From Aureococcus anophagefferens (Eukaryota; Sar; Pelagophyceae; Pelagomonadales; Pelagomonadaceae), in assembly GCF_000186865.1 (NCBI RefSeq), contig NW_008705569.1, positions 1,002,054 to 1,066,053 on the forward strand: a stretch of DNA of 64,000 nt, given 5' to 3'. A program made the position numbers and the translations under genes. Positions within the stretch are counted from its first letter, which is position 1; every line of letters begins with the position of its first letter. The notes under the pieces are model-generated. The model ran no database searches. It worked only from the letters and a program-made list of their open reading frames with translations, and was not told where the DNA came from. Of the stretch, positions 1 through 64,000 are shown one piece after another.

Positions 1-38
1 GCCTAGGACGTTTCTCGCGCCCGCGCCGCCGCGGTACG

Positions 39-2424
39 ATGGCCGACGACGACAACGGCACGGAGGTGGGCTGCCCGACGCCGCGGCCGACGTCCTGGGC
101 CATCGACCAGGTGGCCATCAGCGTCTCCGGGTCCGGCGGCAAGCGCTTCCACGAGGGCGGCGGCGGCGCCGTCGTCTGGCTCCTGGCGCTCGTCTACTGC
201 TTCCTCGGCGTCGCCATCGTGAGCGACGTCTTCATGGCCGCCATCGAGCGCATCACGTCCGACGAGAAGACCGTCACGCGCGACGTTATGGTCAACGGGC
301 GGACCGTGAAGCGGACCTTCCACGTGCGCGTCTGGAACGCGACCATCGCCAACCTCACGCTGATGGCCCTCGGGTCCTCGGCGCCGGAGATCCTGCTGTC
401 CATCATCGAGATCGTCGGCAACGACTTCTACTCGGGCGACCTGGGGCCGTCGACGATCGTCGGCTCCGCGGCGTTCAACTTGATGATCATCCTCGCGGTC
501 TGCGTCGCGGCGATCCCCGATGGCGAGTCGCGGCGCATCAACGACTTCGAGGTCTTCCAGGTCACGGCCGTCTTCTCCGTCTTCGCGTACCTCTGGCTTT
601 TGTTCATCCTGGTGGTGAACACGCCGGACTACTGCGACGTCTGGGAGGCTCCTCGTGTCCCTGGCCTACGCCGCGGACCGGGGCGCCTTCGGCGCGCGCA
701 CCGTGCTCGCCGACGACGGCGGCGCGTCCGCGGCGGACGTCGCGCGGCAGATGGCCGCGCTCGAGCGCGAGCTCTACGAGAAGAACGCGGCGAGTCCCAA
801 GGAGGGCCGGCGGGGGTCCGTCGTCGACGACGGCTTCCTCAGCAAGCTCCAGGGCGGCCTCGGCGGGCCGCCGCAGCCCAAGTCCAAGGCCTACTACCGC
901 GTCGCGGCGTCCAAGGTCTACAAGCGGACCGCGCCGAAGCGCGCGTCGCTCCTCGCGCGCGACTTCCACCTGCCGGGGTTCCTCGAGGGGGCCAACGGCG
1001 TCCACGCCGTCGAGGACGCGGCCCTCAAGGCCTCGGCGACGTCGTCGCCGGCCAAGGTCGCGCCGCTCGCGGACGACGACCTCGAGGCGCGCGAGCGGCC
1101 CGAGGCCAAGACCCGGTCGCTCCAGGCGCTCATGGAGCACCGCTACGACCGCAAGGAGCGCCGCAACGCCCGCGTCGAGGAGACGCTGGAGCGGCTCCGC
1201 CGCGAGCTGCCGGCCGCGGCCGACGCGCGGAGCGGGCCGGGCGTGCTCGACTTCCACCGCGACGACGGCGACGAGGACGGCTACGAGTGCTGGGAGAGCG
1301 ACCTGAGCCAGGCTTTGGTCGTCGTCCGCACCCAGGGCTGCGTCGGGGCCGTGGCCTGCAAGTACGCGACGCGCGACGGCAGCGCGTGCGCGGGCGGCGA
1401 CTACGTCGCCGCGTCGGGCGCGCTCGAGTTCGCGGACGGCGAGGTCGCGAAGCGCCTCGACGTGGAGATCGTCGACGACGCCGAGGTCGAGGCCCACAGC
1501 GAGACCTTCTTCGTGGACCTGACGGACGCGACGGGCGGCGCGACGTTCGACGCGACGTGGGACGGCGGCGAGGACCGCGCCGTCGCGACGGTCGTCATCA
1601 TCGACGACACGGACCGGCGGGGCCTCGCGGGCCTGCTCATCCCCCTCATCAACCGGGACAAGCTGAACCTGGCGCTCAACGACTACAAGTCGCAGTTCCG
1701 GGACGCCGTCGCGCTCGAGGGCGACGCGCCGACGCCGGGCGACTACGCGATGCACGTCCTGGCGCTGCCCTGGAAGGTCTGCTTCGCCTGCATCCCGCCG
1801 CCGAGCTACGGCGGCGGCTGGGTCTGCTTCTTCGTCGCGCTCGTCTACATCGGCGGTCTGACATTAGTCATCGGCGAGGTCGCGACGCTCCTGGGGTCGG
1901 CCCTCGGCATCGCGGACAGCGTGACGGCCATCACCTTCGTCGCGCTCGGCACGTCGCTCCCGGACACCTTCGCGTCGAAGACGGCGGCGACGGCGGACCC
2001 CTACGCGGACGCGGCCGTCGGCAACGTCACGGGGTCCAACAGCGTCAACGTCTTCCTGGGGCTCGGCCTGCCCTGGGCCGTCGCGGCCATCTACTGGAAG
2101 TACGCGCCCGACGCGCGCCGCGACGAGTGGCGCGCGCGCTACGGCAAGCCCGACTGCCTCGGGGGCTACGCGCTCGGCGAGCGCAAGGACGGCGCCTGGG
2201 ACCACGTCGGCTTCCTCGTCCCCGCGGGCTCGCTCGGCGTCTCCGTGACGACCTTCAGCGCGTGCGCGTGCGCGACGCTCGTCGTCCTCGTGCTCCGGCG
2301 CAAGCTCCTCGGCGCGGAGCTCGGCGGGCCCCGCGCGGCCAAGCACGCGACGGCCGCGCTCTTCGTCTGCCTCTGGCTCGTCTACATCGTCGTCTCCACG
2401 AGCAAGGCCTACGGCTGGATCTAG
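39..2424 (+). CDS. Na+/Ca2+ exchanger (NCX/CaCA family) with Calx-beta domain; frame break near 650
   Basis: A plasma-membrane-type antiporter exchanging Na+ for Ca2+. The first frame starts at ATG 39 and holds the alpha-1 repeat (GSSAPE near residue 112, then a TIVGSAAFN-type segment) followed by a membrane segment ending DVWEA. The second frame runs to the TAG at 2422-2424. It holds a long acidic/basic cytosolic loop, a Calx-beta domain (about 1240-1610) ending VVIIDD, and the alpha-2 repeat (VALGTSLPDTFASK, then GNVTGSNSVNVFLG). The two frames differ by one base around 645-655. NCX proteins normally have about eight more residues (an LLTLFFFP-like stretch) between WEA and LLVSLAY, so roughly 23-26 bp look missing. 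I see no credible intron, because the sequence on both sides matches the family. The cause is a real deletion or an assembly error. The family call is secure; integrity is not. Confidence 0.88.
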
Positions 2425-2645
2425 GGACGGCCCCGAGGTCGCGGCGGGGACCGCCGCCACCTCGCCGGTCGGTCTCCATGCCGACGTAGCATAGTCCGTA
2501 TGTTCCGTATACTCGGCGCCCCAAGGTCATGAGGTGATCGGGGCTCGAGCTCGAACAACTTCAACAAAGCGACGTCGACTCGTTGAAGACGCCTTTGAAG
2601 TGCTCTTCTCTCACGAGAGTGAGTCCTCCACGCGTTGCTCGACGG

Positions 2646-3806
2646 ATGGAAGCGCCACTACCCGAGACCAACGGGCTGGCCCCGCCCCCCCAGACCAACG
2701 CGCCCGCCCCCCCCGGCGACGTCGCCGCCGCCCGCGCGGCGGCGTCCTGCGTGACCGTCGTCGTCGTCGTGCCGAACCGGGAGCACGCGGCCGTGGAGCT
2801 CGTCCTCGGCGTCGACGAGACCGTGGGCGCCGTCAAGGCGCGCGTCCGCGAGGCTTTGGGCGTGGCCGTGGGCGACCAGCGGCTCATCTACGGCGGGCGG
2901 ATCCTCGGCGACGCGCAGACGCTGGGGGCCACGCTCCGGGACCTCGAGACGCCCCAAACGTTGCACCTCGTCGTCGGGCCCGGGTCGCCCGCGCCGTCGC
3001 CGCGCGCGCGGCCCGCGCCGGCGCCGCCGGCGCGCGCGGCGCCGCCGCGGCCCGCGCGGCCCGCGCGGCCCGCGGCGGCCGCGGACCTGCCCGAAAACGC
3101 GGGCGCCGCGGTCGCGTCGCTCCGGTGCTACCACGACGCGTCGGCGGCGCTCTACGACGAGGCGTTGGCGAACGGCGGCTGGGCGCGGCCGCCGGCCCCC
3201 GGCGACGCCGTCGCGGCCGAGGCCGCCGCGAACGGCCGCGTGAGTATCCGCGCGGACTTTGACGCGGCGCACCTCGCGGACGTCGCGGCCGCGCTCCGGG
3301 CCCTGGGCCGCGCGGGGCCGCCCCGGCCCGCGGCCCCGGCGCCGGGGCCCGGCGGCGCCGCCGCCGGCGCCGCGCGGCGCCTCGCGAACCACCGCGTCGT
3401 CCTCATGCTCGACCTCAAGCTCGCGCTCAAGCTCGCCGTCGCCGTCGCGCTCCTGGGCCAGGACGCGGGCCTGGGCCGCGCCTGCTTCCTCGCCGGGGCC
3501 GCCGTCGTCGCCTTCCTCTTCCAGACGGGCCTCCTCGCGCTGGGCCTCGCGGCGCTCGCGGACCGCGCCGCCGCGCGCGGCGGCGCCGCCGCCGCGCCGG
3601 GCGACGGCGCGGGCGAGCCGTCGGCGCGCGCCGCGCTCCGCGGCGCGCTCCGCGGCCGCGTCCCCGCCGACGGCGGCGGAAGACTCGCGGACTGCGGCCT
3701 CGTCCTCGCGACGCTCGTCATGAGCCTCGTGCCCGTCTGGCACCTCCAGCAGGCCCGCGTCGTCCTCCGCAGGCCCGCGGCGGCGGACGACGCGGCCGAC
3801 GACTGA
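2646..3806 (+). CDS. Ubiquitin-like-domain protein with C-terminal membrane segments (Herp-like)
   Basis: 387-codon frame. ATG 2646 is chosen over an upstream TTG. Residues about 35-110 form a ubiquitin-like fold: a beta strand VTVVVVVPN, then a region matching the ubiquitin-like pattern with DQRLIYGGRIL (compare the DQRLIYAGKQL-type strand) and a final LHLVV strand. A Pro/Ala-rich linker follows. Next comes a basic-hydrophobic block (VVLMLDLKLALKLAVAVALL) and a second hydrophobic run around 285-310, suggesting a hairpin membrane anchor, then a low-complexity tail and another hydrophobic segment near the end. The arrangement of UBL plus C-terminal hairpin resembles Herp/TMUB-type ER proteins linked to ER-associated degradation. 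That functional link is inference from architecture only. Confidence 0.65.
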   Translation: MEAPLPETNGLAPPPQTNAPAPPGDVAAARAAASCVTVVVVVPNREHAAVELVLGVDETVGAVKARVREALGVAVGDQRLIYGGRILGDAQTLGATLRDLETPQTLHLVVGPGSPAPSPRARPAPAPPARAAPPRPARPARPAAAADLPENAGAAVASLRCYHDASAALYDEALANGGWARPPAPGDAVAAEAAANGRVSIRADFDAAHLADVAAALRALGRAGPPRPAAPAPGPGGAAAGAARRLANHRVVLMLDLKLALKLAVAVALLGQDAGLGRACFLAGAAVVAFLFQTGLLALGLAALADRAAARGGAAAAPGDGAGEPSARAALRGALRGRVPADGGGRLADCGLVLATLVMSLVPVWHLQQARVVLRRPAAADDAADD

Positions 3807-4157
3807 GGGCGTCGGTCTTGCACATGCCCCCCCTCCCACCCCGCGACTTAACATAGCCCTCTTCGAAGCTTCGGACTCTGGGTAACTACTCCAGGGAAGG
3901 ACAAGTTCGGCGCCGTCTCCGGACGCGGGCACGCTCGAGACGGCCCTCACGGCCGCGGGCCAGGACCTCATCGAGGGCGCCGCGGCCGCCGCCGTGCCCG
4001 CCTGAGCGCGAAGCGAAGCGAGGCGGCGCGCGCCTTAACGCGCGCCACGTGCACCCCGTAACTTACGTGACCTCAAGTTGAAGTCGTATTGAACCAAGGA
4101 GGAGCAGCCCGCCGATGGCGCCGTCGTCGGGCTGCTGCTTCCGCAGATGACTTCTGC
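3807..4157. other. Intergenic stretch with an orphan coding-like segment
   Basis: This 351-bp gap separates the ubiquitin-like and methyltransferase genes. From 3907 to 4005 there is an open frame with coding-type composition, reading ...LETALTAAGQDLIEG... to a TGA, but with no ATG or clear partner exon. It could be a last exon of an unrecognised small gene or of an alternative 3' end of the upstream gene. At 4077-4096 a GTTGAAG...ATTGAA motif resembles the subterminal motif of family A introners (see findings). Confidence 0.3.
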
Positions 4158-5744
4158 ATGCCGCCGCGTCGCATCCGCAAGGACGACGCGGCCGCCGCGC
4201 CGCCGCCGCCGCCGCCGCGTCGCCGCGGCCGGGGCCCGGACGACGGCGCGCGGCGCGTGCGCGCGGCCTACGACTTCCTGCGCCGCGAGGCCGAGGCCGT
4301 GGGCGGTTCCGCGAGGCCGTTCGGCGAGGCCGAGGCCGAGGCGTTCCTCGCGCGGCTCGCCGGCGACCCGCTGCTCCGCGGCGAGCGCGGCTTCGCCGCC
4401 GCGTGCGCGCGGCTCGCGCGGCTCCGAAGCCGGCGGCCGGCGCCGCGCGTCCCGGCGCGCGCCGCGGTGCTCGCGCGGCGCGGCGACGAGGCCTGGGACG
4501 TTCTGGACGGGCGCGGCGCGCTGCTGGGCCCCGCCGTCGACGGGCGGCTGCCCCTCGCGACGCGGTCCGCGGGCGAGCTCGCCGTCGACGACTTCGACGC
4601 GTTGCGGTTCCCCGACGAGCTCCGGACCTTCCTGAGGGACGCGCGGCGCTGCCTGCGGCCGGGCGGGACGCTCGTCGCGCGGCTCCTCGACTTTGGCGCG
4701 CTGGCCGGGGGGCTCGAGGAAATCGGCGCCGTCGTCTACGAGCGCCGGGGCTGCCTCGACGCCGCCGCGGCTCTCCACGAGCTCGAGCGCGCGGGCTTCT
4801 CCGTCGTCGCGCGCGGCGCGCGCCCCGGCGGTTTCGCGGTCCTGGAGGCGCGGCGCCGCGGCGCGGAGGACGACGACGACGAGGAGGACGAGGAGGAGGA
4901 AGAAGGAGACGACGATGGCGACGCGCTCGTCGCGGCGTTCCTGCGGCGGCCGGGCGGCGGTCTCCCGCGCGGGCTCGCGAAGACGTCGCTCGAGGCGTGC
5001 GCGCAGGTGTCCGGCGAGCTTCGGGCGATGGAGGCGGACGCGCGCGCGCGGCGCCGCCTCGCGGCGGACCCGCCGCCGGCGCCGGTGTCGCTGAACCTCG
5101 CGTGCGCGGACCGCGGCCGGGAGGGCTGGCTCAACGTGTCCGGCGAGTGGCCCGGCGGCTACGACCTCGACCTCCGGAAGGGCCTCGCGCCCCTGGCCGA
5201 CGGGTCCTGCGCCGCCGTGGCGTCGGAGCACTTCCTCGAGCACCTCGCGCCGCGCGACGCCGCGGCGCACCTCCGCGACTGCCGGCGCGCGCTCCGGCCC
5301 GGCGGCGAGCTCCGCGTCGCGGTCCCGGACGCGGCGCGGCACGTCGCCTTCTACCGCGCGCGGCCGGGGCCGCCGTCGCGGCTCCGGCGGGCCCTCGCGC
5401 GCGCGCGCGCCGCGGTCTACGCGCGACTCTTCCCCCGGTGGCCGCGGCTCGTCGCCCGGATGCTCGACCTCGGCGCGTTCTACGCGTTCTGGGACGCGGA
5501 GGCCTTCTTCGGGAGCCCCCACGCCGTGCACCGCCTCGCCCTCCTCTTCCTCCAGGTCCACCCGACGCGCTTCCCGCGCGGCGACGACATGAACCACGAG
5601 GACGCCTACGACGAGCGCAAGCTCGCGGCCGCCCTGCGGGACGCGGGCTTCGCGCGCTGCGAACGGCGGCGCTTCGACCCGGAGGTCGACGTCTCCGACT
5701 GGACCCGCGCTGCGGAGACCCTCTACATGGTCGCCTACGCCTAA
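4158..5744 (+). CDS. Tandem SAM-dependent methyltransferase-like protein
   Basis: 528 residues from ATG 4158; an upstream TTG extension is rejected. The N-terminal half contains a degenerate methyltransferase C-terminal portion (RCLRPGGTLVARLLDFG at about residues 163-180, then a helix and strand with GFSVVARG). A strongly acidic linker of about 25 Asp/Glu residues (near 235-260) follows. The C-terminal half is a type-11 methyltransferase-like module: SLNLACADRGREGWLNV, YDLDLRKGLAPLADGS, ASEHFLEHL, then RALRPGGELRVAVPD. The EHFLEHL plus LRPGGELRV pattern is typical of class I small-molecule or glycan methyltransferases found beside glycosyltransferases. The next gene downstream is a GT15-like transferase, which is suggestive only. 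Substrate unknown. Confidence 0.72.
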   Translation: MPPRRIRKDDAAAAPPPPPPRRRGRGPDDGARRVRAAYDFLRREAEAVGGSARPFGEAEAEAFLARLAGDPLLRGERGFAAACARLARLRSRRPAPRVPARAAVLARRGDEAWDVLDGRGALLGPAVDGRLPLATRSAGELAVDDFDALRFPDELRTFLRDARRCLRPGGTLVARLLDFGALAGGLEEIGAVVYERRGCLDAAAALHELERAGFSVVARGARPGGFAVLEARRRGAEDDDDEEDEEEEEGDDDGDALVAAFLRRPGGGLPRGLAKTSLEACAQVSGELRAMEADARARRRLAADPPPAPVSLNLACADRGREGWLNVSGEWPGGYDLDLRKGLAPLADGSCAAVASEHFLEHLAPRDAAAHLRDCRRALRPGGELRVAVPDAARHVAFYRARPGPPSRLRRALARARAAVYARLFPRWPRLVARMLDLGAFYAFWDAEAFFGSPHAVHRLALLFLQVHPTRFPRGDDMNHEDAYDERKLAAALRDAGFARCERRRFDPEVDVSDWTRAAETLYMVAYA

Positions 5745-5809
5745 GTTGCACATGTACGTGCTCGTCACCTTGCACCCACGGCTCCGGGCGCGCGTATTTT
5801 TTTTCAGGC

Positions 5810-7363
5810 ATGATGGGCTGCCTGGCCCTGGCCTGGCTCCTGGCGGCCTGCGCCCCCGCCTGCGCGTCGTCGCGCGACGGCCGGCTCGAGCGGCAGCAGC
5901 GGCAGCAGCAGCGGCTCGAGCGGCAGCAGGAGCGGCAGCGCGCGCAGCGCGGCGACGGGAGCGACGAGGCGTCGCTGTCGTCGCGCTACTGCACGTCGGT
6001 GCGCCGGAGCCGGGACGTCATCGTCTACCTCGGGCAGAAGACGCACAGCAGCTACGACGCGACGCACAAGAACACGCTCAACGCGTCCATGGAGTCGCTG
6101 CGCCACAACATGCTGAAGATCGCGGACGCGGACGTCATCGTCTGGCACGAGGGCGACCTCGAGCCGGCCGACGCCACGGCCCTCGACGGCGCGGCGAACG
6201 TGCGCTTCTGCCTCCTCACGGAGGAGACGGGCTGGGGCAGCCCGCCCTGGCTGCCCGTCATGCCGGAGAACAAGTTCTCCGCGGGCTACCGCTACATGAT
6301 CCGCTTCTACGCGGTCACGATCTGGCGCACGCTGCGGCGCCTGGGCTACGAGTGGGTCATGCGCATGGACGACGACTCCTTCGTCCTCTCGCCCGTGGCC
6401 TACAACGTCTTCGACGACATGCGCGACGCGGGCCTGCTCTACGGCTACCGCGTCGTCTCCAGGGAGTGCCCGACGATCTTCGGCGACTTCGTCGAGGGCT
6501 TCGCGGCCCACAGCGACGCGCGCGTCGTCGGCGACGCGCCGAAGCGGCGGCGAAGACTCCTGGCACTGCGCAACGCGACGGCGCCGCGGCGCCGCGCGGA
6601 GGGCATCGAGGAGCTCGACGAGGAGTCGAAGCACGTCATCAAGTTCTGCGGCACGTGGCCGCGCCACTGCCGCAAGGCGTCCATGCGCGAGGCGCTGAGC
6701 GCGGCGCTGCGCAAGGCGAACCTCGGCGCCGGCGACGCGCCCGGCGGCCTCGAGCTCCAGCGCGACGTCGAGTCGGCCGTGTCCAAGAACGAGGCGATGG
6801 CGCTCTACGGCTCGAAGCGGCCCGCGAACTGGTACTGCAACGGGCCCGGGCGGCTGGGCTACTACAACAACTGGTTCGTCACGAAGATCGACTGGTGGCT
6901 CGACGAGCCCGCGGTGCGCCGCATGATCGCGGCCTTCGACCGGTCGAATTTGATCTTCACGCGGCGCTGCAACGACCTCATCTTCCAGACCGCGGCCATC
7001 AAGCTCTTCCTGCCCCTGGCGAAGCGCAAGCGCTACACGGACTTCACGTACCAGCACCACACGATCTACGAGGGCCGCGTGACGTTCGGGGGCATCGAGA
7101 CGGGCACGGCGGACGCGGCCGCGTCCGAGAACCTCGAGGCCTACCTCAGCCGCCACATCCCGGACCCGAAGCAGCGCCTCAAGGTCGACGTCGACACGTG
7201 CCTCGTCCAGGCCACGGAGGGCGGGCCCCTCGAGGAGATCAAGTACATCTCCCCGGCCAAGGCCCGGTCCAAGGGCGAGGCGGACACGTCGACGCACAAC
7301 GTCGCCGTCGCCCGCTTCGAGAGCCCCTACTGCTCCGCGGACCTCCGGACCTACCTCACGTAG
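5810..7363 (+). CDS. GT15-family alpha-mannosyltransferase-like protein (KRE2/MNT1 type)
   Basis: 517 residues from ATG 5810. A signal-anchor or signal peptide (MMGCLALAWLLAACAPACA) is followed by a Gln/Arg-rich stem, as in Golgi type II glycosyltransferases. The catalytic domain carries family GT15 landmarks: GYRYMIRFYAV, then YEWVMRMDDDSF with the metal/donor-binding acidic cluster near residues 184-190, GYRVVSRECP, and YYNNWFVTKIDWWL followed by a conserved C-terminal block. The role would be transfer of mannose from GDP-mannose to glycoproteins in the Golgi. An Arg-rich insertion around 6540-6600 is unusual. Eight T residues followed by CAG end three bases before the ATG, so a 5'UTR intron acceptor is possible. 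Confidence 0.85.
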   Translation: MMGCLALAWLLAACAPACASSRDGRLERQQRQQQRLERQQERQRAQRGDGSDEASLSSRYCTSVRRSRDVIVYLGQKTHSSYDATHKNTLNASMESLRHNMLKIADADVIVWHEGDLEPADATALDGAANVRFCLLTEETGWGSPPWLPVMPENKFSAGYRYMIRFYAVTIWRTLRRLGYEWVMRMDDDSFVLSPVAYNVFDDMRDAGLLYGYRVVSRECPTIFGDFVEGFAAHSDARVVGDAPKRRRRLLALRNATAPRRRAEGIEELDEESKHVIKFCGTWPRHCRKASMREALSAALRKANLGAGDAPGGLELQRDVESAVSKNEAMALYGSKRPANWYCNGPGRLGYYNNWFVTKIDWWLDEPAVRRMIAAFDRSNLIFTRRCNDLIFQTAAIKLFLPLAKRKRYTDFTYQHHTIYEGRVTFGGIETGTADAAASENLEAYLSRHIPDPKQRLKVDVDTCLVQATEGGPLEEIKYISPAKARSKGEADTSTHNVAVARFESPYCSADLRTYLT

Positions 7364-7396
7364 AGAGACTTCGCATGTACAGGCGGCCGCCGGCCC

Positions 7397-8035
7397 CTAG
7401 AGCGCGCACGCGTCCTTCGCGAGCTGGCGGAGGACCTTCTTGTTGCCGCTCGCGACGCGGCGCGCGACGCGGAGCGCGCGGTGCGTGTCCGCGCGGACGT
7501 CGTCGGCCTCCTCCTCCAATTGGCGCGCGCGCGACTCGAACTTGTTCGCCCGCGCGCGCGGCCGCGACGACCGCCGGCCGACGTCGACGAAGAGCGGCGC
7601 CTCCCTGGCGCGCGCGAGGAGCTCGAGCGCGTCGAGGTTCGCGTCGCCCTCGAGGTCGGCGTCGAGGGTCACGGCCCTCGCCTGCTTCGCGCGCGCGGCC
7701 TTGCTGTCCGTGCGGTAGGCCTTGGGCACGACGACGAGGTTCGCCGCGCGCGCGTCCCAGAACGCCTTCAGACCCGTCGTCGCGAGCGCGTCGTTGAGCG
7801 TCTCGCGGATGCGCTGGGTCAGGGCCGGGTCGTAGGGCTTGACGAGGATGCGCCCGTTGCCCAGCGGCGTCAGGCTGCTCACGGCGCGCAGCAGGATCGA
7901 GTCCTCGTAGAGTTCGATGCGCGCGTCGTTGAGGAAGGCGGGCACGCGGAGCGCGCTCAGGGGTCGCGCGCGGGCGCGGAATACCGCCGGGGCGTGCGCG
8001 CGCGCCACGGGGGCGCGGAGGGCGCGGAGGAGCAT
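7397..8035 (-). CDS. Ribosome-recycling-factor-like protein, organelle-targeted
   Basis: 212 residues; ATG at 8035 chosen because it begins a basic, Ala/Arg-rich presequence typical of mitochondrial or plastid import. The mature part matches RRF domain order: a strand with ARIELYEDSILLRAVSSLTPLG, then GRILVKPYDPALTQRIRETLNDAL (compare the RRF L-I-KPYD...IEKAI motif), a short VVVPKAYR strand in place of the usual basic-site strand, and a long C-terminal helix. RRF releases ribosomes after termination together with elongation factor G. The usual LTEERR motif is replaced by a Lys/Ala-rich helix, so this may be a divergent RRF paralogue. Head-to-head with the zinc-finger/Nudix gene at 8238, about 200 bp apart. 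Confidence 0.7.
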   Translation of the reverse strand: MLLRALRAPVARAHAPAVFRARARPLSALRVPAFLNDARIELYEDSILLRAVSSLTPLGNGRILVKPYDPALTQRIRETLNDALATTGLKAFWDARAANLVVVPKAYRTDSKAARAKQARAVTLDADLEGDANLDALELLARAREAPLFVDVGRRSSRPRARANKFESRARQLEEEADDVRADTHRALRVARRVASGNKKVLRQLAKDACAL

Positions 8036-8237
8036 GGCTTGTGGTCTTGTGTACGTCGAGGCGCAGCGTACGACGCCGAACTGGACGTCGAGAACACGCC
8101 GAACTCGTGCTGATGTTCTGGCAAGCAACGTGATTGAGGTTGGCGTCGCCGCCGATGCTTACTTCCCCACAGCGCCAGGACCGGGGCGGAGGGCAGCCCC
8201 GACGCGCGCGTCGTCGTTCTTGCCTCCTTCCGCCAGC

Positions 8238-9973
8238 ATGCGGGCCCTGCGCAACGGCGGCCTGCGCGGGTCGCAGTCGCAGAAGGTGCTGCCCGGCGCG
8301 GACGGCGCGGCCATGACGGCGTCGCGGCCGCGGCCCGCGACGGTGCCCGCGCAGCACGCCTACGTCTTCGTGCGGTCCGCGTCGCCGGAGCGGCAGCAGG
8401 AGCTCGCGCAGCTCGCCGCCGCCGCGGGCTTCGCCGCGCGCGTCCACGCGACGTCGGAGTCGGCGCTCGACGAGCTCGCGGCGATCCTCGCGCCGAACTC
8501 GCGCGAGGGCCTCCCCGCGGCGATCCTCGTCGACGTCTTCGACGAGGACGGCGACGGCGCCATCGACCAGGCGGAGATGTCCTGGCCGCTGCTGCGCATG
8601 GTCCAGCGGCCCCACGCGCCCTACGACGAGCGGTTGAAGCGCGTCTTCGTGCTCGTGATCTCGGAAACGGTCGCCGCGTCGCCGCGGCTCACGCTCGACG
8701 CGTTCGGCGCGGGCGCGCGCATGGTCACGCCGAGCGACGACGACTGCAAGCACGCCCTCGAATTGTTACGGTTAACATCCGTCAAAACCCCCGGGCAGAC
8801 GGCGAAGCGGGCCATGGTCCGCTGCCCGACGTGCGGCCACGGCCGGGGCAGCAAAAGAGAGCAAAATTCCCAACTTCAAAGGCTCAGGCCGTTTTCCACT
8901 CGTTTCGGCTGATTTTTGGACGAGCGATCATCTCTCGGAACGGCCTCGAAGCGTGGATGCTTTTTTTGGAACGCGCGCGCGCGGAACACTCACGTTGAAG
9001 CGACATTGAATCACCCTTTTGCTGCCCAGGCCACGGCGGCATGACGCACGCGCAGCTCTTCGGCCACTACTCGCTCTGCCACGTCGCCGAGCCCGGCGGC
9101 GACGGCCAGTGCCCCATCTGCCAGCGCGTCTGCCGCCGGGGCCACGGCTTCGAGTCCTTCGCGAAGCACCTGTGCGCGAAGCACCAGCCCGAGAACGCGG
9201 ACGCGGACGGCGACGGCTTCATCTCCAAGCGCGAGCTCCACGGCGCCATGGCGTCGACGGCCGCGACGTCGACGAAGTCGAAGAAGAACCTCAAGTCCCA
9301 GTTCATGGCCGACGCGGCCGCCGTCGACTTCCGGAGCCCCTACGTCGCCTACGCGTGGCTCGTCGTCCGGCGGCCGTCCGACGGCAAGTACCTCATGGTC
9401 CTCGAGTCCGCGGCGACGCCGGGCTGCGGCGGCAAGCCCTGCTACTGGCTCCCCGCGGGCAAGGTCGACCCGGGCGAGACGCTCGTGGAAGCGGCGGTTA
9501 GGTGCTGCGCTCGCGACACGCACGTGACCGTCGAGCCCAAGGGCCTCCTCCGCGTCATGCTCGAGCCCACGGAGAAGAAGACCGTGCGGGCGATCTTGTA
9601 CGCGGAGCCCGCGGCGGGCTGCGACGACCCGGCCGTGACCTGCCCCAAGTCCTGCCCGGACTTCCACAGCGTCGGCGCGTGCTGGGTCGACCTCGACGAC
9701 CTCGCGGAGCTCCACGAGACCGAGTTCCGCCACCCGGACCCGCCCGTGCTCTTCCCGGCCGTCGAGAGCGGCGCCCTCGTGCCCCAGTCCCTGGACCACG
9801 CGGCCTGGCACGACCTCGAGCGCACCGTCGCCGAGCTCACGTCCACGGACGACGACGGCGCGCGCGCGCGGCTCATCCCGCCGGTCTGGGACCAGATCGT
9901 CCGCGCCTACCGCGCCCTCGCCGTCCACGCCGCGACGACCGTCGCGCCGGCCATGGGCATCCAGATGCACTAA
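8238..9973 (+). CDS. Zinc-finger, EF-hand and degenerate Nudix multidomain protein, split by an introner
   Basis: Inferred model: exon 1 8238-8835 and exon 2 9030-9973, 513 residues. Exon 1 holds an EF-hand loop (DEDGDGAIDQAE). A first C2H2-like finger (CPTCGHG, then H...H after splicing) spans the junction, so the introner landed inside a zinc finger. Exon 2 holds a second CPIC...H...H finger, a second EF-hand loop (DADGDGFISKRE), and a Nudix fold (AYAWLVVRR..., WLPAGKVDPGETLVEAAV). The Nudix box keeps the first Gly and Glu, but the RExxEE core is replaced by RCCARD, so catalysis is doubtful. The product may be a Ca2+-responsive binding protein. Frame is restored exactly when the element plus one 8-bp repeat is removed. 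Confidence 0.8.
8844..9029 (+). mobile_element. Introner A1 (family A), 186 bp, in the zinc-finger/Nudix gene
   Basis: Left end CGGGGCAGCAAAAG and right end CTTTTGCTGCCCAG are inverted repeats (13 of 14). The flanking direct repeat GCCACGGC lies at 8836-8843 and 9030-9037. The inferred intron is 8836-9029: a GC donor at the start of the first repeat and the CAG of the right end as acceptor. Splicing joins CPTCG to HGGMTHAQ in frame. Confidence 0.93.
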
Positions 9974-10236
9974 TCATTCGATCGCTGCAACTTGCTTCAA
10001 GTGGAGGCGAACGAAATGAGGCGGCCTCGCACCCCGCGGGCGTACTCATCTGAGGTGCCGGGCCTCACTGCAACTTGACTTCAACGGGGGCACGCGCGAT
10101 CTTTGGGTCGGAGGAAGGGGCCGGTGTGGGAACGCCAACCCCCCGGCTACGCCTCCGTCTGAGCCTCCGGGCGGGATCTTCGGGTGCGCACCCCCTTCAA
10201 TAACTAGTCCAACGGGGGCAAACCAGGTCGGGGGGC

Positions 10237-11457
10237 ATGGCGCCTCTGGCATCGAAGCCCTGCGACGACGTGCCGCAGCACAGCGCAACCACTGATGCGC
10301 CGCTCGCGAAGCCGCGCGATGCGCCGCTGAAGCGCCGCGCGACGACGGCCGCGGCGACTGGCGCCTCGCCAGCGGCCGCGACGCCGGCGTCGCCGCTCCA
10401 AACGACCGCTCCCGCGACGCCGGCGGCGCCGCAACGAACAACTACGCCACTCCAAACCACCGCTCCCGCGACGCCGGCGACAAAAGCGACCGCGCCGCTC
10501 CGGCGCCAAACGACGACTGAAACGCACGGCGGCGCGTCCGTCGCCGCCTTGTTCGCCGGCGGCTGGGTCGCCGGCGCCGCCGCGGAGCTCCTCTACGCGC
10601 ACCCGCTCGGCACGGCGATAGCGCACGCGCGCCACGAGACGGGCCTGCTGCTGACGTGGCGCGCGGGCGCCGTCGCCGGCGCGGGCGCGGCCGCGCGCGC
10701 GGACTACGTCGGCGCCGCGAAGGAGCTCGCGCGGCGCGAGGGCCCGCTCGCGCTCTGGCGCGGCGGCCTGGTGCCCGTCGTCGCGAGCTCGGCCGTCGGC
10801 GGCGTCGCCTTCGCCGCCTACGGCGTCCTCCAGGCGCGGCTCAAAGCGCTCGGCGACCGCGCGTCGCGGGCCTGCGCGGGCGCGCTGACGGGATGCGCCG
10901 TCGCGCCGCTCGTCGCGCCGCTGGAGCTCGTCGCCGCGCGGCTCCAGCTGTCGCCGGCGGCGCTGCCCGCGTCCCCCGTCGAGCGCCTCGCGGCGCGCGC
11001 GACGCTGGCCTGGCACGGCGCGCCGCTGCTGTCGCCCGCGGCGGTGCTGCGGCGCGGGGGGCCGGCCGCGCCCTGGGCGGCGGCGCGCGCGGTCGCGTGC
11101 CGCGAGTTCTTTTTCTTCCTGCCCTACTACGCCGTCTTCCACGACGTCGAGGACCGCGCGCTCGCGGCGGGCGCGCCGCGGCGCGCGGCCGTCGCCGTCG
11201 GCGGCGCCGCCGCGGGCGCCGCGGGCGCGGCGCTCGCGGCGCCCGCGGCGCACCTCGCGCGCGTCCGCGCGAACGAGCTCGAGGCCGCGCTCCGCGCCTC
11301 GGACACGCCGCCCGCGCCCGCGCGCGCGGTGGTCATGGGGCTCGCGCGCGACCGCGCGCGCCTCGCGAGGCACGTCCGCGTCGCCGCGCTGCGCGCGGTC
11401 CCGCCCAACGCGCTCGCGTTCTCCGTCTACGTGGCGACCATGGACCTCGTCGGCTGA
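10237..11457 (+). CDS. Mitochondrial carrier (SLC25)-like membrane protein
   Basis: 406 residues from ATG 10237. The first ~100 residues are a Thr/Pro/Ala-rich leader with a near-perfect internal repeat (PLQTTAPATPA twice, DNA near 10393 and 10447). The rest has the three-fold carrier pattern: Gly/Ala-rich odd helices (LFAGGWVAGAAAELL..., CAGALTGCAVAPL...) followed by basic loops, with degenerate P-x-[DE]-x-x-[KR] signatures (HPLGTAIAHAR, APLELVAARLQ) and EG-type motifs (AKELARREGPLALWRGG). Such carriers exchange metabolites across the inner mitochondrial membrane. The signatures are weak, so the substrate cannot be guessed. Ends directly against the stop codon of the convergent neighbour. 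Confidence 0.65.
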   Translation: MAPLASKPCDDVPQHSATTDAPLAKPRDAPLKRRATTAAATGASPAAATPASPLQTTAPATPAAPQRTTTPLQTTAPATPATKATAPLRRQTTTETHGGASVAALFAGGWVAGAAAELLYAHPLGTAIAHARHETGLLLTWRAGAVAGAGAAARADYVGAAKELARREGPLALWRGGLVPVVASSAVGGVAFAAYGVLQARLKALGDRASRACAGALTGCAVAPLVAPLELVAARLQLSPAALPASPVERLAARATLAWHGAPLLSPAAVLRRGGPAAPWAAARAVACREFFFFLPYYAVFHDVEDRALAAGAPRRAAVAVGGAAAGAAGAALAAPAAHLARVRANELEAALRASDTPPAPARAVVMGLARDRARLARHVRVAALRAVPPNALAFSVYVATMDLVG

Positions 11458-12261
11458 TTACGTCGCGCCGCGCTTCCGGTGCTTGTGGTGGGGGAAGAGC
11501 GACTCGAGGTTGTCCTCCAGCGTGCGGAGGGGCACGTGCGATCGCACGTCCGGGTAGAGCTTCTCCTCGGCCGCCTCGGCGATGGCGTAGATCTGCCAGG
11601 GGCACTCGCCCTGGATCTCCGCGTGCCCCTCGGGCGTCGTCAGGCGCGTCCGCTCCGCGGCGAGCTCGTCGCGGATCTCGACCGCGAGGTTCGCGACGCG
11701 CGGCCGCAGCGCCTCGTGCCGCTCCCGGTTCGCCGCGATGACGTCGCGGTTCCGCTCGTCGCACGTACCCGCGACGTCGAAGAACGCGTCGGCGCTCGCC
11801 ACGTACTGCGCCACCTCGTCGATCTCCTCCCGCTCGGCGGCGAGGGGCGGCACGTCCGTCGCGCCCGCGTGGCGGTTTTCGTGCTCGAGCTCGAGCGCGT
11901 AAAAGGCCGACACGGCCATGTTGTGGTACATCGCCGCGACGTTCATCTCGATCCACTCCATCGTCTCGCGATGGCACCCCTCGGCGCCCCCGCCGCCCCG
12001 CGTCGCCTCGCGCGCGACGGCCGCCGCGCCGCAGTGCTCGATGCCGGCGAGGAGCAGCGGCGGCCAGCCGATCTCCTCGTCGCCGCCGTTGCCGGCGCTC
12101 CAGTGGTCGCGCTCGTACGCCGCGAGGAGCCGGCGCCCGCCGTCGAGGCAAAAGTCCTGGGCCTCCTGGTGCCGGCGGCGCCGGGTTTGGACCCGCGCCA
12201 TCTCGTCGTGATAGTTATCGCCGAGGACGGCCGTCGCGAGGACGGCGACGAGGACTCGCAT
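11458..12261 (-). CDS. Secreted or lumenal protein of unknown function
   Basis: 267 residues; ATG 12261 starts a clear signal peptide (MRVLVAVLATAVLGDNYHDEM); an in-frame extension to 12387 is less likely. The mature protein is mostly helical, rich in Glu, His and Arg, with few cysteines and a basic His-rich C terminus (FPHHKHRKRG). I do not recognise a family. Its stop codon (11458-11460 on the other strand) immediately follows the TGA of the carrier gene with no spacer. Confidence 0.6.
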   Translation of the reverse strand: MRVLVAVLATAVLGDNYHDEMARVQTRRRRHQEAQDFCLDGGRRLLAAYERDHWSAGNGGDEEIGWPPLLLAGIEHCGAAAVAREATRGGGGAEGCHRETMEWIEMNVAAMYHNMAVSAFYALELEHENRHAGATDVPPLAAEREEIDEVAQYVASADAFFDVAGTCDERNRDVIAANRERHEALRPRVANLAVEIRDELAAERTRLTTPEGHAEIQGECPWQIYAIAEAAEEKLYPDVRSHVPLRTLEDNLESLFPHHKHRKRGAT

Positions 12262-12457
12262 GTGACGACGCGTCGCAACTGTGAGAAGACGACGAGCGCC
12301 GACGGCGGCGGCAGAGAGAATGATTGTGATGCGCCTGTGCCAGTGGCAAAAAAATTGCCTCAGGACCCCCCCTGAAGTCCCACTCAAGACAAAGAGGCAC
12401 GGAAGTAGCGCGTCGCCCCGTCGGGCGGATCTAGGATAATTTATATTAAATTTTGAT

Positions 12458-13479
12458 TTAGTAGCAGTTTAGCCGGACGACGCGCGGCTCGACGTCCCGC
12501 GCGGCCTCGTCGGCGAGGAGGTCGAGGTCCTTCATCCCGCCGAGCTCGAGCGCGCCGCGCACGTCGTCGTAGTTGTCGATCATGTCGCGCTTCGCGAGCT
12601 CGCCGCTCCGCTTCAGCGTGGGCGAGTAGAGGGGCGCCGGCGGGAGGCCGAGGAACGGCAGGAGTTGCCGCTCGACGATTTTCTCGTCGCGGAGCATGTC
12701 CTCGTAGGTCACGAAGGCGAGGTGCGTCTTCGTCTTTTCGGCCGCGGCGAAGATCGTCGCCCGCAGGTCCTCGTAGGCCCGCTGGAACCGGCGGACCGCC
12801 GCGACGAGCGCGAGCTTCTCGCGGCGCGTCGACGCGGCGAGCGTCGTCGAGTTTTGTTTTAAACACGGCGCCGCGTCGCCGACCCGGCAGCCGTGGCGCG
12901 CGCCGAAGGCGCCCTTTTCAATGATGTGCGAGAGGTAGCGGTCGAAGTAGTTGGACCTTAAAAGGAGCACGAGCTTCGCGGGCGCCGCGGCCGGCGACGC
13001 GGCCGGCGACAGCATCTCGACCATGCTGCGGGGGGGCGCGTCGTTTCCCCGGGGACGCGCGCGACGGCGCCGTTTTCGCGCGTGTCCCAGAAGCAGGGTT
13101 TGTCCCGGCCCGAGCAGTCGGGGATGGCGTAGAGCTTCTCGTAGGGCAATTTGCCGCCGACGAAGACGCGGTCGCAGCCGGCGAACGCCTGCCGCTTGTG
13201 CCGGATGGCGCGCGCCTCGGCCTCGATCTTCGCGAAGGCCGCGTCCTGCGCGGCGCGCCACTCGTCCGGGGACGCGCCGGCGCCGACGACGGCGTTGTCC
13301 TTGATCGCCAGATTCTCGTGCTGGCTGATGGCGCAGGGGTGCGACGCGATGAGCTGGTCGAGCCACGTCGAGCCGCAGCGCGCGCAGGCCAGCACGACGT
13401 AGCGCGAGAAATTCTCATCGTCGCAGTCGTTGCGCGACGGCCTCCCACCGAAGTCGCGGCGGCCTGCGATGTGGGCAGC
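12458..13479 (-). CDS. Sulfotransferase-like protein; 5' end unresolved, one inferred short intron
   Basis: A PAPS-dependent sulfotransferase-like frame. Exon 1 is open from 13479 to 13082 and contains the 5'-phosphosulfate-binding-like loop (RYVVLACARCGSTWLDQL). Exon 2, 13025-12458, contains KLVLLLRSNYFDRYLSHI, matching the 3'-phosphate-binding motif with its Arg and Ser. The frames are joined by an inferred 56-bp GC-AG intron (13026-13081); a frameshift in the adjacent C7 run is the alternative. No in-frame ATG exists after the upstream stop at 13480-13482, so the true start is missing, non-ATG, or on a small upstream exon. Likely Golgi or cytosolic sulfation of a glycan or metabolite; target unknown. 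Confidence 0.72.
13026..13081 (-). other. Inferred 56-bp GC-AG intron in the sulfotransferase gene
   Basis: The reading frame changes here. Removing the segment from a GC donor (after GACAC) to the CCCGCAG acceptor joins WDT to MVEMLSP in frame. Its length matches other short introns in the window. Confidence 0.5.
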
Positions 13480-13539
13480 CTACCAGCCCATGCTCGATGC
13501 GTTTTTTGAATGGTCACCTTTACGGCAAGTTAACGTTAA

Positions 13540-14766
13540 TCAGAGCTTCTGGAAGTACGCGTGGCACTCGTACTGCATCGGGAAGGCGTAGCCCGGGTGG
13601 GGCGCCGGCAACACGACCATGGACTCGGGCTTGTCCGCGAAGAAGTCCGCGCACGCGCGGTACGCGCCCGGGAAGATGTCGTGGCGGTGGAGGATCGCCG
13701 GGTCGCAGTAGTCGTCGACGACGACGAGCGCGCCGCGCGCGAGCCGCGGGTAGACGAAGGCGAGCGACTCGAGGATGGACCCGTAGAGGTCGCCGTCGAG
13801 GTGCGCGAACGCGATCTCGCGCGGGTTCTCGCCCGACGCGTCGCTCGTCGTCGTCTCGGAGAACCAGCCGACGTGGACGTCGCCCGGCGGCGGCAGCCCC
13901 GCGCGCGCGAAGTTCTCCGCGACCGCCGCCACGGACGCCCGCATGGACCCGCGGCGCGCGCCGTAGGCCGGCGGGTCGCCGCTGCCGGCGTCGCCCGCGG
14001 GGAGCCCCTCGAAGGAGTCGTAGAGGTGGAGCCGCTTCCCCGGCGCGCGGCGCCGCAGCACGCAGGCGAGCATCGACGCCGTCGTGCCCGCGTGGCAGCC
14101 GAGCTCGACGACGTCGCCGGCGACGTCCAGATCCAGCGCGCGCTGCAACGTGTGGTAGATGTTCAGCAGCTTGCCCTCGCCGGCCATGTTCCCGGGCGCG
14201 TCTTGGAGCGCCGCGCACATGACGGGCGTCGCGTCGCGGAACGCGTCGGCGGCCGCCGCCGCGGGCACCTCGCGCGTAGCCTCCGGCGCCGCGAGGCAGG
14301 CCGCGCAGGCGACGTGGAAGGCCGCGTAGGAGTAGGGCGCCGCGCCGGGCTCGCGCTGCGCGCGGTCGAAGGCCAGACTCCGGAACGTCCGCACGCGGCG
14401 CCAGGGGCCCAGGGCGTCGAGGAAGTAGGCGCAGCGCGCCTCGACCTTGCCGCCGCCGCCCTTGGACCCGCGCCAGAGCGCGAGCGCCGCGTCGCGCGGC
14501 GCCGCGCCCGCGCCGCGCCGCGCCGCGCGGGCCCGCGGCGCCAGCGCGACGCTCAGCGCCGCGAGCGCGACGGGGCTCGCGTAGTAGCGCAGGAACAGGC
14601 CGGCGACGCGCAGCCGCGCGACGACGCCGCGGCGCTCGGGCGGCGTCGCCGCGGGCGGCGCCGCGCCCAGCATGACGGCGCCGCGGCGCGCCGGCGCGAC
14701 GACGCAGCGGCGGCGCGGCGGCGCCCAGGCGAAGCACAGCAGCGGCAGCAGTGGCACGGCTCGCAT
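13540..14766 (-). CDS. TylF/MycF-type O-methyltransferase, membrane- or organelle-targeted
   Basis: 408 residues from ATG 14766. An N-terminal hydrophobic leader and an Ala/Arg-rich targeting region are followed by a hydrophobic segment at about 65-85. The catalytic part matches the macrocin O-methyltransferase (TylF) family: the SAM-binding motif VVELGCHAGTTASML near residue 217, LHLYDSFEGLP, FAHLDGDLYGSILESL near 319, and the metal-site block LVVVDDYCDP near 345. Bacterial members methylate sugar hydroxyls using SAM and Mg2+. Algal homologues are common but uncharacterised. Divergent from the next gene, with 165 bp between start codons. Confidence 0.82.
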   Translation of the reverse strand: MRAVPLLPLLCFAWAPPRRRCVVAPARRGAVMLGAAPPAATPPERRGVVARLRVAGLFLRYYASPVALAALSVALAPRARAARRGAGAAPRDAALALWRGSKGGGGKVEARCAYFLDALGPWRRVRTFRSLAFDRAQREPGAAPYSYAAFHVACAACLAAPEATREVPAAAAADAFRDATPVMCAALQDAPGNMAGEGKLLNIYHTLQRALDLDVAGDVVELGCHAGTTASMLACVLRRRAPGKRLHLYDSFEGLPAGDAGSGDPPAYGARRGSMRASVAAVAENFARAGLPPPGDVHVGWFSETTTSDASGENPREIAFAHLDGDLYGSILESLAFVYPRLARGALVVVDDYCDPAILHRHDIFPGAYRACADFFADKPESMVVLPAPHPGYAFPMQYECHAYFQKL

Positions 14767-14931
14767 GGCTGCGCAATGCTTGCGCTGCGCCTTGCACCAC
14801 GGAGTGCGACGATGGCTGCGAGAGATGGCTGCGAGTGTTTTGAGGGCTGCAATATGAAGTTCAACTTGCCTCGTCATATCGGGCTGCCAGCATGGGATGC
14901 GAGCTTTTGGCATAATTGAGGCGGCTGAGAC

Positions 14932-16377
14932 ATGAGCGTCGAGTCTTTCCTCCGTCGCACAATGGAGGACGCGGGCGTCGCAGCGGAAATGATCGACAAG
15001 TTCATGCCCGAGACTCTTCCGAACTTCGAAGCAGTTGTTAAAAAACTCGGTCGGCCGGCCGCCGAGCTTAAATTTAAAGAAGGGGTGGAACAAGCGCGCT
15101 CTTCCAGCCCAGCCGTGCCAAGCTTTCGCGAGTCGATAAAGGAGGAGCAGGATCGGGCCCGAGACGTGCAGTCGGTGAAGCGCGCAGCGGAGGCGGTCCT
15201 GGAGAGCAACCCGAACATCCAGAGATTGTTGCGGGAGAACGTCATCGATTCGAACTCCCTCAACGAAAACGGGAAGCTCATGATCGATCTCGTCAACAGC
15301 TTTCAACGGGGGCTCATGGAGACGCTGGGACTCGACGAAGAGTCGAACCTGCTGGATGCGGAGAGTCAAGAAGTCGTCCACTTCGCCTTCACCGCGTTCC
15401 TGATTCGGAACCACTCGCCCGCCGAGCCGGTGCCAGCGACGGAGTCGACCGTATCGGTGGCGGTGCGGCTCGCCATGGAAAGCGATATGGTCGTGAGCGC
15501 GGCGAAAAAGGGGGCGCTGACGACGGCGATGCTGCGCGATAGCGTGTCAGCGATTCTCAGACAGACGGACGACGATTGGTGGCCTGGCGAAATGTTCAGA
15601 AAAACAGCGGCCATGTTGAATGAGGCCTTGGCTGGCTCACCGAAGATCGGGCAAATTTCGGACGCGTTCCGGCGCGCACTGGCGCTTGTTACGGATGATC
15701 CTTTCATCGTGAGCGCAGCGATGAAGGGCGCGCTGACGGAGGAGATGGTGCGCGATAGCGTGGCGGCGATTCTCAGACAGACGGGCGGCGGCTGTCAGCT
15801 CGAGAAGGAGGATGGCAGCGATTGGCTCATCAGCGAACACACGACCATGATGAATAAACGTGGCTTACGCGAGCAAGCCATCAAGCGCAAGGATGAGCGA
15901 ATGAGTGATACACAGCATGCTGAAGTGTCGGAGCGCGTGATGTATTGTAGCGAGATGCAGATGCAGTACGAGAGCTTTCATCAGAACCCCGATCTCAGCG
16001 GCGCGCTGTATGTCTTGACGCTTCTCGACAAGCTCGACGCTGCCGCGCCGGCGCGACAGCACCCCCCCCCCGAATCGGAGACCGGATGGCGACACGCGAG
16101 CGTGGACGACTACGGGCGGGCGATGCGCGAAGCTCTCGAGGAGCTCGCGGAAAGCGACCGCGCGAAGGTCAAGCGCAGCCGCGTAGCGTACGACGTGGCT
16201 ATGCAGAAGACCTTGGCGTACATGAATGAGACCTTCGGCGACGAGAAACACCAGATGACGTTCGCCGACCTCGAGGCGCAAATGTTTGCGCTCGGGGACG
16301 CGACCCGCCGCGGCGAGCCCCTCCCGGACCCGGAGGCTGTACGCGCGCGCGCGCGCGCGCGGTCGGATCTACCGTAA
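14932..16377 (+). CDS. Unknown protein with an internal repeat and atypical base composition
   Basis: 481 residues from ATG 14932. The DNA is visibly less GC-rich than its neighbours and uses A/T third positions freely. Two copies of a helical repeat occur near residues 185-215 and 265-290. They share the pattern VSAA-K-GALT--M-RDSV-AILRQT, with a hydrophobic start and an 80-residue period. The rest is soluble, charged and helical, with no signal peptide or membrane segment. A GC dinucleotide run ends the gene. I do not recognise the family. The composition suggests recent acquisition or weaker expression-linked codon selection; I cannot tell which. Confidence 0.7.
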   Translation: MSVESFLRRTMEDAGVAAEMIDKFMPETLPNFEAVVKKLGRPAAELKFKEGVEQARSSSPAVPSFRESIKEEQDRARDVQSVKRAAEAVLESNPNIQRLLRENVIDSNSLNENGKLMIDLVNSFQRGLMETLGLDEESNLLDAESQEVVHFAFTAFLIRNHSPAEPVPATESTVSVAVRLAMESDMVVSAAKKGALTTAMLRDSVSAILRQTDDDWWPGEMFRKTAAMLNEALAGSPKIGQISDAFRRALALVTDDPFIVSAAMKGALTEEMVRDSVAAILRQTGGGCQLEKEDGSDWLISEHTTMMNKRGLREQAIKRKDERMSDTQHAEVSERVMYCSEMQMQYESFHQNPDLSGALYVLTLLDKLDAAAPARQHPPPESETGWRHASVDDYGRAMREALEELAESDRAKVKRSRVAYDVAMQKTLAYMNETFGDEKHQMTFADLEAQMFALGDATRRGEPLPDPEAVRARARARSDLP

Positions 16378-16410
16378 CGTCGCAATCTAGAGACCGCGGT
16401 CGAATACGGG

Positions 16411-19293
16411 TTACTTGTAGTGGGCCCGGTGCTGGCCCGTCGTCTTGCGCGCCTTGCCGGACTTGCGCTCGCCGTCCTTGAGCGAGCCGACGCCCGCGCC
16501 CTGCGGCGCGCCGTTCGCGTCCGGCACGTCGGCGAGCAGGCTCCAGAGCGGCTCCGGCAGCTCGCCGCGGCTCAGAAAGAGGTCGCGGTAGGCGCCGAGG
16601 ACGGCGGCGACGGCGGCCGGCGACTCGTCGACGAACTCGACGCGGTACCTCGAGATGCCCGCGTCGAGCCACGATCCCAGCGCGTCCGCCGCGGACTGGG
16701 CCTGGGCGTTGAACACCGTGTTCCGGCAGCCCATGTCCGCGAGCACGACGTGGTCCGCGCCGGCCTCGTCCCGCAGGTGGATCGTGTGCCGCTCGCAGAC
16801 GTGGCCGCAGTTCTCGAACGAGTCGCCCTTGGACAGGTGCCGCGCGTAGAGGCAGTGGCTCGCGTGGAAGATGGGCAGGTGCTGGTGCGCGACGGCCTCG
16901 AGCTTCGCCCGGCGCGACGGCGTGAGGCGCCGCGCGAGGCGCGCGACGGCCGCGCCGCCGAGGTCGTGCGCGGGCGTGAGGCGCGTTAAAGCCGCGGCGT
17001 CGTCGAAGAGGTCGTTCGCCGTGAGCGCGTTGGCCGCGTTGAGCGAGAAGTCGCCCCGGAGCTCGACGTCGCGGCCGGCGAAGTAGCGGAGCTGGCCCGG
17101 GGACCTCGCTAAAAGCGCGTCGGGGCCGAGCGCCAAGAGCTTCTCCAAAGCGCCGTCCTCGCCCGGGAGCGAGATCCGCGGGGCCGCGACGACGACGTTG
17201 AGGCCCGGCGCGCGCTCCCGGATCGCCGCGACGGCCTCCCGCAAACCCTTGAGCTCGAGGAAGTCGAGCACGACCTCGTCGACGGCGAAGTCGTCGGACG
17301 GCGGCGTCGTTAGAGCGTAGTCGACGGCGGCCGCGCACTGGTCGAGGTCGCGCACGAGGACGGCGACGCCGACCTTGAACTCGAGGAGCGACTCGTCGAA
17401 GCCGTCGTCGAGGAGCGAGCCGTCGCCCCGCTCGAGGAGCGCGCGCGCCGCGCCCGGCGGCGCGCGCGCCGACGCGCGCGCCGGCGCCCGGAGCGCCCGG
17501 AGCGACTCGACGGCGCGGCGCCGCGCGTCCTTGACGTCGGCCGCGCGGCACCACCAGGCGCCGCCACCGAGGTTGATGTCGACGGACGCCGGCGCCCAGG
17601 GCGTGTCCCCGAGCTGGCCCAGAGCCTTGGCGACGCTCGCTTCGTCGAGCGGCCGGTCTTGTGCCGGAACGACCGGCGTTTTCGCGGCGCCGACGCGAAC
17701 GCCGTCGTCGATCTCCACGACGAGCTCGCCGCCGTCGACGGAGACGCGCACGTCGACCTCCGTCCTCCTCAGAGGTTTCGACGACGCGAGGCCCCGGAGC
17801 TTCGCGTCGACGGCGGCGTCCGCGGTGCGCCAGACGCGCGCGCCCGCGCGGACCCAGGGCCTGGCGGCGACGGCCTTGGCGAAGGTCACGTCGAAGCCGC
17901 CTGCGACCTGTTTCACGTCGTACAAGGCGCCGCCGACCTCGTCACGCGCGTGGTCCGCGCCGCCGTCGATCACGACGCCGTCGCCGCGCTTCAGATCTTC
18001 GAGCTCGGAGCGGACGCGCAGCGTGAGCCCCTGCTTCTTCGTCGCGGGCGCGACGCTCAGCACCTCGCCGACGTAGACGCCGCGGTGGCGCGGCGCGTTT
18101 CCTACCACTAAACTCTGGTGCCGCGGGCCCCGGAGGAAGCCCGCGCTCAGACCGTCGACGTCGCCGCTCTGGCCCCGGCTGAAGACCTGGGCGAGGTCGC
18201 TCCGCGAGACCGTCGGTGTCGCGTCCGCGTCGTCGCCGCGCAGCTTCGCCCACGCGGCGTCCACCGCTTCCCGGTACGCGCGCGTCGTCGCCGCGACGTA
18301 GCGCTCGTCCTTGAGCCGTCCCTCAATCTTCAGGCAGTGGACGCCGGCTTTTGTGAGTGCCTCGACGTCCTCGAGGCCGCAGAGGTCCTGGGGGCTTAGA
18401 GCGTAGTTCAGCGTCGCCGCGCCGTCGGCCTGGTCGCCCGCGCCGTCGACGAGCACCTCGTACGGTAAACGGCAGGCCTGCGCGCACTGGCCGCGGTTCG
18501 CGGACCGGCCGCCCCAGGCCTCGGAGCTCAGGCACTGACCGGACCAGGACACGCAGAGCGCGCCGTGGACGAAGCACTCGACCTCGGCCGCCGTGTGCGC
18601 GACGACGGCCGCGATCTCCGCCGTGGAAAGTTCTCTTCCAACCACAACCCGCGTCGCGCCGCGGGCCCGCGCGAACTCCGCGCCGTCGGCCGACGCGATG
18701 GACTGCTGCGTCGACGCGTGCACGGGCAGGCCCGGCGCGACGGCTTTCGCCAAAGCCATGACCCCGAGGTCCTGGACGATGATCGCGTCGACGCCCGCGG
18801 CATCGCAGCGCCGGATCAGCGCCTCCACGGCGTCGAACTCGTCGTCGAACGCGAGCGTGTTCAGCGCGACGTAGCCCTTGACCTCGTGGTGTCTCAAGTA
18901 CGCGACGACGTCGTCGAGCTCGGCGCCCTCGTCGAAGTTCGTCGCCCGCGCGCGCGCGCTGTGCGTCGACAGGCCGAAGTAGACCGCGTCGGCGCCGTTG
19001 GCGACGGCGGCGCGGAGCTGGGGCCAGCCGCCGGCGGGCGCCATGACTTCCGGCTTGCGCAGGGCCGCGGCGGGCGTCGCGTCGGGGGACGCCGCGTCGA
19101 AGAGGTCCGGGTTCTTCCGCCGGAGGACGTTCGTGCCCGGCGGGCGGGGCGCCTTCTTCACCGGGGTTTTCGTCGACAGCGCCAGCGCGCCGGTGGACGC
19201 GGCCCAGCCGAGGAAGCAGAGCGCCACGCCCCGCGCGAGACACGGGCGGCTCGATGTCGACGAGCCCGCGGAACTGCACCTTGGCGCAGCCAT
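16411..19293 (-). CDS. Peptidase U32-family protein, RlhA/TrhP-like, plastid- or secretory-targeted
   Basis: 960 residues; ATG 19293 preferred over an upstream TTG. A hydrophobic leader (VALCFLGWAASTGALAL) precedes the first U32 core: PEVMAPAGGWPQLRAAVANGADAVYFG, then the cysteine cluster HGALCVSWSGQCLSS...NRGQCAQACRLPY near residues 240-270, and LKIEGRLKDERYVA. A beta-rich middle (DUF3656-like) follows. A second U32-like half has HASHCLYARHL...NCGHVCERH and a final DMGCRNTVFNAQ block. Bacterial relatives (RlhA, TrhP/TrhO pathways) hydroxylate rRNA or tRNA and use an iron-sulfur site. The two-module architecture resembles plastid-type U32 proteins, so an organellar RNA hydroxylation role is inferred. 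Confidence 0.85.
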   Translation of the reverse strand: MAAPRCSSAGSSTSSRPCLARGVALCFLGWAASTGALALSTKTPVKKAPRPPGTNVLRRKNPDLFDAASPDATPAAALRKPEVMAPAGGWPQLRAAVANGADAVYFGLSTHSARARATNFDEGAELDDVVAYLRHHEVKGYVALNTLAFDDEFDAVEALIRRCDAAGVDAIIVQDLGVMALAKAVAPGLPVHASTQQSIASADGAEFARARGATRVVVGRELSTAEIAAVVAHTAAEVECFVHGALCVSWSGQCLSSEAWGGRSANRGQCAQACRLPYEVLVDGAGDQADGAATLNYALSPQDLCGLEDVEALTKAGVHCLKIEGRLKDERYVAATTRAYREAVDAAWAKLRGDDADATPTVSRSDLAQVFSRGQSGDVDGLSAGFLRGPRHQSLVVGNAPRHRGVYVGEVLSVAPATKKQGLTLRVRSELEDLKRGDGVVIDGGADHARDEVGGALYDVKQVAGGFDVTFAKAVAARPWVRAGARVWRTADAAVDAKLRGLASSKPLRRTEVDVRVSVDGGELVVEIDDGVRVGAAKTPVVPAQDRPLDEASVAKALGQLGDTPWAPASVDINLGGGAWWCRAADVKDARRRAVESLRALRAPARASARAPPGAARALLERGDGSLLDDGFDESLLEFKVGVAVLVRDLDQCAAAVDYALTTPPSDDFAVDEVVLDFLELKGLREAVAAIRERAPGLNVVVAAPRISLPGEDGALEKLLALGPDALLARSPGQLRYFAGRDVELRGDFSLNAANALTANDLFDDAAALTRLTPAHDLGGAAVARLARRLTPSRRAKLEAVAHQHLPIFHASHCLYARHLSKGDSFENCGHVCERHTIHLRDEAGADHVVLADMGCRNTVFNAQAQSAADALGSWLDAGISRYRVEFVDESPAAVAAVLGAYRDLFLSRGELPEPLWSLLADVPDANGAPQGAGVGSLKDGERKSGKARKTTGQHRAHYK

Positions 19294-19445
19294 CTCGCCC
19301 GGAACCAGGGGCAAGCTAATTCAATGCCGACCTCAAACACCTTCAATATCGCGGGTGCGTTCGTTCGTACTCGAGCTGCCCGCCGAGCATTGCCCACCCA
19401 AGAACAAATCCCGAGGCGACGTCGCGCGCCCTCGCGCCGGCGGGC

Positions 19446-20645
19446 ATGTCGTCGCACGAGGCGCTCGTCGAGGCCCTCGTGGACCAGCGCGTCCTCGTGT
19501 CGCAGGAGGTACGACGCCAGCCCCAGAACCGGGGCACCCAGCCCCAAAATCCCCCAGGTCATCGACGCCTTCAGCGCCGTGGACCGCGGCGACTTCGTCC
19601 CCCACGGCCACCGGTCGCGGGCCTACGCCAACGCCCCGCTGCGCGTGGGCAACTTCCACCTGTCCGCCCCGTTCATCTACGGCGTCGCGCTCGAGGCGTT
19701 GGCCCTGCGGCGGGGCCACCGCTTCCTCCACGTCGGCTCCGGCACGGGCTACCTCAGCACCATCGCGGGCGTCGGCGTCCCGTGGCTTTCGACCGGGAAC
19801 ACGATGGCGCGCTTCCTAGGCGGGCGTGCTCCTCGGCGGCGGCGGCGGCGGCAACCACGGCGTCGAGGCGCGGGAAGAATTGGTCGCGTTCGCGCGCGGC
19901 GCGAACCGGACCTACGCGGCCAAGGGCGCGCCGCTGCCGGCCGAGTTCCTGCGGGGCAACGCCCTGCGCCTCGACGCGCCGGGCGCCTACGACCGCGTCT
20001 ACGTCGGCGCGGGCGTCGCGGACGACGGCGCGAAGCGGGCTCCCCGGGCCCCGCGTCTCGTTTCCCGCGAACGCGCCTTCTCTTCAGGCGCCACCTCGTG
20101 GGCCTGCTCCGCGTCGGCGGGTCCCTCGTCGGGCCCTTCGAGAACGAGCTCCTGAAGATCACGCGCGTCGACGCGACCGCGCACGCGGGCCGGCGCCCGA
20201 CGGGCGTTCGCGACGCGCGGCGCGCGGGCGACGAGGCGCGGATCCCACCCCCCAGGTACCGGAGCGAGCGCCTCATCTCCGTCAAGTTCTCGCCCCTCGT
20301 GCTCCCGCGGGGGCCGTCGGGCCGGCCCGGCGAGCGCCGCGAGCACCGGCTCACGTTCCGCCTCGAAGTGTGGACGCCGAAGACGCACCGCGACTACCCC
20401 GACGAGTTCAAGGCCGCCGCGTTCCTGCTGCTCGTCGCCGCGCGGCGCCCAGTTCGCGCATCGTTCCTTTCCCGACGGCGCGCGCCCCGTCGCAGGCGCA
20501 CCGGGCCCTGCCGACCTGCGCCTGGCACGAGGTCCTGTCCTTCATGCGCCCGGACTGGTTCTCGCGGCCCGACGCGAAGAAGCGGCGCTTCCGGAAGAAG
20601 AAGGCCCGGCTCCTGCCCATGTCCGGCTTCTGCACGATCTGCTAG
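19446..20645 (+). CDS. Protein-L-isoaspartate O-methyltransferase (PCMT)-like protein with four short introns
   Basis: Inferred exons: 19446-19508, 19558-19764, 19820-20034, 20088-20451 and 20496-20645, giving 332 residues. Landmarks: VIDAFSAVDRGDFVPHG (PCMT substrate-side motif), APLRVG, then the SAM motif FLHVGSGTGYLSTIAGVLLG, YDRVYVGAGV and LLRVGGSLVGPFENELLKI, all in PCMT order. PCMTs repair isoaspartyl residues in aged proteins. The C-terminal tail is basic and Cys-containing (RFRKKKARLL, ending GFCTIC), unlike the classical enzyme, as in PCMT-domain proteins with regulatory tails. Intron boundaries are inferred from frame and homology. A fifth intron (about 20193-20255) is possible because an AG acceptor precedes YRSERLISV. 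Confidence 0.78.
   Translation: MSSHEALVEALVDQRVLVSQEVRRQPQNRGTQPQNPPGHRRLQRRGPRRLRPPRPPVAGLRQRPAARGQLPPVRPVHLRRRARGVGPAAGPPLPPRRLRHGLPQHHRGRRRPVAFDREHDGALPRRACSSAAAAAATTASRRGKNWSRSRAARTGPTRPRARRCRPSSCGATPCASTRRAPTTASTSARASRTTARSGLPGPRVSFPANAPSLQAPPRGPAPRRRVPRRALRERAPEDHARRRDRARGPAPDGRSRRAARGRRGADPTPQVPERAPHLRQVLAPRAPAGAVGPARRAPRAPAHVPPRSVDAEDAPRLPRRVQGRRVPAARRRAAPSSRIVPFPTARAPSQAHRALPTCAWHEVLSFMRPDWFSRPDAKKRRFRKKKARLLPMSGFCTIC
19509..19557 (+). other. Inferred 49-bp GT-AG intron in the PCMT-like gene
   Basis: GTACGACG donor side and CCCCCAG acceptor. Removal joins VSQE to VIDAFSAVDRG in frame and replaces a low-complexity segment absent from the family. Confidence 0.7.
19765..19819 (+). other. 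Inferred short intron flanked by an exact 8-bp direct repeat
   Basis: The 8-mer GCGGGCGT occurs at 19765-19772 and 19820-19827. An intron of 55 bp (GC donor) or 49 bp (internal GT donor) ending CTAG keeps the frame either way, giving TIAGVLL or TIAGAGVLL. Confidence 0.65.
20035..20087 (+). other. Inferred 53-bp GC-AG intron in the PCMT-like gene
   Basis: Donor GCGGGC after GCGAA, acceptor TCTTCAG. Only this GC donor keeps the phase and yields DDGAKRHLVGLLRVGG, which fits the family. Confidence 0.6.
20452..20495 (+). other. Inferred 44-bp GT-AG intron in the PCMT-like gene
   Basis: Donor GTTCGCGC and acceptor CGTCGCAG. Phase 0 joining continues into AHRALPTCAWHEVLSF in the terminal exon. Confidence 0.6.
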
Positions 20646-20690
20646 GCGCGCGCGCGGGTTATACATGCAGGGAGGAGCGGGGGTCGATCA

Positions 20691-23600
20691 TCAGGGGAGG
20701 GGCTCGAGGACGAACGCGTCGGCCTCGAGCACGCGGCCGTCGTCGCGCGCGCGGACCTCGACGGCCGCGGTCCAGCCGTCGCCGGCGAGCCAGGCCGCGT
20801 CGGCGCCCGTGGCCCCGGGGAAGACGAAGTAGTCCGTCTTCCCGTCGCGGAGGCGCGCCGCGCCGCTCCCGTCGGCGTTGGCCTCGAGGTCGCGCGGCGC
20901 GAGCTTCACGGCCCGCCCGAACTTGGGGACCTTGACGGCGACGAAGGCCGTCGCCGCGATGTTCAGGGGCGCGTGGTCCGGCCCCGTGAGCCAGGCCTCG
21001 ATGGCCCCGTCGCCCGCGAGCTTCATCTCGAGGTAGCCCGCGTCGTCGCCGCTCACGTGGAGCGGCGCGAGGATGCCGCCGCGCGTCGGCGCCGCGTCGC
21101 CGCGCGTGGCGACGCGGGCCGCGTCGCCGCCCGTGACCTGGAGCACGAGGACGGGGCCCGCGGTCGGCGCCACGAGCGTCCAGACGTCGCCGTCGCGCTC
21201 GACGTCGCAGTCGCCCAGCTTCGCGCCGGCGCCGTCCTCGAGCCACGCGTGCGCGACGACGGGCGCGCCGCCGGCGCCCGCGGCGCCTAAGAGCGTCGCC
21301 GCGAAGTGGCCGCCGCGCCGGTCCACGGCGAACTTGGCGCCGCCCAGGGCGACGCAGCCGAGGCCCACGCGCCCGGCCGGGAACGGCGGCGGCCCCGCGG
21401 GCGCGCCGGCCGCCGCCGCCGCCGCCGCCGCGCCGACGGCGGCCGCCGCGGGCACGGCGGACGCCGCCTCCGGCTCGGGCTCCGGCGGCGCCTCCGGCTC
21501 GGGCGCGGCCTCCGCCTCCGGCGCGGCCTCGGGCTCCGGCGCGGCCTCGGCCTCCGGCTCCTCGGGCGCCGCGGGCGCGGCCTCGAGCGCCGAGGCCATG
21601 GCCGCGAAGGGCGCCTCCGCCGCCGCGGGCGCCTCCGCCTCCGCGGCCGCGGGCGCCTCCGCGGCCGCGGCCGCGGGCGCCTCTGGCTCAGCGACCGCCT
21701 CCGCCGCCGCGGCCGCCCCGGCAGCCGCGGCCGCCTCCGGCTCGGCGGTCGCCTCCGGCTCGGCCGCCTCCGCCGCCGCGGCCGCCTCCGGCGCGGCGTC
21801 CGCCTCCGCGGCCGCGGGCGCCTCCGCGTCCGCGGGCGCCGCGGGCGCGGGCGCGTCGCCGTCGATCTGCGACGCGAGCCAGTCCTCGTAGCCCTCCGGC
21901 GCCTCGCCGAGGCTGAGCTGCTTCGACTTGGTCTTCTTCTTCACCCGCTTCGCCGCCGGCGACGCGTCGTCGATGACGATCTCCTTCTCGAGGATGGGGT
22001 CCTGGGCAGCAAAAGGGTGATTCAACGTCGCTTCAACGTGAGTGTTCCGCGCGCGCGCGTTCCGGAAAAAGCATCCACGCTTCGAGACCGTTCCGAGAGA
22101 TGATCGCTCGTCCAAAAATCAGCCGAAACGAGTGAAAAATGGCCGAGATCGAAGCCTTTGAAGTTGGGAATTTCGCTCTCTTTTGCTGCCCTGATGGGGT
22201 CCTCGACGTCGACGTCGGGGCTCTCGGCCTCGTCCTTCTCCACGAAGTCCGGCGAGCTCGACCGGAAGTGGAGGTAGGCCATCGCGAGGAAGCCGAGGAG
22301 CAGGAACGCGCCGACGACGACGAGGAGGATCACCGTGCCGCTCGCGGCGTCCGCGCCGCCGTCGTCGTCGTCCTCGTCGGCGGCGGCGGCCGCCGTCGTC
22401 GCCTTCGCGGGCGCGGGCGTCGGCCGGGGCGCCGGCGCGGGCGCGGGCGCCGCCGTCGGGTGGCCGGGGACGACCGTCGGCCGCCGCGACGGCGCCGCGG
22501 TCGTCGGCCGCGGCGCGGGCAGCGGCGGCTTCGCGCCGGTCTTGACGACGACGCGGTAGGTCGACGACGACGCGAGGAGCTCCCTGGACGCGTCCGCGTC
22601 GACGGTCGCGCCGGCCATCGACGTGCCCTCGAGCGCGGCCTCGAGCGCGCCGCCGGCGTCGACGGCGCCCTCGAGCTCGTCGACGAGCGCGTCGAACGCG
22701 GCCGCGGCGTCGCCCTCGTGGGCCGCGAACGTGAGGACCGTGAACGACACGACGGCGCCGCCGTCGTCGAGGCGCCGCCGCGCGGCGGACGCCGCGGACG
22801 CGCGGAGCACCTGGTCCGGCGAGTTGAGAGAGTCCACGACCTCGACGAGCGCGTCGGCGAAGGCGTCCGCGTCGAAGTCGTCGACGGCGAGGTCCTCGAA
22901 GACGATGCTCGCGTTGACGCCCACCGCGACCTGGGACGACGGGCCGTGCGACGAGAAGAAGAAAGGAAGACGCGGGAATCGCGGACGAGGGGCGCGGACG
23001 GCGCGGGCGACGCGGACGGCGCCGCGGTCGGCGTCGACGTCGGCGCCTTCGTCGGCGTCGGGTGCGGCGGGTCCGTCGGGCAGCCGCAGGCCTCCGGGCA
23101 GGCGTCGGCCGCGAGCGAGCCGTCCGCGCCGACGACGTCGCAGCGGTCGGGCACAAAGTCGGCGACCCAGGCGCAGTCCTTCCAGGTCGCGCCGTTCTTG
23201 TACCAGCTCGGCGAGTCGACGCAGGGGATCGTCGGCGCCGCCGCGGGCGCGGCGCTCGGCGCGGACGGCGCGGGCGTCGGCGCGGGCGCGGGCGCGGCCG
23301 TCGGCGCGGGCGCGGGCCTCGCCGTCGGCGCCGCGGAGGGCGCGGCCGTCGACGGCCGCGGCGTCGGCTCCCGGGACGGCGCCGCCGTCGGCGCGGGCGA
23401 ATAGGACACGGCGAAGGCCGCGGTTTCCGCGGCGACGTCCGAGTCGACGCAGGACAGGTCGAGCGCGTAGGTCGCGGCCTCGGCGTTCGACGAGACGACG
23501 ACGGACCCGCCGCCCGCGTTGTCCACCGTGTTCGAGTCCACCGGCTCGCCGTCGCGCGATACGACGACGAGCACCTCCTCGCAGGCGCCGGGCGCGCCCG

Positions 23601-25320
23601 TGAAGGCCCACGCGACGGCGCACTCGAGGCCGCTCACGCAGGTGAAGAGCGTGCCGACGGAGAGGACCGTCAGCGACGAGGCCGTCGGCGCGCGCGTCGG
23701 CGCGGGCGACGGCCGCGGCGACGGCGCCGGCGTCGGCGCCCACGTGTAGCTCACCGCGACCCAGCCGCCGTCGCTCTTCGACGGGTCGTCCTCGCAGGAC
23801 ACGGTGAGCCAGTAGTCGGCGATCTCGCGCGAGCCCTCGATGGCGTAGGTCGCCGCGCCGTCGTTGGCCTCGACGCCGGTGACGAGCGCGTCCGTCGCGG
23901 CCTCGTCCGCGAACGCCCGGAAGACGACCGCGGAGCAGTTCGCCACGCCGACCGTGCGCCAGGTCACGTCGCAGGGCTGGAGCGACACGCAGGTGCCCGC
24001 GACGCCGATGGCGAGGATCTCGAGGAAGCTCGGCGTCGGCGAGAGCGTCGGGCGGTACGTGTGGTCGACGCTCGTCGGCGCGGGGCTCGGCTCGTAGGTC
24101 GGCCGCGTCGAGGGGGCGCCGGAGGACGGGATCGGCGTCGGCGCGTAGGTGGGCGGGTGGGATTCGCTCGGCGTGCTCGTGGGCGCGGCGGACGGCGCGT
24201 ACGTCGGGCGGAACGTCGTCGGCGCGGCGCTCGTCGGGCCGTACGTCGGGCCGGACGTCGGGTGGTACCAGCTCGGCGGCGCGGTCTTCGACGGCGCGGC
24301 CGTCGTCGGCGCCGCGGTCGGGACCGGCGTGGGCGCGTACGACGGCGAGACGGTGGCGAGGCTCGGCGCGGCGGAGATCGTCGGAGACGCCGTCGGCGGG
24401 TAGCTGGGGCTGGACGTCTGCGGCGCCGCGGTCGGCTTGTAGTCCGTCGTCGGCGTCGTCGACGGCGCCGCGCTCTCCGTCGTCGGCGGCGACGTCGTCG
24501 GGACGTCCGTGGGCGTGGGCGCGTAGGACGGCAGCGGCGAGGGCATCGCCGACGGCTCGTAGACGCTGGGGAGCAGCGTGGGGCCCAGCGACGGCGCGGG
24601 CGACGGCGGCGTCGAGGGCAGCGCCGACGGCGGCCGCGAGAAGGTCGGCGCGGCGGACGGCGCGTACGTGGGGACGGGCAGGGGCGCCGCCGACGGCGTC
24701 GCCGACGGGTCGAAGGCCGTGGGCGCGTACGTGGGGAGGTACGTGGGGATGTAGCTCGGCTTTCCGGCCGTGGGGGTGTACGTCGGCATCGGCGTGGGCT
24801 CCAGCGTCGGCGACTTGGACGCGACGGTCGGTGGGTAGGAGATCGTCGGCGACCACGTCGAGGGCGCCGGGAACGGATAGGCGGTCGGCGCGGGCGCGGG
24901 AACGGACGACGGCGCGGACGACGGCGGCGTCGAGACGCTCGGCGCCGCCGTCGGCGTAGCAGTGGGACGCGTCGTCGGATGGTACGTCGAGGGCTGTGGC
25001 GACGGCGGCCAAGACGCCGTCGGATGGTACGTCGAAGGCGACGGCGACGGCGCGGCCGTGGGCGTCGACGTCGGCTCGTACGTCGAAGGCGCGGCGCTCG
25101 GACCGGAGCTCAGCGTCGGGACGTCGGAATTGTACGTCGGAGACGGCGACGGCTCCAGGCTCGGCGAAGACGTCGATGTCGGCTGGTAGCTCGCCGTGGG
25201 CTCGGGACTGGGCACCGGCGTCGACGTGGGCGAATAAGTCGGCTCGCTCGACGGCGTTTTGGCCGCCGACGCGCAGACCAATCCCAGGACCGCGCCGCGC
25301 AGAACCATGGTCGATCTCAT
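20691..25320 (-). CDS. Large Pro/Thr-rich cell-surface, receptor-like membrane protein, split by an introner
   Basis: Inferred exons: 25320-22987, 22930-22202 and 22001-20691, about 1457 residues. A signal peptide (MRSTMVLRGAVLGLVCASA) leads into roughly 450 residues of imperfect PT/PS repeats of the type APSxxPTxxP. Two similar beta-sandwich-like Cys modules follow (each with TCVS...C...W and ending AVSYxxAPTPAPS). Next come a ShK-like Cys-rich domain (CVDSPSWYKNGATWKDCAWV...CPEACGCP), a SEA-like or autoproteolysis-type alpha/beta region, and a transmembrane helix (VILLVVVGAFLLLGFLAMAYL). The cytosolic part starts acidic and basic, passes a long Ala/Glu/Pro-rich stretch and ends in a compact beta-rich domain. 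This is a wall- or surface-type protein. Ligand and function unknown. Confidence 0.75.
21380..21860 (-). repeat. Ala/Glu/Pro low-complexity coding repeat
   Basis: Runs of GCC/GCG/GAG codons encode imperfect APEAEA-type units in the cytosolic part of the surface protein. Length variation between strains and collapse during assembly are both likely here. Confidence 0.8.
22002..22193 (-). mobile_element. Introner A2 (family A), 192 bp, in the surface-protein gene
   Basis: Ends are CTGGGCAGCAAAAG and, opposite, CTTTTGCTGCCCTG. The direct repeat ATGGGGTC lies at 21994-22001 and 22194-22201 (GACCCCAT in gene sense). Precise excision gives DVE-DPILEKE. The target repeat starts GA in gene sense, so the usual donor rule fails. 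A GC inside the left end, 12 nt later, would also keep the frame and give DPIRDPILEK. Confidence 0.92.
22931..22986 (-). other. Inferred 56-bp GT-AG intron in the surface-protein gene
   Basis: Donor GTCCGCGA and a pyrimidine-rich tract ending CGTCCCAG. Phase 0 joining gives SAPLVAVGVNAS and links the two frames. Confidence 0.72.
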
Positions 25321-25545
25321 GACGACCGGAGGCAGCAACGCTGGGTAATGCGCGCCGAGCTCCGGATCTGACGACGGGGCAGCCTTGCGGCTCGAAAGTT
25401 CGAGCGATGGGCGCATGTTTGGGTGCTTGTCTGCGCGGCCGTAATGGTGAAGAATACATCATCCGTGCCGCGGCGCGCGGCGCGGCGCGCCGCGCCCTGC
25501 GCAATTCTAAAAGCTACCTCGAGCCGGGACGATCGCAAAAACCCT

Positions 25546-26286
25546 TTACGACCCCGTCGTCGGCGCGTCGGGGTCGTGCTCCCGGTCCGCGTCGGCGTCG
25601 AGCGCCCCGCAGTCGAGGAAGACCGCGCGCGCGGCGCCGACGCAGCCCGAGACGCAGTCGTAGCAGTCGCCGCCGCCGACGCACTCCTTGACGAGGTCCG
25701 GCGTCAGGGAAAACGCGGCCTCGACGGGGTCGGCGCACGAGGCGTACCTGCCGCCGTCGTAGGCCTTGAAGGCCGTCTCGACGCACGATTCCGAGCACGA
25801 CGTCGCCGACGAGTACGTCAGGTCGCAGCCCGTGGAAAACGACGGGCTCGCGACGGCGCCGCGCGCCAGCAGGGCGTCGTAGCCGGCGACGAGCTTCGCC
25901 GCGTAGTCGCTGTAGTCGTAGGGGAAGTCGGTCACGGCCTCGCCGTAGTCCCAGTCGTAGTCCGCGAGCGACCCGCCGCGGAGCTGCGCCCAGGCGCCCC
26001 GGTCCATGAGCACGGCGGCGCCGGCGGGGTTGGGGAGCGCCGTCCACCCGAGGAACTCGGCGCCGAGCGCCTCGATGAGCGCCGCGGCGTCCTGCTTGCC
26101 GACGCACTCCGTGACCATGCCGTCGTCGAGCTCGTCGTCGCGGATGCGCAGCAGGGGCGCGTTCGCCGGCTTCAGCAGCGTGGCGCCGAGCGCGAAGCAC
26201 GCGAGGCCCGCCGCTAAGGTGGCGACGAGCCGCCGCGGCACGGGCGCCGCGCCGGCGTCGGGCGCGACGGCTCCGTACGAGCCCAT
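25546..26286 (-). CDS. Type II membrane or secreted Cys-rich protein, short paralogue of the next gene
   Basis: 246 residues from ATG 26286. A signal-anchor at about 20-40 (LVATLAAGLACFALGATLL) is followed by an extracellular region. The C-terminal half has regularly spaced cysteines (CDLTYSSATSCSESCVETAF..., LTPDLVKECVGGGDCYDCVSGC). The whole extracellular part aligns by eye with the last ~210 residues of the divergent gene starting at 26410, including the VLMDRGAWAQL / VLLTDRGQYPAL and CYDC[VI]SGC blocks. No family name known to me. The disulfide-rich repeat suggests a surface or wall protein. Confidence 0.72.
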   Translation of the reverse strand: MGSYGAVAPDAGAAPVPRRLVATLAAGLACFALGATLLKPANAPLLRIRDDELDDGMVTECVGKQDAAALIEALGAEFLGWTALPNPAGAAVLMDRGAWAQLRGGSLADYDWDYGEAVTDFPYDYSDYAAKLVAGYDALLARGAVASPSFSTGCDLTYSSATSCSESCVETAFKAYDGGRYASCADPVEAAFSLTPDLVKECVGGGDCYDCVSGCVGAARAVFLDCGALDADADREHDPDAPTTGS

Positions 26287-26409
26287 CGTAATCGGGGCTG
26301 TGTCTTGGAACTTGGCCGACGGTGAAGAGCTTCCAAAGGCAAGCCTCCGAAACACTCGAACTTCGCTCAACATAAAAAGAGCCCTATTCGCACACGGTGT
26401 AGTGCTTCG
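26287..26409. promoter_or_regulatory. Short divergent promoter region between paralogous surface genes
   Basis: Only 123 bp separate the two start codons. The segment is notably AT-richer than the coding DNA and contains a CAACATAAAAAG stretch. Both transcripts must start from or near it. No defined promoter box is identified. Confidence 0.4.
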
Positions 26410-28767
26410 ATGGCGGACGGCCCGCTCTTCGAAGGCCGGGCAGCCCCCATGGCCGAGAGGAGCGCCCTCTTCGAAGGGCAGCCCCTGCGGCGGCGGGGCC
26501 GCTCGGGCCGCGCCGCCGTCGCCGCCGTCGCCGTCGCGTCGACGGCCCTGCTCTACGGCATGGGCGGCGCGCCGCGGCGGGGCCTCGAGAGCCTGCGGTC
26601 GTCGTCGTCCTACAAGACGGACGCCATGCCGCGCTACAGCGCCAAGATCTGGTTCGACACGCCCATCCAGGCCACGGACACGCTGTCCATCGACGTCCGC
26701 AACTACGACCCGTACCCGAGCGCGGACGCGTCCAAGGCGCCGGACCGCGTCGTGCTGCTCATGGACGACGGCACGACGCGCACGCTCGAGTCGAACCCCT
26801 GGGACTGCATCTACTCGTCGGCGGACTACGGCTCCTGGGGCCGTAGGCTCTTCGAGATCGACGGCGAAATGGTCGACCAGTACGCCGTCTACTACGACTT
26901 CGACCAGGACGTGCTCGCCGAGTCCTTCGCGGACGACGACTACAGCGGCATCGCGGGCATGGAGTTCGGCGGCGACGGCATGCAGGTCGCCTACTCGTCC
27001 ATCCAGCTCTACGTCACGAACGACGCCGTCCGCCGGCGGAAGCTGAAAGCGTCGGACGTGCGCCGCCGGCTCGGCGCCGTCGCCCCCGACGACTCCTCCG
27101 TGGACTACAACGGCAACACGACGGTCCTGTTCTTCGGCACGATCTTCGACAAGGACTACGCGTGGTACGACTCCGCCGGCGCGGCCGTGGAGAACCCGTA
27201 CCGCGCGGGCAGCCCGTCCATCACGGCCTACAGCGCGGCGACGGGCAACCTGCCCAAGCGCGACGCGCCCTACGGCGGCGGGTCGACGGCGCGCGCCGCG
27301 AGCCGCGGCGGGCTCGACCCCGCGGCGCACGGCGCGGAGTCGAGCCCGTGGCGCGAGGCGGACACGTACCGCATGTCCAAGTACCTCACGTCCGTGACCG
27401 TGCCCGACGGCGTCTCCGGCCTCGACACGTGCGCCGACACCTACCTCTACACCCAGTCGGGCACGCTCACGTCGGAGACGCGCTACGGCTACGTGAGCTT
27501 CGTGGTCCCCTACGTCTTCGACGCGTCCGACGCGTCGGAGACGACGTTCCAGAACTACGACCTGTCCTACTTCTCCATCTCGTCCGACTACGCGACGGAG
27601 TACTTCACGGTGAACGCGCGCATGATGGCCGCGCTCTACGGCACGGACTCGAAAAACGCGCGCGGCTCCTGGGGGTCCGTCTTCCTCGTGCCCCAGGCCG
27701 ACTGGGACGCCTGCACGGCGGGCACGCTGGAGCTGTGCACCGTGGACAACGAGCTCGAGCCGCCCCACGTCGAGGTCGACGGCGAGGCCGTCGGCTTCAT
27801 CCTCCCCTACGGGAACCTCACGATCCGCTACCGGGACATGAACGAGGGCTTCCTCGGGTCGCCGGACCTCGCGCCCTGCTACGCGGGCACGCCGGCGGAC
27901 CCCAACGAGCCCGTGGACCCGAGCGTCATGTGGGACGCGAGCCTGGGCAAGTCGTGGATGCCCGTGGAGCACTACGCCGACTTCGTCGACGGCGACGCGT
28001 TCTACGCGGAGCTGCGGACCCTGGCCCGGGCGACGCGCGCGCCGGCGCTCATGCTGAAGCGCGCGCCCGCCGCCGCCGCGCTCCCGAAGCCGGCGGCCGA
28101 CGACGCGCCCAAGACCGCGGCGCTGCCCGTCGCGTTCTCCGTCAACGAGGACAAGCAGCGCGACTACCAGACCGCGGAGTGCACCTGGCCCGACTCGACG
28201 GCGTTCCCCTCCGTGCTCCAGAAGGCCGCGGGCTTCGCCGTCGCGGGCAAGCCCTGGGGGGGCGTGCTGCTGACGGACCGGGGCCAGTACCCGGCGCTCC
28301 ACGGCGTCGAGAACGTCGGCGACTACGACCCCGCGGAGGCCTACGCGCGCATCATCGACGCCTACGACGACCTGCGGGATGCCTGCGAGGCCGATTCGTC
28401 CGCGTGCGCCGAGACCTTCGACGTCGCGTGCCGGTTGTCGGGCGACTACGACGCGACGTTGGACTGCGTCGAGGACTGCGTCGAGAAGCCGTTCCGGTCC
28501 TTTTCGTCGCCGGACTGGACGGGGCCGGCCGCGACGGCCTGCGACGACCCCGTGCTCAGCGCCTTCGAGCTGACGCCGTCGATCATCAAGTCCTGCCTGG
28601 ACCCGACCTACGACGCGACGGAGGGCGGCCTCTACACCATGGACGCGACGATGGGCTGCTACGACTGCATCTCGGGCTGCATCGACCTCGCCGAGGGCAC
28701 GAAGCGCGAGCTCAAGCTCGAGTCCGACTGCGGGCTCGACGAGGACGGCGCGAGCATCTTCGCGTAG
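26410..28767 (+). CDS. Large type II membrane surface protein with C-terminal Cys-rich module
   Basis: 785 residues from ATG 26410. The short cytosolic head has two LFEG motifs, then a signal-anchor (AAVAAVAVASTALLYGM). The extracellular part (about 75-560) is Asp/Tyr/Ser-rich and beta-like with few cysteines. The last ~210 residues carry the Cys-rich module shared with the neighbouring gene on the other strand (CRLSGDYDATLDCVEDCVEKPF, ITPS-like LTPSIIKSCL, MGCYDCISGC). I recognise no named family. The paired arrangement suggests duplication by inversion and possibly co-expression as cell-surface partners. Confidence 0.75.
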   Translation: MADGPLFEGRAAPMAERSALFEGQPLRRRGRSGRAAVAAVAVASTALLYGMGGAPRRGLESLRSSSSYKTDAMPRYSAKIWFDTPIQATDTLSIDVRNYDPYPSADASKAPDRVVLLMDDGTTRTLESNPWDCIYSSADYGSWGRRLFEIDGEMVDQYAVYYDFDQDVLAESFADDDYSGIAGMEFGGDGMQVAYSSIQLYVTNDAVRRRKLKASDVRRRLGAVAPDDSSVDYNGNTTVLFFGTIFDKDYAWYDSAGAAVENPYRAGSPSITAYSAATGNLPKRDAPYGGGSTARAASRGGLDPAAHGAESSPWREADTYRMSKYLTSVTVPDGVSGLDTCADTYLYTQSGTLTSETRYGYVSFVVPYVFDASDASETTFQNYDLSYFSISSDYATEYFTVNARMMAALYGTDSKNARGSWGSVFLVPQADWDACTAGTLELCTVDNELEPPHVEVDGEAVGFILPYGNLTIRYRDMNEGFLGSPDLAPCYAGTPADPNEPVDPSVMWDASLGKSWMPVEHYADFVDGDAFYAELRTLARATRAPALMLKRAPAAAALPKPAADDAPKTAALPVAFSVNEDKQRDYQTAECTWPDSTAFPSVLQKAAGFAVAGKPWGGVLLTDRGQYPALHGVENVGDYDPAEAYARIIDAYDDLRDACEADSSACAETFDVACRLSGDYDATLDCVEDCVEKPFRSFSSPDWTGPAATACDDPVLSAFELTPSIIKSCLDPTYDATEGGLYTMDATMGCYDCISGCIDLAEGTKRELKLESDCGLDEDGASIFA

Positions 28768-28975
28768 GGGCGCGCGGCGCTAAAACTGATAGACCAATCA
28801 GCGTGAAGCGCGCTCCCGCGAACCTTGCACAACTGAATTGCCAAGTGGCGAGGAGATCCGCCCGCGCCCCGCGCCCGCCGGGTCCGCGGTCCCCCGCGCG
28901 CCGCGCGCGCCGGAGACGCCGCCGGGAACGCCCGTCGGGTCGCGCCCCTCGGACGAAGCGCGCAAAACCACGGGT

Positions 28976-31388
28976 ATGATGATGAAGGGCCTGCTCCACA
29001 GCTGCGCCCACTGCGGCGTCGCGGCGGAGAAGAGCTATCGATGCTCGGGCTGCAAGCAGGTGACGTACTGCTCCAAGGCCTGCCAGCGCGGCGACTGGCC
29101 CGAGCACAAGATCCAGTGCGAGAGCGTCGAGGAGGCGCTCCTGGCCAAGTCCGGCGAGGGCGACCGGAACGTCGGCGCCGCGCGCGTCGAGGCGCGCGCG
29201 GCGTGGGCCGCCGCGGCGCTCCAGGCCCTCGTCGCCCTGGCCTGGCTCCTCGGCGCGACGGGCGCGCTCACGGTCGTGGACCGCTGCGCGGGGAAACTCC
29301 TGGCCCTCGCGGGCGCGACGGTCGGCCGGTCCGGGCCCGTCACGCTCTGGTCGCTCGGGCTCCTCGTGGCGTCGATCATCGCGCGGTCCGCCGCGGGCCA
29401 GGCCCTGCTGCGGCGCGCGAAGATTCTGGCGTCCGCGGGCGTCGCCGTCTACGAGCTGCGGCGCGCGCGCAAGTACGACGACGAGCACCACTTCAAGAGC
29501 TGCGGCATCTTCGTCGCGCGCACGGTCGTCGAGCTCGGCGGCCTCTGGGTGAAGACGGCGACCTACGCGTCGGCGCGCCTCGACGTGCTCCCGCGGGCGC
29601 TGGCGCTCGAGCTCGCCCACTGCGCGGACCGCGTGCCCGCGGCGCCGCTCGCGGGCGAGCGTCGCCGGTACGCGGAGCGCGCGCTCGGGCTCGAGGCCCT
29701 CGTCGGGCCGCGGGGCGACGGCGACGGCCTCGCGCCCTTCGCCGCGCTGGACGAGACGGCGGCGGCGGGCGCGTCCGTGGCGCAGGTGCACCGGGCCGAG
29801 GCGTACGCGCCCGCGTCGGACGATCAGGGCGGCGACACGATCCAGGTCGCGCTGAAGCTGGCGCGGCCGGGCGTCGACGTCCTCTTCGAGGCGGACCTGC
29901 GCCTGCTCTATTTCCTGGTGTGGCTCGCGACGGAGTTTTTCGAGACGGACCTGAGGTACCTGCGCGCGTCCGCGGCGTCGTACGCGTCCGCTTGTCGGCG
30001 CGAGCTCGACTTCCGGCGCGAGGAGGCGAACGCGCGGGACCTGCGCGAGTCGCTCGAGTCGCTGCCCGGCGGCGGCGTGTCCCTGCCGGAGATCCTGCCC
30101 CAGTACACGCGGCGGACGATGCTCGTGATGTCGTTCGCTGTGTGGAAATCAACCACTGGTTTGGGGGGTCCCCACCAAACTTCAGAACTCTCTAGCTCGG
30201 TCAAATCGAAGTCGATTCGGCTGATTTTTGGACGAATCGATTGCTCTCGTTGAGTTCTCGAAGCACGGCAGAAGATCTCGTGTCGAAACCGTCGCATACG
30301 CTCACGTTGAAGGCGGGTTGAAGATTTGATTTCCACACAGGTCGTTCGAGGCGGGCTTCCGAGTCGACGACGTCGGCGAGCTCGAGGAGCACAAGATCGC
30401 CAAGGCCGCCGTGTTCCGCCGGCTGGCGGCGGCGCTCGCCCACGGCATCTTCGCCGAGGGCTTATTTCACGGCGACCCCCACGCGGGCAACGTCCTCGTG
30501 CGCCCGAACCCGGAGCAGGCCGACGGCTTCGACCTCGTGCTCCTGGACGGCGGCGCCGTCGAGCGGCTGGACGACGACGTGCGCGCGGCCTTCGCGGGCT
30601 GCGCCTACGGCACGGCGACGCAGGACCCGAGCTTCCTGCGCGCGTCGCTCGACGCGCTCATCGCGGCCGCGGGCCTGGGCGCGGACGACGGCACGCGGAA
30701 GGCGCTCATGCGCGTCTTCGTCTTCCTGCTCCACGACCCGGCGTCGGGCGCGGGCGCGGCGGCGCGGCGGCGCGCGAACGTGAAGCACCCGTCGCCCTTG
30801 CTCGAGGACGACGGCCGCGCGCTGCCCGAGAGTCTGGTCGCGGTGCTCCGGGCCGCGTCCGTGCTCCGGGGCCTCGCCGCGGCGCTCGACGTCGCGTCGT
30901 GCTTCGCCGAGGAGGTCTGCAAGGCCTGCGTGCGCGGGCTGCCCGCCGCGCGGGACCTCGAGCACTGGAAGCTCGGCACGGGCTACGTCGGTCCGACGGT
31001 CCGGAAGGCGCCGGCGAAGCGGTCCCTCCACCGCGCGGCGGCGTCCATGCGCCGCTCCGCGCCGTCCTTCTCCGACGTGCCGCCGCTCTGCCCCGCGTCG
31101 CCGCCGGGCGCCGCGGCGCGACCGGCGGACGACACGGGATTCTTCGTCGTCCGCGGCCGCCGCGTGTCGGGCCTCGAGTGGATCCGGTCGCGCGCGGGCG
31201 ACGCGCGGGCCGCCCTGCGGCGCGCGGCGCGCGTCTGCGCCTACCACGACGTCGCGCTCATCCGCATCTCGCCCGAGGAGCCCGAGCCGGGCCAGCCCGA
31301 CGAGGACGACGACGACGACGAGGGCGACTTCGACGACATGTCCAGCTTCGACTCCGTCTTCGACTCCGAGCTCCTGGAGGCGCTCTGA
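28976..31388 (+). CDS. MYND zinc finger fused to an ABC1/UbiB-type atypical kinase, split by an introner
   Basis: Exons 28976-30129 and 30341-31388, 733 residues. Residues about 9-47 are a MYND finger (CAHCG...CSGCKQVTYCSKACQ...H...C). Two hydrophobic segments follow, then the ABC1K domain: ELGGLWVKTATYASARLDVLP, AAAGASVAQVHRAEAY, VALKLARPGVDV (lysine), CRRELDFRREEANARDL, MLVMSFEAGF across the splice junction, GLFHGDPHAGNVLV and VLLDGGAVERLD. The hallmark KxGQ motif reads KTAT and the metal-binding DFG reads DGG, so the active site is altered. ABC1 kinases act in coenzyme Q or plastoquinone metabolism in mitochondria and plastids. A MYND fusion is unusual. Confidence 0.85.
30138..30340 (+). 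mobile_element. Introner B1 (family B), 203 bp, in the MYND-ABC1K gene
   Basis: Perfect 15-bp terminal inverted repeats CTGTGTGGAAATCAA. The exact 8-bp target repeat GTCGTTCG lies at 30130-30137 and 30341-30348. The intron is 30130-30340: GT from the first target copy, CAG from the right end. Splicing restores MLVMSFEAGF. Confidence 0.97.
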
Positions 31389-31432
31389 CCATCTTCCGGG
31401 GGGCTGTGTAACGTGCGTGTTTTGCTTGAGGA

Positions 31433-31545
31433 AGCACGGCATGGTTCCGCCAGCTCGAAGTCGCAACTCGGAGCCGTCGCAGCGCTTTTTTTTAGCACGG
31501 CATGGTTCCGTCAGCTTGAAGTCGCACCACGGAGCCGTCGCATCA
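31433..31545 (+). repeat. 61-bp tandem duplication upstream of the FKBP gene
   Basis: AGCACGGCATGGTTCCG begins at 31433 and again at 31494, followed by near-identical AGTCGCA and GGAGCCGTCGCA segments. It lies in the 5' region of the FKBP gene. Confidence 0.85.
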
Positions 31546-31555
31546 GAGCCTCAAG

Positions 31556-32203
31556 ATGGTCGACCGGCGCGCAGCAGGAGCCATGCTTGCTCTAATTTTC
31601 GGCACCGCCGCCGCCATGCGGCCGCAGGCGACGCGGCGCGCCCTGCCCAGCATCGGCGCCGGCGCGGCCGCGGCGGCGCTCGTCGGGCCCGCCGTCGCCG
31701 CCGCCGAGGTGGAGCAGTCGGCGGCGGCGGGCCGGGCGGTAGGCGCCATGCAGAAACTCGACAGCGGCGTGCGCTACATCGACCTCAAGGAGGGCGCGGG
31801 CGCCGGCGCCGGCGTCGGGTCGAAGATGACGCTCCAGTGGGTGCTCCGCCGGTCGAACGGCTACTTCGTCTCGAGCTCGTTCGGCCAGCTCGCGTCCGGC
31901 CCCGACGGCGGCGTGCTCCTCTTCGGCGACCCGACCATCGCCAACAAGTTCGAGCCCTTCATCTTCACCGTCGGGAGCGGCGGCGCCGTGCCGGGCCTCG
32001 ACGAGGCAGTGCGCGGCATGAAGAAGGGCGGCGTGCGCCGCGTCGTCGTGCCCGCGCCGCTCGCCTTCAGCCTGCCGCTGAACAAGTCGCCGGGCCCCGT
32101 CCCCGACGACTTCGGCTCCAAGCGCCAGATCGAGCGCGAGCTCCAGCGCCAGGACCCCTACAACTACTTCCTCTTCGAGGTCGAGGCCACGAACGTCCGG
32201 TGA
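31556..32203 (+). CDS. FKBP-type peptidyl-prolyl isomerase, plastid-lumen-like
   Basis: 215 residues from ATG 31556 (a second ATG at 31583 is possible). A signal-like leader and an Arg-rich segment are followed by a second hydrophobic Ala-rich run ending AVAAAEV, consistent with multi-step plastid import. The FKBP fold starts near residue 66 (LDSGVRYIDLKEGAGAGAGVGSKMTLQWVLR) and continues through FTVGSGGAVPGLDEAVRGMKKGGVRRVVVP, which contains the family's VIPG-like turn and GMKxGGxRR motif, to a final LFEVEATNV strand. Several aromatic active-site residues are replaced, as in many thylakoid FKBPs, so it may be mainly a chaperone. Confidence 0.85.
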   Translation: MVDRRAAGAMLALIFGTAAAMRPQATRRALPSIGAGAAAAALVGPAVAAAEVEQSAAAGRAVGAMQKLDSGVRYIDLKEGAGAGAGVGSKMTLQWVLRRSNGYFVSSSFGQLASGPDGGVLLFGDPTIANKFEPFIFTVGSGGAVPGLDEAVRGMKKGGVRRVVVPAPLAFSLPLNKSPGPVPDDFGSKRQIERELQRQDPYNYFLFEVEATNVR

Positions 32204-32461
32204 CGCGCGCGCGCGCGTGCCGTGTAAAACCGAGCGGTGGCTCGAGACGGAACCACGCCTGGCTCAGTGCAGTCGTGCGGCGCGCGGCGGTTTTCGTGAA
32301 AACGGCTTCATGGTGCAACACATCAATGTTGAGCCTGAGGCGTATGTTGCTTCTGACTGGGCCGATCAAAAGCGCTCTCTGTCGACGGTGCCTGCCGCGC
32401 GCGATCCAAGGCGCATCTCGCTTCCGACGCGCAAGCAGGTGCAGCGTCGGTCCGCGCATCG

Positions 32462-34600
32462 ATGCGTGCGATGCCGCGCACAATCGCCGCCCTCATCCTC
32501 GCGGTCGCCTCGGCGCTCGTGACACCGCCGCGGCGCAAAACGACGACACTCGCCGCGCGCGCCAAGACGCGAACGCCCTACGACTTCACCTACGCGTCGG
32601 CCGCGGAGCGGCGCTACGCCGCCGAGGCGCAGATGCGGCGGCGGTCCGCCGCGCGGGGCCCCGGCGGCGCGAGTGGCCTCAAGGTCGTGCTCCTCGGCAA
32701 GCCGGCCTCGGGCAAGGGCACGATCGCGCCCATGCTCTGCACGGCTTATCGGGTTGCCCAGGTCGGGTTGGGCAACTTATTACGGAGCCGCGCGCGCGTC
32801 GGCGGCGGCGGCGACGACGCCGTGGCCGACGCGATGCGAAGCGGGCGGCTCCTGCCCGACGAGCTCGCGCTCTCCGTCGTCGCGGAGCGCGTGTCGCGGC
32901 GCGACGCCGTCGCCTGCGGCTGGCTGTTAGACGGCTTCCCGCGGACGGCGGCGCAGGCGGCGCGCATGATCAAATCGCCGCCGCTGCAGGTGCCCGCGGA
33001 CCTGCCCTTCGACGGGCCACCCATGGGCGACGACGCGTACCTCCTCACACCCGACGCCATCGTCGTGCTCGACCGGCCCGACGACCTCGCCGTCGACTTC
33101 GTGCTCGGGCGGTGCACGGACTCGGCGACGGGCACGGTCTACCACCCCAAATACGCGCCGCCGCCGGAGGACGTCGAGCCGCGGCTGGTGTGGCGCACGG
33201 ACGACACGGAAGAAGTGCTGCGGCGGCGGCTCGCGGACCACGACGCGGCCGTCGACGACATATTGGCCATGTTCTCCGAGTCCTGCGCCGTGCTGCGCGT
33301 CGACAACGCGCGGTCCGAGCTCGAGACGTTCGACGAGATCTGCGCGTTCTTGGACAAAGTCGAGGACGACGTGCTCGGCGCGTCGCGGCGCGCGGTCCGC
33401 GGCGAGCGCGCGCGGCGGCGCTACGCGGCGCCGGCGGCCTTCGAGCGGGCGTCGACGAAGGCCGCGCGGCGCGGCGCGGTGCGCGTCGCGGACGCGCTCC
33501 CGAAACGACTCGCGTCCGGCGGGTCGGCCGTCGAGGAGGACGTCGCGTCGTTGTGCCTCGTCGACGAGACGCAGGAGGAGTGCGACGCGCGGCGCCGGGA
33601 CGCCGGCTGGGCGCCGTTGGAGACGGGCGGCCTGCTCCGCGTCGTCGAGCGGTGCAACTACTACGACGCCGCGCGCTACGCGCCCGTGCTCTGCGGCGGC
33701 GAGCCGGTCGGGGCGGTGTCGGGAGAGTTGCTGCGCAAGTTGAAGGGCCTGGGGCTGAGCAACGCCGTCGAGGTCGGGCCGAACCCGCTGCCCTACACGG
33801 CGTCGGTGGACGGCGACGACGACGTGGCGTCGAAGGCCGTCGTCCTGGCGCCGAACGCGGATTCCGTGGGCGACCGGACGCGCGTCGTCGCGGCGCTCGT
33901 CGAGGCTTTGGTCGCCGACAGCGAGCTCCTAGCGGAGCGCGGCGCGTCGGAGGCCATCGCGTTCGTGCCGCGCGCGAAGCTCCGGGGCGAGCTGCAGGAC
34001 GTGCGGCCGTCGGGTCGAGGCCTCGCGGCGCCGCCGCTGCTCCGCATGGAGCGCGCGGCCGTCGTCGCCTTTGGCGTCGTGTCCTACGGCTGCCACGTGT
34101 CCGGCTACGTCGCCGGCGACGACGGGCGGCCCGCGGCCGTCTGGGTCGCGACGCGCGCGCTGTCGAAGCCGACGTACGCGGGCCTCTACGACCAGATCGC
34201 CGCGGGCGGGCTCCCGGCGGAGCTGACGCTGCTCGAGAACGCGAAGAAGGAGGCCGAGGAGGAGGCGTCGATCCCCCGGGCCGTGCTCGACCGCGACCTG
34301 AGGCCCGCGGGCTGCGTGTCCTACAAGTACGCGGCGAAGCGGGGCCTCTCGGCGAAGACGCTCGTCGTCTTCGACCTGAGGCTGCCCCGGGAGCTCGTGC
34401 CCATGAACGGCGACGGCGAGGTCGACGAGTTCCGCCTCGTGCCCGTAGACGAGGCCGTCGACTCGCTCCGCGACGAGCTCTTCAAATGGAAGCCCAACTC
34501 CGCGCTCGTCATGCTCGACTTCGCCATGCGCCACGGCTTCGTCGACCCGGACGACCCGGAGTTCGTCCCCATCGCCCAGGCGCTGCGCCAGGGCGGGTAA
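32462..34600 (+). CDS. Adenylate kinase fused to a DUF4743/Nudix domain, organelle-targeted
   Basis: 712 residues from ATG 32462, with a hydrophobic Arg-containing leader. Adenylate kinase part: P-loop VVLLGKPASGKGT near residue 76, CGWLLDGFPRTAAQA near 150, LID motif GRCTDSATGTVYHPKY, then WRTDDTEEVLRRRL. The NMP-site STGDLLR motif is altered (LGNLLRSRAR). From about residue 395 the chain matches the thiamine-pyrophosphokinase-related Nudix family: an N-terminal DUF4743-like region (LLRVVERCNYYDA...GGEPVGAV), then LLENAKKEAEEEASI as Nudix box, CVSYKYA..., GDGEVDEFRLVPVDE, and KPNSALVMLDFAMRHGF. One uninterrupted frame. The combination of nucleotide phosphotransfer and Nudix hydrolysis in one polypeptide is unusual. 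Confidence 0.86.
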   Translation: MRAMPRTIAALILAVASALVTPPRRKTTTLAARAKTRTPYDFTYASAAERRYAAEAQMRRRSAARGPGGASGLKVVLLGKPASGKGTIAPMLCTAYRVAQVGLGNLLRSRARVGGGGDDAVADAMRSGRLLPDELALSVVAERVSRRDAVACGWLLDGFPRTAAQAARMIKSPPLQVPADLPFDGPPMGDDAYLLTPDAIVVLDRPDDLAVDFVLGRCTDSATGTVYHPKYAPPPEDVEPRLVWRTDDTEEVLRRRLADHDAAVDDILAMFSESCAVLRVDNARSELETFDEICAFLDKVEDDVLGASRRAVRGERARRRYAAPAAFERASTKAARRGAVRVADALPKRLASGGSAVEEDVASLCLVDETQEECDARRRDAGWAPLETGGLLRVVERCNYYDAARYAPVLCGGEPVGAVSGELLRKLKGLGLSNAVEVGPNPLPYTASVDGDDDVASKAVVLAPNADSVGDRTRVVAALVEALVADSELLAERGASEAIAFVPRAKLRGELQDVRPSGRGLAAPPLLRMERAAVVAFGVVSYGCHVSGYVAGDDGRPAAVWVATRALSKPTYAGLYDQIAAGGLPAELTLLENAKKEAEEEASIPRAVLDRDLRPAGCVSYKYAAKRGLSAKTLVVFDLRLPRELVPMNGDGEVDEFRLVPVDEAVDSLRDELFKWKPNSALVMLDFAMRHGFVDPDDPEFVPIAQALRQGG

Positions 34601-34767
34601 CACGGTTAGCCCGGGACCAATAGCGTGCTGGAGAGCATCCTCCGTCGCGCCGTCGACGCCGACCTCGCACCCTGCAGCCGCGGTCCGGCCATCGAACGAC
34701 AGCGCGTGCGGGCACGGGTAGGCCCAAGTCAGACCTTTGAATATTGAGGTCTCGCTTACCTCACTGT

Positions 34768-36627
34768 TTACCTCAAGGATCCGTCCGTCAACCCGCGAAC
34801 CTTCGCGGCCGCGTCGGCCACCGCGGCGTCGTCGAGGTCGAGCGCGCCCGTGAAGGTCGCCTCCGCGTCCGCGGCGGCGTAGGCGTGGCCGAGCGCGCGC
34901 GCGAGCCACTCGTAGGTCCGGTTCGCTCGACCAACGACGGGGAACTCGAGGACGCGGCAGCCCTCCGCGGCGAAGACGAGGTTCGCGAGGCCCGCGCCGT
35001 GCGCGCCGACGACGAGCCCCGCGGCGCCGAAGAGCGCGATCTGCGCCGCGAGGCTCCGCGGCGCGTCGTCGAAGGCGACCCAGGTGTACCGCGGCGCCGC
35101 GGCCTCGAGCGCCGCGAGGAGCGCCGCTCCGTCGGCGAACGCGCGGTCGCCGCGCCGGAGCACGAGGATCGCCGTCGTCGGCGCCGTCGGCCGCGCGAGC
35201 GCCGCCCGGAGCGCCCGCGGCGCGGACCGCGGCGGCGTGTAGAAGTCCCAGAGGGACCGCGGCGCGTCGCACGCGCCGGCGTCCAAACCGCGCGACTCCG
35301 TCCGCGCGACCGTCGCGCCGTCGAGGACCCAGGCCCCCGCGGGCAGCGCGAGGGCCTTCGTCAGGTCCACGGGCCGCCAGCGCTCGACGCGCAGCAGCGC
35401 CAGGGCCTCGGCGTAGAGCGCGAGGCACTGGTTCGCGGGCACGAGGAGCGTCGCGCCGCGCGGGAGCACGCCCGCCGAGGCCGCGCGGGCCACGCGCGCG
35501 AGGAACTCGAGGAGGCAGTGGTAGTAGTTGCCCGGCTTCGACGCGGGGACGAGGATCACCGGTTCCGGCGCCGCTCGCTCCGGCGCGTAGTCGCGGGGGT
35601 CGACCTTGTCGCCGTCGCAGCCCGGCGCGAACGGGTCGCCTTCGCCTGGGCGGGAAACAGGGTGATGCAACGTCGCTTCAACGCGCGTGGTCCGCCCGCG
35701 CGCGTTCCAAAGAAAAGATCCACACTTCGAGAGCACTCCAAGAGATGATCGCTCGTCCCGAAATCAGCCGAAACGAATGGAACGCGGCCGAGATAGAAGT
35801 TGGGAATTTCGCACCCTTGTCGCGCCCCGTCCTTCGCCGCGGCGGCCGCAGTGGATCGCCGCGTCGTCGAAGATGACCGGGTTGGGTCCCAGGACGCCGA
35901 GGCCCGGCGAGCGCAGCCAGGCGAGGACGACCTGGCCGTCGTCGACGCGCACGTCGTCGTAGGCGGACCGGAGCGTTCGCCGGAGCTTCGCGGCCGCGGT
36001 CTCCGCGGCTCGCCTCCGGAGCGCGAGGCCCTCGGGCGCGGCCGACGCGTGGAAGAGGTAGAAGCGGTGCGCGAGGGCCGCGTCGGCGCCGGCGAGCGCG
36101 ATGGCGCCGGCGTAGTCGCCGCAGTGGTACGCGCAGAGCGCCGCGGCCGCGCCGTGCGCCGCGCCGTCGCCTCCGCCGTCGACGCGCGCGAGCCACGCGA
36201 AGGCCTCTCGGGCCGCCGCGTAGCGCTCGCGGCGCCGCTCGAGGCGCGCGTAGACTAGGACGACCTCCCGCGCCCGCACGTCGCCTCCCGCGCCCGCGAG
36301 CGACGCCGCGGCCGCTTTCGCGACGGCCGCCGCCGCGCGCGAAAAGCCCGCGCCGCCCTCGGCCCTGCGCCAGGATGCGCCGTCGCGGCGCGCCTCGCCG
36401 CGCCGCCGGCCGCGCACGACCGTGACGTCGTACATGGCCAGCCAGGAGTTGAGGTAGAGGCAGACGCCGTCGAGGGGCAGGTCGGCCGTCGCCGCCGCCC
36501 AGGCCTCGAAGCGCCGCGACGCCATGTCCGCGCGGCCGGCGTGGCGCAGCAGGAGCATGGCCTCGAAGAGCGGGCCGGGCAGGCGCGTGCGGGCGTCGTC
36601 CATGGACACGGACGCGAAGCAGCTCAT
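34768..36627 (-). CDS. GT61-like (DUF563) glycosyltransferase, split by an old introner
   Basis: Inferred exons 36627-35838 and 35645-34768, 555 residues. The N-terminal exon is helical and Ala-rich, TPR-like at best. The second exon carries the GT61 signature: PGNYYHCLLEFLARV, VLRRGDRAFADG (an R-x-x-x-R phosphate-binding-like strand), and GAAGLVVGAHGAGLANLVFA followed by CRVLEFPV. GT61 enzymes add xylose or GlcNAc in the Golgi; here no signal anchor is visible at the chosen ATG. The intron uses a GC donor from the target repeat. Joining gives RRGEGDPFAPG in frame. Confidence 0.8.
35646..35829 (-). mobile_element. Introner A3 (family A), 184 bp, diverged, in the GT61-like gene
   Basis: Body matches family A with several substitutions. 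The left end in window orientation is CTGGGCGGGAAACAG; the other end is CGCCCCG. The target repeat is GCCTTCGC versus TCCTTCGC, 7 of 8 matching, as expected of an older insertion. In gene sense the intron starts GC and ends CCAG. Confidence 0.88.
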
Positions 36628-36756
36628 GTCTAGACTCTACATGGGCTCCATCGTGCCAGGGCGCCGCCTTCAAGCACGGTTTTGTGTGAAGCCAACCTTG
36701 CAGCTCGAGCGCGTCGCAATGCGCTAGAGAGAGAGGTCCTCACGCTCGCTGCAGTG

Positions 36757-37476
36757 ATGGCTCACAGTGCGCTCGTTTTCCCCTGCAGTGCTTGGATGGC
36801 TCGCTGTGTGCTCGTATGTCTCGTTCCGCTAATCCGCGGCGACGACGATGTACCTTATGTTCGAGAGCACTTCCAAAGGGTGGACTTGGAGCACGTCTTC
36901 GAAAACATCTCCGTGGCGTGCCCGCCCCTGGTGAGCGCCGCGATTCAGGGAGACACGGAGCGGGTCCGCGCGCTCCTCGCCGACGGCGCCGATCCGAACC
37001 TCGCGTGCTCGGAGGAGACGGCGCTCCCGGAGTTTTCGCCGCTCCACGGCGCGGCGGGGACGGGTGAGATGGCGTGCGTCGAGCTGCTGCTCGAGGCCGG
37101 CGCGGCCATCGACCGCGGCGCCCATAACCTCACGCCGCTCTTCCAGGCCGTCATCAGCGAACAACTCGAAGCCGCGACGACGCTCCTCGAGCACGGCGCC
37201 GACGCCAACACGGCGCTCGAGGACGGCTCGACGCCGCTCTTCATCGCGTCGCTTCGCTGCGCGCGGGACCTCGTCGCGCTGCTGTTCGAGCACGGCGCGG
37301 ACCCGAACGCGCGGGCCTCCGGCGGCGAGACCGCGATGGACTCCGTCATCAAGGCGCACAAGGAAAGCCTCAAGGGCGAGGGCGCCGCTCCGGAATTTCA
37401 AGGCATCGACGAGGCGAACTGCCTCGCCGTCGGCAATATGCTGGTCAACCGGGGCTTCGTAAGGCCGGAACTCTAG
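36757..37476 (+). CDS. Secretory-pathway ankyrin-repeat protein
   Basis: 239 residues from ATG 36757. A hydrophobic leader (MAHSALVFPCSAWMARCVLVCLVPLI) suggests a signal peptide. About four ankyrin repeats follow between residues 55 and 195, with canonical G-x-TPL and LLxxGADPN turns (LLADGADPNLA, LLEAGAAIDRG, LLEHGADANTA, LFEHGADPNAR). The C-terminal region is helical. Ankyrin proteins mediate protein contacts; a partner cannot be inferred. An ankyrin domain behind a signal peptide is uncommon, so the leader may instead be an organelle presequence. Confidence 0.78.
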   Translation: MAHSALVFPCSAWMARCVLVCLVPLIRGDDDVPYVREHFQRVDLEHVFENISVACPPLVSAAIQGDTERVRALLADGADPNLACSEETALPEFSPLHGAAGTGEMACVELLLEAGAAIDRGAHNLTPLFQAVISEQLEAATTLLEHGADANTALEDGSTPLFIASLRCARDLVALLFEHGADPNARASGGETAMDSVIKAHKESLKGEGAAPEFQGIDEANCLAVGNMLVNRGFVRPEL

Positions 37477-37499
37477 CCCCGCGCGGCGCGTGTACTCTA

Positions 37500-38429
37500 T
37501 CAGAGGTACTTGGGCGCCGTGTGGGGCCGCGGGCGGTTCTCGACGGGGTGGACGTCGTAGAGGGCCGTGCGCACGGGGAAGCGCACCTTGCGGAGCGCGT
37601 TGGACCGCGTCCGGTGGACGACGGTGGGCGTCATGAACGCGCGGACCGCGGGCGTGTGGAGGGACCCGGACCAGAAGACGCCGCTCGTCGGGTCGTCGAG
37701 GGCGCTGGCCTTGCGCCAGTGGTTCGACGTCGGCAGGTGGCGCGGCAGGTTCGCGAGCCACTGGGACTGGAGCGCGTCGGCGCGCGCGCGCGCCGCGGCC
37801 CGCGCCTCGGCGGCCGCGCCGTGGCCCGGGTGCTCGCGCGGCGGCTCGACGTACTCGGCCCAGGCCGGCGCGACGGCGACGGGCGGCCGGTCCTGCTCCG
37901 CGAGGCGCGGCGGGCGGAACCGCGGCCGCGCGACCTCGATGCGCCGGCGGCCGCCGACGCCGGCGACGGCCGTCTCGGGGCGCAGCTTCAGCTGCACGTC
38001 GCCCGCGTTGAGCGCGCGGCGCCGCTCGTAGCCGTCGGACGTGTGGGGCCGGGCGTGGGCGTGGGGGTCCCAGCGCCGCCCCAGGGCTTTCGTCGTCGGG
38101 TCCACGGCCGTGTCGAGTTTGGCGAAGTCGCGCGACGTCGACTGCGGGCTGTCGTCCGCGGGCCGCCGCCGCCGCGGCGGGCCCTCGCTCGCCGTGGCCT
38201 TCTTCGGGGGCGAGCCCGGCGCGGCGAAGGAGCTCGAGTCGCTCGTCGGCGACGCCGGGCCGCCGCGGGCCCGCGGGCGCTTCGGCGACCCGGGCGTCGT
38301 CGTCACCGTCACCCGGATGCCGGGCGCGCTGCCCGACTCCTGGCGCCGCGCCTCGGCGGCGTGCGTCGCGAAATTCTGCGACGCGGCGTCGTAGTCATAG
38401 GTCTCGTCGAGGAGCCAGACGCCCGGCAT
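37500..38429 (-). CDS. Basic, disordered protein of unknown function
   Basis: 309 residues from ATG 38429. It is rich in Pro, Arg and Ser with SPP, SPK and TPGSPKR-type sites that look like proline-directed kinase targets, and no signal or membrane segment. Near the C terminus conserved-looking short blocks (PTSNHWRKASAL, PHTAPKYL) and repeated RPHT motifs appear, reminiscent of flagellar or microtubule-associated proteins, but I do not recognise a family. Confidence 0.6.
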   Translation of the reverse strand: MPGVWLLDETYDYDAASQNFATHAAEARRQESGSAPGIRVTVTTTPGSPKRPRARGGPASPTSDSSSFAAPGSPPKKATASEGPPRRRRPADDSPQSTSRDFAKLDTAVDPTTKALGRRWDPHAHARPHTSDGYERRRALNAGDVQLKLRPETAVAGVGGRRRIEVARPRFRPPRLAEQDRPPVAVAPAWAEYVEPPREHPGHGAAAEARAAARARADALQSQWLANLPRHLPTSNHWRKASALDDPTSGVFWSGSLHTPAVRAFMTPTVVHRTRSNALRKVRFPVRTALYDVHPVENRPRPHTAPKYL

Positions 38430-38531
38430 CCCGGGGCTGGACCGGGATCCCGGCCGCCACCTCGAGCGCGCTGGGAGAGTTCAACAACTAACAGTCGGCG
38501 GTTTCGGTCTTCACTGAAGGCAACGTTGTAG

Positions 38532-39584
38532 TTAGGGCGACCCCTCGGCGTCGAGGGCGAGCTGGTAGACGCGCGACTTGCGCAGGCCGAGCTGGGCGGC
38601 GGCGGCCTTGGCGGCGGCGGCCGCGGAGAGCCCCTTGCCCCGGAGGTCCGCGACGAGGGCGACCGCGGCCGCGTCGAGGTCGTCCGCGTCGCCCGGCGCC
38701 GCGGGCCGCGCGTCGAGCACGAGCGTGAACTCGCCGCGGGGGTCGCCGCCCGCCGCCGCCGCGCCGGCGCCGCCGCCGTCGATCCACGCGGCCGCGTCGC
38801 CGAGAACGCCCCGCCACAGCTCCTCGTGCGTCTTCGTGAGCTCGCGCGCGACCACGAGCGGCCGTTGCGACGTCCCGCCGTCGAGGTCGTCGAGCGCCGC
38901 CACGAGGGACCGCACGCGCTTCGGCGACTCGTAGAGCACCGTGGGCGCGTCGTCCGCGGACGCGAGCGCCGCGGCCAGCGACCGCCGCCGCGCCGCGCTC
39001 CGGCCCCGCCCGTCGACGAAGCCGCGGAAGATGAAGCCGTTGGTCGAATCGAAGCCCGAGGCGCTCAGCGCCGTCGTCGCGGCGCAGGCGCCCGGCAGGG
39101 CCCGCACGACGACGCCGCGGGCCGCGGCCTCCCTCACGAGCAGAGCGCCCGGGTCCGACACGGCCGGCGTGCCCGCGTCGCTCACGAGCGCGACGACGTC
39201 GCCCCGGAGCATGGCGTCGACGAGCCGCGGCGCCGACGCGCCGGCGGTCTGGAGGTCGTGGCGCACGAACGCGCCGCGCGACGCGCGGTCGATGCCGAGC
39301 CGCGCGAACAGATCGCCCGCGCGCCGCGTGTCCTCGCAGGCGACGACGTCGGCGCGCGCGAGCGCGGCGACGGCGCGGAACGTGAGGTCCGCGACCTCGC
39401 CGAGGGGCGTCGGGACCACGTAGAGCCGCGCGGCGCCGTCCGCGGCGACGACGTCGACGGCGCGCCGGCCGAGCGCGGCGAAGGGGTCGTCGCTGGATGC
39501 GGTCGATTGCAGGCGCTTGCGGGCGTGGCGCGTGATCGGCGCGAACGCCGCCGCGCGCAGGAGCATGAAGGCTATGGCTCTCAT
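38532..39584 (-). CDS. rsmI: Ribosomal RNA small-subunit (cytidine-2'-O)-methyltransferase RsmI, organelle-targeted
   Basis: 350 residues from ATG 39584. The ~30-residue presequence is basic (MRAIAFMLLRAAAFAPITRHARKR). The tetrapyrrole-methylase fold follows: YVVPTPLGEVADLTFRA, ADVVACEDTRR, VALVSDAGTPAVSDPGALLV, VRALPGACAATTALSASGF and VLYESPKRV, which are RsmI hallmarks in order. RsmI 2'-O-methylates C1402 of bacterial 16S rRNA with SAM; a mitochondrial or plastid ribosome is the inferred target. The C terminus adds a short helical domain as in bacteria. The start codon lies in a 36-bp tandem duplication that creates an upstream ATG. Confidence 0.9.
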   Translation of the reverse strand: MRAIAFMLLRAAAFAPITRHARKRLQSTASSDDPFAALGRRAVDVVAADGAARLYVVPTPLGEVADLTFRAVAALARADVVACEDTRRAGDLFARLGIDRASRGAFVRHDLQTAGASAPRLVDAMLRGDVVALVSDAGTPAVSDPGALLVREAAARGVVVRALPGACAATTALSASGFDSTNGFIFRGFVDGRGRSAARRRSLAAALASADDAPTVLYESPKRVRSLVAALDDLDGGTSQRPLVVARELTKTHEELWRGVLGDAAAWIDGGGAGAAAAGGDPRGEFTLVLDARPAAPGDADDLDAAAVALVADLRGKGLSAAAAAKAAAAQLGLRKSRVYQLALDAEGSP

Positions 39585-39640
39585 GCAAGCGAGGAATCAC
39601 TCACGCGCTATGGCTCTCATGCAAGCGAGGGCTCACTCAC
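39571..39640 (-). repeat. 36-bp-period tandem duplication of the rsmI start region
   Basis: GCTATGGCTCTCATGCAAGC occurs at 39571 and 39607. The extra copy places a second ATG at 39620, opening an upstream frame of seven codons (MRAIARE, stop at 39597). Confidence 0.85.
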
Positions 39641-39769
39641 TCCATGCTCTGCCACAAGCAATGTCGGCTGCGATGATCAACATCTTGGATGCTGCCCACG
39701 ACCGTGCCGTGATTGATGGGCATGGCTGGGAGTGCGGATCCCGTGACAGCTTAAGGACCTCGCGCTAGC

Positions 39770-41122
39770 ATGGCCGCAGCGGATGCGGAGCCCGAGACGG
39801 GCGTGGGCCCGACGGCGACGCGCTGGCCCGTGCTCTTCGCCTTCAGCTTTCTGAGTGGCTTAAATAACTTCATGTGGATCGAGTTCGCGCCGGTGCGGTC
39901 GGCGACGGCGAGCTACTACGCCGTCTCCGGCGACGACGTCGACTGGTTGAGCATGATCTACATGGCGATCTATCCGTTGGTGTTCCTGCCCTGCTCCTTC
40001 TTCATCGAAAAGGACGCGCGGTCGCTCCAGCGGGGCTTGCGCATCAGCGCGGCCATGAACTGCGCGGGCGCCGCGATGCGCTGGGGCTCGTGCGCGTCGC
40101 ACTCGTTCGCGCTCGTGTTCCTCGGCCAGACGGTCTGCGCCATGGCCCAGGGCTTCAGCCTGGGCGCGCCGCCGCGCATCGCGGCGCTCTGGTTCCCGGA
40201 GGCGGAGTGGGGGCTCGCGACGGGCATCGGCGTCTTCGCGAACCAGCTCGGCCCCGCGGTGGCCTACTATTTGGTGCCGGACGTCGTCACGGGCACGAAC
40301 GGCGACGGCATGAACGTGCTGCTCGAGGGGACTTTTTATTGCACCATCGCGGCCTTGGCCCTGGTCGTCGTCGCGATCCCGGAGGCGCCCGCGCGACCGC
40401 CGTCGGCGCTCGCGGCGAAGCGCGACGAGACGGCCGCGCCGACGTTCAAGGCCTTCTGCCGCAACTGCGCGGACTTGTACCTGTCGCCGGTGACCGGCGC
40501 CGGCGTGAGCTTGTTGAGTCTGGGCTACGGCGCGGCCGTCGGCGTCTTATACGCGCTGTCCACGGACCTCGAGGTGCTGCTCCCGGACCTCTCGACGCAC
40601 GGCGTCTCCGTCGTCGGCGGCGCGTTCATTTCCGCGGGGCTGCCGGGCGCGCTGGGCGGCGGCGCGATCCTGGATTTCATGGTCGTGAAGCGGTTCCGCG
40701 GGCTGAACGTCGCCATGGCCGCGGCGGGCGCGGTTGTCATGGCCGGCATCGCGCTCGACAGTGGCACGTCGGCGATCACGGATATTTGTATTCTCGTGTC
40801 CATCCTGGGCTTTTTGCTCTCGACGATCACGTCGGCCGGCTTCGAGTGGGGCGTCGAGCTGTCGTACCCAGCCTCGGAGTCCACCGTCGCGGGCGCTTTG
40901 AACGTCGCGGCGCAGACCGGCGGCATCGCGCTGATCTACGGCGTCGAGGGCCTGTCCAGCGAGCGCGTCCTCGCGAACGGCGTCCTCTGCCTCGCGCTGG
41001 TCTTCGCGGCCCTCGTGTTCATCGCCGTCGGATCGGAGCAGCGGCGGCAGGCGGCCCGGGGCCCCGTCGGCGAGGCCGCGCGACTCACGGAGCCCGCGGT
41101 CGCGGAGGCGACGATCCTGTAA
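39770..41122 (+). CDS. FLVCR-like major facilitator transporter (SLC49 type)
   Basis: 450 residues from ATG 39770 with about twelve hydrophobic segments. Family landmarks: FSFLSGLNNFMWIEFAPV in helix 1, VDWLSMIYMAIYPLVFLPC, GLRISAAMNCAGAAMRWGS, LGQTVCAMAQGF, PPRIAALWFPEAEWGLATGI, and the second-half PASESTVAGALN motif, all matching feline-leukaemia-virus-receptor-related exporters (FLVCR/DIRC2). Animal members transport choline, ethanolamine or haem. The substrate here is unknown. No targeting peptide, so plasma or organelle membrane. Confidence 0.88.
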   Translation: MAAADAEPETGVGPTATRWPVLFAFSFLSGLNNFMWIEFAPVRSATASYYAVSGDDVDWLSMIYMAIYPLVFLPCSFFIEKDARSLQRGLRISAAMNCAGAAMRWGSCASHSFALVFLGQTVCAMAQGFSLGAPPRIAALWFPEAEWGLATGIGVFANQLGPAVAYYLVPDVVTGTNGDGMNVLLEGTFYCTIAALALVVVAIPEAPARPPSALAAKRDETAAPTFKAFCRNCADLYLSPVTGAGVSLLSLGYGAAVGVLYALSTDLEVLLPDLSTHGVSVVGGAFISAGLPGALGGGAILDFMVVKRFRGLNVAMAAAGAVVMAGIALDSGTSAITDICILVSILGFLLSTITSAGFEWGVELSYPASESTVAGALNVAAQTGGIALIYGVEGLSSERVLANGVLCLALVFAALVFIAVGSEQRRQAARGPVGEAARLTEPAVAEATIL

Positions 41123-41366
41123 GTTTTGCGTGCCACAGTGTATTTTTATTTTAACTGAGGGCAACCACAGCGGCGCCTTCGCCCTCGTCATGCTATGCGG
41201 CAACCCCCCCGGGGCGTGGCGAGCTAGCGCTGCCCGTGATGGACACTTGAGCACTACACTACGGGGCAAGACTACTCGTCGACTCGACTCCACAAATCTC
41301 CTTGACGCGTCTCTAAACGTAGGGGGCCCGGGAGGAACCGCGGGGGACGGGAGGCTCAGAGGGGTC

Positions 41367-41552
41367 TCACAGGCGCGGGAGGCGCCAGTGGACGGCGGCG
41401 TCCTGGCGCAGGCGCCAGTGCCGCTCGCAGTAGGGTTTGATGTAGGGGCGGACCTTGCCGTGCGTGTCGAGGAAGGTGAGGCCGCGGAGCCGGAAGTGCC
41501 CGAGCAGTTTCGGCAAATTCGGGATGATGATGATGGCGACTACTAAAACCAC
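41367..41552 (-). CDS. Possible terminal exon or small membrane ORF
   Basis: 61 codons with gene-like GC-rich third positions. A hydrophobic stretch (VLVVAIIIIPNLPKLLGHF) is followed by a basic region with VRPYIKPYCERHW. There is no ATG; the frame begins with GTG. A TTTAG just upstream could be an acceptor, so this may be the last exon of an unrecognised gene on this strand. Low confidence. Confidence 0.3.
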   Translation of the reverse strand: MVLVVAIIIIPNLPKLLGHFRLRGLTFLDTHGKVRPYIKPYCERHWRLRQDAAVHWRLPRL

Positions 41553-42539
41553 GCCGCACTTAGGCTTGATCTGAGATCAGCCCCCCCTGGAGGCTTTCCT
41601 CGTTTTGTCAGATCTGGGCTAAAACGCGTCTTTCGCTAGCCGATGCAGCGGTTCCAGGACTTGGCGCGGCGCTCGGTCTGTGGACCTTGCCGCGCCTCGG
41701 GCCCGGGTGCGAGTCGCTCGGGAAAGACCATCGGTCGAAGGCGAGCAACTTAGTTCGCGTCGGGGCAGCCCGTGGATGACGAGAACGGCCGTTAATGGTG
41801 GGGGGCGACCGACGAGAGGCCCAACTTAGTTCCAGGGCTCGAGCGGGCCGCGGCATCTCGAGTAAACACCGCCTGGAATGTCCCTCCCGAGTGGCCTGTC
41901 AAGGTTGCCGCGGCCCGAACGCCGCATGCATTGCGCAGTGAGCGCCGTGTCACCCGCGGCGCCGCGCGCCTCCCGGAGCCGGTGAGGTGATCTCGATCAA
42001 ATCGGCTCGAGCCGAAGGGCTGCCGCGAGGGCATCTGATCGCCCTCATGACGAACGATTCCCGACGCTCTGTGACTCGAAGGAAGGCGACCGAAATTCGG
42101 GTCGGGGGAAGCTGCCGCGCCCCATTCCACCCCCTGAGGCTGCCCGTTTGCGCCACCTCGCAATCGTCCGGATGTCGCGTCTTTTCATGTGCCTCACCCA
42201 CATGTTTGCGGACCCTCAAAGCCGCTGGGATCGTTGCACGTCGCTGCATATTCGAGGAGCACGGGGCCCTCTAAGGTGGAGATTCCATCAGCTGCCATAG
42301 CAGCTTCGAGCGCCTAACTAATCCAGGTACTCGACGTCCTGCCGGGGATAAACGATGGTTCGACCACGGACCCGGGTAGAGCGGCAGGACGAGTACGGGA
42401 CACGAAGCAAAAAAACGGGACAAGCGCACGGAGCGACTCCTCAGACCCCCGGGGGTCGCGCCCTACCGGTGGGGTGCGTCCCAGGAGCCGCGGGGCCCGG
42501 AACTGACGCGCCTGGGGGGGTCGATTTCAAATCGAGCCC
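41553..42539. other. Non-coding, lower-GC stretch with a hairpin
   Basis: Nearly 1 kb without a convincing gene and with a base composition closer to 55-60% GC. The short frames found have no coding bias. An imperfect inverted repeat pairs GTACTCG-ACG-TCCTGCCG (42327-42344) with CGGCAGGACGAGTAC (42382-42396) around a 37-nt loop. It could be a non-coding RNA locus, transposon remnant or regulatory spacer; I cannot decide. Confidence 0.4.
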
Positions 42540-45500
42540 TTACACCCACGACGGGATGTCCTCGTCGTCGTCGGAGCCCGGGTCGTCGTGCCAGATCGCG
42601 TCGGCGACGGCGTCGTAGTCGTCGTCCCGCGCGGGCTCGGAGACGCGGACGACGGCGGCGCTCTTGGGCCGGACGCGCTGGTACAATCGCGCGGACGCGG
42701 CGGACGCGCGCTGCTGCCGCGCGAAGTTGGCGCTCCGCGGCCGCGACCGCCGCTGCGCCCGGTCGTCGTCGTCGCGGCCGTCGCGGTCGCCGTAGTTCTC
42801 GTAGGTCCGCGCCGACGCGGGCCGGCCCGGCCCCTCGGGCGACGGCGCCGCGGGCTCCGTGGCCGCGGACTCGGGCCGGAGCGGCGGCTCGCCGCCGCCC
42901 TTGTCGGCGGAGACGGCGTCGTCCGCCGGCGGCGCCGCGCCGGGCGGCGCGCGCGACGGCACCCAGAGGAAGCTCACGGCGCCCGGGTCCATGGACGCCA
43001 TGGACCGGCCCGACGCGGGCCGGCGGCCGCTCCGGCGGCACGGCGCGGAGATGGGCCGCCGCGGCGAGCCGCCGCGGCGCGGCGACGACCGCACGGGCTC
43101 GGGCACGACGAAGGCCTCGTCCTTGAACTTGTTGAGCTCGAGGTAGCGCTTGAAGCGCTCCTCGCGCGTGACCTTTTGCCGCTCGCGCGCGGACGGCGGC
43201 CGCCGGTCCTGCGATTTCGCGCCGTAGCGCCGGCCGACGGGGGGCACGGCCGCGGCGGCGACGGCGGCGGCCATGGCCGCGATCGTGCCGTCGCCGAGGC
43301 GCGTCGGGAAGGGCGGCGCGGACCGCGCGGGCCGCGGGCTCCGCCGACGCTTCGGCGACCCGCGGTAGACGCGGCGCCCGTCGTCCTTCTCCGCCCGCGG
43401 CGCGGCCACCTCGGGGATGGCGTCGACGTCGACGTCCGGCCCGAAGGTCGTCGGCGCCGGGAAGTCGCGCGCGGGCACCTCGAGAATCGCCGACGTCGGC
43501 TCCGGGTCCGTCCGCGGCGCCGGCGCCTCGGCCGTCTCGCCCGACGACGGCCGCCGCGCGGGGACGGCGGGCTTGCGCGTCTTCTCGCAGACCGTGCGCC
43601 GCGGCGACGCGGGCCGCGGGCCCGGCCGGGGCGACGGCGCCTTCGCGGGCCGCGGCGGCCGGCAGTACGCGCGGCGTGCGACGTCGCGGCCGAGGCGCGG
43701 CGCCTTGGGCGCGTCGCTCTCCTCGTGGCGCCGGTTCGCGTGCGTGAGCGCGGCGTTCGCCTGGCGCTGCTTCGAGGCCCGCGAGCTCGCGGGCGCCGAC
43801 TGGGGCCGCCGGAAGCCGCGCCGGAGCGGGCTCGCGGCGCCGCCGGCGCCGTCGCCGCGCGCCGCGGCCGCGCTCGCGGGCCGGCTCCGGCGCCGCGGGC
43901 CGTCGGCGTCCTCCTCGAGCGCGCGCTGCCGGTCGTCGACGCTCGCGAGCAGGGCGTCCAGGTCCACGTCCTCGGAGATGTCGACCTCCGACGGCCGCCG
44001 CTCCTTCAACCGCGCGGCGACGCTCCGGTCGATGAACGTCTCGCCGACGCGCGTCACCGTGCGCTCGCGCGTGCGCAGCGTGATGTCCTCCGTGTGCTGG
44101 CTGTCGACGATGCAGCCGAAGACGCGCATGTCCGACACCGTGGCCTTCAGATTCGCCGTCGCTCTCACCTTCTCCGCGCGCTTTTTGGCGATCTCCCAGA
44201 GCGCGAGGGGCCGCTTCTTCCGCTTCGGCGGCGACGGCGCCGGCGGCGGCTCCTCCTCCTCCGCCTCCTCGTCGGACACGTCGGCCTCGGCGATGTTCTG
44301 GAGGTGGCGGTGCGTCCGCATGTCCGGGAGGCAATCGTCGCCGGACTCGTCGTCGGACTCGTCCTCCTCGTCGCTCTCGCGCGGGTCCTGGCCCCGCGAG
44401 ATGGCCCGGTACTTCCGCAGCGCCGACTCGTTCATGGTCTGGATGCGGAAGGCCTTCTTGCGCAGCCGGTCCTTGCGCTTCCGCCGCGCCCAGAGGCGGT
44501 GCGCGCGCATGAGCCCCTCGACGTGGAAGCACAGGTCGATGTCGAAGGCCGCGCACATGATGCTGCCCGTCGCCCGGAGCCGCACGGCGCCGCGCGCCGA
44601 ACATAGGTCGATGATCTTCCTCATGTTGCACCGGAGCGCGACCTGGCCCAGGTCGCGCCGCTTGCGCACGATGGCCTCCATGGCGTTGACCTTGTGGGAG
44701 TCGTCGCGCGTGCCGTCCTTCTTGTGGCCCCGCATGGCGTGGCGGCTCTTGGCCAAACGGTGCTGCGCGAGCTTGACCGCGTGGAACTCGTCGTCGATCG
44801 TCGGCACGGACGCCGCGTGGATCTGCTCGCGCGCGGCCTTGCGGAGCTTCGCCAGGTCGGCGTCGTGCTCGCGGCGCGCCGTGTCGAAGGCGCTGTGGTG
44901 GCTCCGCGCCGTCGACGCGGACATTTTGGACGCCTTCGACGCGACGGTCTCCTCCTCGTCCTCTTCTTCCAGCGGCTCGGGCTCGACGACGGGGTCGTAG
45001 ACGCCGAACTCGTTCGTGCGGTCGAGGTCGCCGAACTGGGACGGCCGCGCGGCGTGCTTGCGCGCGGGCTTCGCCGCCTTCGCGGCGAGGGTCCGCTTCG
45101 TCGGCTCCTTCTTGAGCGGCGGCGGCGGCGACGGACTCTTCGTGGAGCGCTTCGACGCGCGCGCGCGCGCCGCCTCCTTGTTGCGGACCAGCGACCCTTG
45201 CTCCTTGCGCCGGCGCAGCGTCGACGCGAACTGGCGCGGCGTCTCCGGCTCGAGGAGGCTCTCGGCGCGCACGAGGGGCGTCTTGTGCTCGTCGCGCCAC
45301 CGCGCGCGCTCGAGCTTCAGGCGCCGCGTCTCCGGCGGGAACGCGTTCAGCACGCTCTGGAGGCGCAGCGTGCGCTGGGCGGCGAGGATCTTCGTCCGCG
45401 TGCGGTGGCTCAGGATCTCGTCGCGCTCGATCTCGCGGTAGAGCTTGGAGAGCTTCTGCGCGGTGCGCCACTGGCCGATGAGGAAGGGGTCGACCTTGAT

Positions 45501-48500
45501 GTGGCGGTGGCTCTCGACCTGCTCCTCGAGGGGCGCCGTCTTCTGGCGGTAGAGCGCGCCGACGTTCTTCGTGACCTGCGTCGGCTTCTTCGCGCGGAGG
45601 TGGAGCGTCATGGCCCAGGCCACCGTGAAGTGCGCCTTGACGTCCGAGCGGAACGCGTCGACGGCCGCGCGGCTCCGCCGCGTGCCCGCCATGGCGAACT
45701 CCGTCACCGCGAGCGAGTGCGCGTCGCCGAGCGCGAGCTGGCGGCAGCGGCAGTGGCTCGGGATGGACACGAGCGCGGGGATCACGATGTCCTCGGCGAC
45801 GGACGCGGGCCGCGCGTCGCCGAGCTGGCCGCAGGACTGCTGGCCCCACATGTAGACGGCGCCGGACACGGTCAGGGCGCCGGACGCGGCCATGCCCGCG
45901 GCCACGAAGCAGATGTCCATGCCCGCGAGCGACTCGACGCGCGTCGGCGTCGCGCGCGCCTGCGTGGAATTCAAATATTCAACCCGACTTCAATGTGAGC
46001 ATACGCGACAATTTCGACGCAACCTCTTCGGCCGTGCTTCGAGAACTCGACGAGAGCCATCGATTCGTCCAAAAATCAGCCGAATCGACTTCGATGTGAC
46101 CGAGCTAGAGAATTCTCAAGTTTGGTCAGGACCACCCAAACCAGTGGTCGATTTCCACACGGGCGCGCGCGGCCTTGGAGCCGATGCCCAGCTGGCCGTA
46201 GGAGTTGTCGCCGAAGGTGAAGACCTCCTTCGTCGACGTGAGGACGACCGTGTGCGACCCGCCGCACTCGAGGACCGTGCCCCGCGTCCGCGCGCCGTCG
46301 AGCTTCCGCCGCCGCGGCAGCCGCACGGCCGCGAACGCGTCCGTGACGCCCTTGCGCCCGACCTGGGCGATCTCGCCGCAGGTCAGCACGCGCCCGGCGA
46401 CGTCCAGCAACGCGCTGTGGAAGCCGCCGCAGGAGACCTGCTGGAAGTCGACGCCCCGCATGTCCTCGACCTCCGTGGGATCTTCGACGACGGACACCGT
46501 CGCGGCGCCGTGGACGCGCCGGAGCTGGTGGCCGAGCCCCAGGGCGCCGCCCCGGTTGTTGCCCCAGCTGAAGAGCCGGTTCTCCGTGACCTCGGCGCCG
46601 TTGGCCATCGTCTCCGTGACTTCGCCGAAGGCCACCGTGAACAACGACCCGCAGTCGACGAGGAGCACGGCCGCCCCCCGCTCCAGGGGCCCCTTGACCC
46701 GCTGGGGCTTGCAGCGCGACTGGCGGTCGCCTAAACCGAGCTGGCCCATGGAACCGTTGCCCCAGGTGTAGAGGTGGCCGAGGCTCGACAGCGCGGCCGA
46801 GTGCATGGACCCGCACGCGATGGACGACACGTTGATGCGCGGCTCGAAGAGGTCGATGCCCCGCGTGACCTCGCGCATCTGGTCCCGGCGCTTCAGGTCC
46901 GCCCGCGCCTTGGCGACGGCGGCCTCCGCCGCCGCGCGGTCCGCGTCGAGCTCGCGCTGTTTTTTACGGAGGAACTCCTCCCGCGTGAACGCCAAATGGT
47001 CCTCGTGCGTCTCCTGCTTCTCGTCGTCGTCGTCGCGGCCGAGGATGCGCGCCTCGAGCTCCTCGATCTCCGCCGCGGACTTGCCGCGGCGGTCGACGAT
47101 GTAGGACGCGCGCCGCGCCGCGGCCTTCGAATGGTCGACGTCTCCCGTTGACCCGCGCCGCGCGTCCCCCAGGCCCGCCTCGCCCCGCTCGTCCTCGGCG
47201 AGCTTCGCCTTCAGCTTCGCCGCGAGCTCCGCGGCGTCCACGGCCGTCGACGCCGCCGACGACCGCCGCAGCGAGCTCCGGCGGCGGTCGAACGCCGACT
47301 CGAAGACGGGCTGTTCCACCACCGACTCGGACACCGTCGACGCGTCGTCGGAGAGCTCCGCGGAGACGTGGCGCGGCGGCAGCTCGAACTTGACGAGCTC
47401 GAGGCCGTTGACGCTGCCGCCCTCGCGGCCGAGGCCCAGCTGGCCGTTCTCGTTGAGGCCGCACGCGTAGACGCGGCCGTCGTAGCAGAGCACCATGGAG
47501 TGCTGGCCGCCCGCGGCGACCTGGAGGATCGTGTCGTGGTCGCCGGGGCTGCCGCCGTTGCGCGCGCCGTGGCGCGCGGAGAGCGTCGTCTCCGCGTAGC
47601 GCCGCACCTGTGTGCAAATCAACCAGTGAGCTGGGACGTCGGGGCCAAACTTGAGAATTCTCTAGCTCGGTCAAATCGAAGTCGATTCGGCTGATTTTTG
47701 GACGAATCGATTGCTCTCATCGAGTTCTCGAAGCACGGCCGAAGAGATTTCGTCGAAACTGTCGCGTACGCTCACATTGAAGGCGGGTTGAAGATTTGGT
47801 TTCCACACAGCGCCGCACGGCGTCGCGGTCCGGCGCGATGTCCGAGTCCGAAGAGATGTTGTCCGCGACGGACTCGGAGAGGTCGTACCACATGGGGTAG
47901 CCCTCGTCGACCTTTGGGGCGGCCTCCTCGGCGGGCGCGTTCGACGGCTCCGACGACGCGTCGCCCGCGAAGCCGAAGGTCTTCGCGACGGCCGCGGCGA
48001 CGGCCGTCGGCCGTTGGCCCCCGTTTTTTCGCCCGAACTCCGCGGGCGACGCGAGCTTCACGAGCTGCTGGGCGACGCCGGCCATGCGCGCCATGGCGTC
48101 GTCGCAGTGCTTCGGGAAGCGCATCTGGTAGTAGTTCTCCGACGTCGCGCGGCCCCGCTCGCCCCGCTGGCCGGAGCCGCCCGCGCCGAACGCGATGAGG
48201 CTCTTCGACGTCGACTCCACGAAGTTCACGAGCAGCGTGGGCATGACCTTGTTGAAGCGCACGTCCACGGAGTGGCAATAATGTTGGATGGCCACGGTCG
48301 CCGTGTTCTCCGCGGCGCGCGGGTCGTCGTGCGACTCCGTCACCGAGAGCACGGCGACCTGCACGAGCTCGCGCCACTTGTCCGGCTCCACGCGGAACTC
48401 GCAGGGCCGCACCTCGACGAGCGGCGACCGCGCGGACACGGTCACGCGCACCGTGGCCTCGGGCTTTTCGCTCAGGCGCACGCCGTAGTACTCGTCGCAG

Positions 48501-48814
48501 CCGTTGGACGTGACGGTCAGCCGCGTCTCGTCGCCGTGCGTGACGATCACCAAGCTCGGCCCCTCGACGACGTCCGGCGGCGCCGCGCGGTGCGTGCGGT
48601 AGAGCGGCTTCGCGTCGATGGATTCGATCGTCACCTTGTCCTCCTCCGGGGCGTCGCTGGGCCGCCGCTTCTGGCCGTACTTGGCCAGCTCCTTGCGCTT
48701 CGCGAGCTCCAACGCCTCCTCGGCGCTGAGCTCCTTGGGCCGCAGCAGGAAGAAGTCGCAGAGGTTCCCCGTGGACTCGACGACGATCGTCCCGTCCGGG
48801 TGCGCCTTCACCAT
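42540..48814 (-). CDS. Giant RCC1-repeat protein with disordered basic tail, split by two introners
   Basis: Exons 48814-47819, 47607-46171 and 45959-42540 give 1950 residues, all in frame after removing two family B introners. Exon 1: a beta-rich N-terminal region (PRTDE-like, EFRVEPDKWRELVQV) and a first RCC1-type turn (LIAFGAGGSGQRGERG). Exon 2: RCC1 blades (VYACGLNENGQLGLG, LYTWGNGSMGQLGLG, LFSWGNNRGGALGLG, VFTFGDNSYGQLGIG) interrupted by a charged coiled-coil insert of ~170 residues. Exon 3: a last blade (VYMWGQQSCGQLGD...ALGDAHSLAV), then ~1000 residues of Arg/Pro/Ser/acid-rich disordered sequence. RCC1 propellers act in Ran exchange, ubiquitin ligation or cytoskeleton control. The role here is unknown. 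Confidence 0.87.
45960..46162 (-). mobile_element. Introner B2 (family B), 203 bp, in the RCC1 gene
   Basis: Ends CTGCGTGGAATTCAA and (opposite) CCGTGTGGAAATCGA. The target repeat GCGCGCGC lies at 45952-45959 and 46163-46170. In gene sense the intron (46170-45960) starts GC from the target copy and ends GCAG. The GTGTGG inside the end would break the frame, so the GC donor is preferred. Confidence 0.93.
47608..47810 (+). mobile_element. Introner B3 (family B), 203 bp, in the RCC1 gene, inverted relative to B2
   Basis: Ends CTGTGTGCAAATCAA and (opposite) CTGTGTGGAAACCAA. The exact target repeat CGCCGCAC lies at 47600-47607 and 47811-47818, reading GTGCGGCG in gene sense. The intron is 47818-47608, GT to CAG, phase 0, restoring DAVRRYAETT. 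Confidence 0.96.
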
Positions 48815-48941
48815 GGTCCGTCGTTTTCAGGCCGCGGCCATCGCAAACCGACGCGGGCGGGCAGCCCACTCTGTAACGAAGGCGGCCTTGCACCCTGCAT
48901 CCAGTCGATGCAGGGATGATGCAGCACGATCCAAACGAGCT

Positions 48942-49817
48942 GGAATAATATTGTTGCAGGATTTAGAGAGTCCGCTCACAGGATTTCAGCGGAGTTGAAG
49001 CGCTCGCAGGATTTCAGGCGACGCGTGGGCGCGCCACAGCCCAGTGCCTCTCCCACGCCCAAGTCTTTGACGACGCTCCACGTCGCCCCCCCGAGGGGGC
49101 GCCCCCAGCCGGCCCTGGGCCCCCGGGCGGCGCGGGGCCGACCCGGCGCGAGTAGGGGCTCCCTGGGGCGGCTTCAGAGCGCCAGCTCCATGGCCTCGTC
49201 GCGGCGAGCGAGGGCTGCCCGGCCTTGGTGAAGCTGATGGACGAGGGGTCCGGCGGGCTGCCGCGCGGCTCGGGGGCATGGCGTCGCCTCGACGTGCGTC
49301 GCGCGGCGCGGGGTGCGACGGCGCTGGCCGTGCAGGCGGTGAACTCGAGACCGCGGCGCGACGGACGTGCGCGCTCGCGCCGAAGGCGCGCGCACGTCCG
49401 TCGCGCGGATGAGAGTGCCGGGCTGGGACTCGGCGTGACTGCCGTGGCCCTTGAGCGACGAGGGATGGTCGCAAACGATCTCTGCCGCTGCGCGGGCCCG
49501 ACACATGGGCCGGTGGGTTGGGCAGGGACCAGGGCAGCCCCTCGCTGCCCCCCGCGCCCCTCTCCTCGGACGCGATGCAGCCCGCCAACCCCTCCCGCCT
49601 TCGCGTGCGTCGCTAGCGCAGCAGCGGAGATCGTTGTGGGCCGCGCGGCTAGGGGCGCGCGTGCAACATAGCGTAGAGCGTCTAGAGCGTCAAAGACTTG
49701 GGCGTGGGAGAGGCGCTGGGCTGTGGCGCGCCCACGCGTCGCCTGAAATCCTGCGAGCGCTTCAACTCCGCTGAAATCCTGTGAGCGGACTCTCTAAATC
49801 CTGCAACAATATTATTC
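48942..49817. mobile_element. Mutator-like non-autonomous (MULE/foldback) element with 130-bp terminal inverted repeats
   Basis: The left arm 48943-49072 and the right arm 49688-49817 are inverted copies, starting GAATAATATTGTTGCAGG and differing at only about one position over 130 bp. An 11-bp direct repeat CCAAACGAGCT flanks the element (48931-48941 and 49818-49828), with one extra G on the left. Long inverted ends with a 9-11-bp target repeat are typical of Mutator-like elements. The 615-bp interior has no convincing transposase and contains a 19-bp perfect hairpin at 49356-49374/49388-49406. The near-identity of the arms indicates a young insertion. Confidence 0.88.
49356..49406. repeat. 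19-bp perfect internal hairpin in the Mutator-like element
   Basis: GCGCGACGGACGTGCGCGC at 49356-49374 is followed after a 13-nt loop by its exact inverse at 49388-49406. Confidence 0.85.
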
Positions 49818-49878
49818 CCAAACGAGCTTTTGGCCGCAGTGTGCAAGCCAAGAGGCAGCTTTGTGCCGCCGTTCCCGC

Positions 49879-50493
49879 ATGGCGCGCCGCGTCGTGGCCG
49901 CGCTGGCGGCGCTGGTCGTCGCCAATGCCGCGGTGCCGGACCTTCCCGCGGACGCGCGCGAGTCGACGGCGGAGCTGATCCTCGTCGGCAAGATCACGTC
50001 GGCGACGGCCGAGGACGTCAGCCGCCGCGAGGGCCACGTCGACAGCGTGTCCATCGGCCAGTTCGCCGTGTCCAAGGTCGAGAAGGGCGAGGCGCCGGAC
50101 ACGCAGACGGTCTACTGGTGGGCGCCGAAGGCGCGGCCCGACGGGTGGACGGGCCACCAGGGTCAACGGCCGGCGCCGCCGGCGAAGAAATCCATCAAGA
50201 TCTTCACGGACGGCCACGGCGAGCTCCTCGTGCCCAACGGCTGGGAGTTCGCCGAGGATGAGGAGGAAGCGGTCGTCGAGGAGGCCGCGGCCGTCGAGGA
50301 CGCCGTCGAGGAGCCCGAGGCCGCCGCGGAGCCCGCGGCCGCCGCGGAGGAGGTCGCCGAGGCGGAGCCCGCGGAGGCGGGCGAGGTCGTCGAGCGCAAG
50401 GAGCACCCCGTGCGCGCGTTTTTCCGGCAACTCCGCAAGGTGCTCGGCGGGCCGATGGCGTTTTTCAAAAAGCTGTTCGCGAAGAAGAAGTAG
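49879..50493 (+). CDS. Secreted acidic protein of unknown function with amphipathic C terminus
   Basis: 204 residues from ATG 49879. A signal peptide (MARRVVAALAALVVANA) is followed by a small beta-rich domain (LILVGKITSATAED..., TQTVYWWAPKA, IKIFTDGHGELLVPNGWEF). Then comes an acidic Ala/Glu/Pro stretch and a basic-aromatic tail (VRAFFRQLRKVL, AFFKKLFAKKK) that may bind membrane or nucleic acid. No family recognised. Lies 50 bp from the Mutator-like element, whose insertion probably altered its upstream region. Confidence 0.65.
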   Translation: MARRVVAALAALVVANAAVPDLPADARESTAELILVGKITSATAEDVSRREGHVDSVSIGQFAVSKVEKGEAPDTQTVYWWAPKARPDGWTGHQGQRPAPPAKKSIKIFTDGHGELLVPNGWEFAEDEEEAVVEEAAAVEDAVEEPEAAAEPAAAAEEVAEAEPAEAGEVVERKEHPVRAFFRQLRKVLGGPMAFFKKLFAKKK

Positions 50494-50594
50494 AAGAGCC
50501 CCCGGCGCGTCCATCGCCGCCGCGGGACGGGGACCCCAGTTGTGTAATGCTGCGGTCCCCGCTTGACGCTCGCCGACGCTCGATGTTACCCCCC

Positions 50595-51620
50595 CTAGCC
50601 GACGACGGGCGTCGCGGCGAGCGTGTCCTCGGCGAGCTTGTCGAGGTCCGCGACCATGCGCTTGACCTCGTCGTCGCTGTTCTTCGTCGCCGAGCCGTCG
50701 GTGAAGAAGGGCCCCGCGAGGTGCTTGCGCTGGGGCTTGCGGTCGAGGTAGAGCGCGCCGGGCTCGAGGCGCGCTCGGTCGACGGCGCAGAGCCAGCACA
50801 TGCCCTCGGCGCCCTGCCACGTGGAGCGCATGGGCTCGAGGTAGGACTTCTGGGACCCGTAGGCCAGGTCCACGGCCGGCGTGTCCGTCCAGCCCGGGTG
50901 CGACGTCACGACGGGCACCGCGGGCTCCGCTTTCGCGAAGTGCTCCGCGAGGAGGACCTGGCCGCGCTTCGCGTAGACGTAGGCGAACTGGCCGTCGTAG
51001 GCCTTGGCGTCCGGGTCGACGCAGGCGTCGACGCCGGGGAACTTGCTGTTGTACATGCCGCCGGACGTGACGTAGACCACGCGGCCCTCGCTCCGCTTCA
51101 GCAGCGGCAGGAGCTCGCGCGTGAGCAGGTAGGAACCGAAGCAGAGGTGGGACGCGAAGGTCGTCTCGACGCCCTCGGGCGTCATCGTCTTCTCGTTGAG
51201 GAGCACGCCCGCGTTGCAGACGAGCGCGTCGAGGCGCGGCGCCTTCTCGGAAAGCGCGGCCGCGAGGTCCTTCACGGACGCCGCGAGCGACACGTCGCCG
51301 ACGAGGATCTCGAGGGACCCGGGCAACCCGCCGGCGTCCGCCAGCTCCGCGAGCATCTCCGCCCGCGCCTTGGCGGCGCGCGCCTCGCTCCGGCAGAGCA
51401 TGTAGACCGTCGCGCCGCGCGACGCCAGGAACCGCGCGGCCTCGCGGCCGACGCCGGAGTTGGCGCCCGTGACGGCGTAGACCTTGCCCGTGAGCGTCGC
51501 CTGCTCCAGCTCGTTGGCGACGTAGGCCTTGGCGTGCTTCGCCCAGCCCGTGGCCGTGAAGTGGCTGCGCCCGAAGAGGTAGAACTGGGTGCTCGTGATG
51601 AACTGGGTGAACATGCCCAT
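50595..51620 (-). CDS. Short-chain dehydrogenase/reductase, DHRS12-like
   Basis: 341 residues from ATG 51620. Cofactor motif TGANSGVGREAARFL at 51-65, LVGDVSLAASV for the adenine pocket, CNAGVLLNEK, an active-site Ser in VVYVTSGGMYN, and the catalytic Tyr-x-x-x-Lys in YVYAKRGQ. Length and the N-terminal aromatic segment (MGMFTQFITSTQFYLFGRSHF) match the DHRS12/SDR40 subfamily, whose substrates are poorly known. Likely NADP-dependent and membrane-associated. Confidence 0.88.
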   Translation of the reverse strand: MGMFTQFITSTQFYLFGRSHFTATGWAKHAKAYVANELEQATLTGKVYAVTGANSGVGREAARFLASRGATVYMLCRSEARAAKARAEMLAELADAGGLPGSLEILVGDVSLAASVKDLAAALSEKAPRLDALVCNAGVLLNEKTMTPEGVETTFASHLCFGSYLLTRELLPLLKRSEGRVVYVTSGGMYNSKFPGVDACVDPDAKAYDGQFAYVYAKRGQVLLAEHFAKAEPAVPVVTSHPGWTDTPAVDLAYGSQKSYLEPMRSTWQGAEGMCWLCAVDRARLEPGALYLDRKPQRKHLAGPFFTDGSATKNSDDEVKRMVADLDKLAEDTLAATPVVG

Positions 51621-51844
51621 GGCAGTGGAGCTGTGATTTGCTGTGTGTGGCGGCGCGGTGTTGCGGTGTGTTGCCGACGGGTCGACTCTAACAGAATAGT
51701 TGGGTGTGCGCGGGCGACGAGAATACTCGGCTGGTGCGATGACGCGGCGGTCGGAGACTGTGCTCGGCCTCTGCTGATTGGGCTCCGAGATGGCGCCGGC
51801 GGCACTTCTTACCTTTGCCCCTTGTTGCAGCCCATCAGGGCACG

Positions 51845-53593
51845 ATGGTCAGCCCTCGGTGCCCGCTCCTCGCCCTGGCAACAACGTTGCTGGTGAATGG
51901 GCGCGAGCTCACGCCTACGACCCTCCCGCCGGCGGGCCACGGCCGGGCCTGGAGTTCCTACGACTGGTGCGACTGCCGCACGGGCCTGGCCAACGTGACC
52001 ATCTGGGCCGGCGATGAACAGCTCACGCTCGCCGTCGGCCCGGCGACGGCCTTCGTCGCCCTGGACGCGGCGACGACGGAGCTCCGCTGGCGCTGCGACG
52101 GCATGGCGCGGGCGCAGCGCGCGTCCGCGCCCGCGGCGACGCGCGTCTGGGGCGCGCGCTTTTCGTCGGAAACGAAGACGCCCTTCTGCGGCGCCGCGAG
52201 CGGGCGCCTCGCGTGGACGGGCTGGGCGGCGAACGACAACGTGCTCAGCGTCCCCTTCGTGAGCGGCGGCGACGGCTACGCGTGCACGAAGATCCCGAGT
52301 CTGCTCCGTTTGGCGTCGGGCGCGTTCCTCGCGTTCGCGGAGGCGCGATGGCCCGACTGCGGCGACTTCTCGCGGACGGACCTCGTCGCGAAGCGGTCCG
52401 AGGACGGCGGAAAAACCTGGTCGGCCGCGCAGGTCGTCGCGCCCGCGGCGCCGGGGACGCGGGGCCTCTGCGGCCACGAGGTCGTCGTCGGCAACGCCGC
52501 GCCGGTGCAGGCGACCAAGGGGCCGCGCGCGGGCCGCGTCCTCGTGCCGCACACGCGCGACAACTTCGCCGTCTGGTCCGTCCACAGCGACGACGACGGC
52601 CGCACCTGGAGCGCGCCCCGCGCTCTGCCCGGCCTCGCGGATACGGACGCGGCGGGCCCGGACTGCAACCGGACCATGGCCTACTTTGGCGTCAACACGA
52701 CGGCGAGCGTCGCCGCCTGGGTCGAGGCCATCGCCCGGGGCGACGGCGACCCCTACCGGGAATGGGGATCGAAGCTCGCGGGCCCCTGGCAGTTCCTGGG
52801 CCTCGGCCCGCCGGGCGCCTTGGAGCTCGACGACGGCCGTTTGATCGCGCCGGGCTACCACGCCTACATCCGGGGCCTCGACGGCGGCGGCGGCGCGGGC
52901 GCGGGCGTCGACCTGCCCGTGTCCCAGCTCTACAACAACCTGGCCCTGGGCCACGTCGTCTACTCGGACGACGGCGGCGACTCGTGGGCGCTCGCGTCGC
53001 GACGCGGCTTCGGCGGCGGCGCCGCGGGCGGGTCCCACGGCGCCAACGAGATGCAGCTGGTCCAGCTCCGCAACGGCTCCCTCCTGGCGAACTCGCGGTC
53101 CCTGAGCACGGGGTCGCGCCAGGCGCGCCTCGCCGCGCGGTCCGACGACCGGGGGCTGACCTGGACGCCGTCGTCCTTCGTCGACGCCCTCCCGGAGCCG
53201 TTCAACGGGTGCCAGGGCTCGCTCGCGCGGTCGCCGCGCGCGCTCTACTTTTCCCACCCGGACCCTCTTCCCAACGACGCCGCGCTGCCCCGGGCGCTCC
53301 GGGGCCTCGGCGGCGGCGTCAACCTCACGGGCCGCGACCACCTGACGCTCTGGGCGTCGCGCGACGAGGGCGACACCTGGGACGTCCGCGGCGTCGTCGA
53401 CGCGGGCACCGCGGGCTACTCGTCGCTCGCCGTCGTCGGCGGCGAACACTGCGACGCCGTCTACGTCCTCTACGAGCAGGCCGACCCCGCCGCGGCGTCG
53501 CTCGCCGCGGCGTCCGCGGCCGCGGTCGTCGGCGGCCTCGCGGTCCTGAACCCGGACCGCCTCGTCCTCTACGAGGAGGCCGCCTGCGGGTAA
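51845..53593 (+). CDS. Secreted exo-sialidase-like protein (GH33 fold, five Asp boxes)
   Basis: 582 residues; ATG 51845 starts a signal peptide (MVSPRCPLLALATTLLVNGRE). After a ~130-residue N-terminal domain with two cysteines comes a six-bladed sialidase propeller. The FRIP-like site reads YACTKIPSLLRL (the usual Arg is Lys). Five Asp boxes SxDxGxxW lie near residues 184, 247, 373, 432 and 504. A catalytic-type Glu is present in GANEMQLVQL and a nucleophile-type Tyr in TAGYSSLAV. Sialidases cleave terminal sialic acids; an algal enzyme could act on environmental or bacterial glycans. The Arg to Lys change in the substrate triad makes substrate preference uncertain. Confidence 0.85.
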   Translation: MVSPRCPLLALATTLLVNGRELTPTTLPPAGHGRAWSSYDWCDCRTGLANVTIWAGDEQLTLAVGPATAFVALDAATTELRWRCDGMARAQRASAPAATRVWGARFSSETKTPFCGAASGRLAWTGWAANDNVLSVPFVSGGDGYACTKIPSLLRLASGAFLAFAEARWPDCGDFSRTDLVAKRSEDGGKTWSAAQVVAPAAPGTRGLCGHEVVVGNAAPVQATKGPRAGRVLVPHTRDNFAVWSVHSDDDGRTWSAPRALPGLADTDAAGPDCNRTMAYFGVNTTASVAAWVEAIARGDGDPYREWGSKLAGPWQFLGLGPPGALELDDGRLIAPGYHAYIRGLDGGGGAGAGVDLPVSQLYNNLALGHVVYSDDGGDSWALASRRGFGGGAAGGSHGANEMQLVQLRNGSLLANSRSLSTGSRQARLAARSDDRGLTWTPSSFVDALPEPFNGCQGSLARSPRALYFSHPDPLPNDAALPRALRGLGGGVNLTGRDHLTLWASRDEGDTWDVRGVVDAGTAGYSSLAVVGGEHCDAVYVLYEQADPAAASLAAASAAAVVGGLAVLNPDRLVLYEEAACG

Positions 53594-53633
53594 CACTTCT
53601 CCTTACGGCGCCAAACCCGGCGCCGCCGCGAGC

Positions 53634-54595
53634 CTAGAGCATGTCGCCCGTGAGCCGCGGGTCGTACTTGTCGCCCGAGATGCGGATGTGCGTCTCGCCG
53701 CCCAGCACGGAGCCCGGGCCGGCGATGGGGATGGGCTTCTTCATCTCCTCCTCGTCGTCCGTGTCCGGCCCCTCCGGCGGCCGCAGGGGCGCGTAGGTCT
53801 TCGTGCCCCAGTTGTGCTGGCTCCGCTGCTCGAGGTAGTCCGGGTCGTTCTTCTTTTTGGGGTTGCACACGGGGTACTTGGACTTGGGCGGCTCGTACTC
53901 CGTCACGCAGCGGAAGCAGAGCCGCGGGCCGTAGGTCTTCAGCGCGGCGCCGAACTCCTTCATGCCCTCCTCGCACTCGATCGCGAGCATGAGGCAGTCG
54001 GGCCGCTTCGGGTTCTGGCAGCGCCGCTCCTCGCGCATCTTCATGAACTTGTCCGCGCAGCCCTTGCAGAGCACGGCCGTCTTCTTGACCATGACGCCCT
54101 CGCCGCGGTAGCCGTTCCAGTCGTCCCAGAGCATGACGACCGTCTCCGTGCCGTCGTTCTCGCAGTCGTCCCAGAAGTCCTTCTTGAACCGGAAGCTCTG
54201 GGTCTGGAAGAGGCGGTAGTCCTTGGCGAGGCAGAGCCGCGCCGCCTGGCACTTGAGCATGAGCGGGCCGTCGGGGCCCGTGTTGTAGAAGTAGTGGCGC
54301 TCGCGGTCGTCGTCGTCCGCCGTCTCGCCGTTCGGATCCAGGAACGGCTCGGGCGGCGGCGCCCAGGGGAAACCTAAAGGCGCGGGGGGGGTCGCGGGTA
54401 AGCGGGGCGTACGGCGGCGACGCGACGCCGGCGCGCGTGCGGTCCCAGCCGCCCGGCGGCGCCTCGGGGAACTTGATGGGCTCCTTCTGCTCGGGAGGCA
54501 GGGCCTCCCAGGCCTGCGCGCGCGCGCGGGGCGTTAATTTTCGGCGCGGCGCGATCGACGGCGTTCACCTTTTGCATTTCTGCTGTGATGACCAT
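53634..54595 (-). CDS. Conserved-looking Cys-rich protein of unknown function, three inferred exons
   Basis: Exons 54595-54569, 54513-54429 and 54373-53634 give 283 residues. Exon 1 encodes only MVITAEMQK. Exon 2 begins AWEALPPEQKEPIKF. The main exon has PWAPPPEPFLDPNGE, an RHYFYNTGPDGPL strand, then four Cys pairs (CQAARLC, CKGC, RCQNPKRPDC, CFRC...C) that could bind zinc. It ends acidic. No signal peptide. I do not recognise the family. The first two introns are inferred from frame; the second uses a GC donor. A frameshift in the C8 run at 54384-54391 is the alternative explanation. Confidence 0.6.
54374..54428 (-). other. Inferred 55-bp GC-AG intron
   Basis: Donor GCGTCGCG after GCCG, acceptor CCTTTAG. 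The frame otherwise ends in TAG within the acceptor. Joining gives TRAGFPWAPPPEP. Confidence 0.5.
54514..54568 (-). other. Inferred 55-bp GT-AG intron
   Basis: Donor GTGAACGC after ATGCAAAAG and acceptor GCGCGCAG, with a TTAAC branch-like motif 22 nt upstream. It links a nine-codon first exon to AWEALPPEQ. Confidence 0.5.
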
Positions 54596-54822
54596 GGCGA
54601 CAGAGAGGCCCTCGTTAGGCTCTCGTTCCACCTCGTTTCCGATGCCCAGAGGCCACCCCTTCAACAGGGCTGCTCCACAAATGCTGAGGCCGAAGAAGCA
54701 CCACATCCGGAGCGACGGGGGGGGGCATGCAAGTGCCGCCGCCGCCCACGGACTTTCTGAGAGCCGGGCAGGCTACCTCAATAAAACACGACGCCGTTGT
54801 TGAGCGGAAACTTCACCCCGAT

Positions 54823-57042
54823 TTACTTTTGCGGCGGCGCGCGCGCGCGCAGCGCCGCGAGGGCCGCGCCGCCGTCTAGGGCGACGGCGGCGCCGAGGAC
54901 GTCCTCGACGGGGAGCGGCGCGTCGCCGACGAAGAGCGCGTCGGCGAGGAGCGCGAGGTCCGAGCGGCGGACGTTGATCTCGCCCTCGTCGACGACGCGG
55001 TTCGTCGCGGACAGGAACGCGCCGCGGCACAGCGTCGGTTGTTCGCCGGGGAGGTGGGCCGCGACGCCGAGGAGCCGGTTCCGCAGCGCGCGGTGCCGGT
55101 GCGCGCGGCCGAAGGCCGTCGCGAAGCCGCGCTGCGCGGCGCGCGCGCCGTCGCCGACGGGCGCCGGCGGCGGCCGGTCGGCCCGCGGCGCCGGCGCGGC
55201 CGGCGCCGCCACGAGGGGACGCAGCACCGCGAAGTCGGCCTGGTAGAGCGCGTCGCAGAGGCCTTCGTAGTCCGCGGGATCCCCGAAGGACCGCGCGAGG
55301 CGCTCGAGCGCGCCGCGCGGCGCCGCGCCGTGGAGCTTCGCCGCCGCGAAGACGGCGACGACCGTTTCAACATCCAGCGAACCGCGCCGCGACACGTCGC
55401 GGAGGCGGCAGGCGAGGCGCAGGCCCGCCGGGTCGCCGTGTGAGAGCGCGATTCGCCGGACCGCGGCGCAGCGGACGCCGTGGCAGAGCCGCTCGCCGTC
55501 GGCGTCGTCCGCAGCCACGGCGCCGAGGCCGCCGCCGAGCGCGCGCGGCGCGACGGCGACGAGGGCGAGCGCGTCGAGGAAGTCGTCCGCGCGCGCCGCG
55601 AAGTCGTCGTCGACCTTCGGGTCGAGGCGCGACCCCGCCGCGCGGTACGCGACCGCGAGCGCCGCGGCCTGGGCCTTCGTCAGGCCCGCGACCTTCGGCG
55701 GCCGCGCGCCGGTCTTCGAGAACTTGGGCGGCGCCGCGGCCTCGGCCGCCGCCGCGGTCGTCTCGAGCGCCTTGAGAAATTCGACGAACCGCTTCGACGG
55801 CAGCAGGCCGCCCGCGTCCGGGTGGAAGCTCCGGAGCTCGCCGCGCGCGGCGACGCGCGCGTCGCGGAGGCGGAGCGCGAGCGCCGCGAGCGCGCCGGCC
55901 GCGACGGCTTCGCCGTCGCGGACGAGCGCCGCCGCGGCGCGCGCCGCGTCGGCGGCCGCGCGGCGCGCGTCGCCGGGCTCGCCGTCGACGAGCGTCGTCT
56001 GCGCGCGCGCGTCCGCGGCCCCGTCGAGCGCGTCCGCGGCGCGCGCGTCCGCGGGGCCCGCGACGTCCAGCGACGCCGCGACGCCGCCGAGCGCGCGCGA
56101 GACCGCGACGTCCACGCGGCCGCCGCGCGCGAGGTCGCCCAAAGCGATCCGCGCGCCGGGCGGCGGCCGCGGCGGCCAGGCGGCGTCCGCGCGGCCGGCC
56201 GCGTGGTACGCGTCCCGCTCCAGGAGCACCTCGGGCCGGTCCGCGAAGTCGACGCGTAGGCTCGCGTCGTCCGGGAAGAAGCTCGCGACGAGCGGGCGGC
56301 CCTCGTCCCGCGCCGTCGCGCCGCCGGCGCGGAGCGTGGCGCGGAACCGCAGGGGCGGCGACCCGCCGTCGGCGAACGCGACGCGGCGCCGCGCCGGCGG
56401 CGGCGCCGCGCCGAGGGACCGCCACCACGCGTCCGTCGCCGCGTCCCAGGACGACAGGCGCAGCCGGAGGTCGCCGACGCGCAGCACCGTGCCCCGGCGC
56501 GCCGCGTCGAGGACGGCGGCGAAGGGCGCGCCGTCGCGCGGCCCGGGCGCCGCGCGCCGCGAGACGCGGACCGCGCCGCCCGCGTGGCGCGCCTCCGCCG
56601 TGCCGTCGTCGAGGAAGCAGGCGAGCTCGAACTTCTCCGCGCCGTCGTCGCCGAAGAACGCGAGGGTCCGCGCCGCCGGGCCGCCGTCGTCGTCGTAGGC
56701 GCCGGCGCGGTCGACGCGCGCGCCGAGCGGCGCTCCGAATCGCTCGTAGTAGCGGCGGCACGCGGGCTCGGCGTCGACGATCTCCCAGTCGGCGCCGCCG
56801 CTGGGGACCGACGCGCCGACGGCCAGGTCCCGCGGCCGCAACCGGAGCGGATGGCGCTCGCCGGGCCCGGCGCCGAGGCGGAAGACCGCCGGCGGCCGGC
56901 GTGAAGTGGAGACCGCGGCGGTGTGGTCGGTTAGGAAGTAGTGGAGCCGGCCCCGCCGGGCGCGGCCCACGTCGACGACCTCGACGACCTCGAAGGCGAG
57001 CACGTCGACCGCATCCGTCGCCCAGCTGCGAGGGGCTGCCAT
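54823..57042 (-). CDS. DM10-domain protein, EFHC1/2-like axonemal microtubule protein
   Basis: 739 residues from ATG 57042. The first DM10-type module (residues ~10-105) reads LHYFLTDHTAAVS...FRLGAG...LRLRPRDLAVGASV...WEIVDAEPACRRYYERFG, with the conserved final D-x-x-x-x-R-x-YY of EFHC proteins. Two further modules are recognisable (ELACFLDDGTAEARHAG..., VASFFPDDASLRVDF...LGDLARGGRVDVA), giving the three-DM10 layout of EFHC1/EFHC2, inner-junction proteins of axonemal doublets. The C-terminal third is Ala-rich helical with weak EF-hand-like spacing. Implies the organism retains flagellar machinery. Head-to-head with the monooxygenase gene, 116 bp apart. Confidence 0.75.
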   Translation of the reverse strand: MAAPRSWATDAVDVLAFEVVEVVDVGRARRGRLHYFLTDHTAAVSTSRRPPAVFRLGAGPGERHPLRLRPRDLAVGASVPSGGADWEIVDAEPACRRYYERFGAPLGARVDRAGAYDDDGGPAARTLAFFGDDGAEKFELACFLDDGTAEARHAGGAVRVSRRAAPGPRDGAPFAAVLDAARRGTVLRVGDLRLRLSSWDAATDAWWRSLGAAPPPARRRVAFADGGSPPLRFRATLRAGGATARDEGRPLVASFFPDDASLRVDFADRPEVLLERDAYHAAGRADAAWPPRPPPGARIALGDLARGGRVDVAVSRALGGVAASLDVAGPADARAADALDGAADARAQTTLVDGEPGDARRAAADAARAAAALVRDGEAVAAGALAALALRLRDARVAARGELRSFHPDAGGLLPSKRFVEFLKALETTAAAAEAAAPPKFSKTGARPPKVAGLTKAQAAALAVAYRAAGSRLDPKVDDDFAARADDFLDALALVAVAPRALGGGLGAVAADDADGERLCHGVRCAAVRRIALSHGDPAGLRLACRLRDVSRRGSLDVETVVAVFAAAKLHGAAPRGALERLARSFGDPADYEGLCDALYQADFAVLRPLVAAPAAPAPRADRPPPAPVGDGARAAQRGFATAFGRAHRHRALRNRLLGVAAHLPGEQPTLCRGAFLSATNRVVDEGEINVRRSDLALLADALFVGDAPLPVEDVLGAAVALDGGAALAALRARAPPQK

Positions 57043-57158
57043 CGTGTTTTGATGTTTACGGTTCTTGACGTTTGCACGATATATCGCAAACACGATTCTC
57101 AGGGCAGCCCGTGTCCAAGCGCGTCTGCGCGGCCGCCGGCGCCGTCCCCGACCGCGCC
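57043..57158. promoter_or_regulatory. Compact bidirectional promoter with a palindromic box
   Basis: The only intergenic DNA between two divergent starts. It is AT-richer than its surroundings and contains GTTTGC-ACGATATATC-GCAAAC (57070-57091), an inverted repeat with a TATA-like centre. A regulatory role is inferred from position and symmetry. Confidence 0.45.
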
Positions 57159-58744
57159 ATGGGGTTTAAGGCGGACCGGCAGAGCTGCACGTCCGTGTCG
57201 CAGCCCGAGCCCTTGCGGGTCGTCGTCATCGGCGGCGGCCCCGCGGGCCTCGCGACGGCCATCGGCTTCGGGAACTTCGGGCACAAGGCCACGGTCATCG
57301 AGAAGCGCGCGAGCCCCGCGGACATCGGCACGGTGGACCGGGACCGGAGCTACCCGGTGGACGTGACGGCCCGCGGCATGGCGGCCCTGAAGGCGCTGGA
57401 GATCGACGAGGCCGAGCTCCGGGGCCGCGGGTTCCTCCACGTCTTCAGGGGCCACGCGGCGATGGACGGCGCGACGGGGCGGATCGCGCGGAAGATGCCG
57501 CTCCCCGGCGGGCGCACGGGCCTCATCGGCACGCGCGACGACGTCGTCCTCGCCTTCGAGCACTACCTCAAGGGCCGCAAGGACTGCGACGTGACGCTCA
57601 AGCACGAGACGACCGTCGTCGAATTCGACACGGACCGCCAGACCGTGACCTGCAGCGACGGCTACTCCATCCCCTACGACCTGCTCGTGGGCGCCGACGG
57701 CAAGAACTCGCCGACGCGGGCCTTCTTCGCGGAGCGCGACACGCGGCTCCTCGTGACGCCGCGGAAGGGCCGCGTCGGCGAGGTGCGCTACAAGACGTTC
57801 AACCTGGACGTCGCGGAGAAGCTGGACGTGCTCGAGGAGGGCTGGCTCTACGGCGTCGGCGGCCCGCCGCCGGACAACCCCGTCGTGTCGCGGACGCCGC
57901 TCTTCGACGCGGACCTCCGGAAGGTGGGCCGCGGCGTCGGCATCGTCCCCGTCAACGACGCGCCGTCGGACGCGCTCTCGAGCGCCTTCGCGCTCTGCAA
58001 GTCCGAGAGCGACCGGTCCCTGCTCCACAGCAAGCTGCCCAAGAAGCTGTTAGCGGCGAGCACGGAGGCGGAGCGGCAGAGCTTCGAGACGCGGTGCCTC
58101 AGCGACGCGTCCGGCGGCTTCGTCGCCTCCAAGCTCTACAGCGGCCACTGCGCCTTCGTCGGCGACGCCGCCGTGTCGCCCGCGCCCGCGGGCCAGGGCG
58201 TGAACCACGCTTTGGACGCCGCCGCGAGCCTCGTGACCCACAGGGCAGGAAAAGGGTGCGACATTCCCAACTTCAAAGGCTCATATCTCGGCCGTTTTCC
58301 ACTCGTTTCGGCTGATTTTTGGACGAGCGATCATCTCTCGGAACGGTCTCGAAGCGTGGATGCTTTTTCCGGAACGCGCGCGTGCGGAACACTCACGTTG
58401 AAGCGACATTGAATCACTCTTTTGCTGCCCAGGTGACCCACTTCGACGCGGTCCACTTCGACGTCGAGCACGGCCTCGAGCACTGGAACGACGAGCGCAT
58501 GCCCGACGAGGAGGCCTACGCCTTCCTCTCCGACGCGAACAAGCCCCTCTGGGTCCAGACCGCCGTCGACGCCGCGGCGCTCGTCGGCGCGCACCGCGAC
58601 GGGCCCTACATGAAGCAGACGGAGGAGCGGTACCGCGACCTCACGACCGTCCACGTCCAGCTCGGCTACATCGCCATCCCCAAGCCCCCGCCCCCGAAGC
58701 ACGACGACGACGACCTCGCGGACCTCCAGGGCCTCGCGGGCTAG
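57159..58744 (+). CDS. FAD-dependent monooxygenase, kynurenine-3-monooxygenase-like, split by an introner
   Basis: Exons 57159-58232 and 58433-58744, 461 residues. The FAD-binding Rossmann motif VVVIGGGPAGLATAIGFG near residue 22 is followed by VIEKR, a middle DLLVGADGKNSPTR (the second FAD motif), and FVGDAAVSPAPAGQGVNHALDAA near 335 (the ribityl-binding GD motif). The order and spacing match aromatic hydroxylases of the UbiH/KMO group. The substrate is not predictable. The intron falls right after the GD motif; removing the introner plus one target copy gives AASLVTHFDAVHFD. TTG-initiated extension to 57072 is not supported. Confidence 0.86.
58241..58432 (+). mobile_element. Introner A4 (family A), 192 bp, in the monooxygenase gene
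   Basis: Ends CAGGGCAGGAAAAG and CTTTTGCTGCCCAG. The exact target repeat GTGACCCA lies at 58233-58240 and 58433-58440. The intron 58233-58432 uses GT from the first target copy and CAG from the right end, phase 0. Confidence 0.96.
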
Positions 58745-58889
58745 GGCGGGGGGGGGCTGGTTTTACTCGTCGAGGGGTCTCGACGATCGGCGAGCGTTTT
58801 CACTTGGTAAAAATCAAAAACAGAATGGCAGAAGGTGCTCCGCGCCACTAAGCAGGTGCCGGTGTGTGAGAAGGTGTTGAGATTTGCCG

Positions 58890-59818
58890 ATGAGAGTACG
58901 ACTCCTCGCGCTTCTCGGAGCGCTATGCACGACGTGCGACGCCCTTGTGAACCCATCGTCTCGTCTGCTCGCGACCACACTGGACATCACAAGCGGTCGA
59001 ACGACCAAGCTTCGCGCGCAACAGCTCCCGAGCGCCCTCGCGCCGCCGCCGAACAAGAAGCTGCGCGTGCTCAAGCACGTCATCGCCTTTCCGCTCAAGG
59101 TATTGAGAATTTCCGCCGCCGCCGGGAGCCGGCCGCGGCGCGAGAGGTCGAAGACGCGAGCCCGATCGCGCCGCGGCCCGAGGCGACGACGATGAAGTCG
59201 GGGCGGCTGACGGAGCTCGCTCTTGAAAAGTTGACGGCAAAGGCCAACGACTACGCGGAAACGCTCGCGCAGGCGCGCTCCGGAGCGTCGAGCGCGCGCG
59301 ACGCGTCTCCCGAGGGCCGGCCGCCGCCGCCGCCGCGGACCGGGCGTCCTTCGACGACGAAACCTTCGCGGGGCCGGATCGAAGAGCTCTCCCTCGGGTC
59401 GCTCGCGTCCAAAGCGAAGAGCTATGAGATGACCTTGGCGCAGCGGCGCGCAAAGTCGAGTTCGGTCGAGCTCTTCGGCGCGGCTTCCCAGGGCCCGGCG
59501 GCGCCGCCGGCGCCCGCGTCGACGTCACCGCCCGTGTCGACGGCGCCGCCCGCGTCAACGCCGCCGCCCATACCGCCGCCGGCGCCCGCGTCAGCGTCGG
59601 CGCCCGAAGCGTCGCCGCCCGCGGAGGCGACGAAGCCGAATCCCCCGAAAGCTTCCAAGCCGGAGGAAACGGCCGCCGGCACCATCGCGACGAAGAAGTC
59701 GAGGAATCCCGCGCCCGCCGCCGAGCCGAAGGACGGCTACTACGTCGTGTCGCGCGGCGCCAAGGAGCGCGACGGCTACCGGGTCCGCGCGGGCCTGCCT
59801 ACTGCTCAAAAGTACTAG
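58890..59818 (+). CDS. Secreted or plastid-targeted low-complexity protein, paralogue of the 61-kb gene
   Basis: Exons 58890-59099 and 59147-59818, 293 residues. The signal peptide (MRVRLLALLGALCTTCDA) is followed by a Leu/Thr/Arg-containing transit-like stretch. Two copies of a GR[LI]xELxLxxLxxKAxxYxxTLAQ motif then appear (near residues 88 and 141), separated by Pro-rich linkers, and a final region ending GYYVVSRGAKERDGYRVRAG. The same motif occurs once in the gene starting at 61117. Family unknown. The stop codon shares a CTAG with the convergent gene. Confidence 0.68.
59100..59146 (+). other. Inferred 47-bp GT-AG intron
   Basis: Donor GTATTGAG after CTCAAG and acceptor GCGAGAG. Phase 0 joining links the signal-peptide exon to VEDASPIAPRPEATTMKSG and changes frame correctly. 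Confidence 0.65.
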
Positions 59819-60870
59819 GACGGGAGGAGCTTCGGCGACCCCCAGACGTTGGACCCGAGGCGCGAGTCCGCCGTCGGCTGCATGGGGTTGATCTGGCCCG
59901 CGGTGCCCGTGAGCGTGCGCAGCGCGCAGTACGAGTTCAGCTCGCCGTCGCGGACGAGGCCCATCATGGTCTCGTCGATGGCCTTGGCGCAGGACGCGCC
60001 CTCCGTTTTCGCGAGGAGCTTCTCCGCGCCGCGCCGCGAGACGACGTAGGCGACGGTGCCCCAGGTCTCGAAGGCCCGCTGCACGTGTTTCGCGCCCGGT
60101 AGCGGCAGGTCCCGCTTGCACTGCGGGTGGTGGAAGAGGTAGCAGTGGTCCCAGAGGGCCGGGAGCTCGCCGAGGATGTTCGCGACCTCGGTGCGGAAGC
60201 CGTCGGCGACGAGGACGTCGTCCTCGAGGACCACCGCGTGGTCGAGGCCGTCGTCGACGACCTTCCGCCAGAGCGCCATGTGGCTGCACATGCACCCGAG
60301 CTGGCCCACGGTGCAGGCCTTGGCCCAGGCGGGCGCCAGGGTGACGGCCCGGGCGCGGAGGAAGGCCGCGAGCGCGGGGCTCGCGCCGTCCACGGCGTCG
60401 AAGACCTCCGCCTCGGGCAGCCTCCGGCGCGTGTAGGTCTCCGTGTGCCGCACGCGCGCGTCGTCGCGCGCGAGCGTCACGACGAAGACGTTGGCGAGCG
60501 GCGCGCCCTCGCAGGGCACGGCCGGGCCCGGCGCGGGCGGCGCCGCGGGCGCCGCGGCGGCGGGCGCCGCGGCGGCCGGCGCCGACAGCCGCCGCCGCGC
60601 GGCGGGCTTCGGCGCCGCGGCCGCGCGGCGCACGAAGAGGTCGCGCTCCGCCGCCGTCGACGCGATGGGCGCCGCCGCGTCGACGCGGGCGCCGTCGGCC
60701 GTCTCGAGCGCGAGGTCGCCCGCGTCGACGCCCTCGCAGCGCTTCGCCACGGCCTTGAGCAGCCGCGCGCACGGCGACTCCTGCCAGGCCGCGGGCAGCG
60801 TCAGCTTCAGCGTCTTCGCCTCGAGGCCGCCGCCGCCGATGCAGTGCACGCTGACGACGCGACCCGCCAT
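59815..60870 (-). CDS. GT25-family glycosyltransferase (LOS/collagen-galactosyl-type)
   Basis: 351 residues from ATG 60870. The first ~85 residues form a ubiquitin-like or PB1-like fold (VVSVHCIGGGGLEAKTLKLTLP...LALETADGARV). A Pro/Ala linker follows, then the GT25 domain: VFVVTLARDDARVRHTETYTRRRL, VFDAVDG, GCMCSHMALWRKVVDDG, HAVVLEDDVLVADGF (metal-binding acidic motif), WGTVAYVVSRRGAEKLL and a final LRTLTGTAG block. GT25 enzymes add sugars such as galactose to glycans or hydroxylysine. The N-terminal UBL-like fusion is odd and there is no signal anchor at this start. Confidence 0.82.
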   Translation of the reverse strand: MAGRVVSVHCIGGGGLEAKTLKLTLPAAWQESPCARLLKAVAKRCEGVDAGDLALETADGARVDAAAPIASTAAERDLFVRRAAAAPKPAARRRLSAPAAAAPAAAAPAAPPAPGPAVPCEGAPLANVFVVTLARDDARVRHTETYTRRRLPEAEVFDAVDGASPALAAFLRARAVTLAPAWAKACTVGQLGCMCSHMALWRKVVDDGLDHAVVLEDDVLVADGFRTEVANILGELPALWDHCYLFHHPQCKRDLPLPGAKHVQRAFETWGTVAYVVSRRGAEKLLAKTEGASCAKAIDETMMGLVRDGELNSYCALRTLTGTAGQINPMQPTADSRLGSNVWGSPKLLPS

Positions 60871-61116
60871 CGTGAGTGGGCAGAGGCCACTATTGCCACG
60901 GTGGGTGGCCGCACATGGCGACCTGTTTTCGGGTGCACGCCCGCGCGGTACCCCTCCCGTCCCCGGAGGCCTCCCCAGAGGCTCAACCATCGCGGCCGCG
61001 GGCGAGTGAGAGCCCTGGAGGCCTGGCAGATGTTTCGAGGGGAGCTGCAGCAACGGGCGCGCCTAAGCTGAAGTGATCTTGAAGCACTTGTGAAGTTCAC
61101 GGGGAAGGCTGTTGCC

Positions 61117-62932
61117 ATGTTCAAGCCCGCAATGGGCGCGACGTCGTTCGTCATTCTTGCTTGGCAAATAGCCTTCGCCTACATACCACCGGTACCCATA
61201 CACCGCCCCGCCGTCGCGCTCCGCGTGGGCCGCCCGTCGCCGGGCATCGACTACGGCAGCTGGGACCCCGCCCAGCGCCCAAACCCCCTCGCGCCGCCGA
61301 AGAAGAGCAAGAGCCTGTTGGGCGCGCTCAACCCCTTCCGCCGACAAAAGCCGGCGGCGGTCGCTCAGGAGATCCCCATCGCGCCGTCGCCGCGGCGCGC
61401 GGCGCCCGTCGACTCGTCGGTCAAGTGGGGTCGGTCGGCCCCGGGGCGGCTCAACGACATCGCGCTCCAGAAGCTCGCGGAGCAGGCCAACGCCTACTCG
61501 CCGCCGGTCGCGGCGCCGCGCTCCGGCGCGGCGGGCGCGTACCACGCGTCCCCCGCGGACCGGCCTCCGCAGCGGCCGTACGGCGCGACGCCCGCCGCCG
61601 GGTTGGGCGCCGCCGGGTTGGGCGCGGCCGGACTGGGCGGCTCCGCCGACGCGGGGGCCTCCGAGTGGGCCGCCCGCCGCGCCGCCTCCGCCGCCGCCCC
61701 CCGCCAGCCGCCCGCGGCCGTCCGCCAGCCGCCCGCGGCCGCGCCGCCGCCGCCGCCGACCGGGCCGCGGACCGGGCGTTTCGGAAGGACGCCGCCCGCG
61801 CCGACGCCGAGTCCGAGGACGCCGGCCGCGTCGACGCCGAGTCCGAGGACGCCGGCCGCGTCGACGCCGGCGGAAGCGGCGCGCGCGCGCGCGCGGTCCG
61901 GTCCCCGTCCGGTCGACCAGTACGGCGCGGATTGGAAGCAGGGAGATAAGCCGCGCATCGACGACGACCGGCGCATGAAAAGCCCCGGCCTGCAGAACAA
62001 CTTCTACGAGACCTCGACCGCCGACTTCAGGCGGCCGCACGGCGCGGGGGGCGCGCCGCCGGGGGCGCCGCAGGGCCGCGCCGCGCCGCCGGCGCCCGCA
62101 CCGCCGTCGGCGCAATGGACCGGCCTCGACGCCGCGGACCGGTGGTTGAGCGAGGCCACGGGCGAAAGGTCGCCCATCGACGACGATCGGCGCATGCAAA
62201 GCCCCGGCCTGCAGAACAACTTTTACGAGAGCTCGACCGCCGACTTCAAGCGGCCGCACGGCGCGAGGGCCCCGCCTTCGGGCTTTCCCGAGCCGGGGGC
62301 GCCGCAGGGCCGGGCCGCGCCGGAGGTGTCCGCGTCAACGCCGGCGCCCATGCCGCCGCCGGCGCCCGCGCGGCCGCCGGCGCCCGCGCGGCCGTCAGTG
62401 GACGCGGCGTCGCGCGGCGCCGGCGCCGCGGACGCGCGCCTCGAGGCGGCGGCGGCGCGCCTCGAGGCCGCGGATCGCGCCCTGGGCGCCGCCGTCGCCG
62501 CGGCGGCGGCGCCCGTACCGCCGTCGGCGCAACAGACGGCGGTCCCGCGGCCCGAGGGCGGCACCTTCGAGGCCGCGAGCGAAAGGTCCGACGACGCGCC
62601 GGCCGTCGTCGCCGGCGCGAGCTACGACGTCGCCAACGCGGCCCTCGACGCCGCGGACCGGGCCGCCGCGGCCGTNNNNNNNNNNNNNNNNNNNNNNNNN
62701 NNNNNNNNNNNNNNNNNNNNNNNNNNNNNNNNNNNNNNNNNNNNNNNNNNNNNNNNNNNNNNNNNNNNNNNNNNNNNNNNNNNNNNNNNNNNNNNNNNNN
62801 NNNNNNGCGTCCGTGGCGGCCGCGGCGGCCGCGGCGTTGCCCGCCGGCTGGTCCGCGGCCGTGGACCCGACCTCGGGCAACACGTACTACTACAACGGCG
62901 CGGAGACGCGCTGGGACGCGCCCACGGCCTAA
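61117..62932 (+). CDS. Secreted low-complexity protein with conserved 30-residue repeats and a C-terminal WW domain; assembly gap inside
   Basis: ATG 61117 starts a signal peptide (MFKPAMGATSFVILAWQIAFA). A GRLNDIALQKLAEQANAY motif shared with the 58.9-kb gene lies near residue 110. Pro/Ala-rich DNA with short tandem repeats (SPRTPAAST twice) follows. Two copies of IDDDRRM[KQ]SPGLQNNFYE[TS]STADF lie at 61957 and 62176. A 131-base N gap interrupts the frame. The final exon segment after the gap encodes a WW domain (LPAGWSAAVDPTSGNTYYYN...TRWDAP) and a TAA stop at 62930. The frame before and after the gap differs, so the true gap length is not 131. Function unknown; the WW domain would bind proline-rich partners. 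Confidence 0.7.
61957..62265 (+). repeat. Two ~90-bp coding repeats, period 219 bp
   Basis: Units at 61957-62046 and 62176-62265 encode nearly identical IDDDRRM-SPGLQNNFYE--TADF-RPHGA blocks. More copies may be hidden in the assembly gap. Confidence 0.85.
62676..62806. other. Assembly gap (N run)
   Basis: 131 undetermined bases inside a repetitive coding region. The reading frame on the two sides is inconsistent with exactly this length. Confidence 1.
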
Positions 62933-63227
62933 GAGCGATGCGGAGCGTCTTCGCCACAGGTGCCGTCTCTCCACCTGCAGGTTCCTCGCGCGCTCGGGGT
63001 CGCACGTCGACGTGGCAATGTTGACGCACGAGTCCTTCAGGTGGATCTCCGCGGCCTTGTTATATAGGTGCAGACCGCGCCCTCGGGCAGGACGCCGACG
63101 ACGGCAGCGCGCGCGCGCCGCCACAGTCCGACGCCAGAATCGACTCGAGCGGAGAGCTGCTGCTTCACAAGGTTGAACGCGCAATCCACGCTGCCGACGG
63201 CGGTGAGCGCCGCGCACGACGCGAAGC
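62933..63227. other. Intergenic region with TATA-like box
   Basis: 295 bp without a clear frame. TTATATAGG at 63059-63067 is a plausible core promoter for the gene at 63228. Nothing else recognisable. Confidence 0.35.
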
Positions 63228-64000
63228 ATGACGACGTCGAGGACCCTGTCGACGGCTAGACGACCAGTGGTGATCGCGTTGGCCCTCTTACTCCGAACGT
63301 CGGCGCTGCTGCGTCCCGCCCAGCGCTCGACGCCGTTTCGCCACGGCAAAAGGAGGCCAGTGCGCGCGTCGACCTTCGACTCGGAGACGGCGCCGCGGCT
63401 CGAGGCGGCCGCCCCGCCCCTCGCCAACGGCACGGGCACGTTTCTCGAGCTCGAGGTGCCGGACCTCGCGCCCGCGCCACCGGCGGCGCCGCGGCCGCGG
63501 GTCACGGCCGCGTACCTCAAGCGGAAGCTCTGGACGAAGCTGGACTTCGCGCACTCGCACGCCGTGAGCGGCGCGGCCTTCCTCGCCCTGGGCGTCGGCT
63601 GGCTCGGCGCCGTCGCGCGGGGCGAGGCCGCGGGCGCCGTCGAGGCCGGCGCGCGCATCCACGGGGGCCCCGCGTCGCTCGCGATCCTCGCCGTCGGCGT
63701 CTGGAACAGCGTCTCCGCGCTGCCCATGGCCTCGGACGAGCGCGTCTACGTGACGCGGGACCTGGACCGCTACCACGCGCTCGCGTTCCGCTGGGGCGGG
63801 TCCGCGCAGCTCGTCGCCTGCGCGTGGCTCTCAGGGCAGGAAAGGGTGATTCAACGTCGCTTCAACGTGAGTGTTCCGCGCGCGCGCGTTCCGGGAAAAA
63901 AGCATCCACGCGTCGAGAGCGCTCCGAGAGATGATCGCTCGTCCAAAAATTAGCCGAAACGAGCGGAAAACGACCGAGATGGGAGCCTTTGAAGTTGGGA
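63228..64000 (+). CDS. Plastid-targeted-like membrane protein (5' part), interrupted by an introner at the window edge
   Basis: Coding from ATG 63228 to 63823 is visible; the downstream exon lies outside the window. A hydrophobic leader (VVIALALLLRTSALL) and a basic transit-like stretch precede a conserved-looking block (YLKRKLWTKLDFAHSHAVSG) and two hydrophobic helices (AAFLALGVGWLGAVA, SLAILAVGVWNSVSALPM). Then comes YVTRDLDRYHALAFRWGGSAQL and a third hydrophobic segment cut by the introner. I do not recognise the family. It has the look of small thylakoid or envelope proteins. Confidence 0.6.
63832..64000 (-). mobile_element. Introner A5 (family A), partial, body inverted relative to the gene
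   Basis: Left end CAGGGCAGGAAAGG, then the family A body in reverse orientation up to the window end. The preceding 8-mer GTGGCTCT (63824-63831) is the predicted target copy and GT donor. Its second copy should lie just past position 64000, after a CAG. Confidence 0.88.

Follow-up and report, generated by a model that had tools for sequence, protein, structure and literature searches.

The window, a 64-kb stretch of Aureococcus anophagefferens DNA, carries eight insertions, starting at 8844, 22002, 30138, 35646, 45960, 47608, 58241 and 63832, all at the positions listed in a preliminary description. Each insertion is treated here as a predicted intron consisting of the element and the copy of its target site duplication (TSD) that lies 5' in gene sense.

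Intron 1 (family A; 8836..9029, plus strand) combines the element at 8844-9029 with the 5' TSD at 8836-8843 (GCCACGGC), and the second TSD copy follows at 9030-9037. It is a predicted GC-AG intron of 194 nt in phase 1. In protein comparisons, the relatives P0001 and P0003-P0007 align straight across the join without added residues; for P0003-P0007 this holds at the protein level, where an intron in the relatives' DNA would be invisible. Intron 2 (family A; 22002..22201, minus strand) consists of the element at 22002-22193 and the TSD at 22194-22201 (GACCCCAT in gene sense). Its 200 nt are predicted to be bounded by GA-AG, with an in-frame alternative GT donor 6 nt upstream, and its flanks are matched by P0008 (JL721_5414), a protein four residues longer at the join.

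Intron 3 (family B; 30130..30340, plus strand; element 30138-30340, TSD 30130-30137, GTCGTTCG) is a predicted GT-AG intron of 211 nt within an ABC1 kinase domain; the Pfam ABC1 match spans the join, and the P0009 protein shows the exact join. Intron 4 (family A; 35646..35837, minus strand) comprises the element at 35646-35829 and the gene-sense 5' TSD at 35830-35837 (GCGAAGGA; other copy GCGAAGGC), together a predicted GC-AG intron of 192 nt. Its host gene has a Pfam glycosyltransferase 61 domain in the joined frame, although downstream of the join.

Introns 5 and 6 belong to family B and share a host gene on the minus strand, where removal of both gives a single frame of 1954 codons. Intron 5 (45960..46170; element 45960-46162, gene-sense 5' TSD 46163-46170, GCGCGCGC) is predicted to be GC-AG and 211 nt long and lies within RCC1-like repeats, its join being spanned by an RCC1-like domain match (PF25390, 139 bits, under the 150-bit cut-off). 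Intron 6 (47608..47818; element 47608-47810, gene-sense 5' TSD 47811-47818, GTGCGGCG) has the same length with predicted GT-AG borders. Intron 7 (family A; 58233..58432, plus strand; element 58241-58432, TSD 58233-58240, GTGACCCA) is a predicted GT-AG intron of 200 nt in a gene for a protein with an FAD-binding domain (Pfam FAD_binding_3); in the joined frame this domain lies upstream of the join.

Intron 8 (family A; 63824..64000, plus strand) is cut by the window edge. Its element (63832-64024, 193 bp) ends 24 nt past that edge, as seen in outside sequence (L089), and with the 5' TSD at 63824-63831 it makes a predicted GT-AG intron of 201 nt. The TSD (GTGGCTCT) is present on both flanks with 8/8 matches, and the joined frame stays open for 232 codons, longer than either of the other two.

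Among the window copies, two joins are crossed by conserved domains and two by homologous proteins. Each of the seven introns wholly inside the window would, if retained, bring a stop into the coding frame. The preliminary description had claimed 8-bp direct repeats and a restored frame, after removal of the element plus one 8-mer, for seven complete copies. The repeats match at 8/8 positions in seven copies, that at 63832 included, and at 7/8 in the 35646 copy, and the joined frame is open in all eight. The statement that no copy is intergenic likewise holds for the window, in which family profiles built without the window copies revealed no further A or B copy (next matches, E 0.17 and 0.95). 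Alone, this is a weak point, because consistent coding frames also flank 1440 of 2000 positions drawn at random from the window, and eight of eight copies in coding frames would then occur by chance with a probability of about 0.07.

Window proteins are 96-100% identical over aligned columns to records from strains JL720, JL721 and JL722, and public gene models of other strains depart from the predicted joins at three window sites. In the JL721 and JL722 models intron 3 has its donor within the element, and back-translation of residues that they carry yields the first bases of the element. The JL720 model fits the same acceptor. For these reasons the 30138 copy is probably shared between the strains, as judged from the gene models. 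One public model omits 46 residues around a GC-AG introner, which indicates that annotation can misplace such introners.

Frame, strand and donor bases

Frame and strand were assessed in 60 sampled copies with a codon model in which N was scored as zero. Five of the eight introns lie in window genes used to train this model, and the window copies therefore lack full independence in the test. Fifty-three of the 60 are non-window copies, each from contig C1, that were found via exact end or core patterns and had to have a recognisable TSD.

When the element and one repeat are taken out, the frame is restored in 55/60 copies as compared with 72% (1440/2000) of random positions (Fisher p = 3e-4), so that predicted intron borders coincide with the borders of element and TSD, which is a hallmark of introners. 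In 48 of the 55 restored copies the length of the predicted intron is not divisible by 3. In all 55/55, the strand that codes is also the one competent for splicing, on which the TSD begins with donor bases and the element ends in AG. AG stands at the gene-sense 3' end in 33/33 A and 22/22 B copies, whereas the opposite end drifts. On sequence grounds, one splice site would thus come from the element (AG, 55/55) and the other from the duplicated target, again as in introners.

The predicted donors of the restored copies were GC (n = 32), GT (n = 22) and GA (n = 1), with no others. GT and GC together account for 54/55 compared to a background of 21% of coding positions (p = 2e-35), and observed/expected ratios were 9.2 for GT, 3.6 for GC and 0.28 for GA, with 0 of 55 for the rest. 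Every duplication begins with G (55/55), and TSD positions 3-8 of the sampled copies are background-like with no detectable motif. Read on the opposite strand, just 13 of 37 family A copies start with GT or GC. One of the 60 copies is a misfit (L081), starting with CG and having flanks that code on the strand without AG; the frame was not restored in four further copies (L030, L052, L064 and L083).

Family anatomy and the search for a mobiliser

Genome-wide, one family A end pattern has 906 matches (control, 1), one family B end pattern 774 (control, 0), and the core shared by A and B 1822 exact matches (control, 0). Median pairwise identity is 92% in A (33 copies) and 84% in B (20 copies), and near-identical copies at many unrelated places are a further mark of introners. 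The division into two families proposed earlier stands for the ends, which are unrelated, but not for the interiors, which are homologous and form a common body. TSDs match at 8/8 positions in 49 of 61 sampled copies and at 6 or 7 in the remainder, six matching positions being the limit for entry into this tally.

Inverted ends had been noted earlier and are real in all eight window copies. In family A, however, position 2 never matches between the two ends (0/37 sampled copies), which rules out ordinary inverted repeats; one end has CA or CG and the other CT in 37/37, and genome-wide there are no CA/CA pairs and six CT/CT pairs. In family B, CT occurs at both ends in 17 of 23 copies. The asymmetry in A does not track the orientation of the body (21 vs 12 among 33 restored copies), and labels on the family A tree show subfamilies with opposite end arrangements and a few switches. 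In the introner literature consulted, no description was found of a common body with unrelated ends, of the position-2 mismatch in A, or of GC as the majority donor.

MITEs of the hAT superfamily typically have 8-bp TSDs and CA at positions 1-2 of both ends. The copies resemble them in the 8-bp TSD, in the CAGGG start of family A and in having no coding capacity. CA at both ends is not the pattern of either family: the gene-sense 3' end of A is CT instead of CA and therefore gives the acceptor AG, and the B ends misfit the hAT pattern.

We infer mobilisation in trans by a hAT-type enzyme; no autonomous partner or transposase with A or B ends was found in Pfam hAT, protein and end-pattern searches. 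The Pfam hAT dimerisation domain matched four places (22-24 bits), whose 10-kb neighbourhoods contained no A or B ends. Two of them, on C1 and C13, are 99% identical over 5.4 kb, and no convincing TIR or TSD of its own was found for the C1 copy. A protein search with the C1 hAT-like ORF returned the two full copies together with a fragment (99%) and two weak matches. The KDZ transposase search gave no match but carries no information, as its controls were equally without match; the family A end pattern with other subterminal bases had 0 matches.

Elements that probably become introns, and competing readings

The copies are best explained as introners, in this case non-autonomous cut-and-paste transposons of ~190-205 bp that would become spliceosomal introns upon insertion, a reading to which we assign a probability of roughly 0.9. 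They would be MITE-like, with hAT-like 8-bp duplications. The earlier suggestion of non-autonomous TIR/TSD elements acting as introns fits the tests made. Each terminal repeat, read outwards, would provide a ready acceptor in the form of a pyrimidine-rich tract with AG at its end (...CTTTTGCTGCCCAG in A and ...GATTTCCACACAG in B), carried by the element as ...CTGCCCAG or ...CCACACAG. The donor would lie outside the element and be formed by positions 1-2 of the 8-bp TSD copy on the 5' side. With the two sites so placed, splicing would remove the element plus one duplicate and return the original mRNA. Insertion would be blind to gene direction, and copies would be lost if the coding-strand duplication did not start with GT or GC (rarely GA) or if the AG end fell on the wrong side. 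Selection for splicing is the best explanation and the probable filter, because a transposase cannot read the coding strand. The anatomy, the duplications, the restored frames and the strand and donor rules come directly from the sequence; splicing itself, its role as a selective filter and hAT-type mobilisation are deduced from them.

The strongest competitor, which we nevertheless consider unlikely, is that the element holds both splice sites, the donor being the internal GT of family B (CTGT|GTGG). Twelve nt (8 of TSD and 4 of element) would then be kept in the mRNA, adding four amino acids. An Aureococcus family of that type appears in the legend of Fig. 2F of PMC9860276, SFAVSF is present at the 30138 join in the JL721 and JL722 models, and an internal GT or GC occurs in 22/22 restored B copies. 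Yet GT at positions 5-6 is no better kept at the donor side (21/22) than at the opposite end (20/22), P0009 shows the exact join, and there would be no explanation for coding-strand duplications that begin with GT or GC (54/55).

Less probable still is a transposase that picks G[T/C] sequences in genes, with splicing selection playing a minor part. The G at the start of every duplication in restored copies (55/55) would suit such a preference, but the bias follows the coding strand in 55/55, which an integrating enzyme could not read; the low count of GT or GC on the opposite strand in A (13/37) and the motif-free TSD positions 3-8 also argue against it. The preliminary description had left the choice between selection and target preference undecided, and selection for splicing is now favoured at the expense of the latter. 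Genes or open chromatin may in addition be mildly preferred as targets.

That the copies are ordinary gene-disrupting MITEs, with frames that continue simply because open frames are long in 72% GC DNA, is very improbable: consistent frames do occur at 72% of random positions too, but the strand and donor rules, the AG conserved at one end and the domains or homologues spanning joins speak against it. Spread as spliced RNA through reverse splicing would suit the location of most sampled copies within coding sequence, but can practically be dismissed given the 8-bp duplications, the inverted ends and the B bodies with AG at both ends, which lie either way to the gene (9 vs 7 of 16).

Introners and 5' splice-site choice

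Intron gain in bursts was long an open problem, for decades, with introners now the best-supported answer and the brown-tide alga A. anophagefferens one of their founding cases. Huff, Zilberman and Roy (Nature, 2016) reportedly described introners in this species, and the kind of element is therefore already known. Those introners and the present copies are alike in being short DNA elements that bear TIRs and direct repeats whose length is constant, with one splice site in the element and the other from duplicated gene sequence, and in inserting in both orientations (PMC10228655). By description, the families are very likely the same. The splice motifs of the former are called canonical in PMC7789003, whereas 32 of 55 predicted donors here are GC.

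Introners of Symbiodinium microadriaticum likewise have TIRs, their own 3' splice site and a 5' splice site from the TSD, which is 4 bp there (PMC9860276, Fig. 2B legend) and 8 bp here. In the Fig. 2F legend of the same paper, introner family 4 of an Aureococcus sp. Tara MAG is described as carrying both splice sites and leaving 12 bp in the mRNA; it shares the genus and the 8-bp TSD with the present copies, whose donor rule instead points to the TSD. Amoebophrya introner elements are similar in that direct repeats span their exon/intron borders and their inverted repeats can pair in RNA, but the direct repeats are 3-5 nt and the splice motifs very diverse (PMC7789003), unlike the 8-bp repeats and predicted GT/GC/GA-AG borders here.

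A wider reading is offered tentatively, as possible rather than probable. One intron body would have been joined to at least two unrelated transposon end pairs (A and B), each end a complete acceptor, so that the splicing function was inherited while the moving transposase changed. In A, one base at end position 2 would set the acceptor end, flipped between subfamilies. The donor would consist of two bases only (GT > GC >> GA), always 8 nt from the element, and the cut may be marked by the terminal stem rather than by any longer donor motif. With donor information so limited, the approximately two thousand surviving insertions would amount to a naturally performed saturation assay for tolerance at the 5' splice site. 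Apart from this wider reading, the sequence itself tells which bases a surviving copy needs: such copies reveal the tolerated donor bases and part selection from target choice without an experiment.

Structure-guided splicing is a guess based on modelled folds. Compared with shuffled sequences, the RNA of the 30138 intron has the better fold (z = -2.8), but that of the 22002 intron has no such advantage (z = -0.3). Both folds contain the terminal stem.

Eight insertions and their predicted introns

The eight insertions with transposon-type ends reported in the preliminary description were re-found by direct reading and by pattern and profile searches, starting at window positions 8844, 22002, 30138, 35646, 45960, 47608, 58241, and 63832. 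Read in gene sense, family A ends are C[A/G]GGGCAGCAAAAG...CTTTTGCTGCCCAG, with C/G and A/C variants within the repeat, and the elements measure ~192 bp; family B ends are CTGTGTGGAAATC...GATTTCCACACAG (~203 bp). The 8-bp duplications ascribed to the seven complete copies are perfect in seven of the eight, a count that includes the 63832 copy (duplication GTGGCTCT), which ends at window position 64024 once contig sequence past the edge is added, whereas the 35646 copy matches at only 7/8 bases. No additional A or B copy was detectable by profile search in the 64 kb, the next matches having E values of 0.17 and 0.95. A run of 131 Ns lies at 62676-62806, either a gap in the assembly or sequence that was withheld.

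With a probability of roughly nine in ten, the best explanation is that these elements are introners, predicted to be spliced with the acceptor in the element and the donor supplied by the duplication. The eight elements are confirmed, and the earlier interpretation as transposon-made introns was right in kind. Introners are reportedly known in Aureococcus anophagefferens from Huff 2016, so that the phenomenon counts as already known; of specialist value are the donor rule with its numbers, the fixed end mismatch in family A, and the body shared by A and B. Excerpts of two papers (PMC7789003, PMC10228655) describe introners in this species second-hand.

In all window cases, the predicted intron begins at base 1 of the gene-sense 5' duplicate and ends with the terminal AG of the element. 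The donor is GC at 8844, 35646, and 45960, GT at 30138, 47608, 58241, and 63832, and GA at 22002. Removal leaves a single open frame in 8/8 copies, in agreement with the claim that excising the element plus one 8-mer restores the frame, and retention places a stop in the coding frame in 7/7 copies lying wholly within the window. Only three joins have independent support: 30138 is spanned by a Pfam ABC1 kinase domain and reproduced exactly by the homologous protein P0009; 45960 is spanned by a match to an RCC1-like domain that scores under its cut-off, with RCC1 repeats on either side that exceed theirs; and at 8844 homologues P0001 and P0003-P0007 run across without inserted residues. Pfam domains found in the 35646 and 58241 genes do not span the join.

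Frame, strand, and donor across the genome sample

Genome-wide counts refer to the 49.05-Mb, 86-contig assembly, in which the window occupies C9:1002054-1066053. Sixty-one copies from the sampled loci and the window (37 A, 24 B) passed a filter of TIR at least 9/14, TSD at least 6/8, and length 140-215; copies outside it include those in loci L010, L039, L046, L071, L072, L080, and L087. The frame test, whose codon model was trained on the genes of the window and scored 240 bp on each side, covered 60 copies, one having too little flank. Fifty-three of these are non-window copies, all from contig C1, and the sample (one contig plus the window) is biased to young copies with clear duplications.

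After removal of the element and 8 bp, strand and frame agreed on both flanks in 55/60 copies (A 33/37, B 22/23), compared with consistent frames at 1440/2000 random window positions (Fisher p 3e-4). Among the five non-restored copies (L030, L052, L064, L081, and L083), L081 is the sole real misfit, its duplication beginning with CG and its flanks coding on the strand that lacks the AG. In 48/55 restored copies, the intron length is indivisible by 3.

In every restored copy (55/55), it is the coding strand that carries AG at the element end and G[TCA] at the duplication start, which reads GC in 32, GT in 22, and GA in 1. GT or GC begins at 21% of positions in the coding background; relative to that background, survivors show GT 9.2-fold, GC 3.6-fold, and GA 0.28-fold, and the other dinucleotides (73% of background) are absent. 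GC falls below its supply, making up 32/54 of GT and GC donors against an expected share of 79% (p 0.001). Duplication positions 3-8 do not differ from GT/GC-starting coding background (six tests, smallest p 0.14). Since a transposase is blind to the coding strand, the rule must come into force only once the element has inserted, and selection for splicing would be the simple explanation, one which the absence of an extended donor motif fits; it suggests that, within the power of 55 copies, the donor may need little beyond two bases. Either selection or target preference had been offered for the genic location of the copies. The coding-strand rule in 55/55 and the lack of a motif at positions 3-8 favor selection.

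Element ends as putative acceptors and the body shared by A and B

The gene-sense 3' AG is intact in all restored copies (A 33/33, B 22/22), and position 2 of the opposite end has drifted (G instead of A in 6/33 A; not T in 6/22 B). Family B carries an identical end twice, so it could be spliced in either direction, and the 16 B bodies whose two ends both offer AG occur in genes in both orientations (9 and 7). In family A, position 2 is mismatched between the two ends in 37/37 copies. Genome-wide, the A inner end pattern gave 1111 forward and 1136 reverse matches, or roughly 1,100 or more elements; intron-sized A elements with CA at both ends numbered 0 and those with CT at both ends 6. Of the latter, four have GC at the duplication start on the AG strand (one with diverged duplicates), two have duplicates one base out of register, their reading hanging on one unread base, and two have a restored frame.

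Relative to the gene, the A body points one way in 21 restored copies and the other way in 12, most of which group together in a tree of A copies; the putative acceptor-bearing end of A varies by subfamily. TIR positions 9 and 11 are variable among sampled A copies (C/G, A/C), but the two ends of a copy agree in 34/37 and 29/37, as expected if the transposase requires matching ends. A 479-bp element at L010 1501-1979 (C1:618576-619054) has family A ends, a different interior, and an unmatched 8-bp duplication (2/8); with CA at both ends, it has no acceptor.

Local alignment of the A and B consensus sequences scores 55, against 30 for the best of 500 shuffles. At E < 1e-5, the A profile recovers all 20 B copies from outside the window, and the B profile all 33 such A copies, in alignments that begin no earlier than position 25 and break off at least 17 positions short of the end, excluding both ends. 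A core common to both, TTCGGCTGATTTTTGGACGA, has 1822 exact occurrences genome-wide (control 0). A and B are thus a single predicted intron body with different transposon ends; the division into two families holds for the ends but not for the interiors, which are homologous. The excerpts of the introner literature searched (PMC9860276, PMC7789003, PMC9481584, PMC10228655) contain no statement of a shared body, which may well already be in print.

At C1:2651791-2652535, two B ends separated by 745 bp face one another and enclose a single core, which may be either an element of greater length or one insertion nested in another. Introners also cluster, two or three to a stretch of ~0.5-1 kb, at L084 297-1263 (up to three B copies in a single stretch), L076 612-1299, L020 1325-2187, L088 1074-1788, and L052 1183-1647.

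Search for a mobilizer and strain gene models

The duplication length of 8 bp and the CAGGG with which family A starts point to hAT, although neither the other A end nor either of the B ends matches the hAT end pattern. No mobilizer emerged from the search: four places in the genome encode hAT domains, and the patterns used found no A or B ends in their 10-kb neighborhoods. A segment containing a repeat-rich gene and a pair of hAT-like transposase ORFs occurs twice in full, in L035 (C1:938600-948590) and L036 (C13:594800-604790), with 99% identity across 5.4 kb; neither full copy has A or B ends nearby. A fragment of the segment, again 99% identical, lies within an open frame of 4294 codons at C25:342568-342897.

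For two genes, window proteins are 96-100% identical over aligned columns to records from strains JL720, JL721, and JL722, with lower BLASTP identities (71-90%) where strain models skip or add stretches. At the 30138 join, the JL721 and JL722 models have four extra residues (SFAVSF), which would back-translate to a donor CTGT|GTGG inside the element. This agrees with an introner type leaving +12 nt that is described for an Aureococcus Tara genome (PMC9860276). The donor rule argues that the duplication, rather than this internal GT, would be the selected donor.

At 8844 (window ~8723-9055), the JL722 model P0002 (JL722_7141) omits the element and 46 residues that are present in P0001 and partly in P0003-P0007, apparently through a longer GT-AG intron. 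GC-AG introners can thus be mis-modeled, a single example that gives no rate. At the 22002 site (window 22194-22201), the JL721 model P0008 (JL721_5414) has four extra residues, DPIC, which the family A element of the window could not yield and which would back-translate to duplicate, CTGC, duplicate. Possibly JL721 has, at this position, either an excision footprint or a B-like element that opens with CTGC|GTGG.
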